DNA from: Periplaneta americana
Taxonomy: Eukaryota; Arthropoda; Insecta; Blattodea; Blattidae
NCBI RefSeq assembly: GCF_040183065.1
Contig: NC_091120.1
Location: 169,601,488-169,665,487, forward strand
Direction of reading: 5' to 3'
DNA: 64,000 nucleotides
The number at the start of each line of letters is the position of its first letter. Position 1 is the stretch's first letter. Below are positions 1 through 64,000 of this stretch, one piece after another. The position numbers and the translations under genes are program-made. Below the pieces are notes generated by a model that was given only the letters and a program-made list of their open reading frames with translations, was not told the DNA's origin and did not search any database.

Positions 1-101
1 TTGGGCCAGAGATCGAAAAGTCGATGTGTGACACTACGTTCAGGTCAAAACTGAGTGTTCTTGAACTGTAAGCTTGGGACACATTTATACTCGTGTCAAC
101 T

Positions 102-722
102 AGGTTTTTAAGAAATTATCGAGCTGATAATTATGCTGAGCTCCGTGGTGTCGTGGTCTAAGGCATCCTGCCTAGGACTCGCGTTACGGAATGCGCGCTG
201 GTTCGAGTCCTCATGGGGGAAGAAATTTTCTCATGAAATTTCGGCCAGTGTATGGGACCGATGCCTACCCAGCATTGTGATGCACTTGGGGAGCTACGAT
301 AGGTAGTGAAATCCGGTCGCGAATACCAGCTATAACGGCTGGGGGGATCATCGTGCTAACCACACGATACCTCCATTCTGGTTGGATGATCGTCCACCTC
401 TGCTTCGGCATGTGGGCGTGAAGCCAGCAGCCGGCTGGTCGGTCTAGGCCCTTCACGGGCTGTAGCGCCACGGATTATAATTATGCTGAGCTAGTATATA
501 ACATGCTTAGAGCATTTCAGAATCTAGGGTGTGGCATGTCTTTAAAAATGAACTTTCTTCATTCACACCTTCACGTTTTTCCAACAAATCTCGGCGCTGT
601 AAGTGACGAACATGGTGAGAGGTTCCATCAGGACATATCAACGGTAGAATCCAGGTATCAGGGTCAATATGATCCGAGTATGATGGGTGATTTCTGCTGG
701 TTACTATAGCGATGAACCACAA
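102..722 (+). pseudogene. Relic of an unnamed repeat-associated protein family, split by a SINE
   Basis: Reading frame begins by about 105 (residues FLRNYRADNYAEL), is interrupted by the SINE at 143-476, and resumes at 493 to give LVYNMLRAFQNLGC, then a stretch with HSHLHVFP, GERFHQDIS, RYQGQ and DFCWLL, ending at a stop near 709. Removing the SINE and one copy of its 16-bp duplication restores one continuous frame, so the SINE landed in a pre-existing coding relic. A second diverged copy of the same protein lies at 41733-42060 on the minus strand. I recall similar uncharacterised, repetitive proteins in arthropod genomes but know no function. The 5' part is missing or out of frame before 102. 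Confidence 0.7.
143..476 (+). mobile_element. tRNA-derived SINE, family 1, full-length
   Basis: The tRNA-like head has a B-box (GGTTCGAGTCC near 200), followed by an unrelated body ending in CGGGCTGTAGCGCCACGGAT. It is flanked by a perfect 16-bp target-site duplication at 127-142 and 477-492. Other copies are at 9994, 11285 (3' end only), 16494 (minus) and 37098. Confidence 0.88.
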
Positions 723-1842
723 GTCAACATAAGCGGAAAAGCAAAGGTCTCAAGTATTTTTAACAGGGTTTTTAGTGCTTACTACATATTGTAAGTGTAT
801 GTCTTCTTATAAATGTGTTTAAATTAATTTAACATAACAATTTTAAAAGAATATAATATAAACTAAGCTCAATTTATATCTCTGACTTTACGGTACAGGT
901 ATAGCCCTATATTAAATAGTAAGATTTAGAATTAATGTTACTAAAAAACCTGACGTGTTACGATAAATGTGATTACAGATCTAGAATCAGCGCATCAATT
1001 TCAGTATAAAACACTTGAAATTGTCTCAGTAGTAGACAAAAAGGTTTTTTTAAGACCAGTGTAATCAGAGCAGGTAGGCGACAGAAATGGTAATAGATAT
1101 TTTTCCATATATGTGCCAACTTAAACATTCCTTTCAGGATAATCTTCTCCTTCATCTTGTTAATGTTATTAACCTCGTCCTTTAATGCCGCTTTACACTC
1201 TAATACGGTGTAAGGAAGTGTGTCTCTAGACCAACACTAAACTACAGTACCTCACAATGCGGACTCACGATGTGGTCAGGACGATGCAGAGTCATCGCGG
1301 AGTCGTCACAGGACAAGTAGGTCTACAAGACAAGACATGTAGAGTGTCCCGTGGAATGGAGATAAATCTCCGCTCACTCAGCAAATCGAATCGTGGCTCG
1401 CTTCGCTGGGAAGTGTACGCGCTATCTATTAAGCCACAACAGCGGACTCTCTGAGCACAATAGGCCTACCTCTACGTAAAATATACTGATCTTTACCTTT
1501 CACTATTGCCAAATTTCTTACTTAATTCTCTTGTTACATTTATTTAATCTATTGATAAACATGGAATAATAATAGCATTGCGCAACGAAAACGTTGCGAG
1601 ACATCATTAAATACTGCAGCTGAAATTAGAATATTTTAACTCGGAAACAATAACTTATATTTTTTTATAAAATAATTTTACCCTTAAATCCGATTAATGG
1701 TTTTTAAATCAGCCCTTTCTTTAGCTTGCAAACCCATTTTAAAATATACAAATTTGTTACATGATCTAGTGAGAAGTAGACAGTGATTGTTTACTTTATC
1801 CCTACTCAGTACTCACATCGTCTGAGTTCGACGTTGACCCCT
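723..1842. other. No supported gene
   Basis: AT-rich sequence with only short chance ORFs. A somewhat GC-richer patch at 1200-1450 shows no recognisable protein. One TAGGCCTA site lies at 1461. Confidence 0.5.
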
Positions 1843-2460
1843 TGGTAATTTGTTTAGAGCATCTACTGTACTATATAAAATTCAATCTACATTAGTGCAG
1901 TTCATTAAGGGGCTCATAATACGCACAGAAAGAATTTCCGAGTCATGTTTACGTGAAATTAACGTATCTCACACATCACAGATTAACCTCGTCTACATGC
2001 CTGAGTTGTTGTCCGCTTTACAACGTGTGAAAATAGTTTTGGTCTGAACCAGTCATCACGGCTATGAGTATGATACGATCGAAAGATTACGGATCGTCAC
2101 CACGTGGCTTCAAGAGATGTATAGGTATGTAACATTTTGCTAATGATTTTAATCATTAACTTTTGCATTTTGTTGGTGCGTTTAGTGTACTATATAAAAT
2201 TAAATATACAGATTAGTGCAGTTCATTAAGTGAGCAATATTGCAACAAATATTTCCGATTCAAGTCTACGCGAAATTAACGTGAGTTTATCTCAGACATC
2301 ATAGATATATCTACATGCTTGAGTTGATTTCATCATTATATCGTGTGGAAGTAGTTTTGGTATTAATTAATCTTAACACTTATGATACATGCCTGAGAGA
2401 TCACGGATCATAACCACGTGGCTTCAGGAGACGTAGACCTACAGGTACTTACAATTTAGC
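1843..2460. repeat. Diverged tandem duplication of about 300 bp
   Basis: The block 1843-2148 is repeated at about 2163-2460. Shared landmarks in the same order are GTACTATATAAAATT, TTAGTGCAGTTCATTAA, CGTGAAATTAACG/CGCGAAATTAACG, TAGTTTTGGT and CACGTGGCTTCA. Several indels separate the copies. No protein is recognised. Confidence 0.75.
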
Positions 2461-2724
2461 TACCGCAATGGTAAAAAAGAAAAGAAACACGAAATCTTGC
2501 GAATAGCGGAAAATTTGTCCACTTCGAAATGTCTATACAATTTAGTCCTCTAAATAGCCTAATGCCCATGTCTTAAATTGGTCCACGGAATATAATCCGT
2601 GATGAGAAAACATCCATAGGTTGTTAATAGTGGATGGTATAATGTTCATGGTTGATTCAAATAATATATTTTGTTTTTTGAGGCAATAATAATTCTGATT
2701 CTATTGCTTAATGGATTATGTTGA

Positions 2725-3165
2725 AACTATAGCAGGGTTTAAGCCACAGTCGCATTTTGCTACTCGACTTCTAAAACTGCAACAAACTTTCAATGTAAAT
2801 GTGCAAAAATGCGATAACCACATTGGACTTCAGAAACGAAGATTGTAATGGAGAAAATGAAATCAGAGATGTGTATGAACTTATCTAAATTTAAATGAAA
2901 TGCTAATGCATGGGCAATATTCAAAAAGATATTGAGCAATAGATGATCAGAAATGAATTTCAAAGAGTTGGTACAATTCATGTCAGTTAAGGGAACAATT
3001 TCTTCTAATTGATTTATATAATTCCATCGCATACTGTAAGCTGTGAGAGAGGATTTAGGTGCATGAATCTTGTAAAAAATGAAATCAGAAACCGCCTTTT
3101 AGTAAAAAGAGTTAGCTCTTTGCTAACAATAATTCTTGAGGGGCCTACTCGTAAAGGATTTCAAT
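2725..3165 (+). pseudogene. hAT-superfamily transposase C-terminal relic
   Basis: A frame at about 3030-3160 reads SCERGF, CMNLVKNEIRNRLLVKRVSSLLT, matching the C-terminal dimerisation region of hAT transposases (CERxFS, then NxRNRLS, then LL.I). The upstream part carries several stops. A second copy in opposite orientation is at 39675-40140, where the motif is better preserved. This piece is non-functional. Confidence 0.75.
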
Positions 3166-3245
3166 GTTTAGTGTGTCCATAAAATAACATATTTTAATGT
3201 GATTTAAATTCAGCGGTAATTGCTTCTAAACGTATCTACGTCTAA

Positions 3246-3621
3246 AGGGTCATTCACAATGAAAATTAAACATAACATAAGCGTTAACTTAAGAATATAA
3301 ACGTTCGGTAAAATCAAGATCATTCACGATGGGAACATAAACATAACCGCAAACATACTTGGTAACCATGGAAACATAACAACGACGTCATTTCCTCATA
3401 TTCTGTCATATACTTCAGCGCTCCACGATTGTGTTCTGTTTGCAAATCACGTAAGCATAAGCATGAAAATTTGGAGTTTGCAAACTTTCATGTTAACGTC
3501 TTACGGTAATGTTTATGACAATGCTTATGTGAATCATTGTGAATGATACCATTTGGTAGCCTGGGCGCAAACTTCTGTGTTTATGTTACGGTTATGTTTA
3601 ATTTTCATTGTGAATGGGCCT
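3246..3621. mobile_element. MITE, PIF/Harbinger-like
   Basis: Both ends carry nearly identical inverted repeats of about 30 bp beginning AGG(G/C)(T/C)CATTCACAATG. The flanks are TAA at 3243-3245 and TAA at 3622-3624, a 3-bp duplication typical of PIF/Harbinger. Sub-terminal copies of the same motif (ATCATTCACGATGG and its complement near 3530) make the ends doubly repeated. There is no ORF. Confidence 0.8.
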
Positions 3622-3624
3622 TAA

Positions 3625-4636
3625 TGATTTACTTACATAACTTAAGTATATCTAAAGTGTGGTAAAATGGATTGAAAGTAATAAAGCTCCAAGAAACAAA
3701 TTACATAGCTTTATATTTCTGCATACTTTATTAATTTTATATTTCTGCACAATTATTTATAATATTGCACAAGTATTTCGCAATTTGCACAAATGTAATT
3801 TTTCATTTGTGCGTGGTAAGGGTTGCAGAAGATCTGAAGCTCCAAGATTTCTGAGTCTTAGAATGTTTATAAATACTTTCTGAACTGAACGGTAATAACA
3901 GCTAATAACGTAGTAGAATGATGACACAACCAGTTCCAAAAGCTAATGGTACCCGTAGTTCATCATCCTTCAATTTGGGTATTTATTGAAGTTCTGAAAA
4001 ATGAACAGCACAGCAACGACCAACTTATCGTTCATCTGCTTGGTGGTCACACCCAAATTCGGCCATGAAGTTCACGGCGCTGCCAACAAAATTAAATTTA
4101 AATACCCCAAATTATAACTAAACATAGACCGCTTATCGGCTAAGGAATAATCCTGCCGAAATAAGAGATGAGGAAGGAAAAAAAAAGAATAAGTGTAAGA
4201 TCCGAAATTAATATTTAATTCATCAACTCAAAAACAAATATGTAGACTAATCTAAAAATAATATTGTAGGTCTAGTTAGGCCCTAATAGTAATTGTTGAT
4301 AAAATATATTGAGAGCCTGCACTGTTAATTCCAGAGCTCCAGGTTCAAGGAACTTTTTACTCTGTACTATTATTTTAAGTAGTTTGGATTTTTTTTAACA
4401 ATTTATGGATCGATCAGAGCATTTAGCGCTATACAGATCATTTCTAAAAAATATAAATACAATGTATGACACTGAATTGAGGGCAGCCTAGATTGGGCTC
4501 CTCAATGAACAAAAATAATTGTTAATAAATAATTATTTACATAGGTTGGTGTGATGATAAATTTTGATTATAATATGAGGTCCATTGGAAGTCGGCTCTT
4601 GATTCTTATGGGAAATGTGGACTTCCTTCCGAGAGA
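3625..4636. other. No supported gene
   Basis: AT-rich sequence. Short ORFs on both strands at 3659-3939 overlap each other and resemble nothing I know. Confidence 0.5.
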
Positions 4637-5263
4637 CTAGTGGATGGCGCCTGGAACATTTTCTAGGTTGTTACAGAACTTCTTAGCTTGTGAATGAATA
4701 AACTGTTTGATTGTGTGAATACCAGTTTCTCTGTGTAGTTGGCTGTTACGGACAAACCAAGGAGAATTGAGTGAAATTCGTAGGACTTTATTTTGAAATG
4801 ACTGGATGTGTTTAATTTCACTTATTGCAGCTCCTCCCCAGACAGGACAGGCATAAAGCAGTAGAGGTCGTAATAGAGATGTGTAAAGTAGCATGCAATT
4901 TTGTAGCTTTAGAGATGATTTCTTGTTGAGGAGCGGATATAATTTAGCGAGTCTTGAATAGGCCAATTTAAATTTGTTGTTGATGTGATGTTTCCATGAA
5001 AGACGGCGATCTAAGTGCACTCCAAGATATTTTACAGCTTCATCCTTTGGTTTCCACGGTATCACGTTGGTTGAAAGATTTATGCATGGAGGATTAGCAG
5101 GACGACACAAAGTAAATATCATTGCTTCGCATTTATTGTAGTTCAATGCGATGCGCCAATTTTCAAGCCAAGGGTATATGATGTTTAAGGCTTCCTGAAG
5201 GTGATTTGAGGCTATGTTAATGTTGCGATGGGTTGCATAAATAGCTGTATCGTCTGCATACTA
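4637..5263 (-). pseudogene. Jockey-like non-LTR retrotransposon reverse transcriptase, 3' part
   Basis: On the minus strand the catalytic box YADDTAIYATH is encoded at 5228-5260. It is followed without a break by the palm/thumb region (WLENWRIALNYNKC, KYLGVHLDRRLSWKHH, LLRPLLLYACPVWG) to a stop at 4637. This order and the YADD box are typical of jockey-clade reverse transcriptases. The codon just before YADD is TAG, probably a mutated CAG, and nothing recognisable lies upstream, so the copy is 5'-truncated and dead. Confidence 0.85.
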
Positions 5264-5524
5264 GTTTGGGTTAATAACAATTAGCAATCTTACAGTTCAA
5301 GTGAATATTTTGACTTTAGAAATGTCACAGTTGTTTTAAAACTGCAAAAATGAAGGACATTAATTCATCTGTAACATCCGTGACATGGAAGAAACAGTTA
5401 TAAAATATTTACCGATTATGTTTTTGTAAAGCAATTGGATGGCATGAAATTTGCATAGCTTTCATATGGACACCATGAGAATGAATTTATTTTTGCTTGA
5501 GGAAGAGACCTGAGTTTCACCTAA

Positions 5525-6457
5525 AAATATCGTGGTCTTTCGTTAATGAAAGCATCTTGGGAAACTTATGTGCAACACATAAATATCTGCAACACTCTTC
5601 TTCGTGTTGATGACTCCCATCTCCACAATGTTAGGGACCTTGTAAGTGAAAAAGTTTCTGCTCTGTCAAAATTGAATATCACAGCTATTGATGCTATCAA
5701 CTGGTCAGGTCGTAAAATTCGCAAACACTTAAGAAATGACGCATTCCAAACTTGGACAAACCATACCTTGCGTGGTAAAGGGGTTATTGTTTATAGTGAT
5801 CTCCCCAAGGCTAACTCATGGGTAAGCAATCGAAAGGGCCTATCTTCCTCAGAATGGACCAATGCTTTAAAAATGTCAAGCAATATTTCGGCGGTTCGCG
5901 CAATACCGGGCAGAACTCTAAGCACAACCCGCTGCCGTCATCCAGACTGTAGCGAGCTTGAAACACTTGGACACGTGCTTGGACAATGCCCCAAAGGCGA
6001 GCTGCTGATCAATGCTAGACATCATCGTGTACGACATGCTTTGGCGATATCGTTAAAAACTTTAAATTGGGAGATTCATGACGAAGTACATTGTGTATCA
6101 TCAGATGGTTCTTTTAGACGGGCAGACATTATTGCTATCAACGGACGCTTAAAACGGGCTCTTGTTCTTGACCCTACTATCCGTTTCGAAAGAAACCTAA
6201 ATCAGGCCACCGAAGTTGATATTGAGAAGAAGTCCATATATGAACCTTGTCTGCCGTATCTTTCTCAAAAGTACAACGTCTCTCTTAAACAATGGTCCGT
6301 CATTGGTTTGCTGTTTGGCAGTAGAGGTTCAATCACAAAATTCACGTGGAATTATCTTAAGGAACTTCACATTCCTTTTGATTATATAATGTCTATTCTT
6401 ATAAATATTATCAAGGATTCTCTTCAAATATTACATCATCATCTCTATTTCAATTAA
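5525..6457 (+). CDS. R2-like retrotransposon C-terminal region with CCHC and endonuclease-like domain, partial
   Basis: An uninterrupted frame of about 310 codons. Counted from the ATG at 5546, a C-x4-C-x7-H-x4-C cluster uses C130, C135, H143 and C148, followed by RHHRVRH and then RRADIIA...LDPTIRFE (D194, D209). This is the arrangement of the C-terminus of R2-type elements: a zinc knuckle followed by a restriction-like endonuclease, normally RPD...D. The proline is alanine here. The fingers, reverse transcriptase and 5' end are absent; a stop sits at 5522. It is most likely a truncated insertion, although the frame is intact. Confidence 0.78.
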   Translation, partial: KYRGLSLMKASWETYVQHINICNTLLRVDDSHLHNVRDLVSEKVSALSKLNITAIDAINWSGRKIRKHLRNDAFQTWTNHTLRGKGVIVYSDLPKANSWVSNRKGLSSSEWTNALKMSSNISAVRAIPGRTLSTTRCRHPDCSELETLGHVLGQCPKGELLINARHHRVRHALAISLKTLNWEIHDEVHCVSSDGSFRRADIIAINGRLKRALVLDPTIRFERNLNQATEVDIEKKSIYEPCLPYLSQKYNVSLKQWSVIGLLFGSRGSITKFTWNYLKELHIPFDYIMSILINIIKDSLQILHHHLYFN

Positions 6458-7823
6458 TCAACTTATATTTGCCTTCAACAATTAACTTTCTTTTTTCTTT
6501 AATGTATCACATCACATTATATTGTACATGTTTATTATATTCAGGACCCTTGTGGTCACTCAAAATTCTTTGAGCTGATGTCTATAATTTAGAAATGTAT
6601 TATTAACATCCGTGACGTAATCTTTTCTTTATTTCCTGCAATAATAATAAATTTTATTCAAACAACTTTTTTCTGTAAAAATGATACTGATCTTCTAAAT
6701 TGATTCTAATGAAAAAAAGGTTGGCAGAAGTCATTTCATTTTCAATATATAGGCTAGGCTAGAGTTTGAAAATAGTAAAAATTTAACTTTTGTGATAGCT
6801 GGAATGACTGTCTATTGGCCTAATTTCCTTTGGCACATATAAACACAATGACACTTTTACTATAAAGTTGCTCCTACTGCAGCTTCTAAATCTGTAAGAA
6901 AGAACTCTGTTCTCTGTACCATCTATTGGCATTAAAATCATCAGACATGAAAAGGTCCTCCGATAAACACGTCACCTACCTCAACATTACAGTTATCGCT
7001 GTAGGGTATATTTGTTAAGGCAGACAAACTGACGAAAAAAGTAATTTCTTATCTTGGACTTATCAAATTCGTTACCTGAATGTTGGGAAAGTCTATTTTA
7101 TTAAGAGTTACTCCATGTTTGGCCACTGAGAGACCTGAATCACTGGGGCATTTATGTACACATGATAACTCCAACCTCTGTCGCCCCTATATACACTGAA
7201 ATTGATTGGACTGTCATCCCTGGAAGCAGATAATGCTTCTAAACAGTTGCTCAGAACAGTACATAGTTCCATAGCACAAAACAAAACAATAACTACAAGC
7301 TTACGTCTAGCAGAAAATGTTAAAACATTCCAGCTCTCTTTCATGACTAAAATACAAACAGAAAAAAAATTGCATTCGCAGAGTTGCCAAACTTTGAAAT
7401 GAGTTATCCGTAATCCCATCATATTCACCACCTCCCTTTCGAAAAAGTCAGATCTGAAACATATTTAGGCTATATAATTTACATGTTACCTAATGAGCAA
7501 ACGTTACAAAACACATGGTTTTCACTAACACGTGAAGCAACTAAACACGACTGTTCCTTTGTGTAACCGTCTCGATATTTTTTAATACTGCTATCTTCTT
7601 ACTAGTGGATGTAGTTTGAGAATTTACATTCTTCATTTCAGAAAACGAATCACAGGAAATTAAAATAGTGGAAATAACAGCCAGATATATGATATATATA
7701 AAAGCAGAACATAAAGTACCGAATTCACTCGTTTTACTCACAATTTCAGAAACTACGCTACTCACTGATGACGTAACACCACAGATTAGGGCTCTATAAA
7801 TACAAGACAGCTTCATTCTATCA
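6458..7823. other. No supported gene
   Basis: AT-rich DNA. The ORF pair at 7108-7431 and 7202-7402 overlaps on opposite strands with no recognisable motif. TAGGCTA variants lie near 6751 and 7469. Confidence 0.5.

Positions 7824-7888
<65 letters not shown>
7824..7888. repeat. (AAT)n microsatellite
   Basis: An uninterrupted AAT run that abuts the 5'-truncated LINE copy at 7889 with no unique spacer. Confidence 0.95.
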
Positions 7889-7889
<1 letters not shown>

Positions 7890-8468
7890 TGGAGTAACAG
7901 TAACAAATATAAATGACACTCGGGAGGAAATTGAACGCAGAATAAATATGGGAAATGCCTGTTATTATTCGGTTGAGAAGCTTTTGTCATCTAGTCTGCT
8001 GTCAAAAAATCTGAAAGTTAGAATTTATAAAACAGTTATATTACCGGTTGTTCTACATGGTTGTGAAACTTGGACTCTCACTTTGAGAGAGGAACTTAGG
8101 TTAAGGGTGTTTGAGAATAAGGTTCTTAGGAAAATATTTGGGGCTAAGAGGGATGAAGTTACAGGAGAATGAAGAAAGTTACACAACGCAGAGCTGCACG
8201 CATTGTTTTCTTCACCTGACATAATTAGGAACATTAAATCCAGACGTTTGAGATGGCAGGGCATGTAGCACGTATGGGCGAATCCAGAAATGCATATAGA
8301 GTGTTAGTTGGGAGGCCGGCGGGGAGGCCGAGACCTAGATGGGAAGATAATATTAAAATGGATTTGAGGGAGGTGGGATATGATGGTAGAGACTGGATTA
8401 ATCTTGCTCAGGATAGGGATCAATGGCGGGCTTATGTGAGGGCGGCAATGAACCTCTGGGTTCCTTAA
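7889..8468 (+). pseudogene. LINE family A, copy 1 (C-terminal reverse-transcriptase tail)
   Basis: Encodes GVTVTNINDTREEI, CYYSVEKLL, VILPVVLHGCETWTL, VFENKVLRKIFGAKRDE, then after breaks GHVARMGESRNAYRVLVG, RRPRW-type basic region and WRAYVRAAMNL. This is the tail of an endonuclease/reverse-transcriptase non-LTR element; I do not assign the clade. Damage: a TGA near 8169 replaces Trp, a frameshift lies near 8250, and a deletion removes the KRPLGRPRR segment near 8320. Sister copies are at 9098, 14190 and 24003. Confidence 0.88.
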
Positions 8469-8498
8469 AAGCCAATAAGTAAGTAAGTAATAATAATG

Positions 8499-8538
<40 letters not shown>

Positions 8539-8592
8539 TAATGATAATAGTAATAATAATAATAAGAATAATAATAATAATAATAATAATAG
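8469..8592. repeat. LINE tail (AGTA)n running into (AAT)n
   Basis: The LINE ends AAAGCCAATAAGTAAGTAAGTA and passes directly into imperfect AAT repeats with AATG and AATAG interruptions. Confidence 0.9.
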
Positions 8593-9020
8593 TGGCATTA
8601 ATACCAATAATAAATTTAAAGACTACTATGACATTCTTTTTATTTCTCTAAATTTCAAAGTATGTTATAGATCTACTATTGTTAATCAGCATAACTTAGG
8701 TGTTATTTATGTAATAGAAATATTTTAATTACATTTCAAAACCCACGATTAACTCAAAAACTTTAAGTAATGGAAATATTTTGACAACAAATTTGGAAGC
8801 AGCGCGATGATTTCTATGAGAATAGCCTACGCAGTTCTAACAGACAAAAGTTTATTTACTCAGTATACAGAAATCTGCCAGGGGAAAACACTTCTTTGTT
8901 TAACTCGCCGTGACTCGGAAACTATTACAGATTTTGAATGGCAACCATTTTTAAAAGTAATTTTCATTCTTTCTGAACACTTCTATCGCTCTGACCCCCT
9001 TCTAAAGTGAAAAATAAAAA
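8593..9020. other. No supported gene
   Basis: A short ORF at 8807-9010 is not recognisable. One TAGCCTA variant lies near 8825. Confidence 0.5.
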
Positions 9021-9022
9021 AG

Positions 9023-9097
<75 letters not shown>
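9021..9097. repeat. (ATT)n microsatellite
   Basis: A perfect ATT run directly abutting the 5' end of LINE family A copy 2. Confidence 0.95.
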
Positions 9098-9592
9098 TCC
9101 AGTCTGCTGTCGAAAAATCGGAAAGTTAGAATTTATAAAACAGTTATATTACCGGTTGTTCTGTATGGTTGTGAAACTTGGACTCTCATTTTGAGAGAGG
9201 AACAGAGATTAAGGGTGGTTGAGAATAAGGTGCTTAGAAAAAATATTTGGGGCAAGAGGGATGAAGTTACAGGAGTATGGAGAAAGTTACACAACACAGA
9301 ACTGCACGCATTGTATTCTTCACCTGACATAATTAGGAACATTAAATCCAGACGTTTGAGATGGGCAGGGCATGTAGCACGTATGGGCGAATCCAGAAAT
9401 GCATATAGAGTGTTCGTTGGGAGGCGGAGGGAAAAAGACCTTTAGGGAGGCCGAGACGTAGATGAGAAGATAATATTAAAATGGATTTGAGGGAGGTGGG
9501 ATATGATGATAGAGAATGGATTAATCTTGCTCAGGATAGGGACCAATGGCGGGCTTATGTGAGGGCGGCAATGAATCTCCGGGTTCCTTAAA
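9098..9592 (+). pseudogene. LINE family A, copy 2
   Basis: More 5'-truncated than copy 1: it begins inside the SSLLSKN segment and runs to AAMNLRVP and stop. One extra A near 9240 shifts the frame at KVLRK, and another break occurs at RRREKDL near 9430. Both flanks are (ATT)n, as though the copy sits inside one microsatellite. Confidence 0.88.
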
Positions 9593-9602
9593 AGCCAGTA
9601 AG

Positions 9603-9675
<73 letters not shown>
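9593..9675. repeat. LINE tail (AGTA)n then (ATT)n
   Basis: AAAGCCAGTAAGTAAGTA is followed at once by about 23 ATT units. Confidence 0.92.
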
Positions 9676-9676
<1 letters not shown>

Positions 9677-9932
9677 GGCAACTATCTCAGCCTGCTCATT
9701 ACTTAATAAAGAATACCGTAGGCCTACCCTCTTATTGAGCAATGCAACAATGAAATATTTCCCACTCACAGTAGGCCTACTTATCTCTACAGGTTACCTA
9801 TCATAGGCCTATTGTTAAAGTATTTTCATCTATTCCAGAACAGAGGACACTTGCATGTGTGGATGAGCACGTTACGAAACCTCGTATATATCTTACTCTT
9901 TATTTTCAGATATATAGATATATTCAATGAAA

Positions 9933-9935
<3 letters not shown>

Positions 9936-9993
<58 letters not shown>
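9936..9993. repeat. (ATT)n microsatellite
   Basis: A perfect ATT run abutting the start of the SINE at 9994. The unique DNA before it (9676-9935) holds three TAGGCCTA octamers (9719, 9772, 9804). Confidence 0.95.
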
Positions 9994-9994
<1 letters not shown>

Positions 9995-10285
9995 CGTGCC
10001 GTAGTGTCGGGGCCTAAGGCATCATACCAGAACCAGCGTAACGGATTGAGTGCTGATTCAAATCATTTTGAAATTTCGACCAGTGTATGGGACCGGTGCC
10101 CACCCAGCACCGTAATGAATTTGGGTAGCGAAGTCCAGTTTCGAAAACGTCTGATGGGATCATCATACTGATCACACAATACCCCCGAACTGGTTGGTTG
10201 ATCGTTCATCTCTGCTGAGGCATATGAACATGAGGACAGCAACCGGCTGGTCTGCCTTGGTCCTTCATGGGCTGTTGCGCCACAG
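9994..10285 (+). mobile_element. SINE family 1, diverged copy
   Basis: Shares with the 143-476 copy the CCGT...GTGTCG head, the CAGTGTATGGGACCG block near 10080, the TTGGTTGATCGT block and the 3' end GGGCTGTTGCGCCACAGAT. The tRNA head has lost part of its middle. Confidence 0.82.
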
Positions 10286-10327
10286 ATGATGATGATGATT
10301 ATTATTATTATGATTATGATGATGATG

Positions 10328-10366
<39 letters not shown>
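10286..10366. repeat. (GAT)n/(ATT)n microsatellite
   Basis: Mixed GAT and ATT units between the SINE 3' end and the LINE 3' end. Confidence 0.92.
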
Positions 10367-10680
10367 TATTTAACCTGGCAGAGTTAAAGCCATACGGCCT
10401 TCTCTAACACTCAACCAGGAGTAAAACTGCGTTACAAAAAACACTAGAAATTTACAAAGTACACTACAATTTTACACACAAAACTGAATAAGATAATAAT
10501 AATAATAATAAAATGTAAACAACAAGTAAGTAGAAATCAGACATAATATATAACATAAAGAAAGAAAGAAAAAAGCATAATAAAATGTGAACAGCAGGTC
10601 AAAATAAATGAGATATACAAAGTATAAAAAATAAGACAATTATTGATAATAATAATAATGATAAAAATAAGAAAAGTAAC

Positions 10681-10711
<31 letters not shown>

Positions 10712-11284
10712 TAATAATACTAATAGCAGTAATAAAATAGTGCAGTACAAAGCATGCAATGAATACAACATTTTTAGGTACACACAGTAAGGAAAATTAT
10801 GATTATTTATAGCTCAACTTATCACATTAGAGATATACCATTATCGGAAAATATGAAAACAAAAATATAAAATAAGTTAAATATCACTAGAACATAAAAA
10901 AAATGTGAATACGTGGAAATATGCAATACAACACTTGTCATAAGAGTAAGTTAGTTTGGCAACTCGTCATAAGATAATTTTCTAACTTGGATTTGAAAGA
11001 TTTCAATGTTCGGCAGCCCTTGACTTCAGGCGGCAGAGAGTTCCAGTGACGAGAGGTAGCAACAGTGAAAGATGAGAAATACAGAGATGACGTGTGAAGT
11101 GGAATTTCTAGCGTGTTATCGCGTTGTGATTGAGTATTAATATTACGATAGCGAGAGAGAGTATGAAAACGAGCGAATAAATAATAGGGGGATGAAGTGT
11201 GCATAATTCGATATAAGAGAGAAAGTGAGTGCAGATTTCTCCTCTCATGTAACCTTAGCCATGATAACTTCTCGAAAGAAGGTG
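10367..11284 (-). pseudogene. CR1/L2-like LINE 3' end with 3' untranslated region
   Basis: Minus strand: the frame at 10938-11282 reads FEKLSWLRLHERRNLHSLSL, FARFHTLSRYRNINT, then FTVATSRHWNSLPPEV, CRTLKSFKSKLENYL and stop. R-W/HWNSLPPxV followed by LKSFKxKL is the usual end of CR1/L2/jockey-related reverse transcriptases. The downstream 3' region (10367-10937) ends in TCTGCCAGGTTAAATAAATA and the (AAT)n run, read on the minus strand. The copy is 5'-truncated at the SINE fragment. Confidence 0.8.
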
Positions 11285-11362
11285 ACATATGCTGAGGCAT
11301 ATGAACGTGAGGACAGCAACCGGCTGGTTTGCCTTGGTCCTTCATGGGCTGTTGCGCCACAG
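11285..11362 (+). mobile_element. SINE family 1, 3'-end fragment
   Basis: Almost identical to 10210-10285, including GAGGCATATGAAC, GACAGCAACCGGCTGGT and CCTTCATGGGCTGTTGCGCC. The LINE at 10367-11284 is thus bracketed by the same SINE end and the same GAT/ATT repeat. Confidence 0.85.
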
Positions 11363-11380
11363 ATGATGATGATGATGATG

Positions 11381-11419
<39 letters not shown>
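11363..11419. repeat. (GAT)n then (ATT)n microsatellite
   Basis: GATGATGAT passing into ATT units, as after the SINE at 10285. Confidence 0.95.
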
Positions 11420-11420
<1 letters not shown>

Positions 11421-11476
11421 CCACTTAAAGATAAAAATATGTTCTGTTTTCTAAAACTCGTGTGTTCTTTGCACAG

Positions 11477-11707
11477 GTACCGCTCTACAAAACTGCACTC
11501 CGAAAGTCTTCGCTATAAATACGGAAATCGAGGACCTCAGACGGGGGCGACTGGCCTTGTTCGATCATCATCTGGACTTAAGCTCCGGCAGTTCATCATC
11601 AACTTTGGGGAACTTTTCTGGTCCTTTCGTCGGTAGAACGAACTTTAATCCATATGCTGAATTCGTAAAGTTGCTGAGAGATCAACAAAAATGTATCACT
11701 AAAGAAG
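11477..11707 (+). CDS. Candidate protein-coding exon, function unknown
   Basis: From 11479 there are 76 open codons without an ATG start, reading in part TPKVFAINTEIEDLRRGRL, ALFDHHLDLSSGSSSSTLG and FVGRTNFNPYAEFVKLLRDQ. It is preceded by a pyrimidine-rich stretch and CACAG (acceptor, 11472-11476) and followed by GAAG|GTAGGC (donor at 11708). Two bases lead the first codon and one base trails the last, so the exon is symmetric (phase 1 in and out). The frame is closed just after the donor. Composition is more codon-like than the surroundings and I see no transposon motif. I do not recognise the protein. It lies on the same strand as Kr, and its 3' phase would fit the Kr exon at 58903, but that is only a one-in-three coincidence. 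Confidence 0.45.
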
Positions 11708-11708
11708 G

Positions 11709-12099
11709 TAGGCCTAAATAGATGGACAAGCAGAGCAGTAATAAGTCTTACACTTAACTTTTGAATAGTTCTAAATTGATTTCTTACTTGGGGGAGAAAA
11801 AATGAACGGAGCTTTTACTATTTTAACACTCGTATCACATGAAGTAGCCTAAGCAGTAGAAATCTTCCTGTTAGAGTATTTAGGCTACATTTTCCTCAAA
11901 TTTCCTGTCAAATTCTTATATTGCTTTAAAATATACAAAAGTTCATATTTAAGGAGATCATGCCTGTTTCTCAATCCATTACCATTAGATAAAGCATTAT
12001 TGCATAGAAACTAAACGAATACCGAACTTAGAATCGCGCTCGAGCGCCATCATACAGGGCGATTCAAAAGATTGTGCTGAAACTAAAGGAGCTTACGAA
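11709..12099. other. No supported gene
   Basis: AT-rich sequence containing TAGGCCTA at 11709, TAGCCTA near 11848 and TAGGCTA near 11881. Confidence 0.5.
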
Positions 12100-12148
12100 G
12101 TATTGTTGTTCAGTCAACTGTCCGAAGACAGGTTTGAACTTCATAAGT

Positions 12149-12930
12149 CAGGGCCGGGCATGAGAGCGGCTCCGTTTAGCCGGCCAGAGTTGCTCTCGCT
12201 CCGCAAGGCAAGCCGGAGCAGAACGCACACGCAGTGGCGGACTCACATTACAGCTACTGTCTTCCTCCGACGAGTTTAGCGCTGGGACCTGAGGTATTCT
12301 TGCCATCGGTGCGGGGGTTTGCATGTAGATTCTTTTGTTGCTACAGCCAAGCCGAGCCGAGCGGAGTAGGAAGTATTAATCGTCCAAAAATATGCAGTCT
12401 TCAGTTTGTAGTAGTGTGTGAATATTTCATATATCCTACATATTGTTTACCTAGCCCTATATGGTTTTGTTATTAATATATTAAATATATTGTTGCAATT
12501 TTTGCTCAAACATCTCCCTGATGTTAGCTATGTTAATATTATAGGAATTATTCATATCAAATATTTCACCGTTACAAGTCATTTTTAAGGAAACATGCTG
12601 TGGAAAAGTTTTTAGTTTTATTCTATTGGAATTTTAGAGTACGTGTGATTGGTATCGTGAAAAACATATTCCTATAATGTCATGCGAAAATCATTTGTTG
12701 GTGATATCTTAAAATACAAATCAAGTAATTTTACTTCTGAAGTGAGTTCAGCAGTACAGTATATTTAAATTGATTACTTTACAAATTGAATTCAATTCTA
12801 CTAACCGCTAAATTTTATAGTATGATTCTTCTTTTCATTTATATTATTGTAGTTTTATTGTGATTCTTCTTTTTATTTATTTTATTGTATTTGTATTTCT
12901 GGTGGTGTGATGGCCTTAACTTCACCAGAA

Positions 12931-12969
<39 letters not shown>

Positions 12970-13915
12970 AATTTTCTACAATACTTTCCTTCTCTGAACA
13001 CGTAAGTACGAATGGTTGTATCTCTATCTCGCCAAAAATACGTTAGAAAACTAATAGGCATACTGCTCTCATAAATTGGGCGAATGTTTTCAGTATGATT
13101 GTACTTCCTTCGAGACTGCCACTGTCACTGTTCCCTCCCGCTCCAGTACCGCGCTAGACTAGTCGGAACTGCATTCCTCTCAGCACTAAACTCCTCAGAG
13201 GATGACAGTACCTTCCCTGCATTCATATAACACGAGCCACGGTTGTTCTATTCATTCAGTCTGTCAGTACATAATAGTTTATAAGGATATTACGGCTATT
13301 CATTGTACAGTACAGACTTTATAATTCTCTTATTAATTTAATGAAATAAACTTCGCTCTATGAACACACACACAATTCATTAGGCTTATTTATACAATCT
13401 ATATGCACAGTGCTTTAATAATGATACTAATAATTAAACATATGTAAAAAAATAATTACAATTCGAAACACAAGAAGGATATTAGTAATAAACATTCTCT
13501 TACACTTTTATTTTGCATGAATAAAACATTGTACCAAAATAGAACTTCTGTCGATCTGAAATCAATCAGTATTTTCTATTGAAACAAAACTATATAAAAC
13601 TCAATAACCAAAATAAATACAGTATGTGTTTGTTTTCCGAGACTTAAGAAGTCGTTTCATTTGCAGAAGCCGTTCAATGTTTGGAAAAAATGAATTAGCC
13701 ATGTTCAATTTCAAAATAAAATTTAGGTTTTCGTCTGACATACAGCTTCTCAGATGACTGCATCTTCAAAGTTCACCATCCTACTGCAAAGTCAATCACA
13801 GCACTGACAGTGAGTGACATAGTTTACAGTATGCATGCGTCACAGCGCTCGGGAGAATTACTCTTTTAAGTAAACAGCGCTCATTTCTCAGAATCACGTA
13901 ATGTGCCCAGCCCTG
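12149..13915. mobile_element. Non-autonomous hAT element
   Basis: Termini are CAGGGCCGGGCA at the left and its near complement TGCCCAGCCCTG at the right. Flanks TCATAAGT (12141-12148) and TCATAAGG (13916-13923) give an 8-bp duplication, as expected for hAT. The interior is AT-rich, carries a LINE-like tail with (AAAT)n at 12930-12970, and has no transposase frame. The ORF at 12234-12476 is unremarkable. Confidence 0.82.
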
Positions 13916-13970
13916 TCATAAGGAGGAGATAATGGGGTAGAGTGGCCAGTTCCTTTCCTCCGCCAATGCA

Positions 13971-13978
13971 TAGGCCTA
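13971..13978. repeat. TAGGCCTA micro-insertion site
   Basis: Repeat X copy 1 reads GCATAGGCCTACATCGC where the copy at 52310-52760 reads GCATACATCGC: exactly 6 bp extra at TA. Confidence 0.8.
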
Positions 13979-14189
13979 CATCGCTGAATAGTAACATATT
14001 ATACTAGTCAGACTTCAGATGCATACAAACAATTGTTCTTCCTCTGACACATATCGTCAAGTGAGATATACTGCCTGATAATAGATGTACAACAGAGGTA
14101 CTGGAATATAACAATTATATAATAGAGTCATGGTCTATAAAGTAATTATGCGTTAGTATAAACCCATGTATATTATGGACATGTTGTAT

Positions 14190-14895
14190 ATATGATTGTC
14201 TCGTGACCAGAATATTGTACGAAATGGAAATATAAAAATTGGAGATTTATCCTTTGAAGAGGTGGAGAAGTTCAAATATCTGGGAGCAACAATAACAAAT
14301 ATAAATGATACTCGGGAGGAAATTAAACACAGAATAAATATGAGAAATGCCTGTTATTATTCTGTTGAGAAACTTTTATCATCCAGTCTGCTGTCGAAAA
14401 ATCTGAAAGTTAGAATTTATGAAACAGTTATATTACCGGTTGTTCTGTATGGTTGTGAAACTTGGACTCTCACTTTGAGAGAGGAACAGAGATTAAAGGT
14501 GTTTGAGAATAAGGTGCTTAGGAAAATATTTGGGGCTAAGAGGGATGAAGTTACAGGAGTATGGAGAAAGTTACACAACACAGAACTGCACGCATTGTAT
14601 TCTTCACTTGACATAATTATGAACATTAAATCCAGACGTTTGAGATGGGCAGGGCATGTAGCACGTATGGGCGAATCCAGAAATGCATATAGAGTGTTAG
14701 TTGGGATGCCGGAGGGAAAAAGACCTTTAGGGAAGCCAAGACGTATATGGGAAGATAATATTAAATTGGATTTGAGGGAGGTGAGATATGATGATAGAGA
14801 CTGGATTAATTTTGCTCAGGATAGGGACCAATGGCGGGCTTATGTGAGGGCGGCAATGAACCTTCGGGTTCCTTAAAAGCCAGTAAGTAAGTAAG
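14190..14895 (+). pseudogene. LINE family A, copy 3 (best preserved)
   Basis: An uninterrupted 226-codon frame from 14196 reads MSRDQNIVRNGNIKIGDLSF, KYLGATITNIND, NACYYSVEKLL, LPVVLYGCETWTL, GHVARMGESRNAYRVLVG, PRRIWEDNIKLDLREV and WRAYVRAAMNLRVP, stop at 14874. It then ends AAAGCCAGTAAGTAAGTAAG. It lacks the endonuclease and the catalytic reverse-transcriptase half, so it is 5'-truncated near 14190. The open frame suggests a fairly recent insertion. Confidence 0.88.
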
Positions 14896-15719
14896 CATGT
14901 TGGACAATATACCAATGGAATAATACTAATTTGTGCAAAAATTTAAGAAGTCGAAGGTTACATGAATTTGACTATTAATTTTAAATTACATCAAAAGTTG
15001 GTGCAGGTAATGCACCGTCAAAGGAAACTCTGTTGCACTCTCCCAAATAACACAGGTATCTCCCGAAACACATCAGATGCTGCAAGTATCCTGGCTAAAA
15101 GTTTTTCTGAGTCTTACAGGAAATCTTGTAACCGAGGCTCTTAATATCCCGACCATCCAGTCAGACTTCGTCTTTCGAACCCTCGTCCCTCATAGGCCTA
15201 TGCAAGGTTTTGGAAAGTCTCGAACAGCAAGAGAAAAATTCCATCCACATCAGCTGATTTTTTCACACATGTACAAAATTTGTTGATTTACTCCAGGAAA
15301 CTCTTGTACACAAAATTAAAAGTTAAGTAGTTATAAGCAAATTTGCATACGTTTTACTAACCCTGTAGAATGATCTACTACTTAATTTTTAAGCATCGAT
15401 ATATAAAACAACGAATTCCACAATTAGGATTCTTGAAGGTGATAGCGATACTAACGGTAACAAGTGATAAAATCAGTGAAAGTTTTATATTTACATCGAT
15501 CTGATAAAAGGAAAAAAGAACAACAAACATCAAATTCCTTAGAAAAATGGCAGAGTGCACTGTCTCTGACAAGAATAGTATCTACAAAAACAAGAACGGA
15601 AGTAATCTCTAAGAATGAATGGTGAGATCTCATAAGGTTACTGTGAATATATTATGTGTAATGAATTGAAAGTGCTTTTATTTTAATTCAGTAACTCAGA
15701 AAGACTCCAAACAACATTA
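14896..15719. other. No supported gene
   Basis: Short overlapping ORFs at 14962-15286 and 15378-15633 without recognisable motifs. TAGGCCTA lies at 15193. Confidence 0.5.
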
Positions 15720-16040
15720 AAAAGTTTAAAAAATGCGCACTATTAACAGCATTATATACGTCATAACGACATTCAATTTCAGTCCACACCTTTCCAAGAA
15801 CGTCTCTGCAGTGGTGCTTGCAATTGTTTGTCTGATTCTTTCTTTGATGACGTCAAGATTCGGAATGTTTTAACTGTAAACCTTACTTTTGACATAATCC
15901 CAGAGGAAGAAGCCTAATGGGGTAAGATCAGGACATCTTTCGGGTCGCGTTCTGCCAATCCGGCACTCTGGAAATCGACGATTGAACTCTCCTTGCACAT
16001 GATTCGCAAAGCGAAGACGTACTCCCGCCATTTGTAAAAA
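15720..16040 (-). pseudogene. Mariner-like (DDE) transposase C-terminal relic
   Basis: Minus strand, with stops and frame changes: HVQGEFNRRFPECRIGRTRP, then CPDLTPLGFFLWDYVKSKVY, NLDVIKERIRQTI. The DLTPLxFFLWxYVK block and the NLDxLxERI segment are characteristic of mariner-related transposases that carry an N-terminal DUF4817 helix-turn-helix. An ORF of that N-terminal type is at 60466-60699. The catalytic part upstream is missing. Confidence 0.78.
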
Positions 16041-16050
16041 AAAAAACTGT

Positions 16051-16493
16051 AGTATAGTAGTACAGACCTACTCGCATGGTTCACGTGTCATGTTGGATGC
16101 ATTTTGAAGGGATATCAGGGGTAATGAATGTTAGGTCTATATTCAATTAAGGTTCATTTTCTTTTAAATATTAAAAGTAGTTAAACCAACAGTTTACCCA
16201 CTCCTGATGGCGTTATTTCAGTTGCCTATCTGAATAATGTGGCCGGTATTTCAGGGACAACCTGCAGGCCTATACGAATAACTGCTTTACGTTAATTTCT
16301 GCAAAACAATGATAGACTATATTTATTAAAGATGAAAAATATGTTGCGCGATAATCCATAATGGGCCAAAGCCTAATAGCCGACTGCTGGCCTCTCGTTC
16401 ACAACTCACAACAGAGGTTGTGCAACCAACATTGGGGTAACATGTAGTTAGTACGTTGATCCTCGAAGCCGGCTTGGGCTTGTTAATATAGTA
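16051..16493. other. No supported gene
   Basis: Nothing recognisable. The region lies between the transposase relic and a SINE. Confidence 0.5.
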
Positions 16494-16672
16494 TTTCACT
16501 ACTCACGGGACCTCCTGAAATTCATCACTGGGTGGACACCAATGCTGTACACCGGAAAAAATTACATGAGAATATTAAATTTCTTCTCCCATGAGGACTC
16601 AAACCAGCACTCATTTCGTGACGTCAGTCCAATGCATAGCGCCTTACACCTCGCAGCTTTAGCGCGGCACGA
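16494..16672 (-). mobile_element. SINE family 1, diverged partial copy
   Basis: On the minus strand: GTGCCGCGCTAAAGC head, ACTCATTTCGTGACG-like middle, TTTGAGTCCTCATGGGAGAA B-box region and the body block CAGTGATGAATTTCAGGAGG. It lacks the 3' end. Confidence 0.72.
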
Positions 16673-16754
16673 TTTACTTAAAATGGAGAGGCTATATTTT
16701 TAATAGGTCTATAGCTGCAGACCGTAGGTTATTTTAGCTTCGATGGATGTGGTG

Positions 16755-16945
16755 ATACGAAATAGTATTTGATGAGATTGAGGATTTTTTATGTAATTAC
16801 CTGCCATTCGCCATAAGTTATATTTGGGAAAAACTATGTAAAAAGCTCACCCAGGTAATCAGTCCAAGCAGGAATCGAACCCTCGGCCGAACGCAGCTCC
16901 AGATCAGAAGACAAATGCGCTCCGATTGAGCTACGCCGGTGTCTG
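16755..16945 (-). mobile_element. tRNA-derived SINE, family 3
   Basis: Minus strand: CACCGGCGTAGCTCAATCGG (A-box region), GGTTCGATTCC-type B-box near 16870, then a CCTGGGTGAGCTTTTTACAT body. A fuller copy is at 55660-55893. Confidence 0.78.
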
Positions 16946-17879
16946 TGCATGTGAATTAGTTAATTAATATTTATTAACTATGAATGAGTTTTCACTTGGT
17001 AGTAGTTACAAAAAAAATGTAAGAATAGAAATAAAATGCTAAATAATAATACACAAAATTAGGTTTATAGAAAATTAGGTTCTCTTATTAATTAGGTTAT
17101 TTTATGTGTTATTATTAATGTAATTATTGTGTATTATTTGTGTTGTGTATTTTAATTGTATTGTGTATTATTTTTATTGTGTGTAATTAAGTTACCACTG
17201 CCACCGGGTGTTTGCCCACTTGTAATGTAAATAAATACATACATTCAAATCTAAATACATATCAGTACATATATAAATACGTATACAAATCTAAATACTT
17301 ATCAAGTCTAAATAGAAAACTTTACTGTCGCGGCCCATGTTTTAGGGAAGAATTTTGGCGTTTTTCTGGTGTGACTGAGACTATCTTACTTTTTGGGATT
17401 ATAAAAAATGTCTTCTGTATGAAAGACAGAAATCGACAACATATTTTCTTTTTTATTTAATAACTACTTAAAATCGTTTTACCAACTTGGCCATATCGCA
17501 ACTACAAATTAAATAATAAAAAGTATAAGTCAATTTTCTTATCTGGGTGTAGCCTATAGTAAATGATTTCATTTACATTCATCTTTGTCTTTGAAATAAT
17601 AGTGCAAAAAATAAATTATAAGCAGTGACAGAATTCGCAGTATTTTGCGAAACTTGTAAAATGTTTAATTAGAAAGTATGTGTCATCTTGTTGACAATTA
17701 TTTATATATGATTAGCCTGAGTATTTTTCGCAATGCTCCCCACCCTTTAAAACATGAATATTGAATACACTTAAAGCGTTTAAACCTTTTTAAAATACAT
17801 GACACAGTGACAACTTCCTGAATCGCTATTTAATGCAATGGTCTTTGACCGGTTTTTGGTCCACGATCTGAAGGTTGTA
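16946..17879. other. No supported gene
   Basis: Low-complexity AT-rich DNA. A possible repeat end (GTTTGCCCACTTGTAATG followed by AAATAAATACATAC) lies near 17210. The ORF at 17212-17460 looks fortuitous. Confidence 0.45.
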
Positions 17880-18157
17880 CAGTATCTCGTCTGAGATGAC
17901 GTCGAGATGTGATGGTGGTAGCGGTTGATGCTGGCGGTGGTGGGGAGGAACGAGCTGTGCGAGGAGGGGTTTCGACTAAAATGGAGGGGATGAAGCGTGC
18001 TCCCATCACAGCACAGAGAAGGGAGAAGGTAGATGTTGGAAATACTATTGGAGTAGGTTAGGGTCTACAGTATTACAAGATCTGGCAGAAGCGAAGTGTA
18101 GTGACACCGTGCGTTCAGGGAGGTGCTGCACACTGACTGGACAGCGCGGATGACAGT

Positions 18158-18191
18158 ATGGCTCTGTCCGTAGACACAGTTCCTAGATCAG
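18158..18191 (+). CDS. Speculative first coding exon of Krüppel
   Basis: A local island richer in G+C (17880-18191) leads to GACAGTATGG, a favourable start context with A at -3 and G at +4. From this ATG the frame reads MALSVDTVPRS plus one base and ends at a good donor, CAG|GTAAAT (18192). The Kr exon at 58903 begins with the last two bases of a codon, so this segment would join it in frame, giving RSG|GPLSAV. The implied intron is 40.7 kb. Upstream ATGs exist near 17915 and 17990, and no transcript evidence is available, so this is inference from signal and phase only. Confidence 0.35.
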
Positions 18192-18522
18192 GTAAATGAG
18201 TCTACCTGACACAACAGCCTAGTGTTAATGTGTGTGTTGTGAGATGTGGATCTATATAGTGACATCAGCTATTACAATTCTGACACTTCGCTGTTAATAA
18301 AAGGGGAGGGGGTACCGCAAAACGAAGGATTCAAGGAGATACATGCAGCCTATATTATAAACGTATTAAGGTAATGTATCAATTGTATTTATTGCCGTTT
18401 TACCGACTTATTAATAAAATATCCACCCACATTTCATCCAAGATAACACTTGTGTACATCAAACTTGTGTACAAATCTCCACGTTAAATGTCATTCTGTA
18501 TTCTGCTCGAAAGACCAAACGC

Positions 18523-19459
18523 GCATTGTGTATCCTTTTATTCGATATGTTTTCGATAGTTTCATAATTTTATTCTTCCTTTAATTAATTATAAACAGTA
18601 TACAGTACTTGAAAGTTTGCTATTTTAAATCCAAATGTTTGTTCTCGAAAACTTCTTGCAAGCATTGTGTATCCTTTTATTCGATATGTTTTCGATAGTT
18701 TTATAATTTTATTCTTCCTTTAATTAATTATAAACAGTATACTGTACTTGAAAGTTTGCTATTTTAAATCCAAGTGTTTGTTCTCGAAAACTTCTTGCAA
18801 GCATTGTGTATCCTTTTATTCGATATGTTTTTGATAGTTTTATAATTTTATTCTTCCTTTAACTAATTATAAACAGTATACGTTACTTGAAAGTTTGCTA
18901 TTTTAAATCCAAATGTTTGTTCTCGAAAACTTCTTGCAAGCATTGTGTATCCTTTTATTCGATATGTTTTTGATAGTTTTATATTGAAAGTTTGCTATTT
19001 TAAATCCAAATGTTTGTTCTCGAAAACTTCTTGCAAGCATTATGTATCCTTTTATTCGATACGTTTTTGATAGTTTTATAATTTTATTCTTCCTTTAATC
19101 AATTATAAACAGTATACGGTACTTGAAAGTTTGCTATTTTAAATCCAAATGTTTGTTCTCGAAAACTTCTTGCAAGCATTGTGTATCCTTTTATTCGATA
19201 CGTTTTTGATAGTTTTATAATTTTATTCTTCCTTTAATCAATTATAAACGGTATATGGTAGCCTACTTGAAAGTTTGCTATTTTAAATCCAAATGTTTGT
19301 TCTCGAAAACTTCTTGGAAGCATTGTGTATCCTTTTATTCGATATGTTTTTGATAGTTTTATAATTTTATTCTTCCCTTATTTAATTATAAACAGTATAA
19401 GGTACTTGAACGTTTACTATTTTAAAACCAAATGCTTGTTCTCGAAAACTTCTTGCAAG
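18523..19459. repeat. 139-bp tandem satellite, seven units
   Basis: Units start at GCATTGTGTATCC: 18523, 18662, 18801, 18940, 19037, 19176 and 19320, ending at 19459. Five spacings are 139 bp. The fourth unit (18940) is 97 bp, a 42-bp deletion, and the sixth (19176) is 144 bp because of the 5-bp TAGCCTA insertion. Units are nearly identical, so the array is young or homogenised. Confidence 0.93.
19259..19265. repeat. TAGCCTA micro-insertion site
   Basis: The sister satellite unit reads GGTACTTGAAAG; this one reads GGTAGCCTACTTGAAAG, an extra 5 bp at TA. Confidence 0.85.
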
Positions 19460-20761
19460 CAATTTTTATCAAAATTAGAATAGGGTATTTATTTATTTTA
19501 TAAAAGTGATTTTTATTCATTCGTTCGTTCGTTACTTCTTTCGTTTGTTAATTTATTTTATGACGTATATTTATTTTCTGGTGGCACGTACCGATTCAGC
19601 ATATTGGAACCTTCGATACGCAAGAATAAATATTTTTATAAGAATATACCCGGAAGCTACTGAATAAACGTGACTCATCCCCGCCGGTAAATGCTCCGCA
19701 AATAAGGGGAATAGTTGATAGTAAATTTTACACTCGTGGACGATTAATATCTTTCAAATGTTTCCAGATTTATTTATTTAATATATTAGATTTCAGCTAC
19801 ATTAGGCATTGCAGCCCGAAAAAGCAGAAGCTCGTCCTCTGGCGTAGTTCAATTCAGTTATTCAAAATATTTTACAAAATTTGAAGAGAGTTCATTGAGC
19901 ACACTAATCTTAATATATAGTAAAATACAGACAATATGTAATAATATATACAAATATAGAAAATACCAAAGTAGGCTACATGAGTATTAGATTTCAATTT
20001 TAAACTCAATTAGCTTAAGAAAATACAAAACAATTAAATAATTAATCTAATTTGTTTCCTTAAATCTATGTGTGTTCAGTGTACTTAATTCAGGGTAAGC
20101 TCTAATTAATGCATTATATATTCTGGGTCCAAAATTTCATCTGTGCTTTAAACCAGCAGTTGTGTGGCATTTAGAAAGAAATTGTAGCTTTGTCTCGCAC
20201 AGTATTCATGGGGTTCAAATTTAAATGTAGGCCTATTGTTATTTTCATAGAAGTAAATCAGCAATGTTAATATATTATAAACTTCCTCCATACACGTAAT
20301 AAATAACATATCGACACCTGAATTTTTTAGGTCGAGGAGGATAAAATTACAATAAACACAGAAATTCATCATACAGCTGTGTATTCTTTATTATCTTCTT
20401 TAAATACTTTCTGAAAATGAATATAATAGCTTATGAATGTTATTCCCTTTGCGGTGAGTTTCCGTTTTCTTTGGAAATGTTGGAAAGATAAAACAAATGG
20501 ATATTGGAATCGATAATGTAACACTTTAATGGTTACAAATGTTCTCGTAGTTCAACTGAAACAAATGTGTATGAATAACTACAAGAAAAGGATGTTAAAT
20601 TTTGTTCGATACTTTCTTGTTTAAAATATGATAGCCTAGTTCGTTGTTGTAATTATACTTCAAACTATAGACGAATACTCTATAATCTTAACGAAAAGTA
20701 CATAGTAAATGATCAATTGTCTAAAAAAAATAAATAAAAATTACCTACTATGCTAAACTCC
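19460..20761. other. No supported gene
   Basis: AT-rich sequence. The ORF at 20148-20372 is not recognisable. TAGGCCTA lies at 20228. Confidence 0.5.
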
Positions 20762-20846
20762 AATTGAATAGGTTGTTTGAGAAACTTCACATGTCCATAG
20801 CTAAAGCAAAGGACATGTGTGGTTTCTTAGACAACCGATTCAATTA
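20762..20846. repeat. Hairpin-forming inverted repeat, 35-bp arms
   Basis: Arm 20762-20796 pairs with 20811-20846 with a few mismatches across a 14-base loop. The size resembles a microRNA precursor, but a small MITE relic is equally possible. Confidence 0.6.
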
Positions 20847-22343
20847 CTAATTTCGCTAAGTTATGTCAATTTATGAATTTGACAAATAACGTGCGTACTG
20901 TGAACACAATTTAGCAAAGATATTAAGAAAAATTGCAAGAATTTATCTGTTGTCAGTTTTGCCTTATGGCTCTAGGAAGTATTTCATTATTAAAATCTTA
21001 AAATCAGTCTTTATTTTATATTTCAGAACTGAAATGAGTTTTTAAAATAGTCTACAACTGTTGAATAGAGCCTGATATATATTTATGGAGTTAATGAAAT
21101 TCCGCTTAATCATATCTCGACTAAAAATAACAATGTTTCGCCTGTCTTTCGCAAAGTAGTTCAATTTTATAGCAAAGGAAAAGTAATTAAATTAACTTGT
21201 TAATAATTAAATACAAACATTCATCTTTCAAACTAAAAATAACTTAAAATAACTTTCAACTTCAGAAAGTAGCTATAATTACACATTAACATAAAATTAA
21301 AACCTATATAAGAAGTCAAGAGCAACTGAGCTATTTAATAATTCAATTTCTTGGTGTAGTTATTATTTTTGTTGTATTTTTACTTTTTATATCGCATTAA
21401 GATCTACTTTAATGACATTTTATTGGTATACTTTGCCGTATAGACTATTATATTCAGAATGTAAAATCTTGTAAAGTGACCACAATGAAAATGTATTTTC
21501 CTTGTTTCTATTAATCTACGCAGTTCTACGGAATATATAAAGCGCTGATGGAATTGCATCATCCTCAGCACCGATCTGTGCCTACATCAGTTTATAATTT
21601 ATTTTCGTAACAAAATACCAAATAGCCCATAGAATTATATTAGATTATTTTATTAAATGTATTTCAGTCAAAAGGACTTATCAAAATTTTAAAACATACG
21701 ATTAACATACGTAAACTACTTAATCAAATTAATCTTAGAATATAAGTTAAACATTAATAGATATTAAACATGTTTATATTAATAATAGCTACATATTTTG
21801 TAATGTCCTTGTTATGTGTAATGGTATTTGTTTTAATTATTATGTGCAATAATTGAATTAGATGTTTTAACCAATAACTTGGCTTTCACCAATTATAATT
21901 AAATAGTTACGAGTGATACAATAATTAACACAACTATTATTTTAATTTTGTAATACACTTTTAATGTGTTTGATTTTAAATTTTCTTTAATTATCTACTT
22001 CAAGTGAATATGCTAATACTATCACATTTATTTTCAATGTCTATAATATGAGATATTGAACCCATGCCTGAAGATGCCAATAGGAGAAAACGTTTGCAAT
22101 ATATATTAGGCCTATTAATAACATCAAATTATTATATGTCTAAATATTTTTTATTGTTTTAAAATCTTGACAAGTAATTTTGCCTGAAATAATATATTTA
22201 TTGAAATAATCTAATATCATATTTTGACTTAATTGAATATCACCAAAATGTTTTTTAAAACCATAGAATTATGTTTGTACACTTCGTAAGTCCTAAATTC
22301 TTAATAAGGTATAATCACGTATTACGTTACCAACATACGGTTC
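20847..22343. other. No supported gene
   Basis: Very AT-rich, no coding signal and no recognisable repeat. TAGGCCTA lies at 22107. Confidence 0.5.
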
Positions 22344-22610
22344 GTTTTTTTATTTTTTATTTTATTGGGTTACTTTACGACGTTGTATCAATATCTCAGG
22401 TTATTTAGCGTCTGAATGATATGAAGGTGATAATGCCGGTGAAATGAGTCCGAGGTCCAGCACCGATAATTACCCAGCATTTGCTCGTGTTGGGTTCAGG
22501 GAAAACCCCGAAAAACATCTCAACCAGGTAACTTGTCCCGATCTGGATTCGAACCCGGCCCATCTGGTTTCGCGGCCAGACGCGCTGACCGTTACAGCAC
22601 AGTTGTGGAC
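22344..22610 (-). mobile_element. tRNA-derived SINE, family 2
   Basis: Minus strand: head GTGCTGTAACGGTCAGCGCG, B-box GGGTTCGAATCC, body with CCCTGAACCCAACACGAG and CACCGGCATTATCACC, 3' end ACGTCGTAAAGTAACCCAAT. It is flanked by the 10-bp duplication CATACGGTTC (22334-22343 and 22611-22620). Confidence 0.9.
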
Positions 22611-23227
22611 CATACGGTTCTTAAGGCATTGTAATATGAAGTCCATAATTACTCCTATTAACAGGCTTATAGAATTTATTCATAGGACGGAATACTATAA
22701 CATCTCCAACGAGATATTATTTGAGAATTTCCTTTAATAGGCCTATTATCGATATGATAACACCTTGAAACTAGTTATTTTTACGGTATTACATAGGAAT
22801 AATATGTATAGCATAATTATATGAACTCAAATTGGATTGAGGAATATATTAAAGATGAAATCTGTAACATTAAATACGACCAAAGAATAATATAAAAACA
22901 ATAACAGCGACAGGTGATAAAATACTATGGCATATCATTGAACTCCCATAAAAATGATTCAATAATATTAGGATGTTTCTTAGGAATAAAAATAAATTCT
23001 AAAATTCTCCTCTCCAATCTACGTACACTTCAAACAACAAAATTATTCCATTTTACTATTCAGTTTTATTATTGTATTACTGTAGTTTAAATTGAATTCT
23101 ATTATTTATTAATTTATGCCATTTAAGACTCCCTACCATCGTAGGCTGCCTACAAAGTCAAGAGTACAAAATAACAAAAAATAGATAAATAATTGTCACT
23201 AATCCACCGCAAGATCCAGGTCAAGTT
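22611..23227. other. No supported gene
   Basis: AT-rich, with TAGGCCTA at 22738. Confidence 0.5.
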
Positions 23228-23279
23228 ATTTCTTCTTCTTCTTCTTCTTCTTCTTCTTCTTCTTCTTCTTCTTCTTCTG
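23228..23279. repeat. (TTC)n microsatellite
   Basis: About 17 TTC units. The poly-arginine minus-strand ORF here is an artefact of the repeat. Confidence 0.95.
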
Positions 23280-23795
23280 TTTCTGTTATTCACAAATATA
23301 ATGTCCTTATTTGTGTATAAAGTATTCTTAAAATAAATTATTATACAGTAAATGCAGGTAGCCCTATTACGCTCATGAGTATTATGACAAATCCATTGGA
23401 AAATAATATTTTTAATCAATTTCTATTTTTTAAATCCTACATTATAAATTACAAATAACTAACTAAAAAATTTGACAGTTGAAAAAAGTGCTAAAATAGT
23501 AACAATAGATTTAATTTTACAGCAATATATTCTGTTTTACGTTCGAGCATAAACATATTCAATTACTGACGATTAGGGACCGTATTTTGTCCCAGGGCGC
23601 ACGGAGATAAGGTTAGCAGTTCATGACGTCATATTGTTTGTGCTGAAGTTGACGTTCTATTCAGGATTCAAAACTAGACCCCGCAGACTGTTTACAATGC
23701 GTTAATAATGATAACCATTGATACTACGATGATGTTTCGTACAATTTAAAGTATTTGTTCGTTTATTTAATTCATTAGTAACACAGAAAACAATG

Positions 23796-23798
<3 letters not shown>
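23280..23798. other. No supported gene
   Basis: No coding signal recognised. Confidence 0.5.
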
Positions 23799-23840
<42 letters not shown>

Positions 23841-23955
23841 TAATATAATAATAATAATAATACTTACAAATGGCTTTTAAGGAACCCGCAGGTTCATTGC
23901 CGCCCTCACATAAGCCCGCCATCGGTCCCTATCCTGTGCAAGATTAATCCAATAA
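23799..23955 (-). mobile_element. (AAT)n plus LINE family A 3' stub
   Basis: An (AAT)n run (23799-23862) is followed by about 90 bp identical in content to the 3' end of LINE A (complement of AATCTTGCACAGG to GGTTCCTTAAAAGCC). The same end is present again at 24003 as part of a longer copy, so two 3' ends lie 145 bp apart. Confidence 0.85.
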
Positions 23956-24002
23956 TAGCTAAACAATCACGATTTATTATTTAATAACACAATTGATATA
24001 AC

Positions 24003-24859
24003 TTACTTACTTAAGTACTTACAAATGGCTTTTAAGGAACCCGAAGGTTCATTGCCGCCCTCACATAAGCCCGCCATCGGTCCCTATCCTGTGCAAGATT
24101 AATCCAGTCTCTATCATCACACCCCACCTCCCTCAAATCCATTTTAATATTATCCTCCCATCTACGTCTCGGCCTCCCTAAAGGTCTTTTTCCCTCCGGT
24201 CTCCCAACTAACACTCTATATGCATTTCTGGATTCGCCCATACGTGCTACATGCCCTGCCCATCTCAAACGTCTGGATTTTAAGTTCCTAATTATGTCAG
24301 GTGAAGAATACAATGCGTGCAGTTCTGTGTTGTGTAACTTTCTCCATTCTCCTGTAACTTCATCCCGCTTAGCCCCAGATATTTTCCTAAGCACCTTATT
24401 CTCAAACACCCTTAACCTATGTTCCTCTCTCAGAGTGAGAGTCCAAGTTTCACAACCATACAGAAGAACCGGTAATATAACTGTTTTATAAATTCTAACT
24501 TTCAGATTTTTGGACAGCAGACTGGATGATAAGAGCTTCTCAACCGAATAATAACACGCATTTCCCATATTTATTCTGTGTTTAATTTCCTCCCGAGTGT
24601 CATTTATATTTGTTACTGTTGCTCAAAGATATTTGAATTTTTCCACCTCTTCGAAGGATAAATCTCCAATTTTTATATTTCCATTTCGTACAATATTCTG
24701 GTCACGAGACATAATCATATACTTTGTCTTTTCGGGATTTACTTCCAAACCGATCGATTTACTTGCTTCAAGTAAAATTTCCGTGTTTTCCCTAATCGTT
24801 TGTGTATATTGATAGGCCTGTACAATTGATATATTAAAAATATAAATCATATTCGACAA
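24003..24859 (-). pseudogene. LINE family A, copy 4 (longest)
   Basis: Minus strand. It begins with QAYQYTQTIRENTEILLEAS, IGLEVNPEKTKYMIMSRDQN and NIKIGDLSFEEVEKFKYL, then an in-frame TGA near 24625 where sisters have GGA (Gly). It continues in the same frame through NACYYSVEKLL, LPVLLYGCETW, GHVARMGESRNAYRVLVG, RPLGRPRRRWEDN and NLRVP. The tail is (AGTA)n. The LEVNPxKTKYM segment is the reverse-transcriptase region just after the catalytic YxDD box, which is missing. A single nonsense codon separates it from a 270-codon frame. Confidence 0.9.
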
Positions 24860-24974
24860 AAGTTACATTTGAAGAAAGATCATATTCTAGAGACGAAAAG
24901 TAGTCTTTTGGCAATCGGCTTTTGTAAGTAGTCAGTGTCTGAAGCCCATTTATACACTATTTACAAATAGTAGG

Positions 24975-25395
24975 CTATAGTATTCTTCTTCTTCTTCCCT
25001 TCAAGTATTAGGCCATATGGTCTGTTACGATCTCACAGTTGAATTTTCAATCCAGCGCTTTTTTGGACGACCGAGAGATCTCTTCCCGTTTGGACGATAG
25101 TGGAGCATGACTTTTGGGATCCTATCTCTACGCATGCGATGCAAATGATTTATCCAATTATTCCGATAACGTTTTACGTGATTAATTACAGATCCTAGTT
25201 GTAATTCTTCCATTACATCTTCATTGCGTTTGTGATCCCATTTCGTATATCCCGCTGTATATCTCATAACTTTCATTTCATTAGCCGTTATTCTGCTTTC
25301 GTCTTTCTTCCTCATGTCCATGCCTCATTATCGTAACAAAGTACAGGTCTCGCCAAAGCCTTATATAGGCGAATTCTAGTATGCCTTTTAAGGCT
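24975..25395 (-). pseudogene. LINE family B, C-terminal fragment
   Basis: Minus strand: TRIRLYKALARPVLCYDNEA in one frame, then after a one-base shift near 25317 RKKDESRITANEMKVMRYTA, INHVKRYRNNWINHLHRM and GKRSLGRPKKRW. The A-LARPVLxYxxEAW and GRPKKRW motifs mark the tail of a reverse-transcriptase element distinct from family A. The 3' end runs into (GAA)n near 24980. Confidence 0.82.
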
Positions 25396-26034
25396 ATAGT
25401 ATTATGAAATAAAATACCTTTCATTACAGTACACAACAAGGTAGGCCTCAGTGTAGCCCTACATTCTTCATTGTAATGTAAATAGTGAAAATAGCGTATT
25501 TTAGTGTACATAGTTTAAGTAATATAAATTGTAAATATTAGTGTAATTGTTAAAGTTGTCTTCGGTTTCTGTTGCCGAACTTGACCACACAGGAGTCGCT
25601 GAGCAAACAGAAGTAATACGCTTCCTATATGCACGCAACTTCATCCGCTACAGTAAAACTCCTGTAATACTTAACCTTGTAGCCTCCTGGGACAAAGTAC
25701 GGTCCCTACTGATGATTAAAACTAGTATATACATACAGCTATGCATTAAATATTAATGAAACCAATACAATGTATGCATATTAATAGCATTCGATCATAA
25801 TTTAAAATTATTGTGGTGACACTAATAAAATGGATTGTTTTAAAGGAAATTAAATTACTAAGATATTATTCGTAATGTGACAGTGCTTTGGTATTTATAT
25901 AAATATGAATTAATAAAAGAATTAACGGTCATCCTATTTTATTCTTTATCAACATGAATTTTTTTATTCAATCATTAAGAATTTGAACTAATATAGAGGT
26001 CTTCCTATTTAGCCGTCACGCTGTTTCTAGTTAA

Positions 26035-26035
<1 letters not shown>
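25396..26035. other. No supported gene
   Basis: The ORF at 25547-25756 is unrecognised and probably chance. Confidence 0.45.

Positions 26036-26093
<58 letters not shown>
26036..26093. repeat. (ATT)n microsatellite
   Basis: A perfect ATT run. Confidence 0.95.
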
Positions 26094-26420
26094 GTTATTA
26101 GTGTGCTGGCCGGCAGCGATTATCCAATAATAGGATAGCACAATAAATACAATAATAAGACAACAATAATAAGGTAAATAATCAAAATTAACGATGACGA
26201 TAATAAATATTGTAAATATTTTACAAACACCGGTATGCAAAAACTAAGTCTAAAGACTAAATGGATCGAATACGTGCTGTGCAAATTGGTAGCTTCATTG
26301 CATCTGGAGATGGAGGAAAAAGATTTAGAAACGTTTATGAGCTCTCATCTCTCCCATAGGAACACGAAAGCTAACATTGTTTATGAAATAATCACAGGTT
26401 ATACAGGTTAAACTGTAAAG

Positions 26421-26970
26421 AATGTCATTAATTTCAGGGTGTTATTCTTTGAGATATTTCAAACAAAAAAAGTTCAATACAGTTTTTCTTGTTTTTGCTT
26501 CGTTTTCGAGATAAAAATTATTTTATAGGAAATATATCATAGCATATTTTTGTGTAGCCATTGATTTAATTCCCAATATGCTCAGCCATTTTAAGAGAGC
26601 AGTGTATTATGATAATAAACGACTGAAAGAATTTTAGTTTTGTCCTTTAAATGTGCAGAAATTTGATCTGAATGAATGTAACTTTTCGTTCTGAAAAAGA
26701 ATTTTAAAATGTTACATTTGTTTGGACCAAATTTCTTCACATTTAAAGGACAACACTAAAATTCTTTCAATAATTTATCATCATAATATACGACTCTTTT
26801 AAATTGACTGAGCATATGGGAAATTAAATCAATGGCTTTCCCAAAACACGCTATGAAATTGTTCATATAAAACAATTTTTATCTCGAAAATGAAGAAAAA
26901 ACGAACAAAATTATATCAAATTTTTTGTTTGAAATATCTCAAAGAATAACTCCCTCAAATTTATGACATT
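26421..26970. mobile_element. Foldback/MITE-like inverted-repeat element
   Basis: Roughly 260-bp arms with imperfect pairing run inwards from AATGTCATTAATTTCAGGG at the left and the complement AATGTCATAAATTTGAGGG at the right. Shared blocks include TTATTCTTTGAGATATTTC, the GATAAAAATT block and AATTTAAAAGAGT-like inner parts. There is no ORF. The centre is near 26700. The target duplication is unclear. Confidence 0.78.
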
Positions 26971-27129
26971 ACTTATGGTTCACTTTACTTATGAAAACAA
27001 AGATTTTTATATCTCATTTCTAACAGCAAAATATATTTTCGTAAATCACACATATGATAGGTCTAAAGGCTTACGAGAACTAAATTATTGCATATATTTA
27101 TTTTTACATTTCTTAAATTCATACTTTAG

Positions 27130-27290
27130 AATGTTATGTTTTATTTAACGACGCTCGCAACTGCCGAGGTTATATCAGCGTCGCCGGTATGCATACTTAA
27201 ATGCCATCGACCTCGCACGGGATCAAACCCGCAAACTCGGGCATAGAAAACCAGCGCTATACCAACTGCGCCAACCAGACCGACTTTCAT
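27130..27290 (-). mobile_element. SINE-like fragment with tRNA-type head
   Basis: Minus strand: GTTGGCGCAGTTGGTATAGC (A-box), GCGGGTTTGATCCCGT (B-box) and a 3' end GAGCGTCGTTAAATAAAACA shared with SINE families 2 and 3 (GCGTCGTTAAATAA). The middle body is short. Confidence 0.75.
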
Positions 27291-28034
27291 ATTTTAAGAG
27301 TCGCAAATGTGCAAATAAAGCATTAAGCGTATTATTAGATAATTAACATTAATTTAGAGTATACTTCCCAATTTGTTGAAGGACTCACATCGCGTTAGAC
27401 AACGTGGGCCTAATAAAACGAAAAATTAATTAAAATGTCACTATTCCTACATGTAAATGAATAATTATATGATCAGCACAAGCTAAAGTAAGGACATGAA
27501 TAGGCGTAATAATAAAAGAATCGTAGTACGGCATCTCGAAAAGGAAATTAAAGATAGCCTTAACAAAAAATACATAATGAGGTCTTGAATGCATACTCTT
27601 CAACCACTTTTAAGACTAGTGAATTTAGCAACAGGACTTGCTTCAATATGGCATCTCAGTATAAATTCGTAATGTATACAGATTCTTCTATTTTTACATA
27701 AGAAGGAGAAATTATATGTCTACTTGTTTGAACATAACATAAATATTTTGATAGTGCTCGTTCTATTTCTGTTGGCTGCGGGTCCATCTGAAAACAAACT
27801 AACAAAAAGTGAAGGGACTGTGAACCTTACGGAGACAGTTTCCAAGCTAACAAATGGGATGCCAGGGTGTCGCGGCAATGCATTTCATGACTACAGATAA
27901 GCAAGTTCAAAAATTATATCGAAGTAAGCAAGAATTAAACACATTTCACACAAGCTTCTGTGTCTCACGGTTGAGAATGTATTTTTATGTGTACGAAGTA
28001 CTCAATTTGTATTAATAATGATAATAATTGGTCT

Positions 28035-28035
<1 letters not shown>
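27291..28035. other. No supported gene
   Basis: No coding signal. Confidence 0.5.
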
Positions 28036-28103
<68 letters not shown>

Positions 28104-28104
28104 C
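28036..28104. repeat. (AAT)n microsatellite
   Basis: A perfect AAT run of about 22 units. Confidence 0.95.
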
Positions 28105-28147
28105 TAAAATTAACTAATAATTTAATTGGTGAATAAAATAATTAAGG

Positions 28148-28399
28148 TCCACACATGTGGAGTAACGGTTAGAGCGTCTAGCCGCGAAACCAGGTGGCCC
28201 GGGTTCGATTCCTGGTTGGGGCAAGTTACTTGGTTGAGGTTTTTTCCGGGGTTTTCCCTCAACCCAACATGAGCAAATGCTGGGTAACTTTCGGTGTTGG
28301 ACCCCGGACCCATTTCACCGGCATTATCACCTTCATCTCATTCAGACGCTAAATAACCTAAGCTGTTGATAAAGCGTCGTAAAATAACCTAATAATAAT
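28148..28399 (+). mobile_element. SINE family 2
   Basis: Complete head-to-tail copy: TGTGGAGTAACGGTTAGAGC head, GGGTTCGATTCC B-box, CAACCCAACATGAGC body, GATAAAGCGTCGTAAAATAA end. A perfect 13-bp duplication (AAAATAATTAAGG) flanks it at 28135-28147 and 28400-28412. Confidence 0.92.
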
Positions 28400-28412
28400 A
28401 AAATAATTAAGG

Positions 28413-29266
28413 ATACGACACTAATTATGAGAGGAAATGATTTTATTTTAAATATTTGAGGATACTCAAAGAGAAATTGCAAATAATGTATCAAACTCTC
28501 TAGTAAATGTACACTTAGCTCTACATTTAAGGAGTTCATTTTCAAAACGTCTCTTGTCCATCTGATAAAGAAATTGAGCTCCCTGTGTCCATGTATTTTT
28601 CAAATATAGGCCTAACTCTACATATAACTGTCACGATTTGGCTTCAGAAAGCCCCCTAAAAGCATGCGTTAAAAGTGACTATTGTAATCAAACTGACTCT
28701 TGTCCATAGCAAAATTGCAACAAAATATTAGTTCCATCTTTGGAATCAAAGAGTCTCATGCTCCCATTTGATTCTAAATGTACCGAACCTCTTTGCTTTC
28801 ATAGTGTCTCTTGCCTAGCTGGTAAGAAATGTTAGACCTCAAAACGTTTTTCGTGATTGCCCAGGAAGTTATGGGAATGGACAAGGGTCGTTTTGAAAAT
28901 AAGCTCCTCATTTACAGACAGATTGTTACTGTTATAGTAAAGATGTGGTATTGCCGGAAGAGTTTTAATTATTTTTCTTTTGTCCTTTTAGGCTAAATAT
29001 AATATTGTGTCAACTTGCACGCCTTAGAAGCACTATAGGTATAATGTATGCGACTTTTCTGCAAACACAGACAGAGAAATATTAGTGCTAAAATAAAATT
29101 GCTTAAGTAGAAATAATAGCGTTGAAAAACAAAACTGCTTATGCAGAAGTGAGATAGTAGTTCTGCAGCTTTGTAAAGAAAGGCCTAGGCCCTATTCTTG
29201 CATATAGGCAGGGGCAGGTATTTTTGGAACTTAAACTGAGAGGATTCAATCCGGCATCTGAACTGG
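28413..29266. other. No supported gene
   Basis: No coding signal. TAGGCCTA lies near 28607. Confidence 0.5.
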
Positions 29267-29345
29267 AATCCGGTGTGGCTTAGTGGATAAAGTGTCAGCA
29301 CGTAGAGCTGAAAACCCGGGTTCGAGTCCCGATGCCGGAGAGAAG
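29267..29345 (+). mobile_element. tRNA-derived SINE, family 4, head only
   Basis: CCGGTGTGGCTTAGTGGATA (A-box) and GGGTTCGAGTCC (B-box) within a 75-bp tRNA-like unit ending TGCCGGAGAGAA. Related copies are at 43412 and 62051. Confidence 0.8.
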
Positions 29346-30942
29346 ATTAATTTTATTATTTGTAAACACAATATTGGTGCCGGAGGAGATTGTTGAAGAT
29401 TGATTTGTAGCTACTCTTGGCGGAGATTAATGGAAATTTTGGAAAATATAACTACTTTGGAATTACAGTATTATCTCAGTATGAATATTACTTTCCAAAT
29501 AATGAACATTAAAGGTTCGTTGGATTCTGGTAAAGGTACGGTATGCCCAATAGACAATATTTGTTGGATTGATGTTGGATTCATTCAAAACTAAAAAATA
29601 ACTTGCAGCCTTTAAATTAACACTTTCAAATTATTAGTGAAATGTTGAATTCTCCGTCTTTTGAGTTGACTAATATAATCAGAACACCTGGAATAGCCCT
29701 ACCATGTTGAAAAAAAGATCCGAAAAACTCAGAATATGAAATTCGCTTATAAAACGACGCAATAGTAATAATTCGCGAATGTGTTCATATTTCGCTATTA
29801 GAACTCTATTTCGCGATTTGTCGCGATTGTTTTATCCGCATATTATTAATCACAGTCATTTAATTCGTAAAGATTAGTAAAAATATATTGTATGCCTATT
29901 ATGTCGTGATTTTCGCGATCTCCATATAGGCTTAAATATTACTAGTCTCCATCATTTTGCGAAATACTATAACTGAATATGGTATATTGAATTAAAATAC
30001 ACAGATGTATAAACCACATTTACAGGCAACTTGTTCCTTTATTATTTACGCAGTAGCCTAACTAATTCAATTTCAGAATTACACACAACATTAAAACAAT
30101 ACAATATATTGCCGTTATTAAAATTTGTTAAATAACTAAAAAAGCTAACTTAACAATTATATACGTTACGCTAATTTTTAATTTATATTTAGGCCTATGA
30201 AGATTTTTTTTTGCAAAAATTACTGGGAATGATATAATTCCAATTGAATCATCGACTACTTTTGAAAATCTAAATTATAAATATATTCAACCTTAAATGG
30301 TGTGAACAAAAATACGACTAGTAAAATACCATGACAAAAAATAAAAAGAAGAAAAGAAAAACGAATATAATAATGTGACAAATCAATAAATAGTAACAGC
30401 TATTTACTTCATTAATATAAGACGTATATTAAAAAGACAAAGCAACGCACTTATATAAAGAACTTCACTTTGTTTCAATGTCTCCTTTCACATGAGCTTG
30501 ATTCTCTGTATCATTAAAAAAATTATAATTTAATAATAGCTGCTTATTATAACATTACGATCATAATGCAATTAATTCAGTATTGTAAGACAGTAAAACT
30601 TAGCTTTCTTCAAACTTTGGAATCAATATAATGAATAATATTTCTAAACGACACAGTTACAAATTGATATTCTAAGTAACAGCTATTCACTGGGAAAACA
30701 AACTACGCCATTTCAGTTTGCTAAGGAACTTATACTGAATAGAATAAAACCTCTTAAGGCGTCGTCGGTCGGATAAAACGGGATATTGATTCGTAGTGTA
30801 TGGACCCCTCACTCCGAGGAAAAACGCGTCATCGCAATTATGCTCGCTGTATTCTTTCAGACTTCTGAAGAAAAAGTTTTCTCCCTTACTGTTAAATGCG
30901 CCTTACAAAACAATACTATACAAATAATTTATTATTGCACAG
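29346..30942. other. No supported gene
   Basis: AT-rich. ORFs at 29400-29594 and 30786-31028 are unrecognised. TAGGCCTA lies near 30190. Confidence 0.5.
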
Positions 30943-30952
30943 ACTCGTATAT

Positions 30953-30960
30953 TAGGCCTA
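30953..30960. repeat. TAGGCCTA micro-insertion site
   Basis: The left outer arm has ATTAGGCCTACTCGG; the complement of the right arm has ACATACTCGAG at the same place, lacking GGCCTA. Confidence 0.7.
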
Positions 30961-31012
30961 CTCGGTTCAAAAAGTTTCCGGAATATATTATTTTCACCAA
31001 AATGAATCATGT

Positions 31013-31020
31013 TAGGCCTA
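31013..31020. repeat. TAGGCCTA micro-insertion site
   Basis: Left arm ATGTTAGGCCTATGTGG versus right arm complement ATGTTATGTCAT. The following left-arm TAGACTA may be a degenerate scar of the same kind. Confidence 0.7.
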
Positions 31021-32487
31021 TGTGGTAGACTATATTTCTGTTTTTGGTGTTGGCGTCATTCATGACGTCACTTCCGTAGAAGTTTCATGATCATAATAGT
31101 CATTATTGTTGTGTGGCAACTGATTTTTGTTTGTGTGATATTCGTTCGTCGCATTTTCAAAGACGATCAGCGCTTCGATCGACCTTCAGAAAAACGTTAT
31201 GCCACACAGCCACACATAGAGCTGCGTCTTTTTCATTGTTGCATCACCATAAACTTCTTTAAGCACTTTTAAGGGGAGAGACAAAATTGCCCGCAGTATT
31301 GGTTTCATTTGTGTAATATAACAACTTATGTAATTGTTGAACTAAAGAAGTAAGGGTTTTAGATAGGTTTAGATTAATAAGTTGTTATGAATTATTTAAA
31401 TCTGCTTATAATCTTCATTTATAGTGCGGCAATTTTGACCCCCCTTAACCATATGCACAAATTTTGAAAGTGAAACTGAAAGCGAGTGGAAAAGCGAGAG
31501 AATTAAGCAATTTATGACTTTGATTTTCAGTTTTGCTAATTGTGGTGTGCAACAGTATGTTTTTGTTGATTATTTAGTAGAGAAAAGTGTGAAGTTGAAA
31601 CAACCTAAGTGTGTAGTCTAATAAAATGTATATTTCTCGTATAGGCTATTTTCATAAAGTCTTATATTTGTGTCTTTTAGAATATTTCTGACATAGAAAT
31701 TGCGTAGTAACATAACTTAGTAAAGTAATTTCTACTCCATTAAAAAATCAAAACAAAACGCGGGGAATTCCCTTCCCCCCTCAGACATTCATGTGACATA
31801 TCGCAGCTTCGTAGTGCTAGTGAAGGAGATTTGTGCAAAAAAGAAATACAACATTTAACATTTGCGAGTTGCTCTGTATCCCACATTCTGAAATGCGATG
31901 AACGAATATCACACAAACAGCAACAGCCAGTTGCCACACAAAACTACAATCACTATGATCACGAAACTTCTACGCATGGCTAACGAGAAAGACAGAGTTC
32001 GGCACGAATCGGAGTCACGTGGTTATCATGGTCTAGTCATGACCATCTTGGCAATCGCCTAATATAAGTACCTGTTCAAAGTTCTAAAAAACAAAAGAAT
32101 TTCTATATTAAACTCATGTTAAGACTAAGAATGTGACGTCGCGTTGTAGCTGACTTCTACGCGTAGGCTACGGCGCGACGCCACATTCTTAGTCATAACA
32201 TGGCCAACATTGAACAAGTTTATATATAAATGCACGTTTAACATGAGTTTAATATAGCAATTCCTTTGTTTTTTAGAACTTTGAACGTATATTTATATTA
32301 GGCGATTGTCAAGATGGCCATGACTAGACCATAACCACGTGACTCCGATTTGTGCCGAAGCCTGTCTTTCACGCTAGCCACGCTTCTACGGGAGTGACGT
32401 CATGAATGATGCCAACATTTGAAACAGAATTATATGACATAACATTATTAAGAGAATATATTCCGAAAACTTTTGGACTCGAGTATG

Positions 32488-32919
32488 TAAACTATTACAG
32501 ACTCTCAAACATTCACATATTTAGTTTTCAATTATCGCTTATTGTCTAGCATCGCAATAATAATTAAAATTTCTTAGCACTTTCATTATACAAATGATTT
32601 GACAGTAAGGACGATTATAAGTGCTTATAATTTTCTATGCTCTTCATTCAGCTGATGCGTCCGTTAACAGTGGCGCTGTGAAAACAATAGTTTGTATATA
32701 GGCCTACACTGCGATTGTGTATTTCTTATGTCCGCAGATAGATAGAGCGAAGTTTTATTTACTTTCTATCTTATGAATGGTCTCCAGGGTATTTTCTTTT
32801 TATCTTATATTATAGTCTCTGTCTGATTACGCGTAGTTCCTGTGTTAAAAGCAATTCGGTCTCCATGTTCGGATGCAGATAATAGTATTAAATATTTATA
32901 CAACACAGTTCCATTATAC
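32488..32919. other. No supported gene
   Basis: No coding signal. TAGGCCTA lies at 32699. Confidence 0.5.
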
Positions 32920-33391
32920 ATTCATTCATTGTTTTCTGCACAGTAGCAGATTCTTCACTGCAAACCTAACATTCTCAAATCTTCCCCTTTTCCGCCTTAC
33001 TCTTAGTCTAGGCATGCATTTTAATGTTGTCTATCATCTGATATCTTCTTCAGCCTCGAACTTTTCTCCCGTTCACCATTCCTTCTAGTGCATCCTTGAG
33101 TAGGTAGTTTAGTCTTAGATAGTGATTTAGCCAATTTTTTTTCTCTTTCTGATTAGGCCTACTTTCAGCATTATTCTTTCTGCATCCATTCTCTCTAGCA
33201 CAGCTTCATTTCTTATTCTGTCTGTACATTTCACAAGCTTTATTATTCTCCATATCCACATTTCAAATGCTTCTAGTCGCTTCTCTTCATTTCGTCGTAA
33301 TGGCCATCTTTCTGCATCATACAATGCCACACTTCACACAAAGCACTTCACTAGTCTCTTCCTTGTTTCTTTTCAAAAGGTAGGCAGAAAG

Positions 33392-33422
<31 letters not shown>

Positions 33423-33585
33423 CATTAAACGCTTTCTTTGTCATTTCTCTCCTTCTGACTTCCTGGCTATAGCTCATATTACTGCTTATAGTACACCACA
33501 AGTATTTGAAGCTGTACACTTGTTCTATTGCCTCATTTCGAATTCGCACGTTCACCTTCTTTATTTTTCTTACGATAACCATAGG
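32920..33585 (-). pseudogene. LINE family C, C-terminal fragment with (AATG)n tail
   Basis: Minus strand, many breaks: VRIRNEAIEQVYSFKYL and SYSQEVRRREMTKKAFNEKK, then after a poly-A-like tract (33398-33421 on the + strand poly-T) ALYDAERWPLRRNEEKRLEA, DRIRNEAVLERMDAERIMLK, LEGMVNGRKVRG, RYQMIDNIK and a final WRMLGLQ. These are in the order expected for the tail of an RTE-like reverse transcriptase. The tail is AATGAATGAATG, complement of 32925-32937. TAGGCCTA at 33154 adds two codons (VG) between MLK and LIRK. Confidence 0.83.
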
Positions 33586-34032
33586 CCTCTCTTCATCTTC
33601 ATCCCGTACTACTCATAGATGTCATTTGGCTCCAGTAACATTTAATATCCTCTCTTCTTCTGTATTTTATTCTTCTTCCTCCTACTATCACTCCCTTCCT
33701 CTCCTGAAAACAGTCTAAATCTATATGTACAGATAGCAAAAATTAACTATGGATATTAATCAGCAGTTACCTCTACATTTAGGCCTACTTAAGAGTGCAT
33801 ATTCAATTGTGTATCTGAGTCGTATAAGATTCATGAAGTAGGTAATCATTTACTTAGAGGGAAACTTAATATGTTTCATGAAGACATTTTCCTTCAAACT
33901 ACGCACACTGTTATGTCTCCGCAGCAATTACACAAATAAAAATTGAACAGGGGTACCTCGGTTTCCAATTTACCATTGAATAATATTAGATAGATAATAT
34001 ATAATGTAATTATATATATACTTGAATCACAT

Positions 34033-34036
<4 letters not shown>
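33586..34036. other. No supported gene
   Basis: No coding signal. TAGGCCTA lies at 33780. Confidence 0.5.
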
Positions 34037-34099
<63 letters not shown>

Positions 34100-34100
34100 G
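34037..34100. repeat. (AAT)n microsatellite
   Basis: A perfect AAT run abutting the retroelement fragment that follows. Confidence 0.95.
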
Positions 34101-34112
34101 TTGCCTAAAAAA

Positions 34113-34527
34113 TTCTGGACGATTTTCCAGACACGTCATGATTAACGACATCATTAAAAGGGCCCTAATTTCCGCTGGTTTTCCTACCATTCTAGAACCC
34201 ATTGGCATAAATCGTTCCGATGGCAAACGTCCAGATGGCTTAACTTTAACACCATGGTCCAAAGGCAAATCACTTTTATGGGATGCCACTTGTTATAACA
34301 CCTTCGCTTCTTCTTATTTGCCCAAAACTTCCAAACTCGCTGGGTCAGCCGCTGCATCTGCTGTTACAATTAAACGTAGTAAGTATCTCGATCTTCTGGA
34401 TAGATATAATGTTGTCGTTTTCGCCGTAGAATCTATGGGCCCATGGTGTTCCGAGGCGAAGTTGTTAACTTCTGATATCGGCAAGTATTTATCAGCACTT
34501 AACGGCTTTCCTCCGCCAAAGACTTAG
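34113..34527 (+). CDS. Retroelement C-terminal endonuclease-like domain, fragment
   Basis: Open frame reading SGRFSRHV, INDIIKRALISAGFPTILEP, RSDGKRPDGLTLTPWSKGKS, LLWDATCYNTFASSYL, LAGSAAASAVTIKRSKYLDL and ending DIGKYLSALNG. The DGKRPDG...WDAT spacing resembles a PD-(D/E)XK nuclease fold, and I recall this module at the C-terminus of reverse-transcriptase proteins repeated in many invertebrate genomes. The upstream reverse transcriptase is absent; the frame starts beside (AAT)n. The stop at 34527 is followed by AT-rich DNA and another (AAT)n. Confidence 0.65.
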
Positions 34528-34739
34528 TATTGCCATTCAACGAGGGAACGCTATAAGTGTTATGGGGACTTTTCCAGAATCTAAATCTGTTGGAAGAAAT
34601 ATTTTATTTCGTGTAGAGCTGTAGAGACTATTTCGCATCCTTTAGTTTTGTTGCTAATTTCTAGTTTGTCCTTTACTCAATTGTTTAATTTAATTTCAAA
34701 ATTGAATTAAAGTTTATTTTGTATATTCGGAAAATGTAA

Positions 34740-34740
<1 letters not shown>

Positions 34741-34804
<64 letters not shown>
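34741..34804. repeat. (AAT)n microsatellite
   Basis: A perfect AAT run about 210 bp beyond the retroelement stop codon. Confidence 0.95.
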
Positions 34805-34805
<1 letters not shown>

Positions 34806-36009
34806 TTTATTTGAACGATAATAATTCTACACTTTTGGTTGACACTCCCGATGAAGCAAAAGCTTGTGGCAGGAAGTGGAGTTTACATTAAATAATGAAA
34901 ACGTAATGTTACACGATTTGGCCTACACTAAAATATTTATTAATTGTTTAATTTAATTAACCAAATATAAGCAAACGTAAAGTAAAAAATACTAAAATAA
35001 CAATACAAGAAATACAAAGAAATTATATCAGGTAATACACAATAGAGTACGTTAATTAGAAAGCCCAAGGGACGATGGCCCCTTTAAACAATAATAAAAA
35101 AAAATGAAGTGAAAAAAAGTATTAAATAATCCTATTTTAAAATAAATACTGGACTACAATATATTATGCAATAATATAATGTATACTAATCAGAATTTAA
35201 AATCAGTTGAAGTGCTTGCTTTCCAAATAATTTATTATTGGAAGATGCTAATTTTGAATGTTTTTCATGAAGTTATTATACAATCTCGGGTCGAAATTTG
35301 AGCTATGCTTTAGTTCTCCTTCAAAATTGAATTGGTTGACACAAAGGACATGATATAATGTGTCTTCTTGTACTGTAACCATGGTCATAATAGTTATTTT
35401 TATGGTAATATTTTAATAGGGTATATTATGTATATTTGTTTAATATTCCGTACATTAAATTCCTTGTATGTGAGGCGTGTATGATAATCCATTTTTTTTC
35501 TTAATACATATTTTTATATTCTCCTCTGTAATAATATTAATGGCATGGGTGAAGACTTTATTGTCCTACCCCATCCTATAATACCATATTGTAGGATGGA
35601 AAGTACTAAACCCAAATATATTTGTCTTAATATCATTTTTTTTGCGTAAAAAGTCTTAGTAAAACAAATTTATGAATTGTTTTACGTAGTTTAAGACACA
35701 GACAGTTTATATGATAATCCCATTGTAAATTTTTATCTATAATAATATCTAGGTATTTTACTTGGTTTGATTTTTTTTAATTTTTTAGCATCTACAAATT
35801 ACTGAGAGCAATTACTGTATTCGTCACTCTTGCTTCGCGCCGACATACCTCATCTGTAGCTGACGTCACAGCGGACTACGTAACAGTCTTCTTCAATATA
35901 ACATAGCTTTGTTAACAAATTGTACCAAAACTCTCAAACCGTAAAAAAAATTACCAATTTATGAATACAGATTTAAAAGTTCGTGTTTACTTACGTATTT
36001 CACTCGTAA
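34805..36009. other. No supported gene
   Basis: AT-rich, no open frame of interest. Confidence 0.5.
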
Positions 36010-36205
36010 TAACAATTTGTCAGTGTACATCTGAAGTCTGATTAGTGTAATATGCTACTAATCGGCGACATATGCAATGGAGGGGGAAAGAAATTGGTCA
36101 CCCTACTCCAATATCACTTGGCTTAGTTGCCTCATGAGTGATGTCTTATTGGTGTCACTTATGAAGTTCAAACCTGTCTTCGGATAGTTTACTAAACCAC
36201 AACAA
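36010..36205 (-). repeat. Repeat X, copy 2 (uninterrupted)
   Basis: Complement carries CTATCCGAAGACAGGTTTGA, ACTTCATAAGTGACACCAAT, CATTGCATATGTCGCC and CAGACTTCAGATGTACAC. It shows the empty site for the hAT insertion in copy 1 and lacks the GGCCTA insertion. Confidence 0.82.
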
Positions 36206-36993
36206 TAATATGTATAGATCCAACCCCTAATATTATTTTTATTTCGTACCACTTTGATATGGCACCACGATTGCTTTTACTTCTCCTGAAGACTCATCTG
36301 TTAGTCTTGTATTCTATACGAAATTCGAGCAGGGACCTAGGTCTCCTAGACCTCCTTGTCCTACAACATTAGTTTATCCATTTATGTACTTGTATTCCTT
36401 CCCCTATCATGTTCTGAAGTTTAAATGTTGACAGAATGGAACATGCAATGGCGTGATTTCTTTCCTCTTGACAACGCCTTGAGAATTCGGCAACTTCTCC
36501 GACATGTCAGTGATTCACAGTAGTATACATTACTGCGCAAGGCGTCGGTTTAAACTGAAGAAATTTATTGTAATCACCTATAATTAATTTAGCCTCCATC
36601 CACGCCATAGATCTCGTGGTTTGTTGTGGAATCTAATTCTTTCTTCGTCGTACCAGATTTCACAGTATCCTGGAGTGCCCGACAGAATCAATTTCACAAT
36701 TCGAAGATGGAAATCTTATATGCTTATTTTACATGTGCCTCATTTTACTTAGCATCTGAATAAAACCATGCAACAAATTTTCATCCACGTATCTGAACAC
36801 TCCAATACCGGTTCCAATGAGAGAGAGTATATACAGTACTATACTACCAAAAATAATGTAATGATATAATCACAACTAATAATGAAATTGTTGTAACTTT
36901 TAATAATTCTGTTCTTTGTATATAATCGTTTCAGTTACCTCTTGTAGCTCTGTTGTTTCTATTATGTGTAACCACTGCGATATTCTAACAATT
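36206..36993. other. No supported gene
   Basis: No coding signal. Confidence 0.5.
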
Positions 36994-37097
36994 TATACAG
37001 AGTGATTCACGAGAATTTACAATTCCTTAGGGAGCTTATTTCCGAAGACATTCTGAGCAAAAAATGTCATTTAAATATTTGTCCCAATCTTAATAGT

Positions 37098-37432
37098 CCC
37101 GCGCCGTGGCGTCGCGGTCTAAGGCTTCCTGCCTCGGACTTACGGAATGCGCGCTGGTTCGAGTTCTCATGGGGGAAGAAATTTTCTCATGAAATTTCGG
37201 CCAGTGTATGGGACCGGTGCCCACCCAGCATCGTGATGCACTTGGGGAGCTATGATAGGTAGCGAAATCCGGTTGCGAATGCCAGCTATAACGGCTGGGG
37301 GATCATCGTGCTAATCACACGATACCTCCATTCTGGTTGGATGATCGTCCACCTCTGCTTCGACATGTGGGCGTGAGGCCAGCAGCTGGCTGGTCAGTTT
37401 AGGCCCTTCACGGGCTGTAGCGCCACGGATTA
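37098..37432 (+). mobile_element. SINE family 1
   Basis: Closely matches the 143-476 copy: GCCGTGGCGTCGCGGTCTAA head, GGTTCGAGTTC B-box, body, and CGGGCTGTAGCGCCACGGAT end followed by TTATTATTA. Part of the head (CTCGCGT) is missing. Confidence 0.9.
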
Positions 37433-37999
37433 TTATTATAATGTCAATATTTTCAGAATTACACTAATTTGAAGTTGTTTGTAAAACACCATTATTCTTC
37501 AGTTTTAAGGGTAAAATAATATTACAGATAAAGAATGAACTATTCAGGAGTATCGTTTCTTTAATTAGCTAATATTCTGAAGCTAAAAATTTGTTGTGAA
37601 TTCCGTAGTTGCTTCGTATAGAATTCCTTTTTTCGATTTTTTAACTACAAAATTACATTTTCTTACGCATTTATCACAAAAATTGTTACAAATCACGCCA
37701 CTCTTGTAAATTCTTTAAGACTGTACATTAGGACGCATAATTAAACTGTAAAGAATCAAGTTCCTAAAGTCGTATGATTTGTAACAATTTTTGTGATAAG
37801 TGCGTAAGAATGGTGTAAATTTTAGTTAGAAATTGAAAAAACAAAATCTGTAGAAAGAAATTAACAACACATTTTTAGCTTCAGAACACTAGCCAATTGA
37901 AGAAATGACACTTCTGAATAGTTCATTCTCAATTTGTGATGTTCGTTTACCCTTAGAACTAAAGAAGAAAGGTATTTTACCGACAATTTCAAATTAGTG

Positions 38000-38007
38000 T
38001 AGGCCTA
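38000..38007. repeat. TAGGCCTA micro-insertion site
   Basis: The right MITE arm (complement) reads CAGAGTTAGGCCTACACTAA; the left arm reads CAGAATTACACTAA, an exact 6-bp difference at TA. Confidence 0.85.
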
Positions 38008-38109
38008 ACTCTGAAAATATTGAGGTATTTACACGACATTTTTTGCTCAGAATGTCTTCGAAAATACGCTACGTAAGGAAGGGTAAACCCTCGTGAATCA
38101 CTCTGTATA

Positions 38110-38514
38110 AGTAGACTATATTATTTATAAACATCAGAAACTTGTTTCTCTAGCGTAAAGGGTTACGGAACTTAGCGACGAGCAAGATATGGAGAAACGA
38201 CTAAATGTCTCGAGGGAAGATTCCCGGTAACAGGATGCTATATGAGATGTAGCTAATTCCATTGAAAACATCCGGTCTCCTGTCCTTGAATACTTCATAC
38301 ACAGGTTGACATGGGAAAGCGGACCATTAGTAGTAATATGCTGGACATAGAAAATAATACTAAAATGTATGTAAATAGCGAAGAAATTTCGTCTTCTAAT
38401 ATGGTTTGTCCTAAGGCCATATTTAAAGCCCCTAATTTTATACCACGGACACGTGGTATAACTTCAGACCTCCACCTAAAACAATACGGTTATCACACTG
38501 ACCTTGATCATTCA
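38110..38514. other. No supported gene
   Basis: An ORF at 38311-38523 is unrecognised and overlaps the next SINE body. Confidence 0.45.
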
Positions 38515-38600
38515 AGCCCTTAGTGGGATTCGAACCACGATCCTGGCTTTCTCGGAACGTTACGAGCTGTACGTCTCAGCCACTGCGTATACAGACTTAG
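38515..38600 (-). mobile_element. tRNA-derived SINE head, family 5
   Basis: Minus strand: GCAGTGGCTGAGACGTACAG (A-box) and CGTGGTTCGAATCCCAC (B-box). The body probably extends left over the short palindrome TATACCACGTGTCCGTGGTA near 38450. Confidence 0.7.
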
Positions 38601-38841
38601 ACATTTGAATAATTATATAAATATGTTTTGTTCACTGCCCATGTAAAATATTATTTTTCTAGTCAGAGTTTAAGCTATAAAATATATAATTGTCGCAAAA
38701 ATACACAAATAGAAAATTATATTTGTGAAAATTGCGAAAAGCTTGTGCAAATAAAATAATTTACAGAAAGATAAAATTAATAAAGTATGTAAAAACAAAC
38801 AGTTATGTAATTTGTTTCTTGGAGTTTAATCCATCTTACCA

Positions 38842-38845
<4 letters not shown>

Positions 38846-38902
<57 letters not shown>
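38846..38902. repeat. (TA)n microsatellite
   Basis: About 28 TA units directly adjoining the Tc1-type element. The Y-I-Y-I ORFs on both strands are artefacts. Confidence 0.95.
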
Positions 38903-38906
<4 letters not shown>

Positions 38907-39470
38907 CGTGGACAAATTATTAGACTAAAACGTTTTCTTGGAAACATAATATAATTCGTCATATCAACTATCATTATAATTCACATAGTCTCTATTGTTG
39001 TAAATATGATTGTTTACATCTTCTGGTATATTTTTCCAAGGGTTAAGTATTATTTTTTCTGGCTATGTTGGTACTACTGGTGTTTTAATTATATACTGCA
39101 GAAGATATTCTCCCATGGCCTGCAAGAAGACCGGACATGAACGAAATTGAAAATCTGTCATCTATATTGAAGAAGAAAGTGAACAAAAAGAGGCTTACAA
39201 CAAAACATGGACTCATTTAAGCATTGTCTGATGTCTGGATAAATGATGCTGATATTCAAAGAAAGTGTCAAACTTTGGTTTCCAGCATCCCTGACAAAAT
39301 CCACGCGTTAATAAAGAATAAGGGAATGTTCACAAAATATTAGCAACCTCAAGACTCAATTTTCTGTTCATTATGTCTGTACAAAATACATTTTTGTTCA
39401 TTATTTCTACCGATAAATACAGCTTCATTGCACATATAATTAATTTAGTCTAATAATTTGTCCACGTCTG
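38903..39470 (+). mobile_element. Internally deleted Tc1/mariner element
   Basis: Perfect 27-bp terminal inverted repeats, 38903-38929 and 39444-39470, starting CAGACGTGGACAAATTATTA, flanked by TA on both sides. The inside encodes only the transposase C-terminus, about 39113-39343: WPARRPDMNEIENLSSILKK, a stop, ALSDVWINDADI, LVSSIPDKIHALIKNKG and stop. The WPxxSPDxNxIENLW-type motif carries the last part of the DDE region. The N-terminal DNA-binding domain and first catalytic Asp are gone. It inserted into the (TA)n tract. Confidence 0.9.
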
Positions 39471-39674
39471 TATATTTACTGTATGTAAGTAAATCATTAG
39501 ACGTAGGTATGTTTAGAATCAATTTCTGCTGAATTTACATCACATTAAAATACGTTATTTTATGGTCACTCTAAACATTGAAATTCTTTAAGAGAAGACC
39601 CTTCAAGATTTATTTATTTATTTATTTTTTCTTTCTCTTATATAGAGAAGGGACCTGAAGGCTTATACTGTAGC

Positions 39675-40140
39675 CTGAGGCAAGATTTATTGTTAGCAGA
39701 GTGCTAACTCTTTTCACTGAAAGGCGGTTTCTAACTCTAGTTTTTACAAGATTCATGCAACTAAATCCACGTTCACAATTTATAGTATGCGATGGAATTG
39801 TAGGCCTATAAATAAATTATAAGAAGCTGTTCATTTAACTTATTAACTTACATGAATTGTACCAACTCTTTGAAATCCATTCCTGAACATATATTGCTCA
39901 ATATATATTTTTTTAATATTGCCCATGCCATTAGTAGTTCATTTAAATTCAGATTAGTTCATACATATCTTTGATTTAATTTTCTCCATTACTATCTTCG
40001 TTTCTGAAGTCCAATGTGGTTGTCGCTCTTTTGAACATTTCCATTGAAAGTTTGTTGCATTTTTAGAAGTTGAGTAGCAAAATGCGACAAATGCGATCTT
40101 GGCTTAAAACCTGCTTCTAGTCAAGAAAAAAGCGGCATCG
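39675..40140 (-). pseudogene. hAT transposase C-terminal relic, second copy
   Basis: Minus strand: NCERGFSCMNLVKTRVRNRL, SVKRVSTLLTINL, preceded by stop-ridden sequence alignable throughout with 2725-3165. CERGFS with RNRLS is the hAT dimerisation signature. Confidence 0.78.
39801..39808. repeat. TAGGCCTA micro-insertion site
   Basis: Complement of this copy: TTTATAGGCCTACAATTCC; the other hAT copy near 3015: TTTATATAATTCC. GGCCTA is the extra piece. Confidence 0.78.
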
Positions 40141-41732
40141 TTAATGTTTTTCATTGCCCTCTACATCTTAGGTCGTATAACGGCAGGAAATAATTACATA
40201 TAGGCCAACTATTTCCAATATAATGCAATATAAAAATAATATTTGAAAATTTGGTACAGTATTACATTCAACTTGGGTGGAGAACAGATAACAAGTACAT
40301 TAGACTCCCTAAATATATACTATTACAATTTGAATTTACAAATAAAATTATAGTGAGTCCCAGACAATGTCTCCAGTGTTTCTGTCCTCCGACCATAGGC
40401 TTATCATCCCAGCTACTGCAGGTGCTATGTTATATTAATAACATTCCGTACTCACTCTCCTCACGGTAGCTGCTGGAAGTGTAGCCCATCTTGTGCGATA
40501 CTTAATTCACATCATATCATTCAAAGAACCTGTTTCATTAAATCTATTCAATAAATTTAGTATTGTTTTCATACGCAACTGAGCGGCCAGGAAATTTACG
40601 CCTAAAGTACGTTTTCAAATTGCGAATACGTTCACGCGCTGAATATGGAACCACTGAAAAGCACAACACAACGTTATAAAGTGCGTTTATCGTCGCTTGT
40701 TAAAGATAAATATAGACTGACGGCAATTCACCAACCATGCAACTTTCACGCGGTAATACGTACTCCCTTTCCCTCATTTCCCCTCCCTAGACACGTATGC
40801 AAAAAAAAAAAAAAACCGGCACCTGAAAGACAACATAAACACCAGTCAGGAGTGATGAAATAAACTAAGCATTAGAGGTTTTACCAACCATACAGAAAAG
40901 GGGAGACGAACTCGTGAGATTAGTCGAATCGGCGTCTTTAGTGGTTAGTCATAAAACAAGGATATTATATAATTTTGAGACCCTGTTAAAGTTATTAATG
41001 TAATATAGTTCGTAAGTTTCAATCCTGCGAAAAGCCGCGTCATGACTTCGCGCATGCAAGCAGCGGTGATAGCAGGAGGGACCTGCCGTTGGTCGGCCGA
41101 CAGAAACCCCGAGGAAGTTCACTGGGACTCGTAGCATCTTCGTACCGCCATGAAAGTTTTGACAAAGAATAACCATTTAACTAGAGTAAAAAAAAGAGGC
41201 AATTAACTGCAAGAAAATGCCAGGATATGTTACCTGCGGAAGGAAAATAGTAAGAATGAATTAGCTAGTTACATTAGCACTTTGTACTTATTATTTAAGA
41301 TTTTGTATTATAGTGCTGAAATTGTAAACCAATTGGAGTCCCTTATATTGGTTAACCTGTGGTCCAGTGTAGTATATTCAACATAGCGACAACAGCGGTG
41401 GTATTTTAAGTTCTCCAGCACACTCTTCAAACCAAATAAAGCGGAGAAAGATTATGCAGGAAGTGCAAATAAATAGTTTTGAACGTTTACAGCAGATTAC
41501 ATTGGTCAACAAAATTAAACATATTTTTTGTTAAAAGGTAAAGAATGGGTGATTCTTATAGCATTTTTCATGCTGATTTTAGATATATTTTCAAAATGTT
41601 TCTATCACGCAAGGTTTTTGTGTAATTATATGAAATATAGCCTACTTCAGACTTTTCTAGTATTGATACCTTATAACATTTTACTTACAATCATATTTAT
41701 TTACCTAACATGTGTGTGAAATAGATTTTAGA
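40141..41732. other. No supported gene
   Basis: ORFs at 40251-40469, 40645-40863, 40949-41176 and 41528-41719 have no recognised motif. TAGCCTA lies near 41640. Confidence 0.45.
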
Positions 41733-42060
41733 CTATACTTCGCTTGACACATCTCTTTTGAGTGTCCAGCAGTAGTCTGACAGAATATTTGGGCTCCATT
41801 TTTCCTGGTAGCGCCTTTCCATTTCAGAAACAATCTTATGAAAACGCTCCCCCGAAGGTTCTGAAAAAAAAAATCGATGGGAATCCAAGAATTTAATTTG
41901 AGAGTTACATGACACATCATCACGTTATAGTTCTGAATCAGCTCGCTGACAAGTTCTCTGTAATCTTCTGATCTGTGGTTCCTAGAAAATAACAGTCTGT
42001 TGAATGATTCTTAGGTTCCCCGCATATCATTGGAACTAGAAAAGGCATATGACGGGATCA
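41733..42060 (-). pseudogene. Second relic of the unnamed protein family, internally deleted
   Basis: Minus strand. An N-terminal piece (PFLVPMICGEPKNHSTDCYF, near 42045-41990) joins directly to RNHRSEDYRELVSELIQNY, VTLKLNSW and, after a shift in a poly-A/T run near 41865, GERFHKIVSEMERRYQEKW, SPNILSDYCWTLKRDV and stop at 41733. The second half aligns with 102-722. The junction TTATTTTCTAGG could have served as microhomology for an internal deletion. Function unknown. Confidence 0.72.
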
Positions 42061-43409
42061 TTTTCGCTAACCAATTAGGCTAATAGAATTACATGGAGCA
42101 CAATAGATTCAAGGGCCCAGTTCCTGTCCTCATCTATTTTGCAATCAAAAGAACACTCGTAAACTCTTTTAACTAGTGTAGTAAAATTCACCTGTGTGCT
42201 TTCAAAGCTAATTAATCAGAAACTTAACAAAAACTGTTTGTGATTTAAACAGTATTTTGAGGTTTCTTTCACTTTATATGATACTTTCATCACACTTAAA
42301 ATTAGGATAAAGAAAACATGGGTTATGAAACTCGTTTCATGATTGTAAGTATCAACTCAACTGAGAATTAATACTAACTCTCGCAGTCTTATGAGGAATA
42401 ATATATATTTTTATGAATTCTGACTTCACAGACAACAGTGATCTAAAGTTATAGGTCAATTGTTAAAGCAATAAAATGAATCGATTTTTCTAAAATTACA
42501 AAAAAATGGCGGGTGGTAGAAAAATTCTGACTTTATTTTTGGAATCAGCAGATGACATTACATAAGAAACAGCAAAAATTGTACATTTTACAAAATCATT
42601 GTTGACCGTGTTATCAGAGGACATTCATAAGTGTACGGTTGAAGAAATGGTACATAAAATTACATTCTTAACAAATAAGCTTATTTTTATTATTTGTCGT
42701 GATAGGTAGATGCAAGTTGTGTATTTCAACGCCGGATTCTGCTGATGGCTGATTATGAAGTACTGAAAGTAGAGCGCGCTGAAGAAAGAGGGAGGAGAGT
42801 GCGGAATGTTATTGGACTTTTTTCTTGACCAGACGGAGAGTATGAAACAGGATTTAATGCTGTGAATACATTATCTTTCTGGTCAGTAGCTATAATCACA
42901 TAAACAGGATATGTTCCCTCAGAATACAGTATTCACCGCCATCACCAAACCTATAGCTGAATTGTGTTCCAAAAAACATTAGGTCAAATCTATCGGAAAT
43001 ATTTTTTAAAGATCGAACTGTAGGTAGAAATTAAAACGTGCGATATTACTGACAAGTGACAGTGTAGTCGAGTTGATACAGCGTGATTGCGAGGTTTTTT
43101 TTTCTTTTTTTTTTTTTTTCAAAACTTTCAAGATGGCCTCAAAGTCTAGCAGCCTACTGACAAATAAAAATACCCGATCTTTCCCGAGAGTAGAGGGCGA
43201 TACCGACTACACCACCTCGTTTTATTGCGGACGTCATGAAAGCATGGAGCTTCTATATGTCTCCCATGCGCCTTCATAGATTGTGAAGGGGTTACCTTTA
43301 ATATTACCGAAATACTTGCTGATTCAATATCAGAAGCGTAAGAAGCAGAAGCGTATCATATAAATTGATGTCTTAGAATACCTGGTTGAGGCCGAATATC
43401 CGAGAATTG
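42061..43409. other. No supported gene
   Basis: The ORF at 43073-43279 follows a poly-T tract. The sequence around 43050-43220 has tRNA-like bits (GTAGTCGAGTTGATACAGC; GGTGGTGTAGTCGGTATCGC on the complement) and may be another SINE, but I cannot define it. Confidence 0.4.
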
Positions 43410-43411
43410 GA

Positions 43412-43560
43412 ATCTTGTTTGGCTTAGTGGATAAAGCTGAAAATCCACGTTCGTGTCCCGGTGCCGGAGAGAATTTTTCTCCGCTCCACTCAACCTTCAT
43501 CATATGATAGTGCAGAATTCCTCCAGGAAATATGATACGTACTTCGGTACATCACAAAAA
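43412..43560 (+). mobile_element. SINE family 4 with body
   Basis: TTTGGCTTAGTGGATAAAGC head with a deletion in the anticodon region, GTTCGTGTCCCGGTGCCGGA B-box, then the body GAGAATTTTTCTCCGCTCCA, ATCATATGATAGTGCAGAAT and GTACTTCGGTACATCA. The body matches the centre of the palindrome at 61504-62055. Confidence 0.75.
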
Positions 43561-45744
43561 TATCAAATTAAAGTTTTCATATTTAGTATGTTTAATTTTC
43601 TGATCGGTCAATTATTATTCCCGCTTTTAATTTGTTTAATAAAATTATATTGTTTTATTGATAAGCTGCCAAACTGATAATGCATGTTACAGTTACAAAT
43701 CATACATTTTCTTAATATCAGACTTTAAGATAATATTTTTAATGCCAATAACTTTAATAATAATAATTATTAGGACAAAAATTTTAATACAAATAACTTT
43801 AATAATGATTATTATTATTTTACTCAAAGGATGTAAACATTGCGCAGAAGTTCGTTTTACTTAGGATTATTATGAATATGCTAGAGAATATGGCAACGCC
43901 CTAAGAAGGTTCATAACTCTATAATTGTTTCAGTGGACCTTTTAATGTGATGTAATTCCGGATGTTAATCATTTTGAGTAGGCCCAATAAAATAGCTTTT
44001 CATATTAGGTTTACAGTAAAATTTCTTACGCAAATCATTCTTCTTGTGAAAGAAACATAAACATTGTTTTTAACAAATAAGCCTCTTTAGTGTCATTGTT
44101 TTCCCTTAACTATGTATTTATGACCTATACATTTATGGCAATGGCCAGTTTGTAGAGATGTTTTCTCCTAAATGCTATCGGCAGTATATTTAATTTTCAG
44201 CACTAAATTATATTTGTCCAGTTGTCGGGCTATCACGATATTAAAGAGAAATTTCTGCGTCCTAAGTGACTAATGAAAATTGCTGCATCTGTTACGTATG
44301 CCGTTACAGATGGAATCTGTAAGTAGTTTTGAAACGGTGGAAATTTTCCATTTTATCACAAGATGTAAACATTCAAAAGTTACACTTCAAGTACATTACC
44401 AATTAGCATGTTGATTTGCTTCTATGTATCACCAATATCTTTAAATATTTGCCCTTTTTTTACTTTATAAGCTCCCACAATTGGTGAAGTCTATATTTTT
44501 GTGTAGTTACATGTACCAAATATGAACGATCTCTCACAAAATGAACGTGTATTTTGTTTGGATCCTTGAGATTCTGATCGTCGGGAGATTATTTCGTTTA
44601 ATGGGGAATATCCACACGAGACAAACATATTTTTCAACTTTGAGCCTTTGGGGTAGACAAGATAAATGAAATACCAGCTAATGCGTAATTACCAAGAGTG
44701 AAAGCCCTAGCTGGGATTTCCACCCTCGTTTGTTTTTCTTTTCCTCAGTACGCTAACTCATAATATGTTCTAAAAACTTTTAAATGTGTTTAGCATGCTT
44801 TCAATAAGCTTCATGCAAAGGCGAGTCATCATTAAATTAGGATTAGAAGTACAACCTACAGAACGAAGAGCAATGTAAAAATAATATATCCTCTAGTGCA
44901 GCCGCCTTCCATTGTCAGAAACAGAAAGACTTTTATTGCAAATTGATCACCTAAGCTACCTCAAGATTAATTGGACGGAGCTACGTAATAATATACCAAC
45001 CGACAATTTGAAAAAAAAAAACGACATTTGCACAAGTCTGTTGACGGCAGGCTAATTGAACTCGGAAAAAATCAAGAATGCGATATCTGAATTTTGCTGC
45101 TATTCATAAGCAAAAATTCGTTTATTGCATAAAATTCATTTATTTATTTTGCTTTGAAATATTAATTCAACTGCTGGTCTCTTATCAAAAATCGGTTAGC
45201 CCTTTTTGGTATTATTTGTGCTATTTTTTTTGTAATAGCATGAATGTTATAATACTTCTTGCATTAAATGTTTTATAAAAAAAAAAACAGATTTATTTCA
45301 ATGGCCAATATCTCGAAACAGGTTTTTGGCGCTTGGTCTCTTATTGCGTAACTCCGTCCAATTATGCCTATTATTGTCCGACTCCTTCAGGCTGATGCAA
45401 CACAGTAGGCTATTATTGTCAATGTTATTTCCTTCTACCAGAACATAATGTACAGTGAGATGAATGGCACAGACTAATTACAATTGAATTGACTTCTGCA
45501 AAAAGGACACATGTTACAAATTTATAGTTTTAAGACAATCAAGGAAAATTGAATAAGAGGGGGGGGGGAGAAAATTTGATACTGTAATTATAACTACATT
45601 AAATTAACCATAAATGTAACTGAAATACAATAGTCTATCACTTTCTAACAATCATATTTCGTAACCTGGAATAAATTAAAGTACTTTGTAACCTATATCC
45701 TTTTTGCAGACCAAAATTTTTTTGTAATAACTAAATGAACAGTA
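43561..45744. other. No supported gene
   Basis: AT-rich. The hydrophobic ORF at 45078-45278 and others look fortuitous. A G-run lies near 45562 and TAGGCTA near 45409. Confidence 0.5.
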
Positions 45745-47001
45745 TCTGTATATATAATTTGAACTGGTAATGGAAATTACGGGAAAACGGCTGAACGGAT
45801 TTTAATGAGTGACCCCTCATTTTCATGTCTGGCATTCAAAGTTTTTCGGAAAAATAGTAGTTTTCAGTGAAATGTCAATTTTCCTACATAATTTTCCTAT
45901 TTTCTAAAATCCATCTGTTGTCAGTTTTGATAACTAATTTTATTGAATCACGGCCGACTTTATTGAATTTCAGAACAAAACAAAACACACACTACAATAA
46001 ACAATAAGCTATTAGCCTACACGAAGGCCATGACCTGCAGGATTGCCGACATATTTAGAGCTCAAATTCAATTTGTTATTAAAAACTTCAAGACTTACTA
46101 AAAATAATTTACAGGTCTGATTCTGTGAGTACAGCTGTGTATTGGATATTCAAATCTACGAAACTTGAGGTGGTTTGATGACATAATTACCATTTTATAA
46201 ATTGCATATTATCATGGCTAATGACATGATGCGTCTTTTTTCATTAATTATACATAATATTAATGCTATATTGATGACATGAAAGTGAAACGTTTTGAGG
46301 TTATGTATGTAAATGTAGAGAATATCATAATTTAGATCTTCATTTCTATAATTTACTGAGTGGCGGCTATATATAACTACAAAACTTGCGTAAGATAATA
46401 ATATTGTTTTTAAAAATCAAATATTTTTATAGTTCTTAATCAAGTGGGGCTGGGTCTTTTTCATATACTTAATGGCGGTGTAGTGTAGATATTGATATGT
46501 GTCATTGTCTTCAGTATTGGCTCTAGAGAGCGCAAAAAATACAGTTCCTAAGGAAAGACCAAATGGTATTCCTTACTAATAAAATAAGAGACCTAGAAAA
46601 TTTTGTAGCCTCCACATCATTTCAGCATGATCTCTTAGTAGGATAAAATGATTTTACGCTCTACATTTCAAGTTCTACATGCAGCAGCTATACCAAAATG
46701 CTATTGTTCGAAAACTTGACATTTTTTTTTAACTTTTGCCTAAAATCCACAATGACCTGAAATAGCTATTGCTATCGTCCTGACATTGATACTTGCGTTT
46801 CCGCGTTGAAACTCAAAAATTGAAGCTGGCCAGGTTTAAAAAAAGTATGTGGTCTAAAAACCCCATTCAGAGGGAGTATGTTTCATTATTATGGAAGCAA
46901 ATAACTATCAAAATGTCAAGTATTCTTCATTGAAAATAAATCTGAAAAATGTTTATTTAACGAACTTAGTTTGCAGCAGCATTTGCTGCACAAGCCACTA
47001 G
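45745..47001 (+). mobile_element. Non-autonomous Helitron
   Basis: The 5' end starts TCTGTATATATAATTTG after an A (45744). The 3' end has a GC hairpin (GCAGCA-TT-TGCTGC, 46976-46989), eight bases, then CTAG (46998-47001) followed by T. TC...hairpin...CTAG inserted between A and T with no duplication is diagnostic of Helitrons. There is no Rep/helicase frame. Near the 5' end lies GAACGGATTTTAATGAGTGA. Confidence 0.83.
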
Positions 47002-47702
47002 TTTTATTATATTATTTACATATTACAATAATATCCATTTTGTACGAGAAAAATAAATATTACAATGTAAAATATGGATTATCTTAAAAAAAAAGATGAA
47101 AAACTGTCACGTAATTTTTGTTACGAGTAATGTTATAGTGTGTTTTCAATATGTTTAACATTAATGTCTCGCTATCAAAGTCAAAATTTTGTCACTACAC
47201 AATTTAAAGCAGGTCATTCATCAATATCAGATGCATAGTCCTCAATGAGTATGAAAGGGCACTGAAAAATATCTATAGTAATGTCACAGGAGGTCAGAGA
47301 TTTGCCGATAATTCCACAAGCGAGTGGATTTATTTGGGAAATTTAGACCTCGAGTGATATTTATTAGGACTATTTCGTGAATAAAATAAAGATGTAAATA
47401 ATATAGCCCTAAAATTCGCTCACAAATTGTTAATAATTGTATATTTATGAATACTTAATCTATTCAGACATTGTGAAGTCGAAATAGATGAATAACGATT
47501 AGTGCAATAAAGAAATTGAATGTTATTCAGTAATGCCAATTGAGAAAAGCGAAATACAGGTTTAAAAATGTTAATTATATGCACTGCATTTTTCTCTTGT
47601 TATTATAACAGAAATACGTTTTCATTGTCTGCTGAAATCATAATTTAATTTAAACATTTTATAGTGTAATTACAAATAAACTGATTAATACATTAATTAA
47701 AT
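47002..47702. other. No supported gene
   Basis: No coding signal. Confidence 0.5.
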
Positions 47703-48045
47703 CAACAATTATCAAACCTGCCTTACAGGGAGCTACTACTTGAAAGCCAGATTTGCATAATATATTTTGTTATTGGAGGTACGTTAACAGGAAGCCACAA
47801 TTTAAGTCACACAGAATTTGTGTGCACTCAAAGTTGGGTTCTGGCGTCTTGCCAACCCATTTGAGATGTGTGGATATAAAGGAAAGATTGTGACGATGTC
47901 GTGTATAGTGCCTGGGGTAGCTCAGTCGGGAGAGCATTCGTGCACTAAGCGAAGGGATCGATACCCGACCCCGGAATAATTTTTCCTTGAAATTATTCAA
48001 ACCTACTTTACAGGGAGTTACTATCTGAAAGCCAGATTTGCATAA
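47703..48045 (+). mobile_element. tRNA-derived SINE, family 6, bracketed by a direct repeat
   Basis: Head 47914-47983: GCCTGGGGTAGCTCAGTCGG, D-arm GCTC...GAGC, B-box-like GATCGATACCCGACC. A block of about 40 bp (TACAGGGAGCTACTACTTGA, then AAGCCAGATTTGCATAA) occurs at about 47725-47762 and again, slightly diverged, at about 48008-48045. The T-loop and acceptor stem are imperfect, so this is not a working tRNA gene. Confidence 0.7.
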
Positions 48046-48108
48046 ATGAACAATTGTTATGGAGTGTCATTTTCTTCAGATACAATGGATATGGAATTAG
48101 AAGATGAA

Positions 48109-48374
48109 AGTCCACACCTGTGGATTAACGGTCAGCGCGTCTGGCCGCGAAACCAGGTGGCCCGGGTTCGAATCCCGGTCGGGACAAGTTACCTGATTGA
48201 GGGCTTTTCCGGGTTTTTCCCTCAACCCAATACGACCAAATGTTGGGTAACTTTCGGTGCTGGACCCTGGACTCATTTCACCGGCATTATCACCTTCATT
48301 TCATTTAGATGCTAAATAACCTAGATGTTGATAAAGCGTCGTAAAATAACCCAATAAAATAAAAAGAAATAAAA
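48109..48374 (+). mobile_element. SINE family 2
   Basis: Full copy with an 11-bp perfect duplication TAGAAGATGAA at 48098-48108 and 48375-48385. Head with GGTCAGCGCGTCTGG, B-box GGGTTCGAATCCC, end GCGTCGTAAAATAACCCAAT. Confidence 0.92.
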
Positions 48375-48385
48375 TAGAAGATGAA

Positions 48386-49045
48386 GATATAGATGTGGAA
48401 GTAGGATTCCGCACTTTATTTAGTGCAATGGATTCATGCTCATCGATTTACGTGGAAACTGTTGGCGACACTGATTAAACAAAAGAACGACCATGCGATA
48501 AATTGATAGTGATAAATCGAGCTGCAGAAATTATCGCTATGTGTGACTGTGATTGGTTGGAATTCAAATTTCATTACACTTCATCGGCCGAAAATGGAAT
48601 GACGTCATATAAACAAAATCGTAGCCATAAAAGGAATTCCCTGGAATACGAGTATAACGTTTCAGTTTAGCTATATCTTGAAGCTTCTTTTGGTTTATGG
48701 GAAGTTTTAGTGTAGAGATGTAGAGTAGAGATGGACATAGACCAAGTGGGAAACAAACTCTTTTGCATCTACAGGGCCTTCATTGGCATCTTCATATTCG
48801 AACTGTCTAAATTTGGAACCTGAAATGTCATCCTCTCTGCTCGTGGTTTGTATGCCGATTCCTTTGAAATGTTTGTTTCCTTATAACTTGTTGGTCGTCA
48901 TGTCTTGAAACACAATATGTTAGTCGAAGTAACCAATTTTACAGAAAGTCTCCTCTTGGCACTTGTAGGAATGACTAGTTCTACATACTGCCCTGGAGTA
49001 TATATTCTGTCCGCTCTTCTTATAAAAAAATCCCAAAATCACTAT
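48386..49045. other. No supported gene
   Basis: Contains TGACGTCAT near 48601. The ORF at 48905-49207 overlaps the mitochondrial fragment and is not itself convincing. Confidence 0.45.
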
Positions 49046-49487
49046 CGCAGGGCAAAAGTAGTAGATAGGGCAATAATTTTCTTTAAATCATACTCAAACT
49101 TAGCCACTAAGTCAGCTATAAACATTTTTAAAGGAGAAATAAGTAAAATAAAAATATTTAGCCAATCACTAAAAACAACTCTAAAGCGAAGTAATAAAAA
49201 AAACTAATAAAGGTGTATTAGATATACCATAAGTAGAAATATAAGGTATAAACCATATAGAACCTATAAATCTTGAATATAAATAAAACTTAATAGATAA
49301 CAGCCTATTATCAATATTAATCCTAGAAATCTCATATCCAAATCAACCACCTAAAAATGTAACCAACAATACTGAAGTCTTTAAATAAAAAGGTAAACAA
49401 ATTAATAAAGGAGTAGGAAAAATAATTCAACTAAGAAATCTACCCCCTATAACAGCCATAATTAATAAACCCAATATTCCCTCTGAT
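49046..49487 (-). pseudogene. ND5: Nuclear copy of mitochondrial ND5 (C-terminal part)
   Basis: Minus strand, read with the invertebrate mitochondrial code: EGMLGLLIMAVMGGSFLSWI, IFPTPLLICLPFYLK, LVTFLGGWFGYEIS, SSMWFMPYISTYG and onwards to a hydrophilic end near 49050. GGSxLSWxxFPTP and LGGWxGYEIS are ND5 landmarks. Two TGA codons fall where Trp is expected and ATA where Met is expected, which only makes sense in mitochondrial code. It is therefore a non-functional NUMT of NADH dehydrogenase subunit 5 in nuclear DNA, flanked by ordinary nuclear repeats. Confidence 0.78.
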
Positions 49488-50239
49488 ATGATTGATTTTC
49501 TTCATTCGTCCATTACCAACCAGATTAATTAGAAAGCGCACCACCGTAAGGTTACAGTTCTTCCCTGGACATGCGTCGCTAAAAGGATGAGTCTTTTTTT
49601 ACATTAGGAGATAACTCGTTTTTAATGTAGTTGCTGCACTATTTCTAAGACGAACAAATGCGAACTGCCATCACATCCAGAATTAAAAATTGTTTCAAGA
49701 ATCTGATATTTTCCACACAAATAAGGAACACTTACGTCCTCCTTATACGGACGTAACATAAATTCGTTTGCAGAATATTCAACCCGACGTTCTTTTGTTC
49801 TAGTGTTTTAAGAGTGTTCGTTGCTTGAACGACGTGATAGCCTGAAGGTTTGTGATTTTTTCCTCCCTCTCGTCCTAACATCCAAGGGGGCTGGGTGGGA
49901 GCAGTAACCTCTCTACTCGAAGGGTCCATAAGGAGAAGGAAGAAGATTGAAGATGACTGAGCTTCCTGTTTCTGTGACGTCACTCACCCTTCAGAACAAC
50001 AACAACCGCCACCGTATTTCTCATGGACCTTTCTACTTTCCCGAAAGTAAAAATCCGAAACCAGCGTGCTGTCGCTCAGATAAACCTCAGGAACAGGGGG
50101 TGACACAGAACACCATGGCGACTCCATTCTTTATAAGGAGTAGATAAGGGGTAACAAATACGGGTATTCTTTTTCGATGTTTACTACCTCATAAAATTAC
50201 TACGCATAAGTTACAGTAGCGCTGGCCATTTGTGTTACT
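49488..50239. other. No supported gene
   Basis: ORFs at 49732-49983 and 49947-50147 overlap on opposite strands and are unrecognised. Composition is slightly richer in G+C than the surroundings. Confidence 0.45.
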
Positions 50240-50252
50240 GTTGTTGTTGTTG

Positions 50253-50306
<54 letters not shown>
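50240..50306. repeat. (GTT)n/(ATT)n microsatellite
   Basis: GTT units passing into about 17 ATT units, abutting the LINE fragment that follows. Confidence 0.95.
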
Positions 50307-50308
<2 letters not shown>

Positions 50309-50309
50309 A

Positions 50310-51078
50310 TATAAAGCTATGGTTAGAAGTAAGTTAGAGTATGCGTCTGTAATATGGTCACCTCAGTTCCAGTCCCATCAGATGCAAATAGAAAGGATAC
50401 AGAAAAGGTTTTTACTTTATTTATATTTAAAAAAAACATCACGTGTCGTCTTATGACAACCAAATTTTCATATAATCAGTTATTTTTTTTTATTTAACTA
50501 TAAAACTTTAAAATATCGACGATTAATAAATAGCCAAATTTTACTCTATAAGACTGTTAACGGTATATTGAATAACTGTGATTTTCTTAAATTCCTTCAG
50601 TAAAAAGAACAGAATTACGTCATAGGCAACCTTTTATTGTTCCTATTCCTAGAAATGTTTTCTTCAAGAACTCTCCATTGTTTGTTATGTGTAATACTTA
50701 CAACTCTCTGTCTTTAAACTGCGATTCTCAATTGGATTTCAGTTTAACAATTGAAAAATTTCATACAATATTAAAAAGCATTGTATTTCCTTAGATATTT
50801 AAATTATGAAGAAGAGTATTATAATGTTTTTACTCTAGTTTTTAAATAATTTTGCATCATTGACATTTGGCACTATATGAACTGTAATATTATATTCTAG
50901 CATCTATTACCATTATGTATTTTCTTTCTTTCGTTTGTGTTGTTTGTTTTGTTGTTTTTTTCTCTTATTATATATTTTGTGTATATATCTGTGTAAGCCA
51001 TCTGTACTTGGATGCCTGCTTCTGTTGCTGGTGGATTTAAAATAAAATAAAATAAATAAAATAAAATAAAATAAAAAT
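50310..51078 (+). pseudogene. LINE family D, 3' end with (AAATA)n tail
   Basis: SMVRSKLEYASVIWSPQFQS, QIERIQKRFLLYLYLK, then in other frames LYKTVNGILNNCDFL, RTELRHRQPFIVPIPRNVFF, SLSLNCDSQLDFSLTIEKF and stop near 50795. LEYAxVxWSP...IERIQRRFLRYL is common to reverse-transcriptase tails of jockey/LOA/I-related elements. The 3' region ends GGTGGATTTAAAATAAAATA at 51038-51076. Multiple frameshifts. Confidence 0.82.
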
Positions 51079-51080
51079 TA

Positions 51081-52264
51081 CAGTTAGATCTGGATATAGT
51101 GAACTCGGTTATAGTGAACATTCGGCTATATTGAACCTAAATCGTTGGTCCCGACCCGCATACTTTAAAAAGTACATTAATATCTCCGTTTATAATGAAC
51201 CCTCGCTTCGGTTATAGTGAACCTAAAACTATAACTTCTCCATGAAAATGTAATTTTAAAAAGGCCAAAATGGTAATTTCGGAAACCCTTTCTCCTATAA
51301 ACTTTCAAGAATATGTTCAAAACAAAATCTCAAACCTTCTACTCCTTAAGTGCATTGAAAGACGAACGATTTGTTCAGCTTAAAACATGTTAAAGTGAAT
51401 AGTGTATGAGTGAGGGATGAATGAAGGATTAGTTCTGACGCCTTTAAAGGAGGTTATTAGAAGAACAGGAAGATAAATTGTTTTCTTTTGTAAAAGGGAG
51501 TAGAGTAATGACGAAAGGGTAAATACAAGGAGGATTACAATATAATGGTCCTTAATCCTTCCTCCAGCATCTTTGTAAAAGTGAATCCGGGAAATTCCAA
51601 GGCCGAGTACACAGTAGCATACCTCTAGTGGGAAGAGGTGCGAAATCGGTCAGTGCTTACAACCTACATGGGCAGATTAGATTCAAGTTTCGAACTGTGA
51701 ACATCAGGATGTCGAAGCATAAAGTGTTCAAGTTGGAAGTTACAGCGAACATTAGTACTGATATTGAACGTGGTCTGTCTCAAACGGGTATTACTGTATG
51801 TGTAGCAAAGTCAATCAATCAATCAATTTAGGGCATTTCAAAACCTAAGAGGTTTTTAGCCTCATTCACAATATATCGCCATTCGTCTCTGTTCTCTGCA
51901 TCTTCTTGTCGTCCTCCCACTGTAGAAAGATTATCATATAGGCCTACTTGGTCCTGCCAACGGAGACGAGGTCTACCAAGAGGTGTCTTACATCTTGGAG
52001 AATAGTCGAAAGCTTTTCGTAGAAGAGAGTCTTCATCACGCCGTAGAACGTGTCCAAGCCAACGTAGTCTTCGACTTTTTATTAAGGCTATTATGTCCGG
52101 ATATTTATAAATATCCCTTAGTTCCCTGTTGTTCAAAATTCTCCATGTGTTATTTTATAGCAAAGTCAGTAGAATAAAAACAGACACTTCGGTTTTAGTG
52201 AACCTCGGATATAGTGAACGAAATATGCTGGTCCGCAGTGGTTCACTATAACCGGAGTTGACTG
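51081..52264. mobile_element. Tigger/pogo-like DNA transposon, non-autonomous
   Basis: Flanked by TA (51079-51080 and 52265-52266). Ends CAGTTAGATCTGGATATAGT and, on the complement, CAGTCAACTCCGGTTATAGT, each followed by GTGAAC repeats (TATAGTGAAC iterated), as in pogo/Tigger elements. The interior around 51300-51800 has a weak frame (51628-51831) with no clear transposase. A LINE fragment is nested at 51814-52157. Confidence 0.8.
51814..52157 (-). pseudogene. LINE family E tail inserted in the Tigger-like element
   Basis: Minus strand: NNRELRDIYKYPDIIALIKS, RRLRWLGHVLRRDEDSLLRK, TPLGRPRLRWQDQV, DNLSTVGG, NRDEWRYIVNEAKNL, stop, then a (TTGA)n-type tail. It is flanked by an 11-bp perfect duplication TAGCAAAGTCA (51803-51813 and 52158-52168). 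TAGGCCTA at 51939-51946 adds two codons (GL) after WQDQV. Confidence 0.88.
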
Positions 52265-52309
52265 TATTATTATTGTTGTTGTTATTATTATTATTATTAT
52301 TATTATTGT

Positions 52310-52760
52310 TGTTGTTTAGTCAATTGTCCGAAGACAGGTCTGAACCATACAAGTGATACCAAAAAGCACCAGTCCACACCTGTGGAGTAACGGTCAGCGC
52401 GAAACCAGGTGGCCCGGGTTCGATTCCTGGTCGGGGCAAGTTACCTGGTTGAGGTTTTTTTCCGGGGTTTTCCCTCAACCCAATACGAGCAAATGCTGGG
52501 TAACTTTAGGTGCTGGACCCCGGACTCATTTCACCGGCATTATCACCTTCATATCATTCAGACGCTAAATAACCTAGATGTTGATACAGCGTCGTAAAAT
52601 AACCCAAAAAATAAATAAATAAAAAGCACCACTTGTGAGGCAACTAGACCAGGAGATAATGGGTAGGGTGGCCAGTTCCTTTCCCTCTTCATTGCATACA
52701 TCGCCTATTAGCTACACGTTACACCGATGTTTTTATGAATATATTGGAGGTACAATACAA
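52310..52760 (+). repeat. Repeat X, copy 3, split by a SINE
   Basis: CAATTGTCCGAAGACAGGTC, then the SINE, then CACTTGTGAGGCAACTAGAC, GATAATGGGTAGGGTGGCCA and CATTGCATACATCGCC. It has no GGCCTA at the position where copy 1 has it. Confidence 0.82.
52372..52620 (+). mobile_element. SINE family 2
   Basis: Full copy inserted in repeat X with an 11-bp duplication AAAAAGCACCA (52361-52371 and 52621-52631). The tail is (AAAT)n. Confidence 0.92.
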
Positions 52761-53023
52761 ACATTTGTGAATCATACACTTAAAATTTGAGCAATGAAAT
52801 AGATTTTGGAAATATTCTCCATTTTTGTAAAACAAATTGCACTCTGAATGTCATTTGGTACATACGAAACGATTAAATCCATAGGAATTTTAAAGATTCC
52901 TTCGGTCGCCATTGAGATAGTCCATAAACACGAAAGAAAACTGCACCAGCAACAAAACATAACTTCTCGACAACTAGTGAGACGGTTAGAGAGAAGAAAG
53001 TCGTTCGAGATAGTTTAAGTGAA

Positions 53024-53984
53024 AATGTGCCAAGTGACTGATACCACAAGAACAAAGTGAAATGTGCCAAGTGACTGATACCACAAGAACAAAATAAAAT
53101 GTGCCAAGCGACTGATCCCACAAGAACAAAGTGAAATGTGCCAAGTGAATGATACCACAAGAACAAAGTAAAATGTGCCAAGTGACTAATACCACAAGAA
53201 CAAAGTGAAATGTGCCAAGTGACTAATACCACAAGAACAAAGTGAAATGTGCCAAGTGAATGATACCACAAGAACAAAGTGAAATGTGCCAAGTGACTAA
53301 TACCACAAGAACAAAGTGAAATGTGCCAAGTGAATGATACCACAAGAACAAAGTAAAATGTGCCAAGTGACTGATACCACAAGAACAAAGTGAAATGTGC
53401 CAAGTGACTAATACCACAAGAACAAAGTGAAATGTGCCAAGTGACTAATACCACAAGAACAAAGTGAAATGTGCCAAGTGAATGATACCACAAGAACAAA
53501 GTGAAATGTGCCAAGTGACTAATACCACAAGAACAAAGTGAAATGTGCCAAGTGAATGATACCACAAGAACAAAGTAAAATGTGCCAAGTGACTGATACC
53601 ACAAGAACAAAGTGAAATGTGCCAAGTGAATGATACCACAAGAACAAAGTAAAATGTGCCAAGCGACTGATCCCACAAGAACAAAGTGAAATGTGCCAAG
53701 TGAATGATACCACAAGAACAAAGTGAAATGTGCCAAGTGACTAATACCACAAGAACAAAGTGAAATGTGCCAAGTGACTGATACCACAAGAACAAAGTGA
53801 AATGTGCCAAGTGACTAATACCACAAGAACAAAGTGAAATGTGCCAAGTGACTAATACCACAAGAACAAAGTGAAATGTGCCAAGTGACTGATACCACAA
53901 GAACAAAGTGAAATGTGCCAAGTGACTGATACCACAAGAACACAGTGAAATGCGCCAAGTGACTGATACCAAAGAACAAAGTGA
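53024..53984. repeat. 37-bp minisatellite, 26 units, with 222-bp higher-order repeat
   Basis: Unit AATGTGCCAAGTGACTGATA plus CCACAAGAACAAAGTGA, 37 bp. Start-to-start distance from unit 1 (53024) to unit 26 (53949) is 925 bp, exactly 25 periods, with no indels until the last unit. Variant positions (CTGATA, ATGATA, CTAATA, GCGACTGATCC; AAAGTGA or AAAGTAA) show that units 5-10 (53172-53393) repeat in the same order as units 11-16 (53394-53615). Long minus-strand ORFs exist only because the unit lacks stops on that strand. Confidence 0.96.
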
Positions 53985-54974
53985 TTAAGTGTATACTGGA
54001 GTGCATAGTATAAGACACACATCGTTAAACGGACACAGTTCAGTTGCAATAGTCTACTCTTAGTGTCTTTTATAAATATGAAATTAAAATTCTACTCCTC
54101 AACCGTACATTCGAAACGAAATATTTGCAGTTCTTAAAAATGTGAAATAGATGTCAGGAGATTCAAGTATTCTACATAGGACATAATCCCCGTGAAGACA
54201 CGCCATTCTGGTTCTACATAATACATGTAGTGGTGTGGCGAGTTCCCGGGCAAGGAAGACCAATATAACGCAGCTAACTCTGGATCTGAAAGGGTTGACC
54301 CGATTCCAGAGCATCAGAGGTTGAAATGTTTATACATCTCGTGCTAACAACAGCATGTTTACGAAGTCGAATCTAGGGCGAAAGGATCTTTAAACGGGAT
54401 ACAGAATTGCTCAACTCTTACTTAAAGAACAAGAGGTGGAACGAGATATAAACTGATTTGTCAAATCATCTCTCTTTGGATTCACGGACCAATTCGGAAT
54501 AATAATTACACCTCTAAACATACAGGCTAAACTAATTCTATCGAACTGTGTGGAAGAAAATACGATGGAAAATACAGCAATAATCCGGAATTATTCAAAC
54601 AGAAACTAATCGTTTATGTCAACTATCGATTTGTTTAATTCTCTCAACCGAATGGTGGGTTCTGTGTTAACCACTGAATCAGATATTCGCGTGTTAAACT
54701 CTATACCTACCGAATGTGACGAACTTTGAAAGGAAACAAATCCAAAGAACGACTTTAGAAAGAAGTAAATTTAGGGACCTATCTAGTTGGTTTACGAGAA
54801 GGCCCAGACGAAATTTAACGCCGATTTATTGGCACGTTTTCTGCTACGCGGACATACATCTCTGCAGACAAACTACCCGCAGTTCAGTAGCGATTTCTTC
54901 ATAAAGGATGTGAAGATCATCCTACAGCTTTATTTACAATAAACACTTTTATGTTTTATATTGATATTTTTAAA
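53985..54974. other. No supported gene
   Basis: ORFs at 54099-54314 and 54716-54904 are unrecognised. Confidence 0.45.
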
Positions 54975-55090
54975 GTCATTCATTCATTCATGTTTGTCTG
55001 CCCAAGGGCAGGTCTTTCCCTGCAAACCCAGCGTTCTCCAATCTTTCCTATTTTCTGCCTTCCTCTAGTCTTCGCATATGATCTACAGTA
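54975..55090 (-). mobile_element. LINE family C, 3' stub with (AATG)n tail
   Basis: Complement encodes RKAENRK-like residues then a GLQ-type end (GGCAGAAAATAGGAAAGATT, GAACGCTGGGTTTGCAG) and finishes GAATGAATGAATGAC. It matches the 3' end of the family C copy at 32920. Confidence 0.72.
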
Positions 55091-55350
55091 TGGCATCAGA
55101 TGTTGAAACTTTCGTAACTTGTTCTCCATTTGACTCTCGAACATAAACGTTTTAAGTTAAAAGAGACGTCAGGAATTGAAACTTCCGTAATGTTTTCTTC
55201 ATTTGACTCTCGAGCATTAAAGTTTCAAGTTAAAAGTGATGTCAGATGTTGGAATCATGCGTAACGTTTTCTCCAAGTCACTCTCGAGCATTAACGTTTC
55301 AAGTTAAAAATGACACCAGATGTTGAATTGAATTGAATGTAAAAGAAGGG

Positions 55351-55585
55351 GAGTCCACACTTGTGGAGTAACGGCGAAACCAGGCGGTCCGGGTTCGATT
55401 TCCGGACGGGGCAAGTCACCTGGTTGTGGTTTTTTCCGGGGTTTTCCCTCAACCCATACGAGAAATGCTGGGTAACTTTCGGTGCTGGACCCCGGACTCA
55501 TTTCACCGCCATTATCACCTCCATCTCATTCAGATGCTACATAACCTAAGACGTTGATAAAGCGTCGTAAAATAAGCTACTAAAA
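55351..55585 (+). mobile_element. SINE family 2, copy with head deletion
   Basis: GTCCACACTTGTGGAGTAAC, then directly GCGAAACCAGGCGG: the CAGCGCGTCTGGCC stretch is lost. B-box GGGTTCGATTTCC, end GATAAAGCGTCGTAAAATAA. Confidence 0.88.
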
Positions 55586-55659
55586 ATAGAAGAAGAGGGG
55601 TGAGGGCTATAACAGCGACTTGAAAGATCTGTTACGCATCCAAGTCATAATTTTTAAGT

Positions 55660-55893
55660 TAGTTATTTAACGACGCTGCATCAACTACTAGGTTATTTAG
55701 CGTCGATGAGATTGGTGATAGTGAAATGAGGCCGAGGATTCGCCATAGATTACCTGGCATTCATCTTACGGTTGGGGAAAACCTCGGAAAAAAACCAACT
55801 AGATAATCAGCCAAGCGGGGATCGAACCCGCGCCCGAACGCAACTTCAGATCGGCAGGCAAGCTCCTTAACCGACTGAGTTACGCCGGTGGCT
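55660..55893 (-). mobile_element. SINE family 3, full copy
   Basis: Minus strand: GCCACCGGCGTAACTCAGTC (A-box), GGGTTCGATCCCCGC (B-box), body GTTTTCCCCAACCGTAAGAT, end GCAGCGTCGTTAAATAACTA. The 3' ends of families 2 and 3 are similar (AGCGTCGTxAAATAA), suggesting the same LINE partner. Confidence 0.88.
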
Positions 55894-55904
55894 CCTCGTC
55901 ATAA

Positions 55905-56187
55905 TATCCTATCAGTCCAATAGTCTGATATTCTTAATGAATTTCATCAAACTACGCACTGGGACAATTGATAGCTCATCAAGCTTTGGAAAATGTTTTC
56001 CAAAGATGAGAGCTCTTTGATGGGCGAGTGCATTGCAGTCGCACAATAGATGAGCTACAGACTCATCTCTCTGTGAACAACGAGCACAGGCAGGGTTGAT
56101 ATTATGTCCCGTTCTGTACAGGTTCTTCTTGAGGACACATTGTCCTGTAAGGAATTCGACTGCCCAGCGGAGCTGTTTCTTGCTCAC
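55905..56187 (-). pseudogene. Non-LTR retrotransposon C-terminus with CCHC knuckle
   Basis: Minus strand: SKKQLRWAVEFLTGQCVLKK, LYRTGHNINPACARCSQRDE, SVAHLLCDCNALAHQRALIF and VRSLMKFIKNIRLL. The C-x2-C...H-x4-C knuckle after an LRWxxxLLTGHC segment is the usual C-terminus of jockey/R1-type polymerase-RNase H proteins. Only about 91 codons remain. Confidence 0.8.
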
Positions 56188-56290
56188 GGCAAATGTTAAA
56201 ACTTTCCTAACTTTTTCTCCATTTGACCATCGAGCATTAACGTTTCATGTTAACAATGACGTCAGATATTGAAACTTTCGTCTTACTCTT

Positions 56291-56641
56291 CAGCAGCCTC
56301 GGCGAAAATGTAACTCACGAGCACATTGTGGCTCGAAATGATAGCTATTCATTTCTCTTTCATCCTGCCTCCTCCATCCCCACACTCTCGCTCACTGGAG
56401 TCAAACTCCGTTCAATTTGTATTCGTCTCTGAACTGCGAGTGGCGTATCGTCGCAATGTCTCTCTCGAAACCATGTACCTCTACAAAAACGAAAGTTTCA
56501 AATAGGATGGGAGGACGTATTTTTTTGCTGCCAATATGATGAGAATAATAAATGTATGATTTGTTAACAACGGTTGTATAACATAAAACGGCATTATAGT
56601 ACATGTTACTGATGAAACATTAAAAGGATAAGTGTTGTTGC

Positions 56642-56692
<51 letters not shown>
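56291..56692. repeat. Unassigned sequence ending in (ATT)n
   Basis: No gene recognised at 56291-56638; an ATT run of about 17 units lies at 56640-56692. Confidence 0.7.
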
Positions 56693-56744
56693 CATCATCC
56701 TCGTCATCAACATCTCTGTACTTCGATCCTTTTTCAGCAGATGT

Positions 56745-56900
56745 ACGAAAAAGCGGTTGATCTTCAATTTAAACTCACAGATTTACAATGTGATGTAAGG
56801 ACTTGACAAATGTCAAACTTTTCAAATCTTTGCCAAAAAATAAATATCCGAAGCTTCGTTCTTTCGCTTGCTCTGTTGAAGCCATGTTCGTTAAAACTTA
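56745..56900 (+). pseudogene. hAT transposase fragment
   Basis: KAVDLQFKLTDLQCDVRT, stop, MSNFSNLCQ, INIRSFVLSLALLKPCS. The DLQCD core and the following Phe/Arg-rich stretch recur in the hAT element at 57972-58816 (ELIDLQCDLRAKDRF) and resemble the region before the hAT dimerisation domain. Confidence 0.62.
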
Positions 56901-57597
56901 CATTTGTGAAAAATGATTTTCAACAATGAAAATAGTAAAAACCAAATTTAGATCACTCTGTCGCAGAGACATTCTGAAGATAGTTAATTTTAGGTTGTGA
57001 TAATGTGTCCTATGTTTTCTTGTTCATTTCTTTCTTCGTTGCACGTACTAAACATTAGTTTGTAGCCTTGTACTGTATAAAATTATATTTAAGTGCTTGG
57101 CGTAAGGAAAATGAAAACCCGTTAATAAGTCACACAGTTGCTTCACTTCCCCTTCGGGTGTCCGCCTCTCACCATAGGTGCTATGCACGTTGCAGGTTTC
57201 ACAGTGGCTCGTCGCCGATCACATTTTGGCCAGGGCTGCTCTTCAGCATAAATGTTTCATGTTAAACATAATATTTTTACTCCGCAACGTCTGTGACTAC
57301 AGTGCTAGCGAGCTGGATTTTCATCCAGGCGGCATGTGTTCGATTCCCATGTCAGATCTGGCTGGAATTTGTGGTAGACAAAGAAAATGTTGCAGAATTT
57401 TTTCCGGGGTACTCCTGCTTCTTTCTTTCATTCCACCAACACACTCCACTTCCCCCTCTTTCATCTACCATCTGTAGGCCTAATAGTAAAAATAAGCAAA
57501 GGGAGTGTCTGGGGGTAGTACGGGTTTCCGATGCTGATCTAGGTTCTAAGGACTTGCGGCTTTGGGCTCGTCAGTATCCGATTATACTTTACCTGCA
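56901..57597. other. No supported gene
   Basis: Overlapping ORFs at 57068-57670 are unrecognised and run into the SINE. TAGGCCTA lies at about 57475. Confidence 0.45.
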
Positions 57598-57851
57598 TTT
57601 ATTTATTTTTATTTTATTGGGTTATTTTACGACGCTGTATCAACATCTAGGTTATTTAGCCTCTGAATGATATGAAGGTGATAATGCCGGTGAAATGAGT
57701 CCGGGGTCCAACACCGAAAGTTACCCAGCAATTGCTCGTATTGGGTTGAGGGAAAACCCCGGAAAAAACCTCAACCAGATAACTTGCCCCGACCGGGATT
57801 CGAACCCGGGCCACCTGGTTTCGCGGCCAGACGCGCTGACCGTTACTCCAC
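57598..57851 (-). mobile_element. SINE family 2
   Basis: Full minus-strand copy with a 12-bp perfect duplication ACTTTACCTGCA (57586-57597 and 57852-57863). Confidence 0.93.
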
Positions 57852-57971
57852 ACTTTACCTGCAGGACCCAGGAAGAATGGCTTGTCGAATTCATGAATGC
57901 CATCCGGGCCATCCGTCGGATTTTGACAATTATCACATGTAGGGCGTATAATGGGCTGAAAAATTCTAGAT

Positions 57972-58816
57972 CAGACCTACACAAACAGCGCTCAACGAGC
58001 GCGCGCGCTCTTTCGGAGCGGGAGAGCGGTGTTTACCGCTCGCCGAAACGGGGAGGAAGATACGTCAGAATAGCAGACTTGCTATAGAGGGAAACGGCCA
58101 CTCAGTTATCTAGTGGAGTGCAGTGTGTAGGCGTATTCTCAGTAACTGTTTCACGTTGCTTACCTACTGCTTCAGTACAGTATGGAGGAATCTAAAAGAC
58201 GGAACATAACATTTAACATTTAACGATTTACAGCTCGAACTTATTGATCTTCAATGTGACCTAAGAGCTAAAGATCGTTTGAATAATACTAATAGCCTGG
58301 TTGGGTTTTACAAGACTAAACATTAGCAATAATATCCACGACTACACAGGCTGGCTGTGAAAATGATCGCTATGTTTGGCTCAACTTTTATATTTGAGAG
58401 CAACTGTTTTCTATAATCAACTTTAACAAAGGCAGACATCGAATATCTGTAATTGATGTTTCATTATGATCAATAGGCTATTGTTCCTTTCAGCTGCTAA
58501 CAGCTTAAAACCTCGTTTTAATGTGCTGATAAATAAAAATATAACAAAATGATATTGTACATTTAAGTAGCTATAGAATTTCTATTACTTCTGTAAAATA
58601 ATCTTTATTAATTAATAATAGTCCAAGATAGTTTTGCAAACACTGAACGGGAATTTTTTTCATAAGCACTCGTAATAGTACTTTCTTTTGTGTATGTACA
58701 TTTTGTACGAGATCACTCCTTCTTCCAGTCCACCCTCATAACAGAGCGCAGCTAATATCTGAATTCCGCTCATGAGCTGTGAGCCGGCTCGGAGAGCGCA
58801 AACTTGTGCAGGCCTG
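57972..58816 (+). mobile_element. hAT element adjoining the Kr exon
   Basis: Ends CAGACCTACACAAACAGCGC and, on the complement, CAGGCCTGCACAAGTTTGCG. Duplication TTCTAGAT (57964-57971) versus TTCTAAAT (58817-58824), 8 bp with one mismatch. Inside, a short frame ELIDLQCDLRAKDRFNN and LVGFYK matches hAT transposase relics. The element is deleted and cannot be autonomous. It ends 86 bp before the Kr exon. Confidence 0.82.
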
Positions 58817-58902
58817 TTCTAAATGCAAGGATTCATGCCTGATTCATCCTTCATGAAATCAATAATCAATATTAAAACACAGAATTTGATCTTGTTTTGC
58901 AG

Positions 58903-59577
58903 GCGGGCCGCTGTCCGCGGTCCACCAGCACGGTAACCTAGCGGACATTGGGAGAGGAATGAAGGACACGACGTCGCACTCAACAGTGGACCTAGGAGAC
59001 ACCGGAGGAGGAACGAGCGACGGGGGCGGTGGCGGAACAACTAGGAGCAACAGCCCGGCGTCGCCAGACATGAGCAACCTCTCACCTCCCTCCAGCAGTA
59101 GCGGCAATACGGCCGCCACCCTGGTAACGGCAACGGCCCTGTCGGCGGGCCTGCACCACGGCGCGGCCTCGGGCATGCCCCTGTACCCGACGGCGTCGAT
59201 GGCGGAGACGCTGCTGACGAGACATGCCTTGATGTCATGTCTGCCCGTCAACCTGCAGACCCTGACAGGCATGCCGCCCATCTTCCAGTCCGCGAGCACC
59301 ATGCTCAACTGGCCTCTACAGTCTGTGTCGCCGCCCGCTAAGCCGACGCCTGCGAGCACTCCGACGAATAACAACCGCATGGCGACCAAGGCGTCGGCTG
59401 CCAAGAAGAACAACAACAATGTGGTGACGAGTAGCAGTTCGGCTGTGACGAGGAAGAACCAGGCAAACGCGAGGAAGAGGGCGACTCGGAAGGTGGACCC
59501 CGCAGAGCCCACGCTCATCGAAGTGGCGGCCATGACACCCATCCCAGCGCCTGCGCCGCTGTCTCCGCCGACTTCAG
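58903..59577 (+). CDS. Kr: Krüppel, N-terminal region exon
   Basis: Acceptor GATCTTGTTTTGCAG ends at 58902 and the frame is open from the first base. Two bases complete a split codon, then GPLSAVHQHGNLADIGRG runs into Met at 58959. The exon codes for a low-complexity Ser/Thr/Gly/Pro/Ala-rich segment (GGGTTRSNSPASP, LSPPSSSSGNTAAT), a hydrophobic patch LLTRHALMSCLPVNLQTLTG, a Lys/Asn-rich stretch, and ends APAPLSPPTS plus one base at donor CAG|GTTCGT (59578). Joined to 62380 it reads SGSSPPSE, as in the fly protein just before its zinc fingers (SSGSSPNS). GC content is far above the surroundings. The true start is either an upstream exon (candidate 18158) or Met 58959. Role: gap-class transcription factor in the nucleus. 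Confidence 0.85.
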
Positions 59578-59744
59578 GTTCGTAACTATTTTACAGAACA
59601 CTGTTTCTCAAATTTAATTTAATAACGCGTCAGTGTGTAAGTCTTGGAATACGTTTTAAGAAAGAAGAACATGCACGGATTTTATTTTCCTCCGAAAGTA
59701 GGTTCCTTCAGTGGGAAATATCTCGTATCTGAGAACTAATTAAG

Positions 59745-59749
<5 letters not shown>

Positions 59750-59791
<42 letters not shown>
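59750..59791. repeat. (AT)n microsatellite
   Basis: About 20 AT units. Confidence 0.95.
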
Positions 59792-59793
<2 letters not shown>

Positions 59794-59819
59794 CTTCCAT
59801 AATTGAAAGCAAATGAAAT

Positions 59820-60333
59820 GCTATAGAAATTTTAAAGGTTTCCATCAGGTTGTTCCCTACGTATAGAAACATTATTATCACGTGATGCGAGAGAAAAGCG
59901 AATTACTGGCGGCTCGTTCCCTGCTATAGAAATTTTAAAGGTTTCCATCTGGTTGTTCCCTACGTATAGAAACATTATTATCACGTGATGCGAGAGAAAG
60001 GCGAATTATTGGCGGCTCGTTCCGTGCTATAGAAATTTTAAAGGTTTCCATCTGGTTGTTCCCTACGTATAGAAACATTATTATCACGTGATGCGAGAGA
60101 AAGGCGAATTATTGGCGGCTCGTTCCCTGCTATAGAAATTTTAAAGGTTTCCATCTGGTTGTTCCCTACGTATAGAAACATTATTATCACGTGATGCGAG
60201 AGAAAGGCGAATTATTGGCGGCTCGTTCCCTGCTATAGAAATTTTAAAGGTTTCCATCAGGTTTGTTCCCTACGTATAGAAACATTAGCATCACGTGATG
60301 CGAAAGACGAATTATTGGCGGCTCGTTCCCTGC
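59820..60333. repeat. 103-bp tandem array, five copies
   Basis: Units begin GCTATAGAAATTTTAAAGG at 59820, 59923, 60026, 60129 and 60232, each exactly 103 bp apart; the last is slightly altered. Each of the first units contains the E-box palindrome TCACGTGA and the block TATAGAAACATTATTATCAC. The complement of that block recurs at 60870-60908, so the array looks like an amplified transposon end. Confidence 0.93.
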
Positions 60334-60465
60334 GCGGGCTGTTAGAGGTGCAGCTCAGTCGCTATATGGCATTCGCTATAGTCACAAGTCGTGTTACAAA
60401 AGTCTTGATTCTTCAAAAGTACAAAGTTAGTGTATAAAGTTTAGTGATTACTGTGTATTTAGATA

Positions 60466-60699
60466 ATGCCTACCAACAAATTCTCATTGCGTGAACGTGT
60501 GTATCTAATGTACAGTACTTATTACATAAAAGGCAGAAGGTCGTGTGCGAAAACAAGACGTAAATTTCGAATACAGTTTTCAAACAGACCTGTGTCTCCT
60601 GCCGAAACCGTTAGAAGACCCGTTAAAAGATTTAAACTTCAAAGATACAGGCTCGAAAATCAAACAGAAAACATAATGTTCTTACAGAAGGAAAAATAG
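60466..60699 (+). CDS. DUF4817-type helix-turn-helix N-terminus of a mariner-like transposase
   Basis: 77 codons: MPTNKFSLRERVYLMYSTYY, KGRRSCAKTRRKFRIQFSNR, VSPAETVRRPVKRFKLQ. FSLRERVxLxxxYY...RKFRxxFxNRxxSxxTVxRxVKRF is the pattern of DUF4817, the DNA-binding start of some insect mariner-related transposases. The catalytic domain does not follow. A donor-like GCATG|GTAAGT lies at 60750. The frame lies between the 103-bp array and the inverted block at 60870, so it belongs to the same transposon remnant. Confidence 0.7.
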   Translation: MPTNKFSLRERVYLMYSTYYIKGRRSCAKTRRKFRIQFSNRPVSPAETVRRPVKRFKLQRYRLENQTENIMFLQKEK

Positions 60700-60869
60700 A
60701 TGATATTGGTGAAAGATTGAGGGACATTTTCGGCAGCGATTGTGAGCATGGTAAGTCCAAATTATTGAACATTTATTGTTAGTACTGTTCTGTATTATAG
60801 AAGTGGCGGAGAAATGATTACACGCTCACCGGAAACCACGCTAGTAGTGGGGCACGAGTGACCCGCCGT

Positions 60870-60908
60870 TTTTTCGCATCACGTCATAATAATGTCTCTG
60901 TACTGTGA
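60870..60908. repeat. Right inverted end of the Kr-intron transposon
   Basis: CGCATCACGTCATAATAATG, read on the complement, matches the CATTATTATCACGTGATGCG block of the 103-bp units with one difference. Similarity continues a little inward. Confidence 0.72.
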
Positions 60909-61074
60909 ATTTTTTTTTTACTGAGTTTAATTTCAGATTAGGAAACGAACACGGATGAAATATTATAGCCATAGGCGCTCGTACACTTATATATTGTTCT
61001 GAAATATGCACAACGACAAAAACATAGGCTGGTAAAATTCATGTTCTGGAAATATTAAAGTTGATTAAATAGTA

Positions 61075-61215
61075 AAATATCGCTGCAATCGAAAAGTATT
61101 GGGAATAAATTTGAATAAGGAACAGAAAAAGTTTTCTTCCCAGGCAGGATTTGAACCACGAAAGTCTTGGTTACCAGTCTATCGTGCTCTGAGTGACCAA
61201 GGCTCTGAAATCAGC
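61075..61215 (-). mobile_element. tRNA-derived SINE, family 7
   Basis: Minus strand: GCCTTGGTCACTCAGAGCAC (A-box), GTGGTTCAAATCCTGCCTGG (B-box), body AAGAAAACTTTTTCTGTTCC. Outer ends not defined. Confidence 0.7.
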
Positions 61216-61503
61216 TAAAGGGTCGGTCCGGTTTTTTTGCCACTACTCTACAGTACGCACACTATACTCACGTTGAAATTCCTTTTGAACTCTTTTAACA
61301 CTCTCAAATTTAGCATACCAAATAACACATTGTGGTAAAAACGTAATACGGCAAACGCTAAGCTCCGCCCACGACCCCTTTCCACTTTTCCCCTACAAGC
61401 TCACCACACACACAACGTGATAGGCTAGTGTTGTGTCGAATGCACATTTCATGTGGTTGGGGATAACTTCCCCTACTGGCGTTCGCCGTATTACGTTTTC
61501 GCC

Positions 61504-62055
61504 CCGGATACCCATCCCGGTGTCGGACAGAATCGCCTCAGTTTAAGTTCCAACTCTTGGGTTCCCTCTAGTGGCCGCCCTCTGCACTACGTCATAGATG
61601 TCTATGAACGTAGGACTGAAGTCCACACAAGTGCTGAAGTGCACTCGTTATGAGTGACTAGTTGGCCGAGATCCGACGGAATAAGCGCCGTCTTAAATCA
61701 CGAAGTGATTTACGCATATCATATATATTATTTAATGTACCGAAGTACATATGATGTTTCCATTACTCTTTCATCGTATGATGACGCAGAATATCTGCAT
61801 GGAAATATCATATGTACTTCGGTACATTAAAATAATATATATGATATGCGTAAATCACTTCGTGATTTAAGACGGCGCTTATTCCGTCGGATCCCGGCCA
61901 ACTAGTCACTCATAACGAGTGCACCTCAGCACGTGTGGACTTCAGTCCTACGTTCATAGACATCTATGACGTAGTGCAGAGGGCGGCCACTAGAGGGAAC
62001 CCAAGAGTTGGAACTTAAACAGACGATTCTGTCCGACACCAGGATGGGTATCCGG
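61504..62055. repeat. Near-perfect 552-bp palindrome in the Kr intron
   Basis: Left arm 61504-61762 (259 bp) pairs with right arm 61800-62055 (256 bp) around a 37-bp spacer with only a handful of mismatches. Landmarks on both arms: CCGGATACCCATCC, TCCCTCTAGTGGCCGCCCTC, ACGTCATAGATGTCTATGAA, ATTTACGCATATCATATATA, GTACCGAAGTACATATGAT. The spacer and inner arm match the body of SINE family 4. A smaller inverted pair, 61337-61357 with 61478-61497, lies just outside (ACGTAATACGGC). Confidence 0.93.
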
Positions 62056-62160
62056 TGTGGCTTAGTGGATAAAGCATCAGCACGTAGAGCTAAAAACCCG
62101 GATTCAAATCCCAGTGCCGGAGAGAATTTTTCTCCGTTCCATTACACTTTCATCTTTCAG
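62051..62160 (+). mobile_element. SINE family 4, head
   Basis: CCGGTGTGGCTTAGTGGATA, AGCATCAGCACGTAGAGC, B-box GGATTCAAATCC, GTGCCGGAGAGAATTTTTCT. It starts inside the last bases of the palindrome. Confidence 0.82.
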
Positions 62161-62379
62161 ATTTTGCATTGTTGATTGTCATATATGGAAACGCCCGTCT
62201 TTTAATCATAATACAACCAGCAAGAAAAATGTCCTACTATAATATAATAGCTTTATAATGAAATAATATTATTCATACCCAAACGGAGTAGACTGGATAT
62301 TCTACATGTAATTTAAATTATCTTTGGATAAAATTAAAAAATACCTAGAAATCAAACATTATTCTCGTTTTCTCCTCAG

Positions 62380-63626
62380 GTTCGTCGCCCCCTTCAGAAA
62401 TGGCGAGCTGCGGGAAGATCAGCAGCAACCCCGTGGACGCGGTTCCGGGCCGCGACAAAGTATTTACGTGCTCGACATGCAACCGTTCGTTCGGGTACAA
62501 ACACGTGCTGCAAAACCATGAAAGGACTCATACCGGAGAAAAACCGTTCCGATGTGCCGTGTGCCAGAAGCGATTCACTCGCGACCACCATCTCAAGACA
62601 CATATGAGACTTCACACAGGCGAGAAACCGTACGAGTGCTCGCACTGCGACCGACAGTTCGTGCAAGTGGCCAACCTGCGCCGCCACCTCCGTGTCCATA
62701 CCGGCGAACGTCCCTACGCCTGTGAACTGTGTCCGTCCAAGTTCTCAGACTCGAACCAGCTTAAAGCGCACACGCTGATACACAAAGGTGAGAAACCGTT
62801 TGAATGCTTCCGTTGCCAAGGTAGATTCAGGCGTCGACACCATCTGATGCACCACAAGTGTCCTAGTAAAGAAGACCCTGCTGTCATCATGTCGGGTCTG
62901 GAGGACAGCGGAAGACAGAAGTCGCCTGATCATGTAATCGAGGATACGAGTATTTCGCTTCTCGAAAAGTATCAATCTGTGGGTCAGAAGTACTCTTCCA
63001 AAGAGGAGGCCTGTGACAGAGACGACGACGATGTTGTCGAGTCGAAACACTCAAGAAGAACTAGGATAGTCAGTTCTCTACAAAACATAGGAACCAGAAT
63101 GTTAAAGAAGGAATTAGAGAACGGAGACATGGATGTAGAAGAGGAAGAGGAGGAGGACGAAGGGGTAGAGGATGTTGACGACTTGGTAAATTCTCGTCGG
63201 AATGGTATGATCCTCGCTCACAACAACAACGGATCGGTCCTGGAGAAGAAGAGCAGAATACGGAAACCTCAGGAAATACGTCACTTCATCCGGCCAAGCC
63301 CGTCCCTGACGTCAACTCCTGCACCGATGATTGTGACGAATCCCCTGCCCATCCCATCAGCAGTACCCTTTGTGCCGGTACAAGACGAGCCCGAAGACCT
63401 CTCGATGAGTACCGGAACACACCGCAAAGTGTACAGGAGTGACAACAACAACCACAGTCACTCGCATAGCAGCGGAGACTCCCCATTGTCGCGATCCCCA
63501 TCGTCGGAGGCGGATGACGATGTGGAAGAGCTGAATGCGAAGTTGTTTTTCCAGAGTCGCCACCCCAAGTACAGGCGCCACCTGCCGCATCTCGAAAGAA
63601 GCAATGGCGCGGCGCCCATTTCCTAG
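62380..63626 (+). CDS. Kr: Krüppel, zinc-finger and C-terminal exon
   Basis: The frame enters through the split Gly codon and SSPPSE, reaching Met 62400. Numbered from that Met, five C2H2-type fingers follow: C24/C27/H40/H44, C52/C55/H68/H72, C80/C83/H96/H100, C108/C111/H124/H128, and a fifth with C136/C139/H152/C154. The linkers are TGEKPF/Y-type, and helices such as [30 protein letters not shown] and [15 protein letters not shown] are those of Krüppel. C-terminal parts: an acidic run (about 245-260), the [15 protein letters not shown] segment that parallels the fly protein, and PEDLSM at 331-336, a CtBP-type corepressor motif also present in the fly. Stop 63624-63626. With exon 58903 the protein is at least about 640 residues, longer than the fly protein (about 500). 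Confidence 0.95.
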
Positions 63627-64000
63627 TTTCTGGTAAGCCAGATCCTATCTGATAATCAACTACGGGTATGTACCAAATGGTATATAGTCATAATTTAAGT
63701 ATATAAATATATTGTAATGTATAAGAAAATATGTGGGCATTCTTTTATATCAAAGCTATTATGTAGTGAAAATTAGATATTTATTCTGCAAGTTGCTTTA
63801 ATTACACATACAACTGCTCGTGGACCGACGCATACAAGTCCGAAGTCACATATTTTTACATATCACCGTCTCAAATAATCAGTTCCTCTGACAGTTTAAG
63901 GGACTCTCACTGGTTTACATGCTGTTATTATTTTAAAATAGCCAACAATTTTTAAGGCTACTTTTCATTTGGCATGCGCTGTACTGTAACAAAAGCCATT
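63627..64000 (+). other. Probable Kr 3' untranslated region
   Basis: AT-rich, no AATAAA seen before the window ends, so the polyadenylation site probably lies beyond 64000. Confidence 0.5.

Follow-up and report, generated by a model that had tools for sequence, protein, structure and literature searches.

The window, by which we mean the whole 64,000-nt stretch of Periplaneta americana DNA analysed here, carries 21 exact copies of the octamer TAGGCCTA, where an order-2 Markov model built on the window predicts 0.61, together with 13 TAGGCTA and nine TAGCCTA, the other scar-like words. A preliminary description of this DNA had listed the same 21 starts, and there are no others; its statements that base composition would give less than one octamer and that TAGGCTA and TAGCCTA are similarly numerous agree with these counts. 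The sites are collected in Table 1.

Table 1. Scar sites in the window and their homologous copies (L001, L007 and L009 are random 10-kb pieces of the genome).
Feature	Position	Strand	Remark
TAGGCCTA scar	1461..1468	.	exact octamer; no homolog in the sample for comparison
TAGGCCTA scar	9719..9726	.	exact octamer
TAGGCCTA scar	9772..9779	.	exact octamer
TAGGCCTA scar	9804..9811	.	exact octamer
TAGGCCTA scar	11709..11716	.	exact octamer
TAGGCCTA scar, repeat copy	13971..13978	.	copies near 36115 and 52700 without the 6 bp
TAGGCCTA scar	15193..15200	.	exact octamer
TAGCCTA (3-nt class) scar, 139-bp satellite unit	19259..19265	.	neighbouring units without the 5 bp
TAGGCCTA scar	20228..20235	.	exact octamer
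TAGGCCTA scar	22107..22114	.	exact octamer
TAGGCCTA scar	22738..22745	.	exact octamer
TAGGCCTA scar	28607..28614	.	exact octamer
TAGGCCTA scar	30190..30197	.	exact octamer
TAGGCCTA scar, presence/absence uncertain	30953..30960	.	weak arm-arm alignment with 6-bp gap; BLAST pairing at 66% identity, gapless
TAGGCCTA octamer	31013..31020	.	no clean insertion in poor arm alignment
TAGGCCTA scar	32699..32706	.	exact octamer
TAGGCCTA scar, repeat copy	33154..33161	.	three homologs without the 6 bp, reading CA not TA
TAGGCCTA scar	33780..33787	.	exact octamer
TAGGCCTA scar, MITE copy	38000..38007	.	four homologs without the 6 bp (L009 twice, L007, window 37669-37444)
TAGGCCTA scar, repeat called hAT relic by the preliminary description	39801..39808	.	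copy at 2731-3138 without the 6 bp
TAGCCTA (3-nt class) scar	46013..46019	.	one copy, in L001, without the 5 bp
TAGGCCTA scar	51939..51946	.	exact octamer
TAGGCCTA scar	57475..57482	.	exact octamer

The preliminary description had named a lack of genome-wide enrichment as evidence that would speak against its reading; the genome (3.23 Gb) holds 457,526 copies of TAGGCCTA, about 14 times the Markov expectation scaled up from 337 kb. The control word ATCCGGAT occurs 16,914 times and is a poor yardstick because it contains a CpG. Twenty random 10-kb pieces (L001-L020) contain 37 octamers in 200 kb, 5 kb of which is N; since 13 of these lie in L010 alone and eight pieces have none, scar density is very uneven. 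A scan of viral_contigs returned 14 contigs with two or three octamers each, which is uninformative, and plasmids gave no match.

Homologous copies of the repeats involved mostly show an empty TA where the octamer stands. Most homologs were empty at 12 of the 18 TAGGCCTA sites open to comparison; the corresponding control figures were 4 of 90 for TANNNNTA and 2 of 108 for TANNNTA. At least one homolog differed by exactly the expected length at 6 of the 18 (6 bp), but at just one of the 90 and one of the 108. The octamer is therefore an insertion, and these comparisons support the proposal, already made in the preliminary description, that small insertions of this sequence have recurred at TA across the genome. 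As in an excision footprint, two copies of TA surround the added bases, the length difference being exactly 6 or 5 bp; some homologs read TG or CA where TA would be expected (L013:469 and window 33154). Four of the six sites previously paired with a shorter copy are clean (13971, 19259, 38000 and 39801), whereas the two in the inverted element are insecure, the arms being too diverged for the gap at 30953 to count; 46013 and 33154 are additional sites with partners. At 39801, the change from TA to TAGGCCTA adjoins an A/G difference. Elsewhere, three scars lie in a single LINE copy of L010: at 7482, 15 of 16 homologs were scored empty, at 7591 all 14, and at 7976 all eight. The same TA holds TAGGGCCCTA in one LINE copy (L010:553) and TAGGCCTA in another (L010:7976), and 60 dispersed places in the genome have TAGGCCTA behind the LINE anchor CACGAGACA.

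The scars fall into classes, counted against expectation in 336.7 kb. The major class, GGCC, is enriched (87 sites vs 3.4 expected), and the GGC or GCC class, TAGGCTA/TAGCCTA, is also enriched (86 vs 23.7). Longer forms are rare: TAGGGCCTA (GGG+CC) is found five times vs 1.15, two of the five being common to related copies, and TAGGGCCCTA (GGG+CCC) once vs 0.1, with one site of each being an insertion against homologs. The GGG+C class counts 11 sites vs 4.0, the single one with a homolog not being an insertion. There is no enrichment of G+C (TAGCTA, 50 vs 57) or of GGG alone (TAGGGTA, 16 vs 20.7), and hardly any of GG alone (TAGGTA, 137 vs 120). TACAGTA, tried as a Tc1 scar control, occurs 131 times vs 77, yet of 36 sites that have homologs just two lack the five extra bases there, so that it mostly does not represent scars; TACGAGTA (24 vs 7.8) is an insertion at one of four comparable sites.

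The target itself is not random. With strands pooled, C is avoided before TA at scars (8 of 157 vs 23.8 expected), T is reduced (38 vs 51.9) and G is favoured (54 vs 29.3), while CAYR precedes TA at 5.1% and 5.8% of sites in the two scar classes, against 1.5%. This preference for purine and CAYR, with C avoided, is palindromic around TA and common to both scar classes, and we take it to resemble the Tc1 consensus. Composition and target preference support Tc1/mariner-type excision footprints. Such a target, TA preceded by A, G or T and rarely by C, differs from the TWA or AT target duplication of PIF-Harbinger/ISL2EU elements. These share with the scars short, AT-rich target duplications, but duplicate AT or TWA, not TA, according to PMC4482050, and ISL2EU was rejected on the literature. 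One-mutation neighbours of TAGGCCTA are scarce, and the scars therefore look young.

Among TA-GG terminal families searched in 264-284 kb, L014 alone held up. It is a near-palindromic MITE, TA-GGGG...CCCC-TA, of 218 or 201 bp, too short to encode a transposase. A first look gave 1,297 candidates, 40 of which were scored; the other 39 are 97-99% identical to L014, and their matches stop at the flanking TAs or only a few bases away. TA lies on both sides of 20 of 20 fetched copies, and five more copies include one with another repeat inside and four with one changed terminus. With its terminal inverted repeats, flanking TAs and many near-identical copies, this is a young family. C precedes TA at none of 40 flank positions, in agreement with the avoidance at scars, though on just these 40 positions. 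The terminus TA-GGGGAGAGTCGGG has 10,680 exact occurrences genome-wide (as a 22-mer, 5,359 on the plus and 5,321 on the minus strand; control 0). Two points weigh against this family as the source of the scars: the excess octamers are very many, roughly 80 for every pair of exact termini, and the copies, which differ from L014 by 1-3%, seem more recent than the average scar (about 4%). Other TA-flanked MITEs (Stowaway- or mariner-type) are likewise near-palindromic, bounded by TA and of non-coding length; this family differs in its terminus, and no partner element was found for it here. The inverted repeats at L001:2063 and L017:2388 extend past TAGG, and L002:2604 and L003:652 are further TA-GG terminal candidates.

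We consider it likely that the octamers are footprints left by the excision of Tc1/mariner-like elements that insert at TA, have GG(G)...(C)CC ends and are cut out with 3' overhangs of about 2 nt. A cut-and-paste element of this kind would enter TA, duplicating it, and at its exit staggered cuts would leave either flank with a 3' overhang of some two element bases, to be filled in by end joining. If both flanks kept two bases, the product would be TA-GGCC-TA, the major class; if one of them kept a single base, TAGGCTA or TAGCCTA would result. Three bases on one flank with two on the other would yield the rare TAGGGCCTA, and three on both the rare TAGGGCCCTA. The MITE family described above, or older relatives with the same ends, may have made the scars; the transposase would be Tc1/mariner-like, and end joining would have shaped the final sequence. 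The very active element suggested earlier is plausible, its link to the scars being an inferred one.

Known Tc1/mariner footprints (Tc1, Sleeping Beauty) likewise have TA duplicated around a few terminal bases. According to PMC3878927, excision leaves 3' overhangs of 2-3 nt that are processed by end joining, the footprint consisting of overhang plus target duplication. The known footprints carry C(A/T)G, unlike the GGCC, GGC or GCC seen here; the present case also stands apart through candidate scars that number in the hundreds of thousands within a single genome and through a putative GG-ended donor. Paramecium IESs are TA-bounded and of proposed Tc1/mariner-related origin, but are excised precisely, leaving one TA (PMC3408717). 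No report of such a genome-wide scar was found among the literature matches listed.

Some results speak against the footprint reading. Searches with two Tc1/mariner families, in which the best 150 of 19,038 and the best 150 of 26,192 candidates were scored, supplied 20 copies for inspection, and neither an autonomous element nor a transposase bearing GG(G)...(C)CC termini was found. Where the ends of a copy could be made out they were CGAG, CAGT or CACT; four mariner copies (L028-L031) have no readable ends. Rejected as donors were mariner L024-L027 (CGAG), a Tc1 352-aa family (CAGT at the right end, the only one fetched), L034/L035 (CACTCAGGG, one L035 end being CATT), and L036 and L037 (CAGT). 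The histogram of TAGG..CCTA distances has no strong peak. No locus was seen to carry both the element and a scar. At the one site tested for this, CATGTAGCACG-TA in a LINE, 20 of 383 matches, several near-identical to each other, contained no scars and no insertions; every difference was a substitution or the loss of a single base within the LINE itself, and two script labels of "MITE insertion" proved false.

An unlikely variant has the same process with a donor of GGC...GCC ends, as proposed in the preliminary description, and with 3-nt overhangs, whose GC pairing would give TAGGCCTA out of register and TAGGCTA or TAGCCTA in register. Both main classes follow from it, as do the missing excess of TAGCTA and the nearly missing one of TAGGTA, but neither TAGGGCCTA nor TAGGGCCCTA does; these point to GGG rather than GGC ends, in small numbers. 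Moreover, no TA-GGC element was found: the candidate L005:6700-7205 was rejected because its flanks are conserved in 39 other scored copies, so that the element does not end there. The earlier reading is supported for the TA micro-insertion, with features expected of Tc1/mariner-type footprints, and less supported for the ends. There is little probability that the micro-insertions are the work of a host enzyme that cleaves TA, such as a domesticated transposase, and that needs no mobile donor on each occasion. The 457,526 octamers vs about 5,340 pairs of exact GG-ended termini, and the lack of a donor at any scar site seen, would suit such an enzyme; the fixed GG..CC, absent from the target, needs a source, and a matching element family exists. 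Because the insect telomere repeat is TTAGG, telomerase or another polymerase might extend the two 3' TA ends at a staggered break by GG before they are joined, which we regard as very improbable. GG after TA matches TTAGG, L016 has a short TTAGG-like run near 6417, and there is a single TAGGTACCTA (2 vs 0.2 when both strands are counted). However, T should then precede TA, where it is reduced; one site in 57 has T..A flanks, where about six were expected; TAGGTTAACCTA was not seen, although its chance expectation is also almost nil; and the CAYR bias is left unexplained. Finally, that repeat consensuses hold TAGGCCTA and shorter copies are deletions, the other objection foreseen earlier, has next to no probability and is already contradicted. 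In its favour, 4 of 18 comparable sites have homologs scored as carrying the octamer, but at L010:6504 and at L014:5936 and 6093 this reflects local duplication, and at 30953 the alignment has just 66% identity; against it stand the 12 mostly empty sites, including L010:1191 and 7976 with eight copies each.

More tentatively, and on balance rather improbably, a process that yields scars far more often than lasting insertions may account for most of the scars, which number roughly 400,000, either with copies nearly always lost after excision or through a donor-free TA-cleaving host enzyme; the main record of activity in this genome would then be 4-nt palindromic scars, not element copies. Excision footprints are usually studied singly. 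Under the footprint reading that we prefer, one octamer seems to label them throughout 3.2 Gb of DNA, so that excisions, target choice, repair outcomes and timing could be counted without the element. Past transposon traffic could become countable from scars alone, with an octamer count applicable to any genome, and the scars would be a large and specific source of micro-insertion mutations and new palindromic sites.

The octamer TAGGCCTA, listed at 21 positions of the window in the preliminary description and read there as a scar, that is, a micro-insertion at a TA dinucleotide, is present at all 21 starts, against 0.61 expected under an order-2 Markov model. Our 336.7-kb sample consists of the window and the pieces L001-L043 without L015 (mostly satellite), and thus includes the pieces L021-L023, chosen for their high density, as well as fetched transposon copies; it holds 87 octamers against 3.4 expected, the highest observed/expected ratio among the 256 palindromic octamers tested, approached only by TA repeats. 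The unpicked pieces carry 37 per 200 kb, and L021-L023 (C1:752-814 kb) 21 in 30 kb. Scar density is very uneven, with 13 in the random 10-kb piece L010 and zero in eight others. The enrichment over a Markov background holds genome-wide, with 457,526 copies in 3.23 Gb (91 contigs), in which the window lies at C4:169,601,488-169,665,487; scaled from 3.4 per 336.7 kb, about 33,000 would be expected, which points to an excess of roughly 420,000.

Related words, written as TA-GiCj-TA, differ widely in their excess (see table). The order of GG then CC matters, since TAGCGCTA is found 2 times against 2.0 expected. TACCGGTA is enriched (9 vs 2.15) and may be a small second scar class of its own; of the two such sites for which a homolog exists, one (L016:1871) has exactly 6 bp inserted at TA. 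Homologs exist for three of the five 3+2 sites: L002:5633 is an insertion relative to 11 copies, and L009:631 and L041:167 are common to related copies.

TA-GiCj-TA classes (counts in the 336.7-kb sample) and other features (window positions)
Feature	Position	Strand	Observed	Expected	Remark
2+2			87	3.4	TAGGCCTA
2+1			86	23.7	
3+1			11	4.0	
3+2			5	1.15	
3+3			1	0.1	
1+1			50	57	
2+0			137	120	
3+0			16	20.7	
C2H2 zinc-finger open frame	62349-63623	+			425 aa; family match; presumably resembles insect Kruppel
Tandem array	53017-53984				37-bp unit x26
Satellite	18523-19503				139 bp
Tandem array	59819-60333				103-bp unit x5
tRNA-family match	29269-29340	+			
tRNA-family match	62051-62122	+			

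The direction of change was read from homologs of each site, scored as filled or as resembling an empty TA, within the window and L001-L023 without L015. Complexity and edge filters left 72 of 79 TAGGCCTA sites, 18 of them with homologs, whose majority state was empty at 12, ambiguous at two and filled at four (three local duplicates and one poor alignment). At least one homolog was shorter by exactly 6 bp at 6 of the 18; other differences at empty sites, such as -5 (L010:1191; 33154), -12 (L010:7149), -9 (L019:7492), -21 (31013, scored empty in an unreliable comparison) and +4 (38000), are partly due to neighbouring indels. As controls, 400 sites were sampled of TANNNNTA words containing two or more G/C; of the 90 that had homologs, 79 were filled, 4 empty and 7 ambiguous, with an exact length difference at one site. 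TANNNTA (400 sampled, 108 with homologs) gave 91, 2 and 15, again with one exact. Homologs were available for 7 of 23 AGGCCT sites without both TAs, six of them filled and one ambiguous, and for 6 of 37 TA[CG]4TA sites whose core is not GGCC, of which three were filled, two empty and one ambiguous. In the 3-nt class (TAGGCTA/TAGCCTA; 76 sites, 14 with homologs), 4 were empty, 7 filled and 3 ambiguous, five of the filled sites lying in related copies that have the word in common. The strongest evidence comes from one LINE copy of L010, whose scars at 7482, 7591 and 7976 were scored as empty in 15/16, 14/14 and 8/8 homologs, respectively. One LINE TA (CACGAGACA-TA-ATCATATAC) is interrupted twice, at L010:553 (3+3) and L010:7976 (2+2), and TAGGCCTA follows CACGAGACA at 60 places on 16 contigs (control 0), which are either separate hits or one scarred LINE lineage.

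Target preference was counted on pooled strands, which are not fully independent. The base preceding TA, at 157 positions, is G at 54 (29.3 expected), C at 8 (23.8), T at 38 (51.9) and A at 57 (52.0). CA[CT][AG] precedes TA at 8/157 of these positions for TAGGCCTA and at 9/156 for the 3-nt class, against 740/50,685 TAs. This bias, common to both scar classes, argues for a single TA-choosing integrase as the maker of both, and presumably resembles the Tc1 preference. It speaks against telomerase as the maker of the scars, which should prefer TTA.

In the proposed excision from a TA-inserting Tc1/mariner-like element, two bases kept per side would give the 2+2 class, the loss of one base the 2+1 class, and three bases kept the rare classes. 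The class spectrum fits an element ending in GGG(G) whose overhangs are mostly 2 nt long, and less well the GGC ends favoured by the preliminary description. These overhangs are in line with the 2-3 nt 3' overhangs of Tc1/mariner excision described in PMC3878927.

Mariner and Tc1-like genes are plentiful (19,038 and 26,192 first-look candidates); the readable ends of fetched copies are CGAG, CAGT or CACT, which argues against these families as the source of the scars, and four fetched mariner copies have unreadable ends. No transposase for a GG-ended element was found among fetched Tc1/mariner copies with readable ends. The mariner in L024-L027 is very young and abundant: its four fetched copies share 94-98% identity, and the best 150 of the 19,038 candidates include many open frames of 387 aa. 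It has the terminus TA-CGAGGGGGATCCAGG and a possible scar of its own, TACGAGTA (24 vs 7.8 in the sample). A young Tc1-like family with a 352-aa open frame (L032, L033, L038, L039, L043) is 98-99% identical across ~2.4 kb, with the right end ...CAGGGTAACTG-TA; the Tc1-like copies in L036 and L041 are near-perfect 1.7-kb palindromes, the L036 end reading TACAGTACCTGG.

The candidate donor is a nearly palindromic 218-bp MITE found by a TIR scan at L014:9041-9258, with the terminus TA-GGGGAGAGTCGGGTAGTATCGGACA. Searching the genome for it yielded 1,297 first-look candidates; among the 40 that were scored, the 39 other copies are 97-99% identical to it, their matches stopping at both TAs or a few bases off. 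Exact matches to its 22-base terminus number 5,359 on one strand and 5,321 on the other, against none for the control, and the usual lengths among 100 places listed are 218 and 201 bp. All 20 fetched copies have TA on both sides, and C precedes TA at 0 of 40 flank positions. Of five further copies, one (496 bp) contains another repeat and four are ordinary copies in which one terminus is altered; none of the copies examined is a longer, coding relative. The donor link has four weak points: no transposase was found among those copies, no element/scar/empty triple was found at the homologous sites compared, excess octamers outnumber pairs of exact MITE termini ~80 to 1, and the mean scar is older than the MITE copies. 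The last two could be accounted for by older relatives that share the terminal bases; none was found in the sample, and a population above a few tens of thousands should show up in 264-284 kb. In the interrupted-LINE assay, the 20 matches examined out of 383 contained no scar and no insertion.

Elsewhere in the window, (AAT)n-type runs occur at many places, the pure ones with 13-25 units and some adjoining LINE-like fragments. Both tRNA-family matches lie inside related repeats, perhaps a tRNA-derived SINE, and parts of them align to each other.

The 24 one-substitution neighbours of TAGGCCTA total 148 against 112 expected, beside an excess of ~111 exact octamers (both strands counted in each case). 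As a rough estimate, these counts suggest ~4% change per site since scar insertion, and scars younger than their host repeats, which are often 10-25% diverged.
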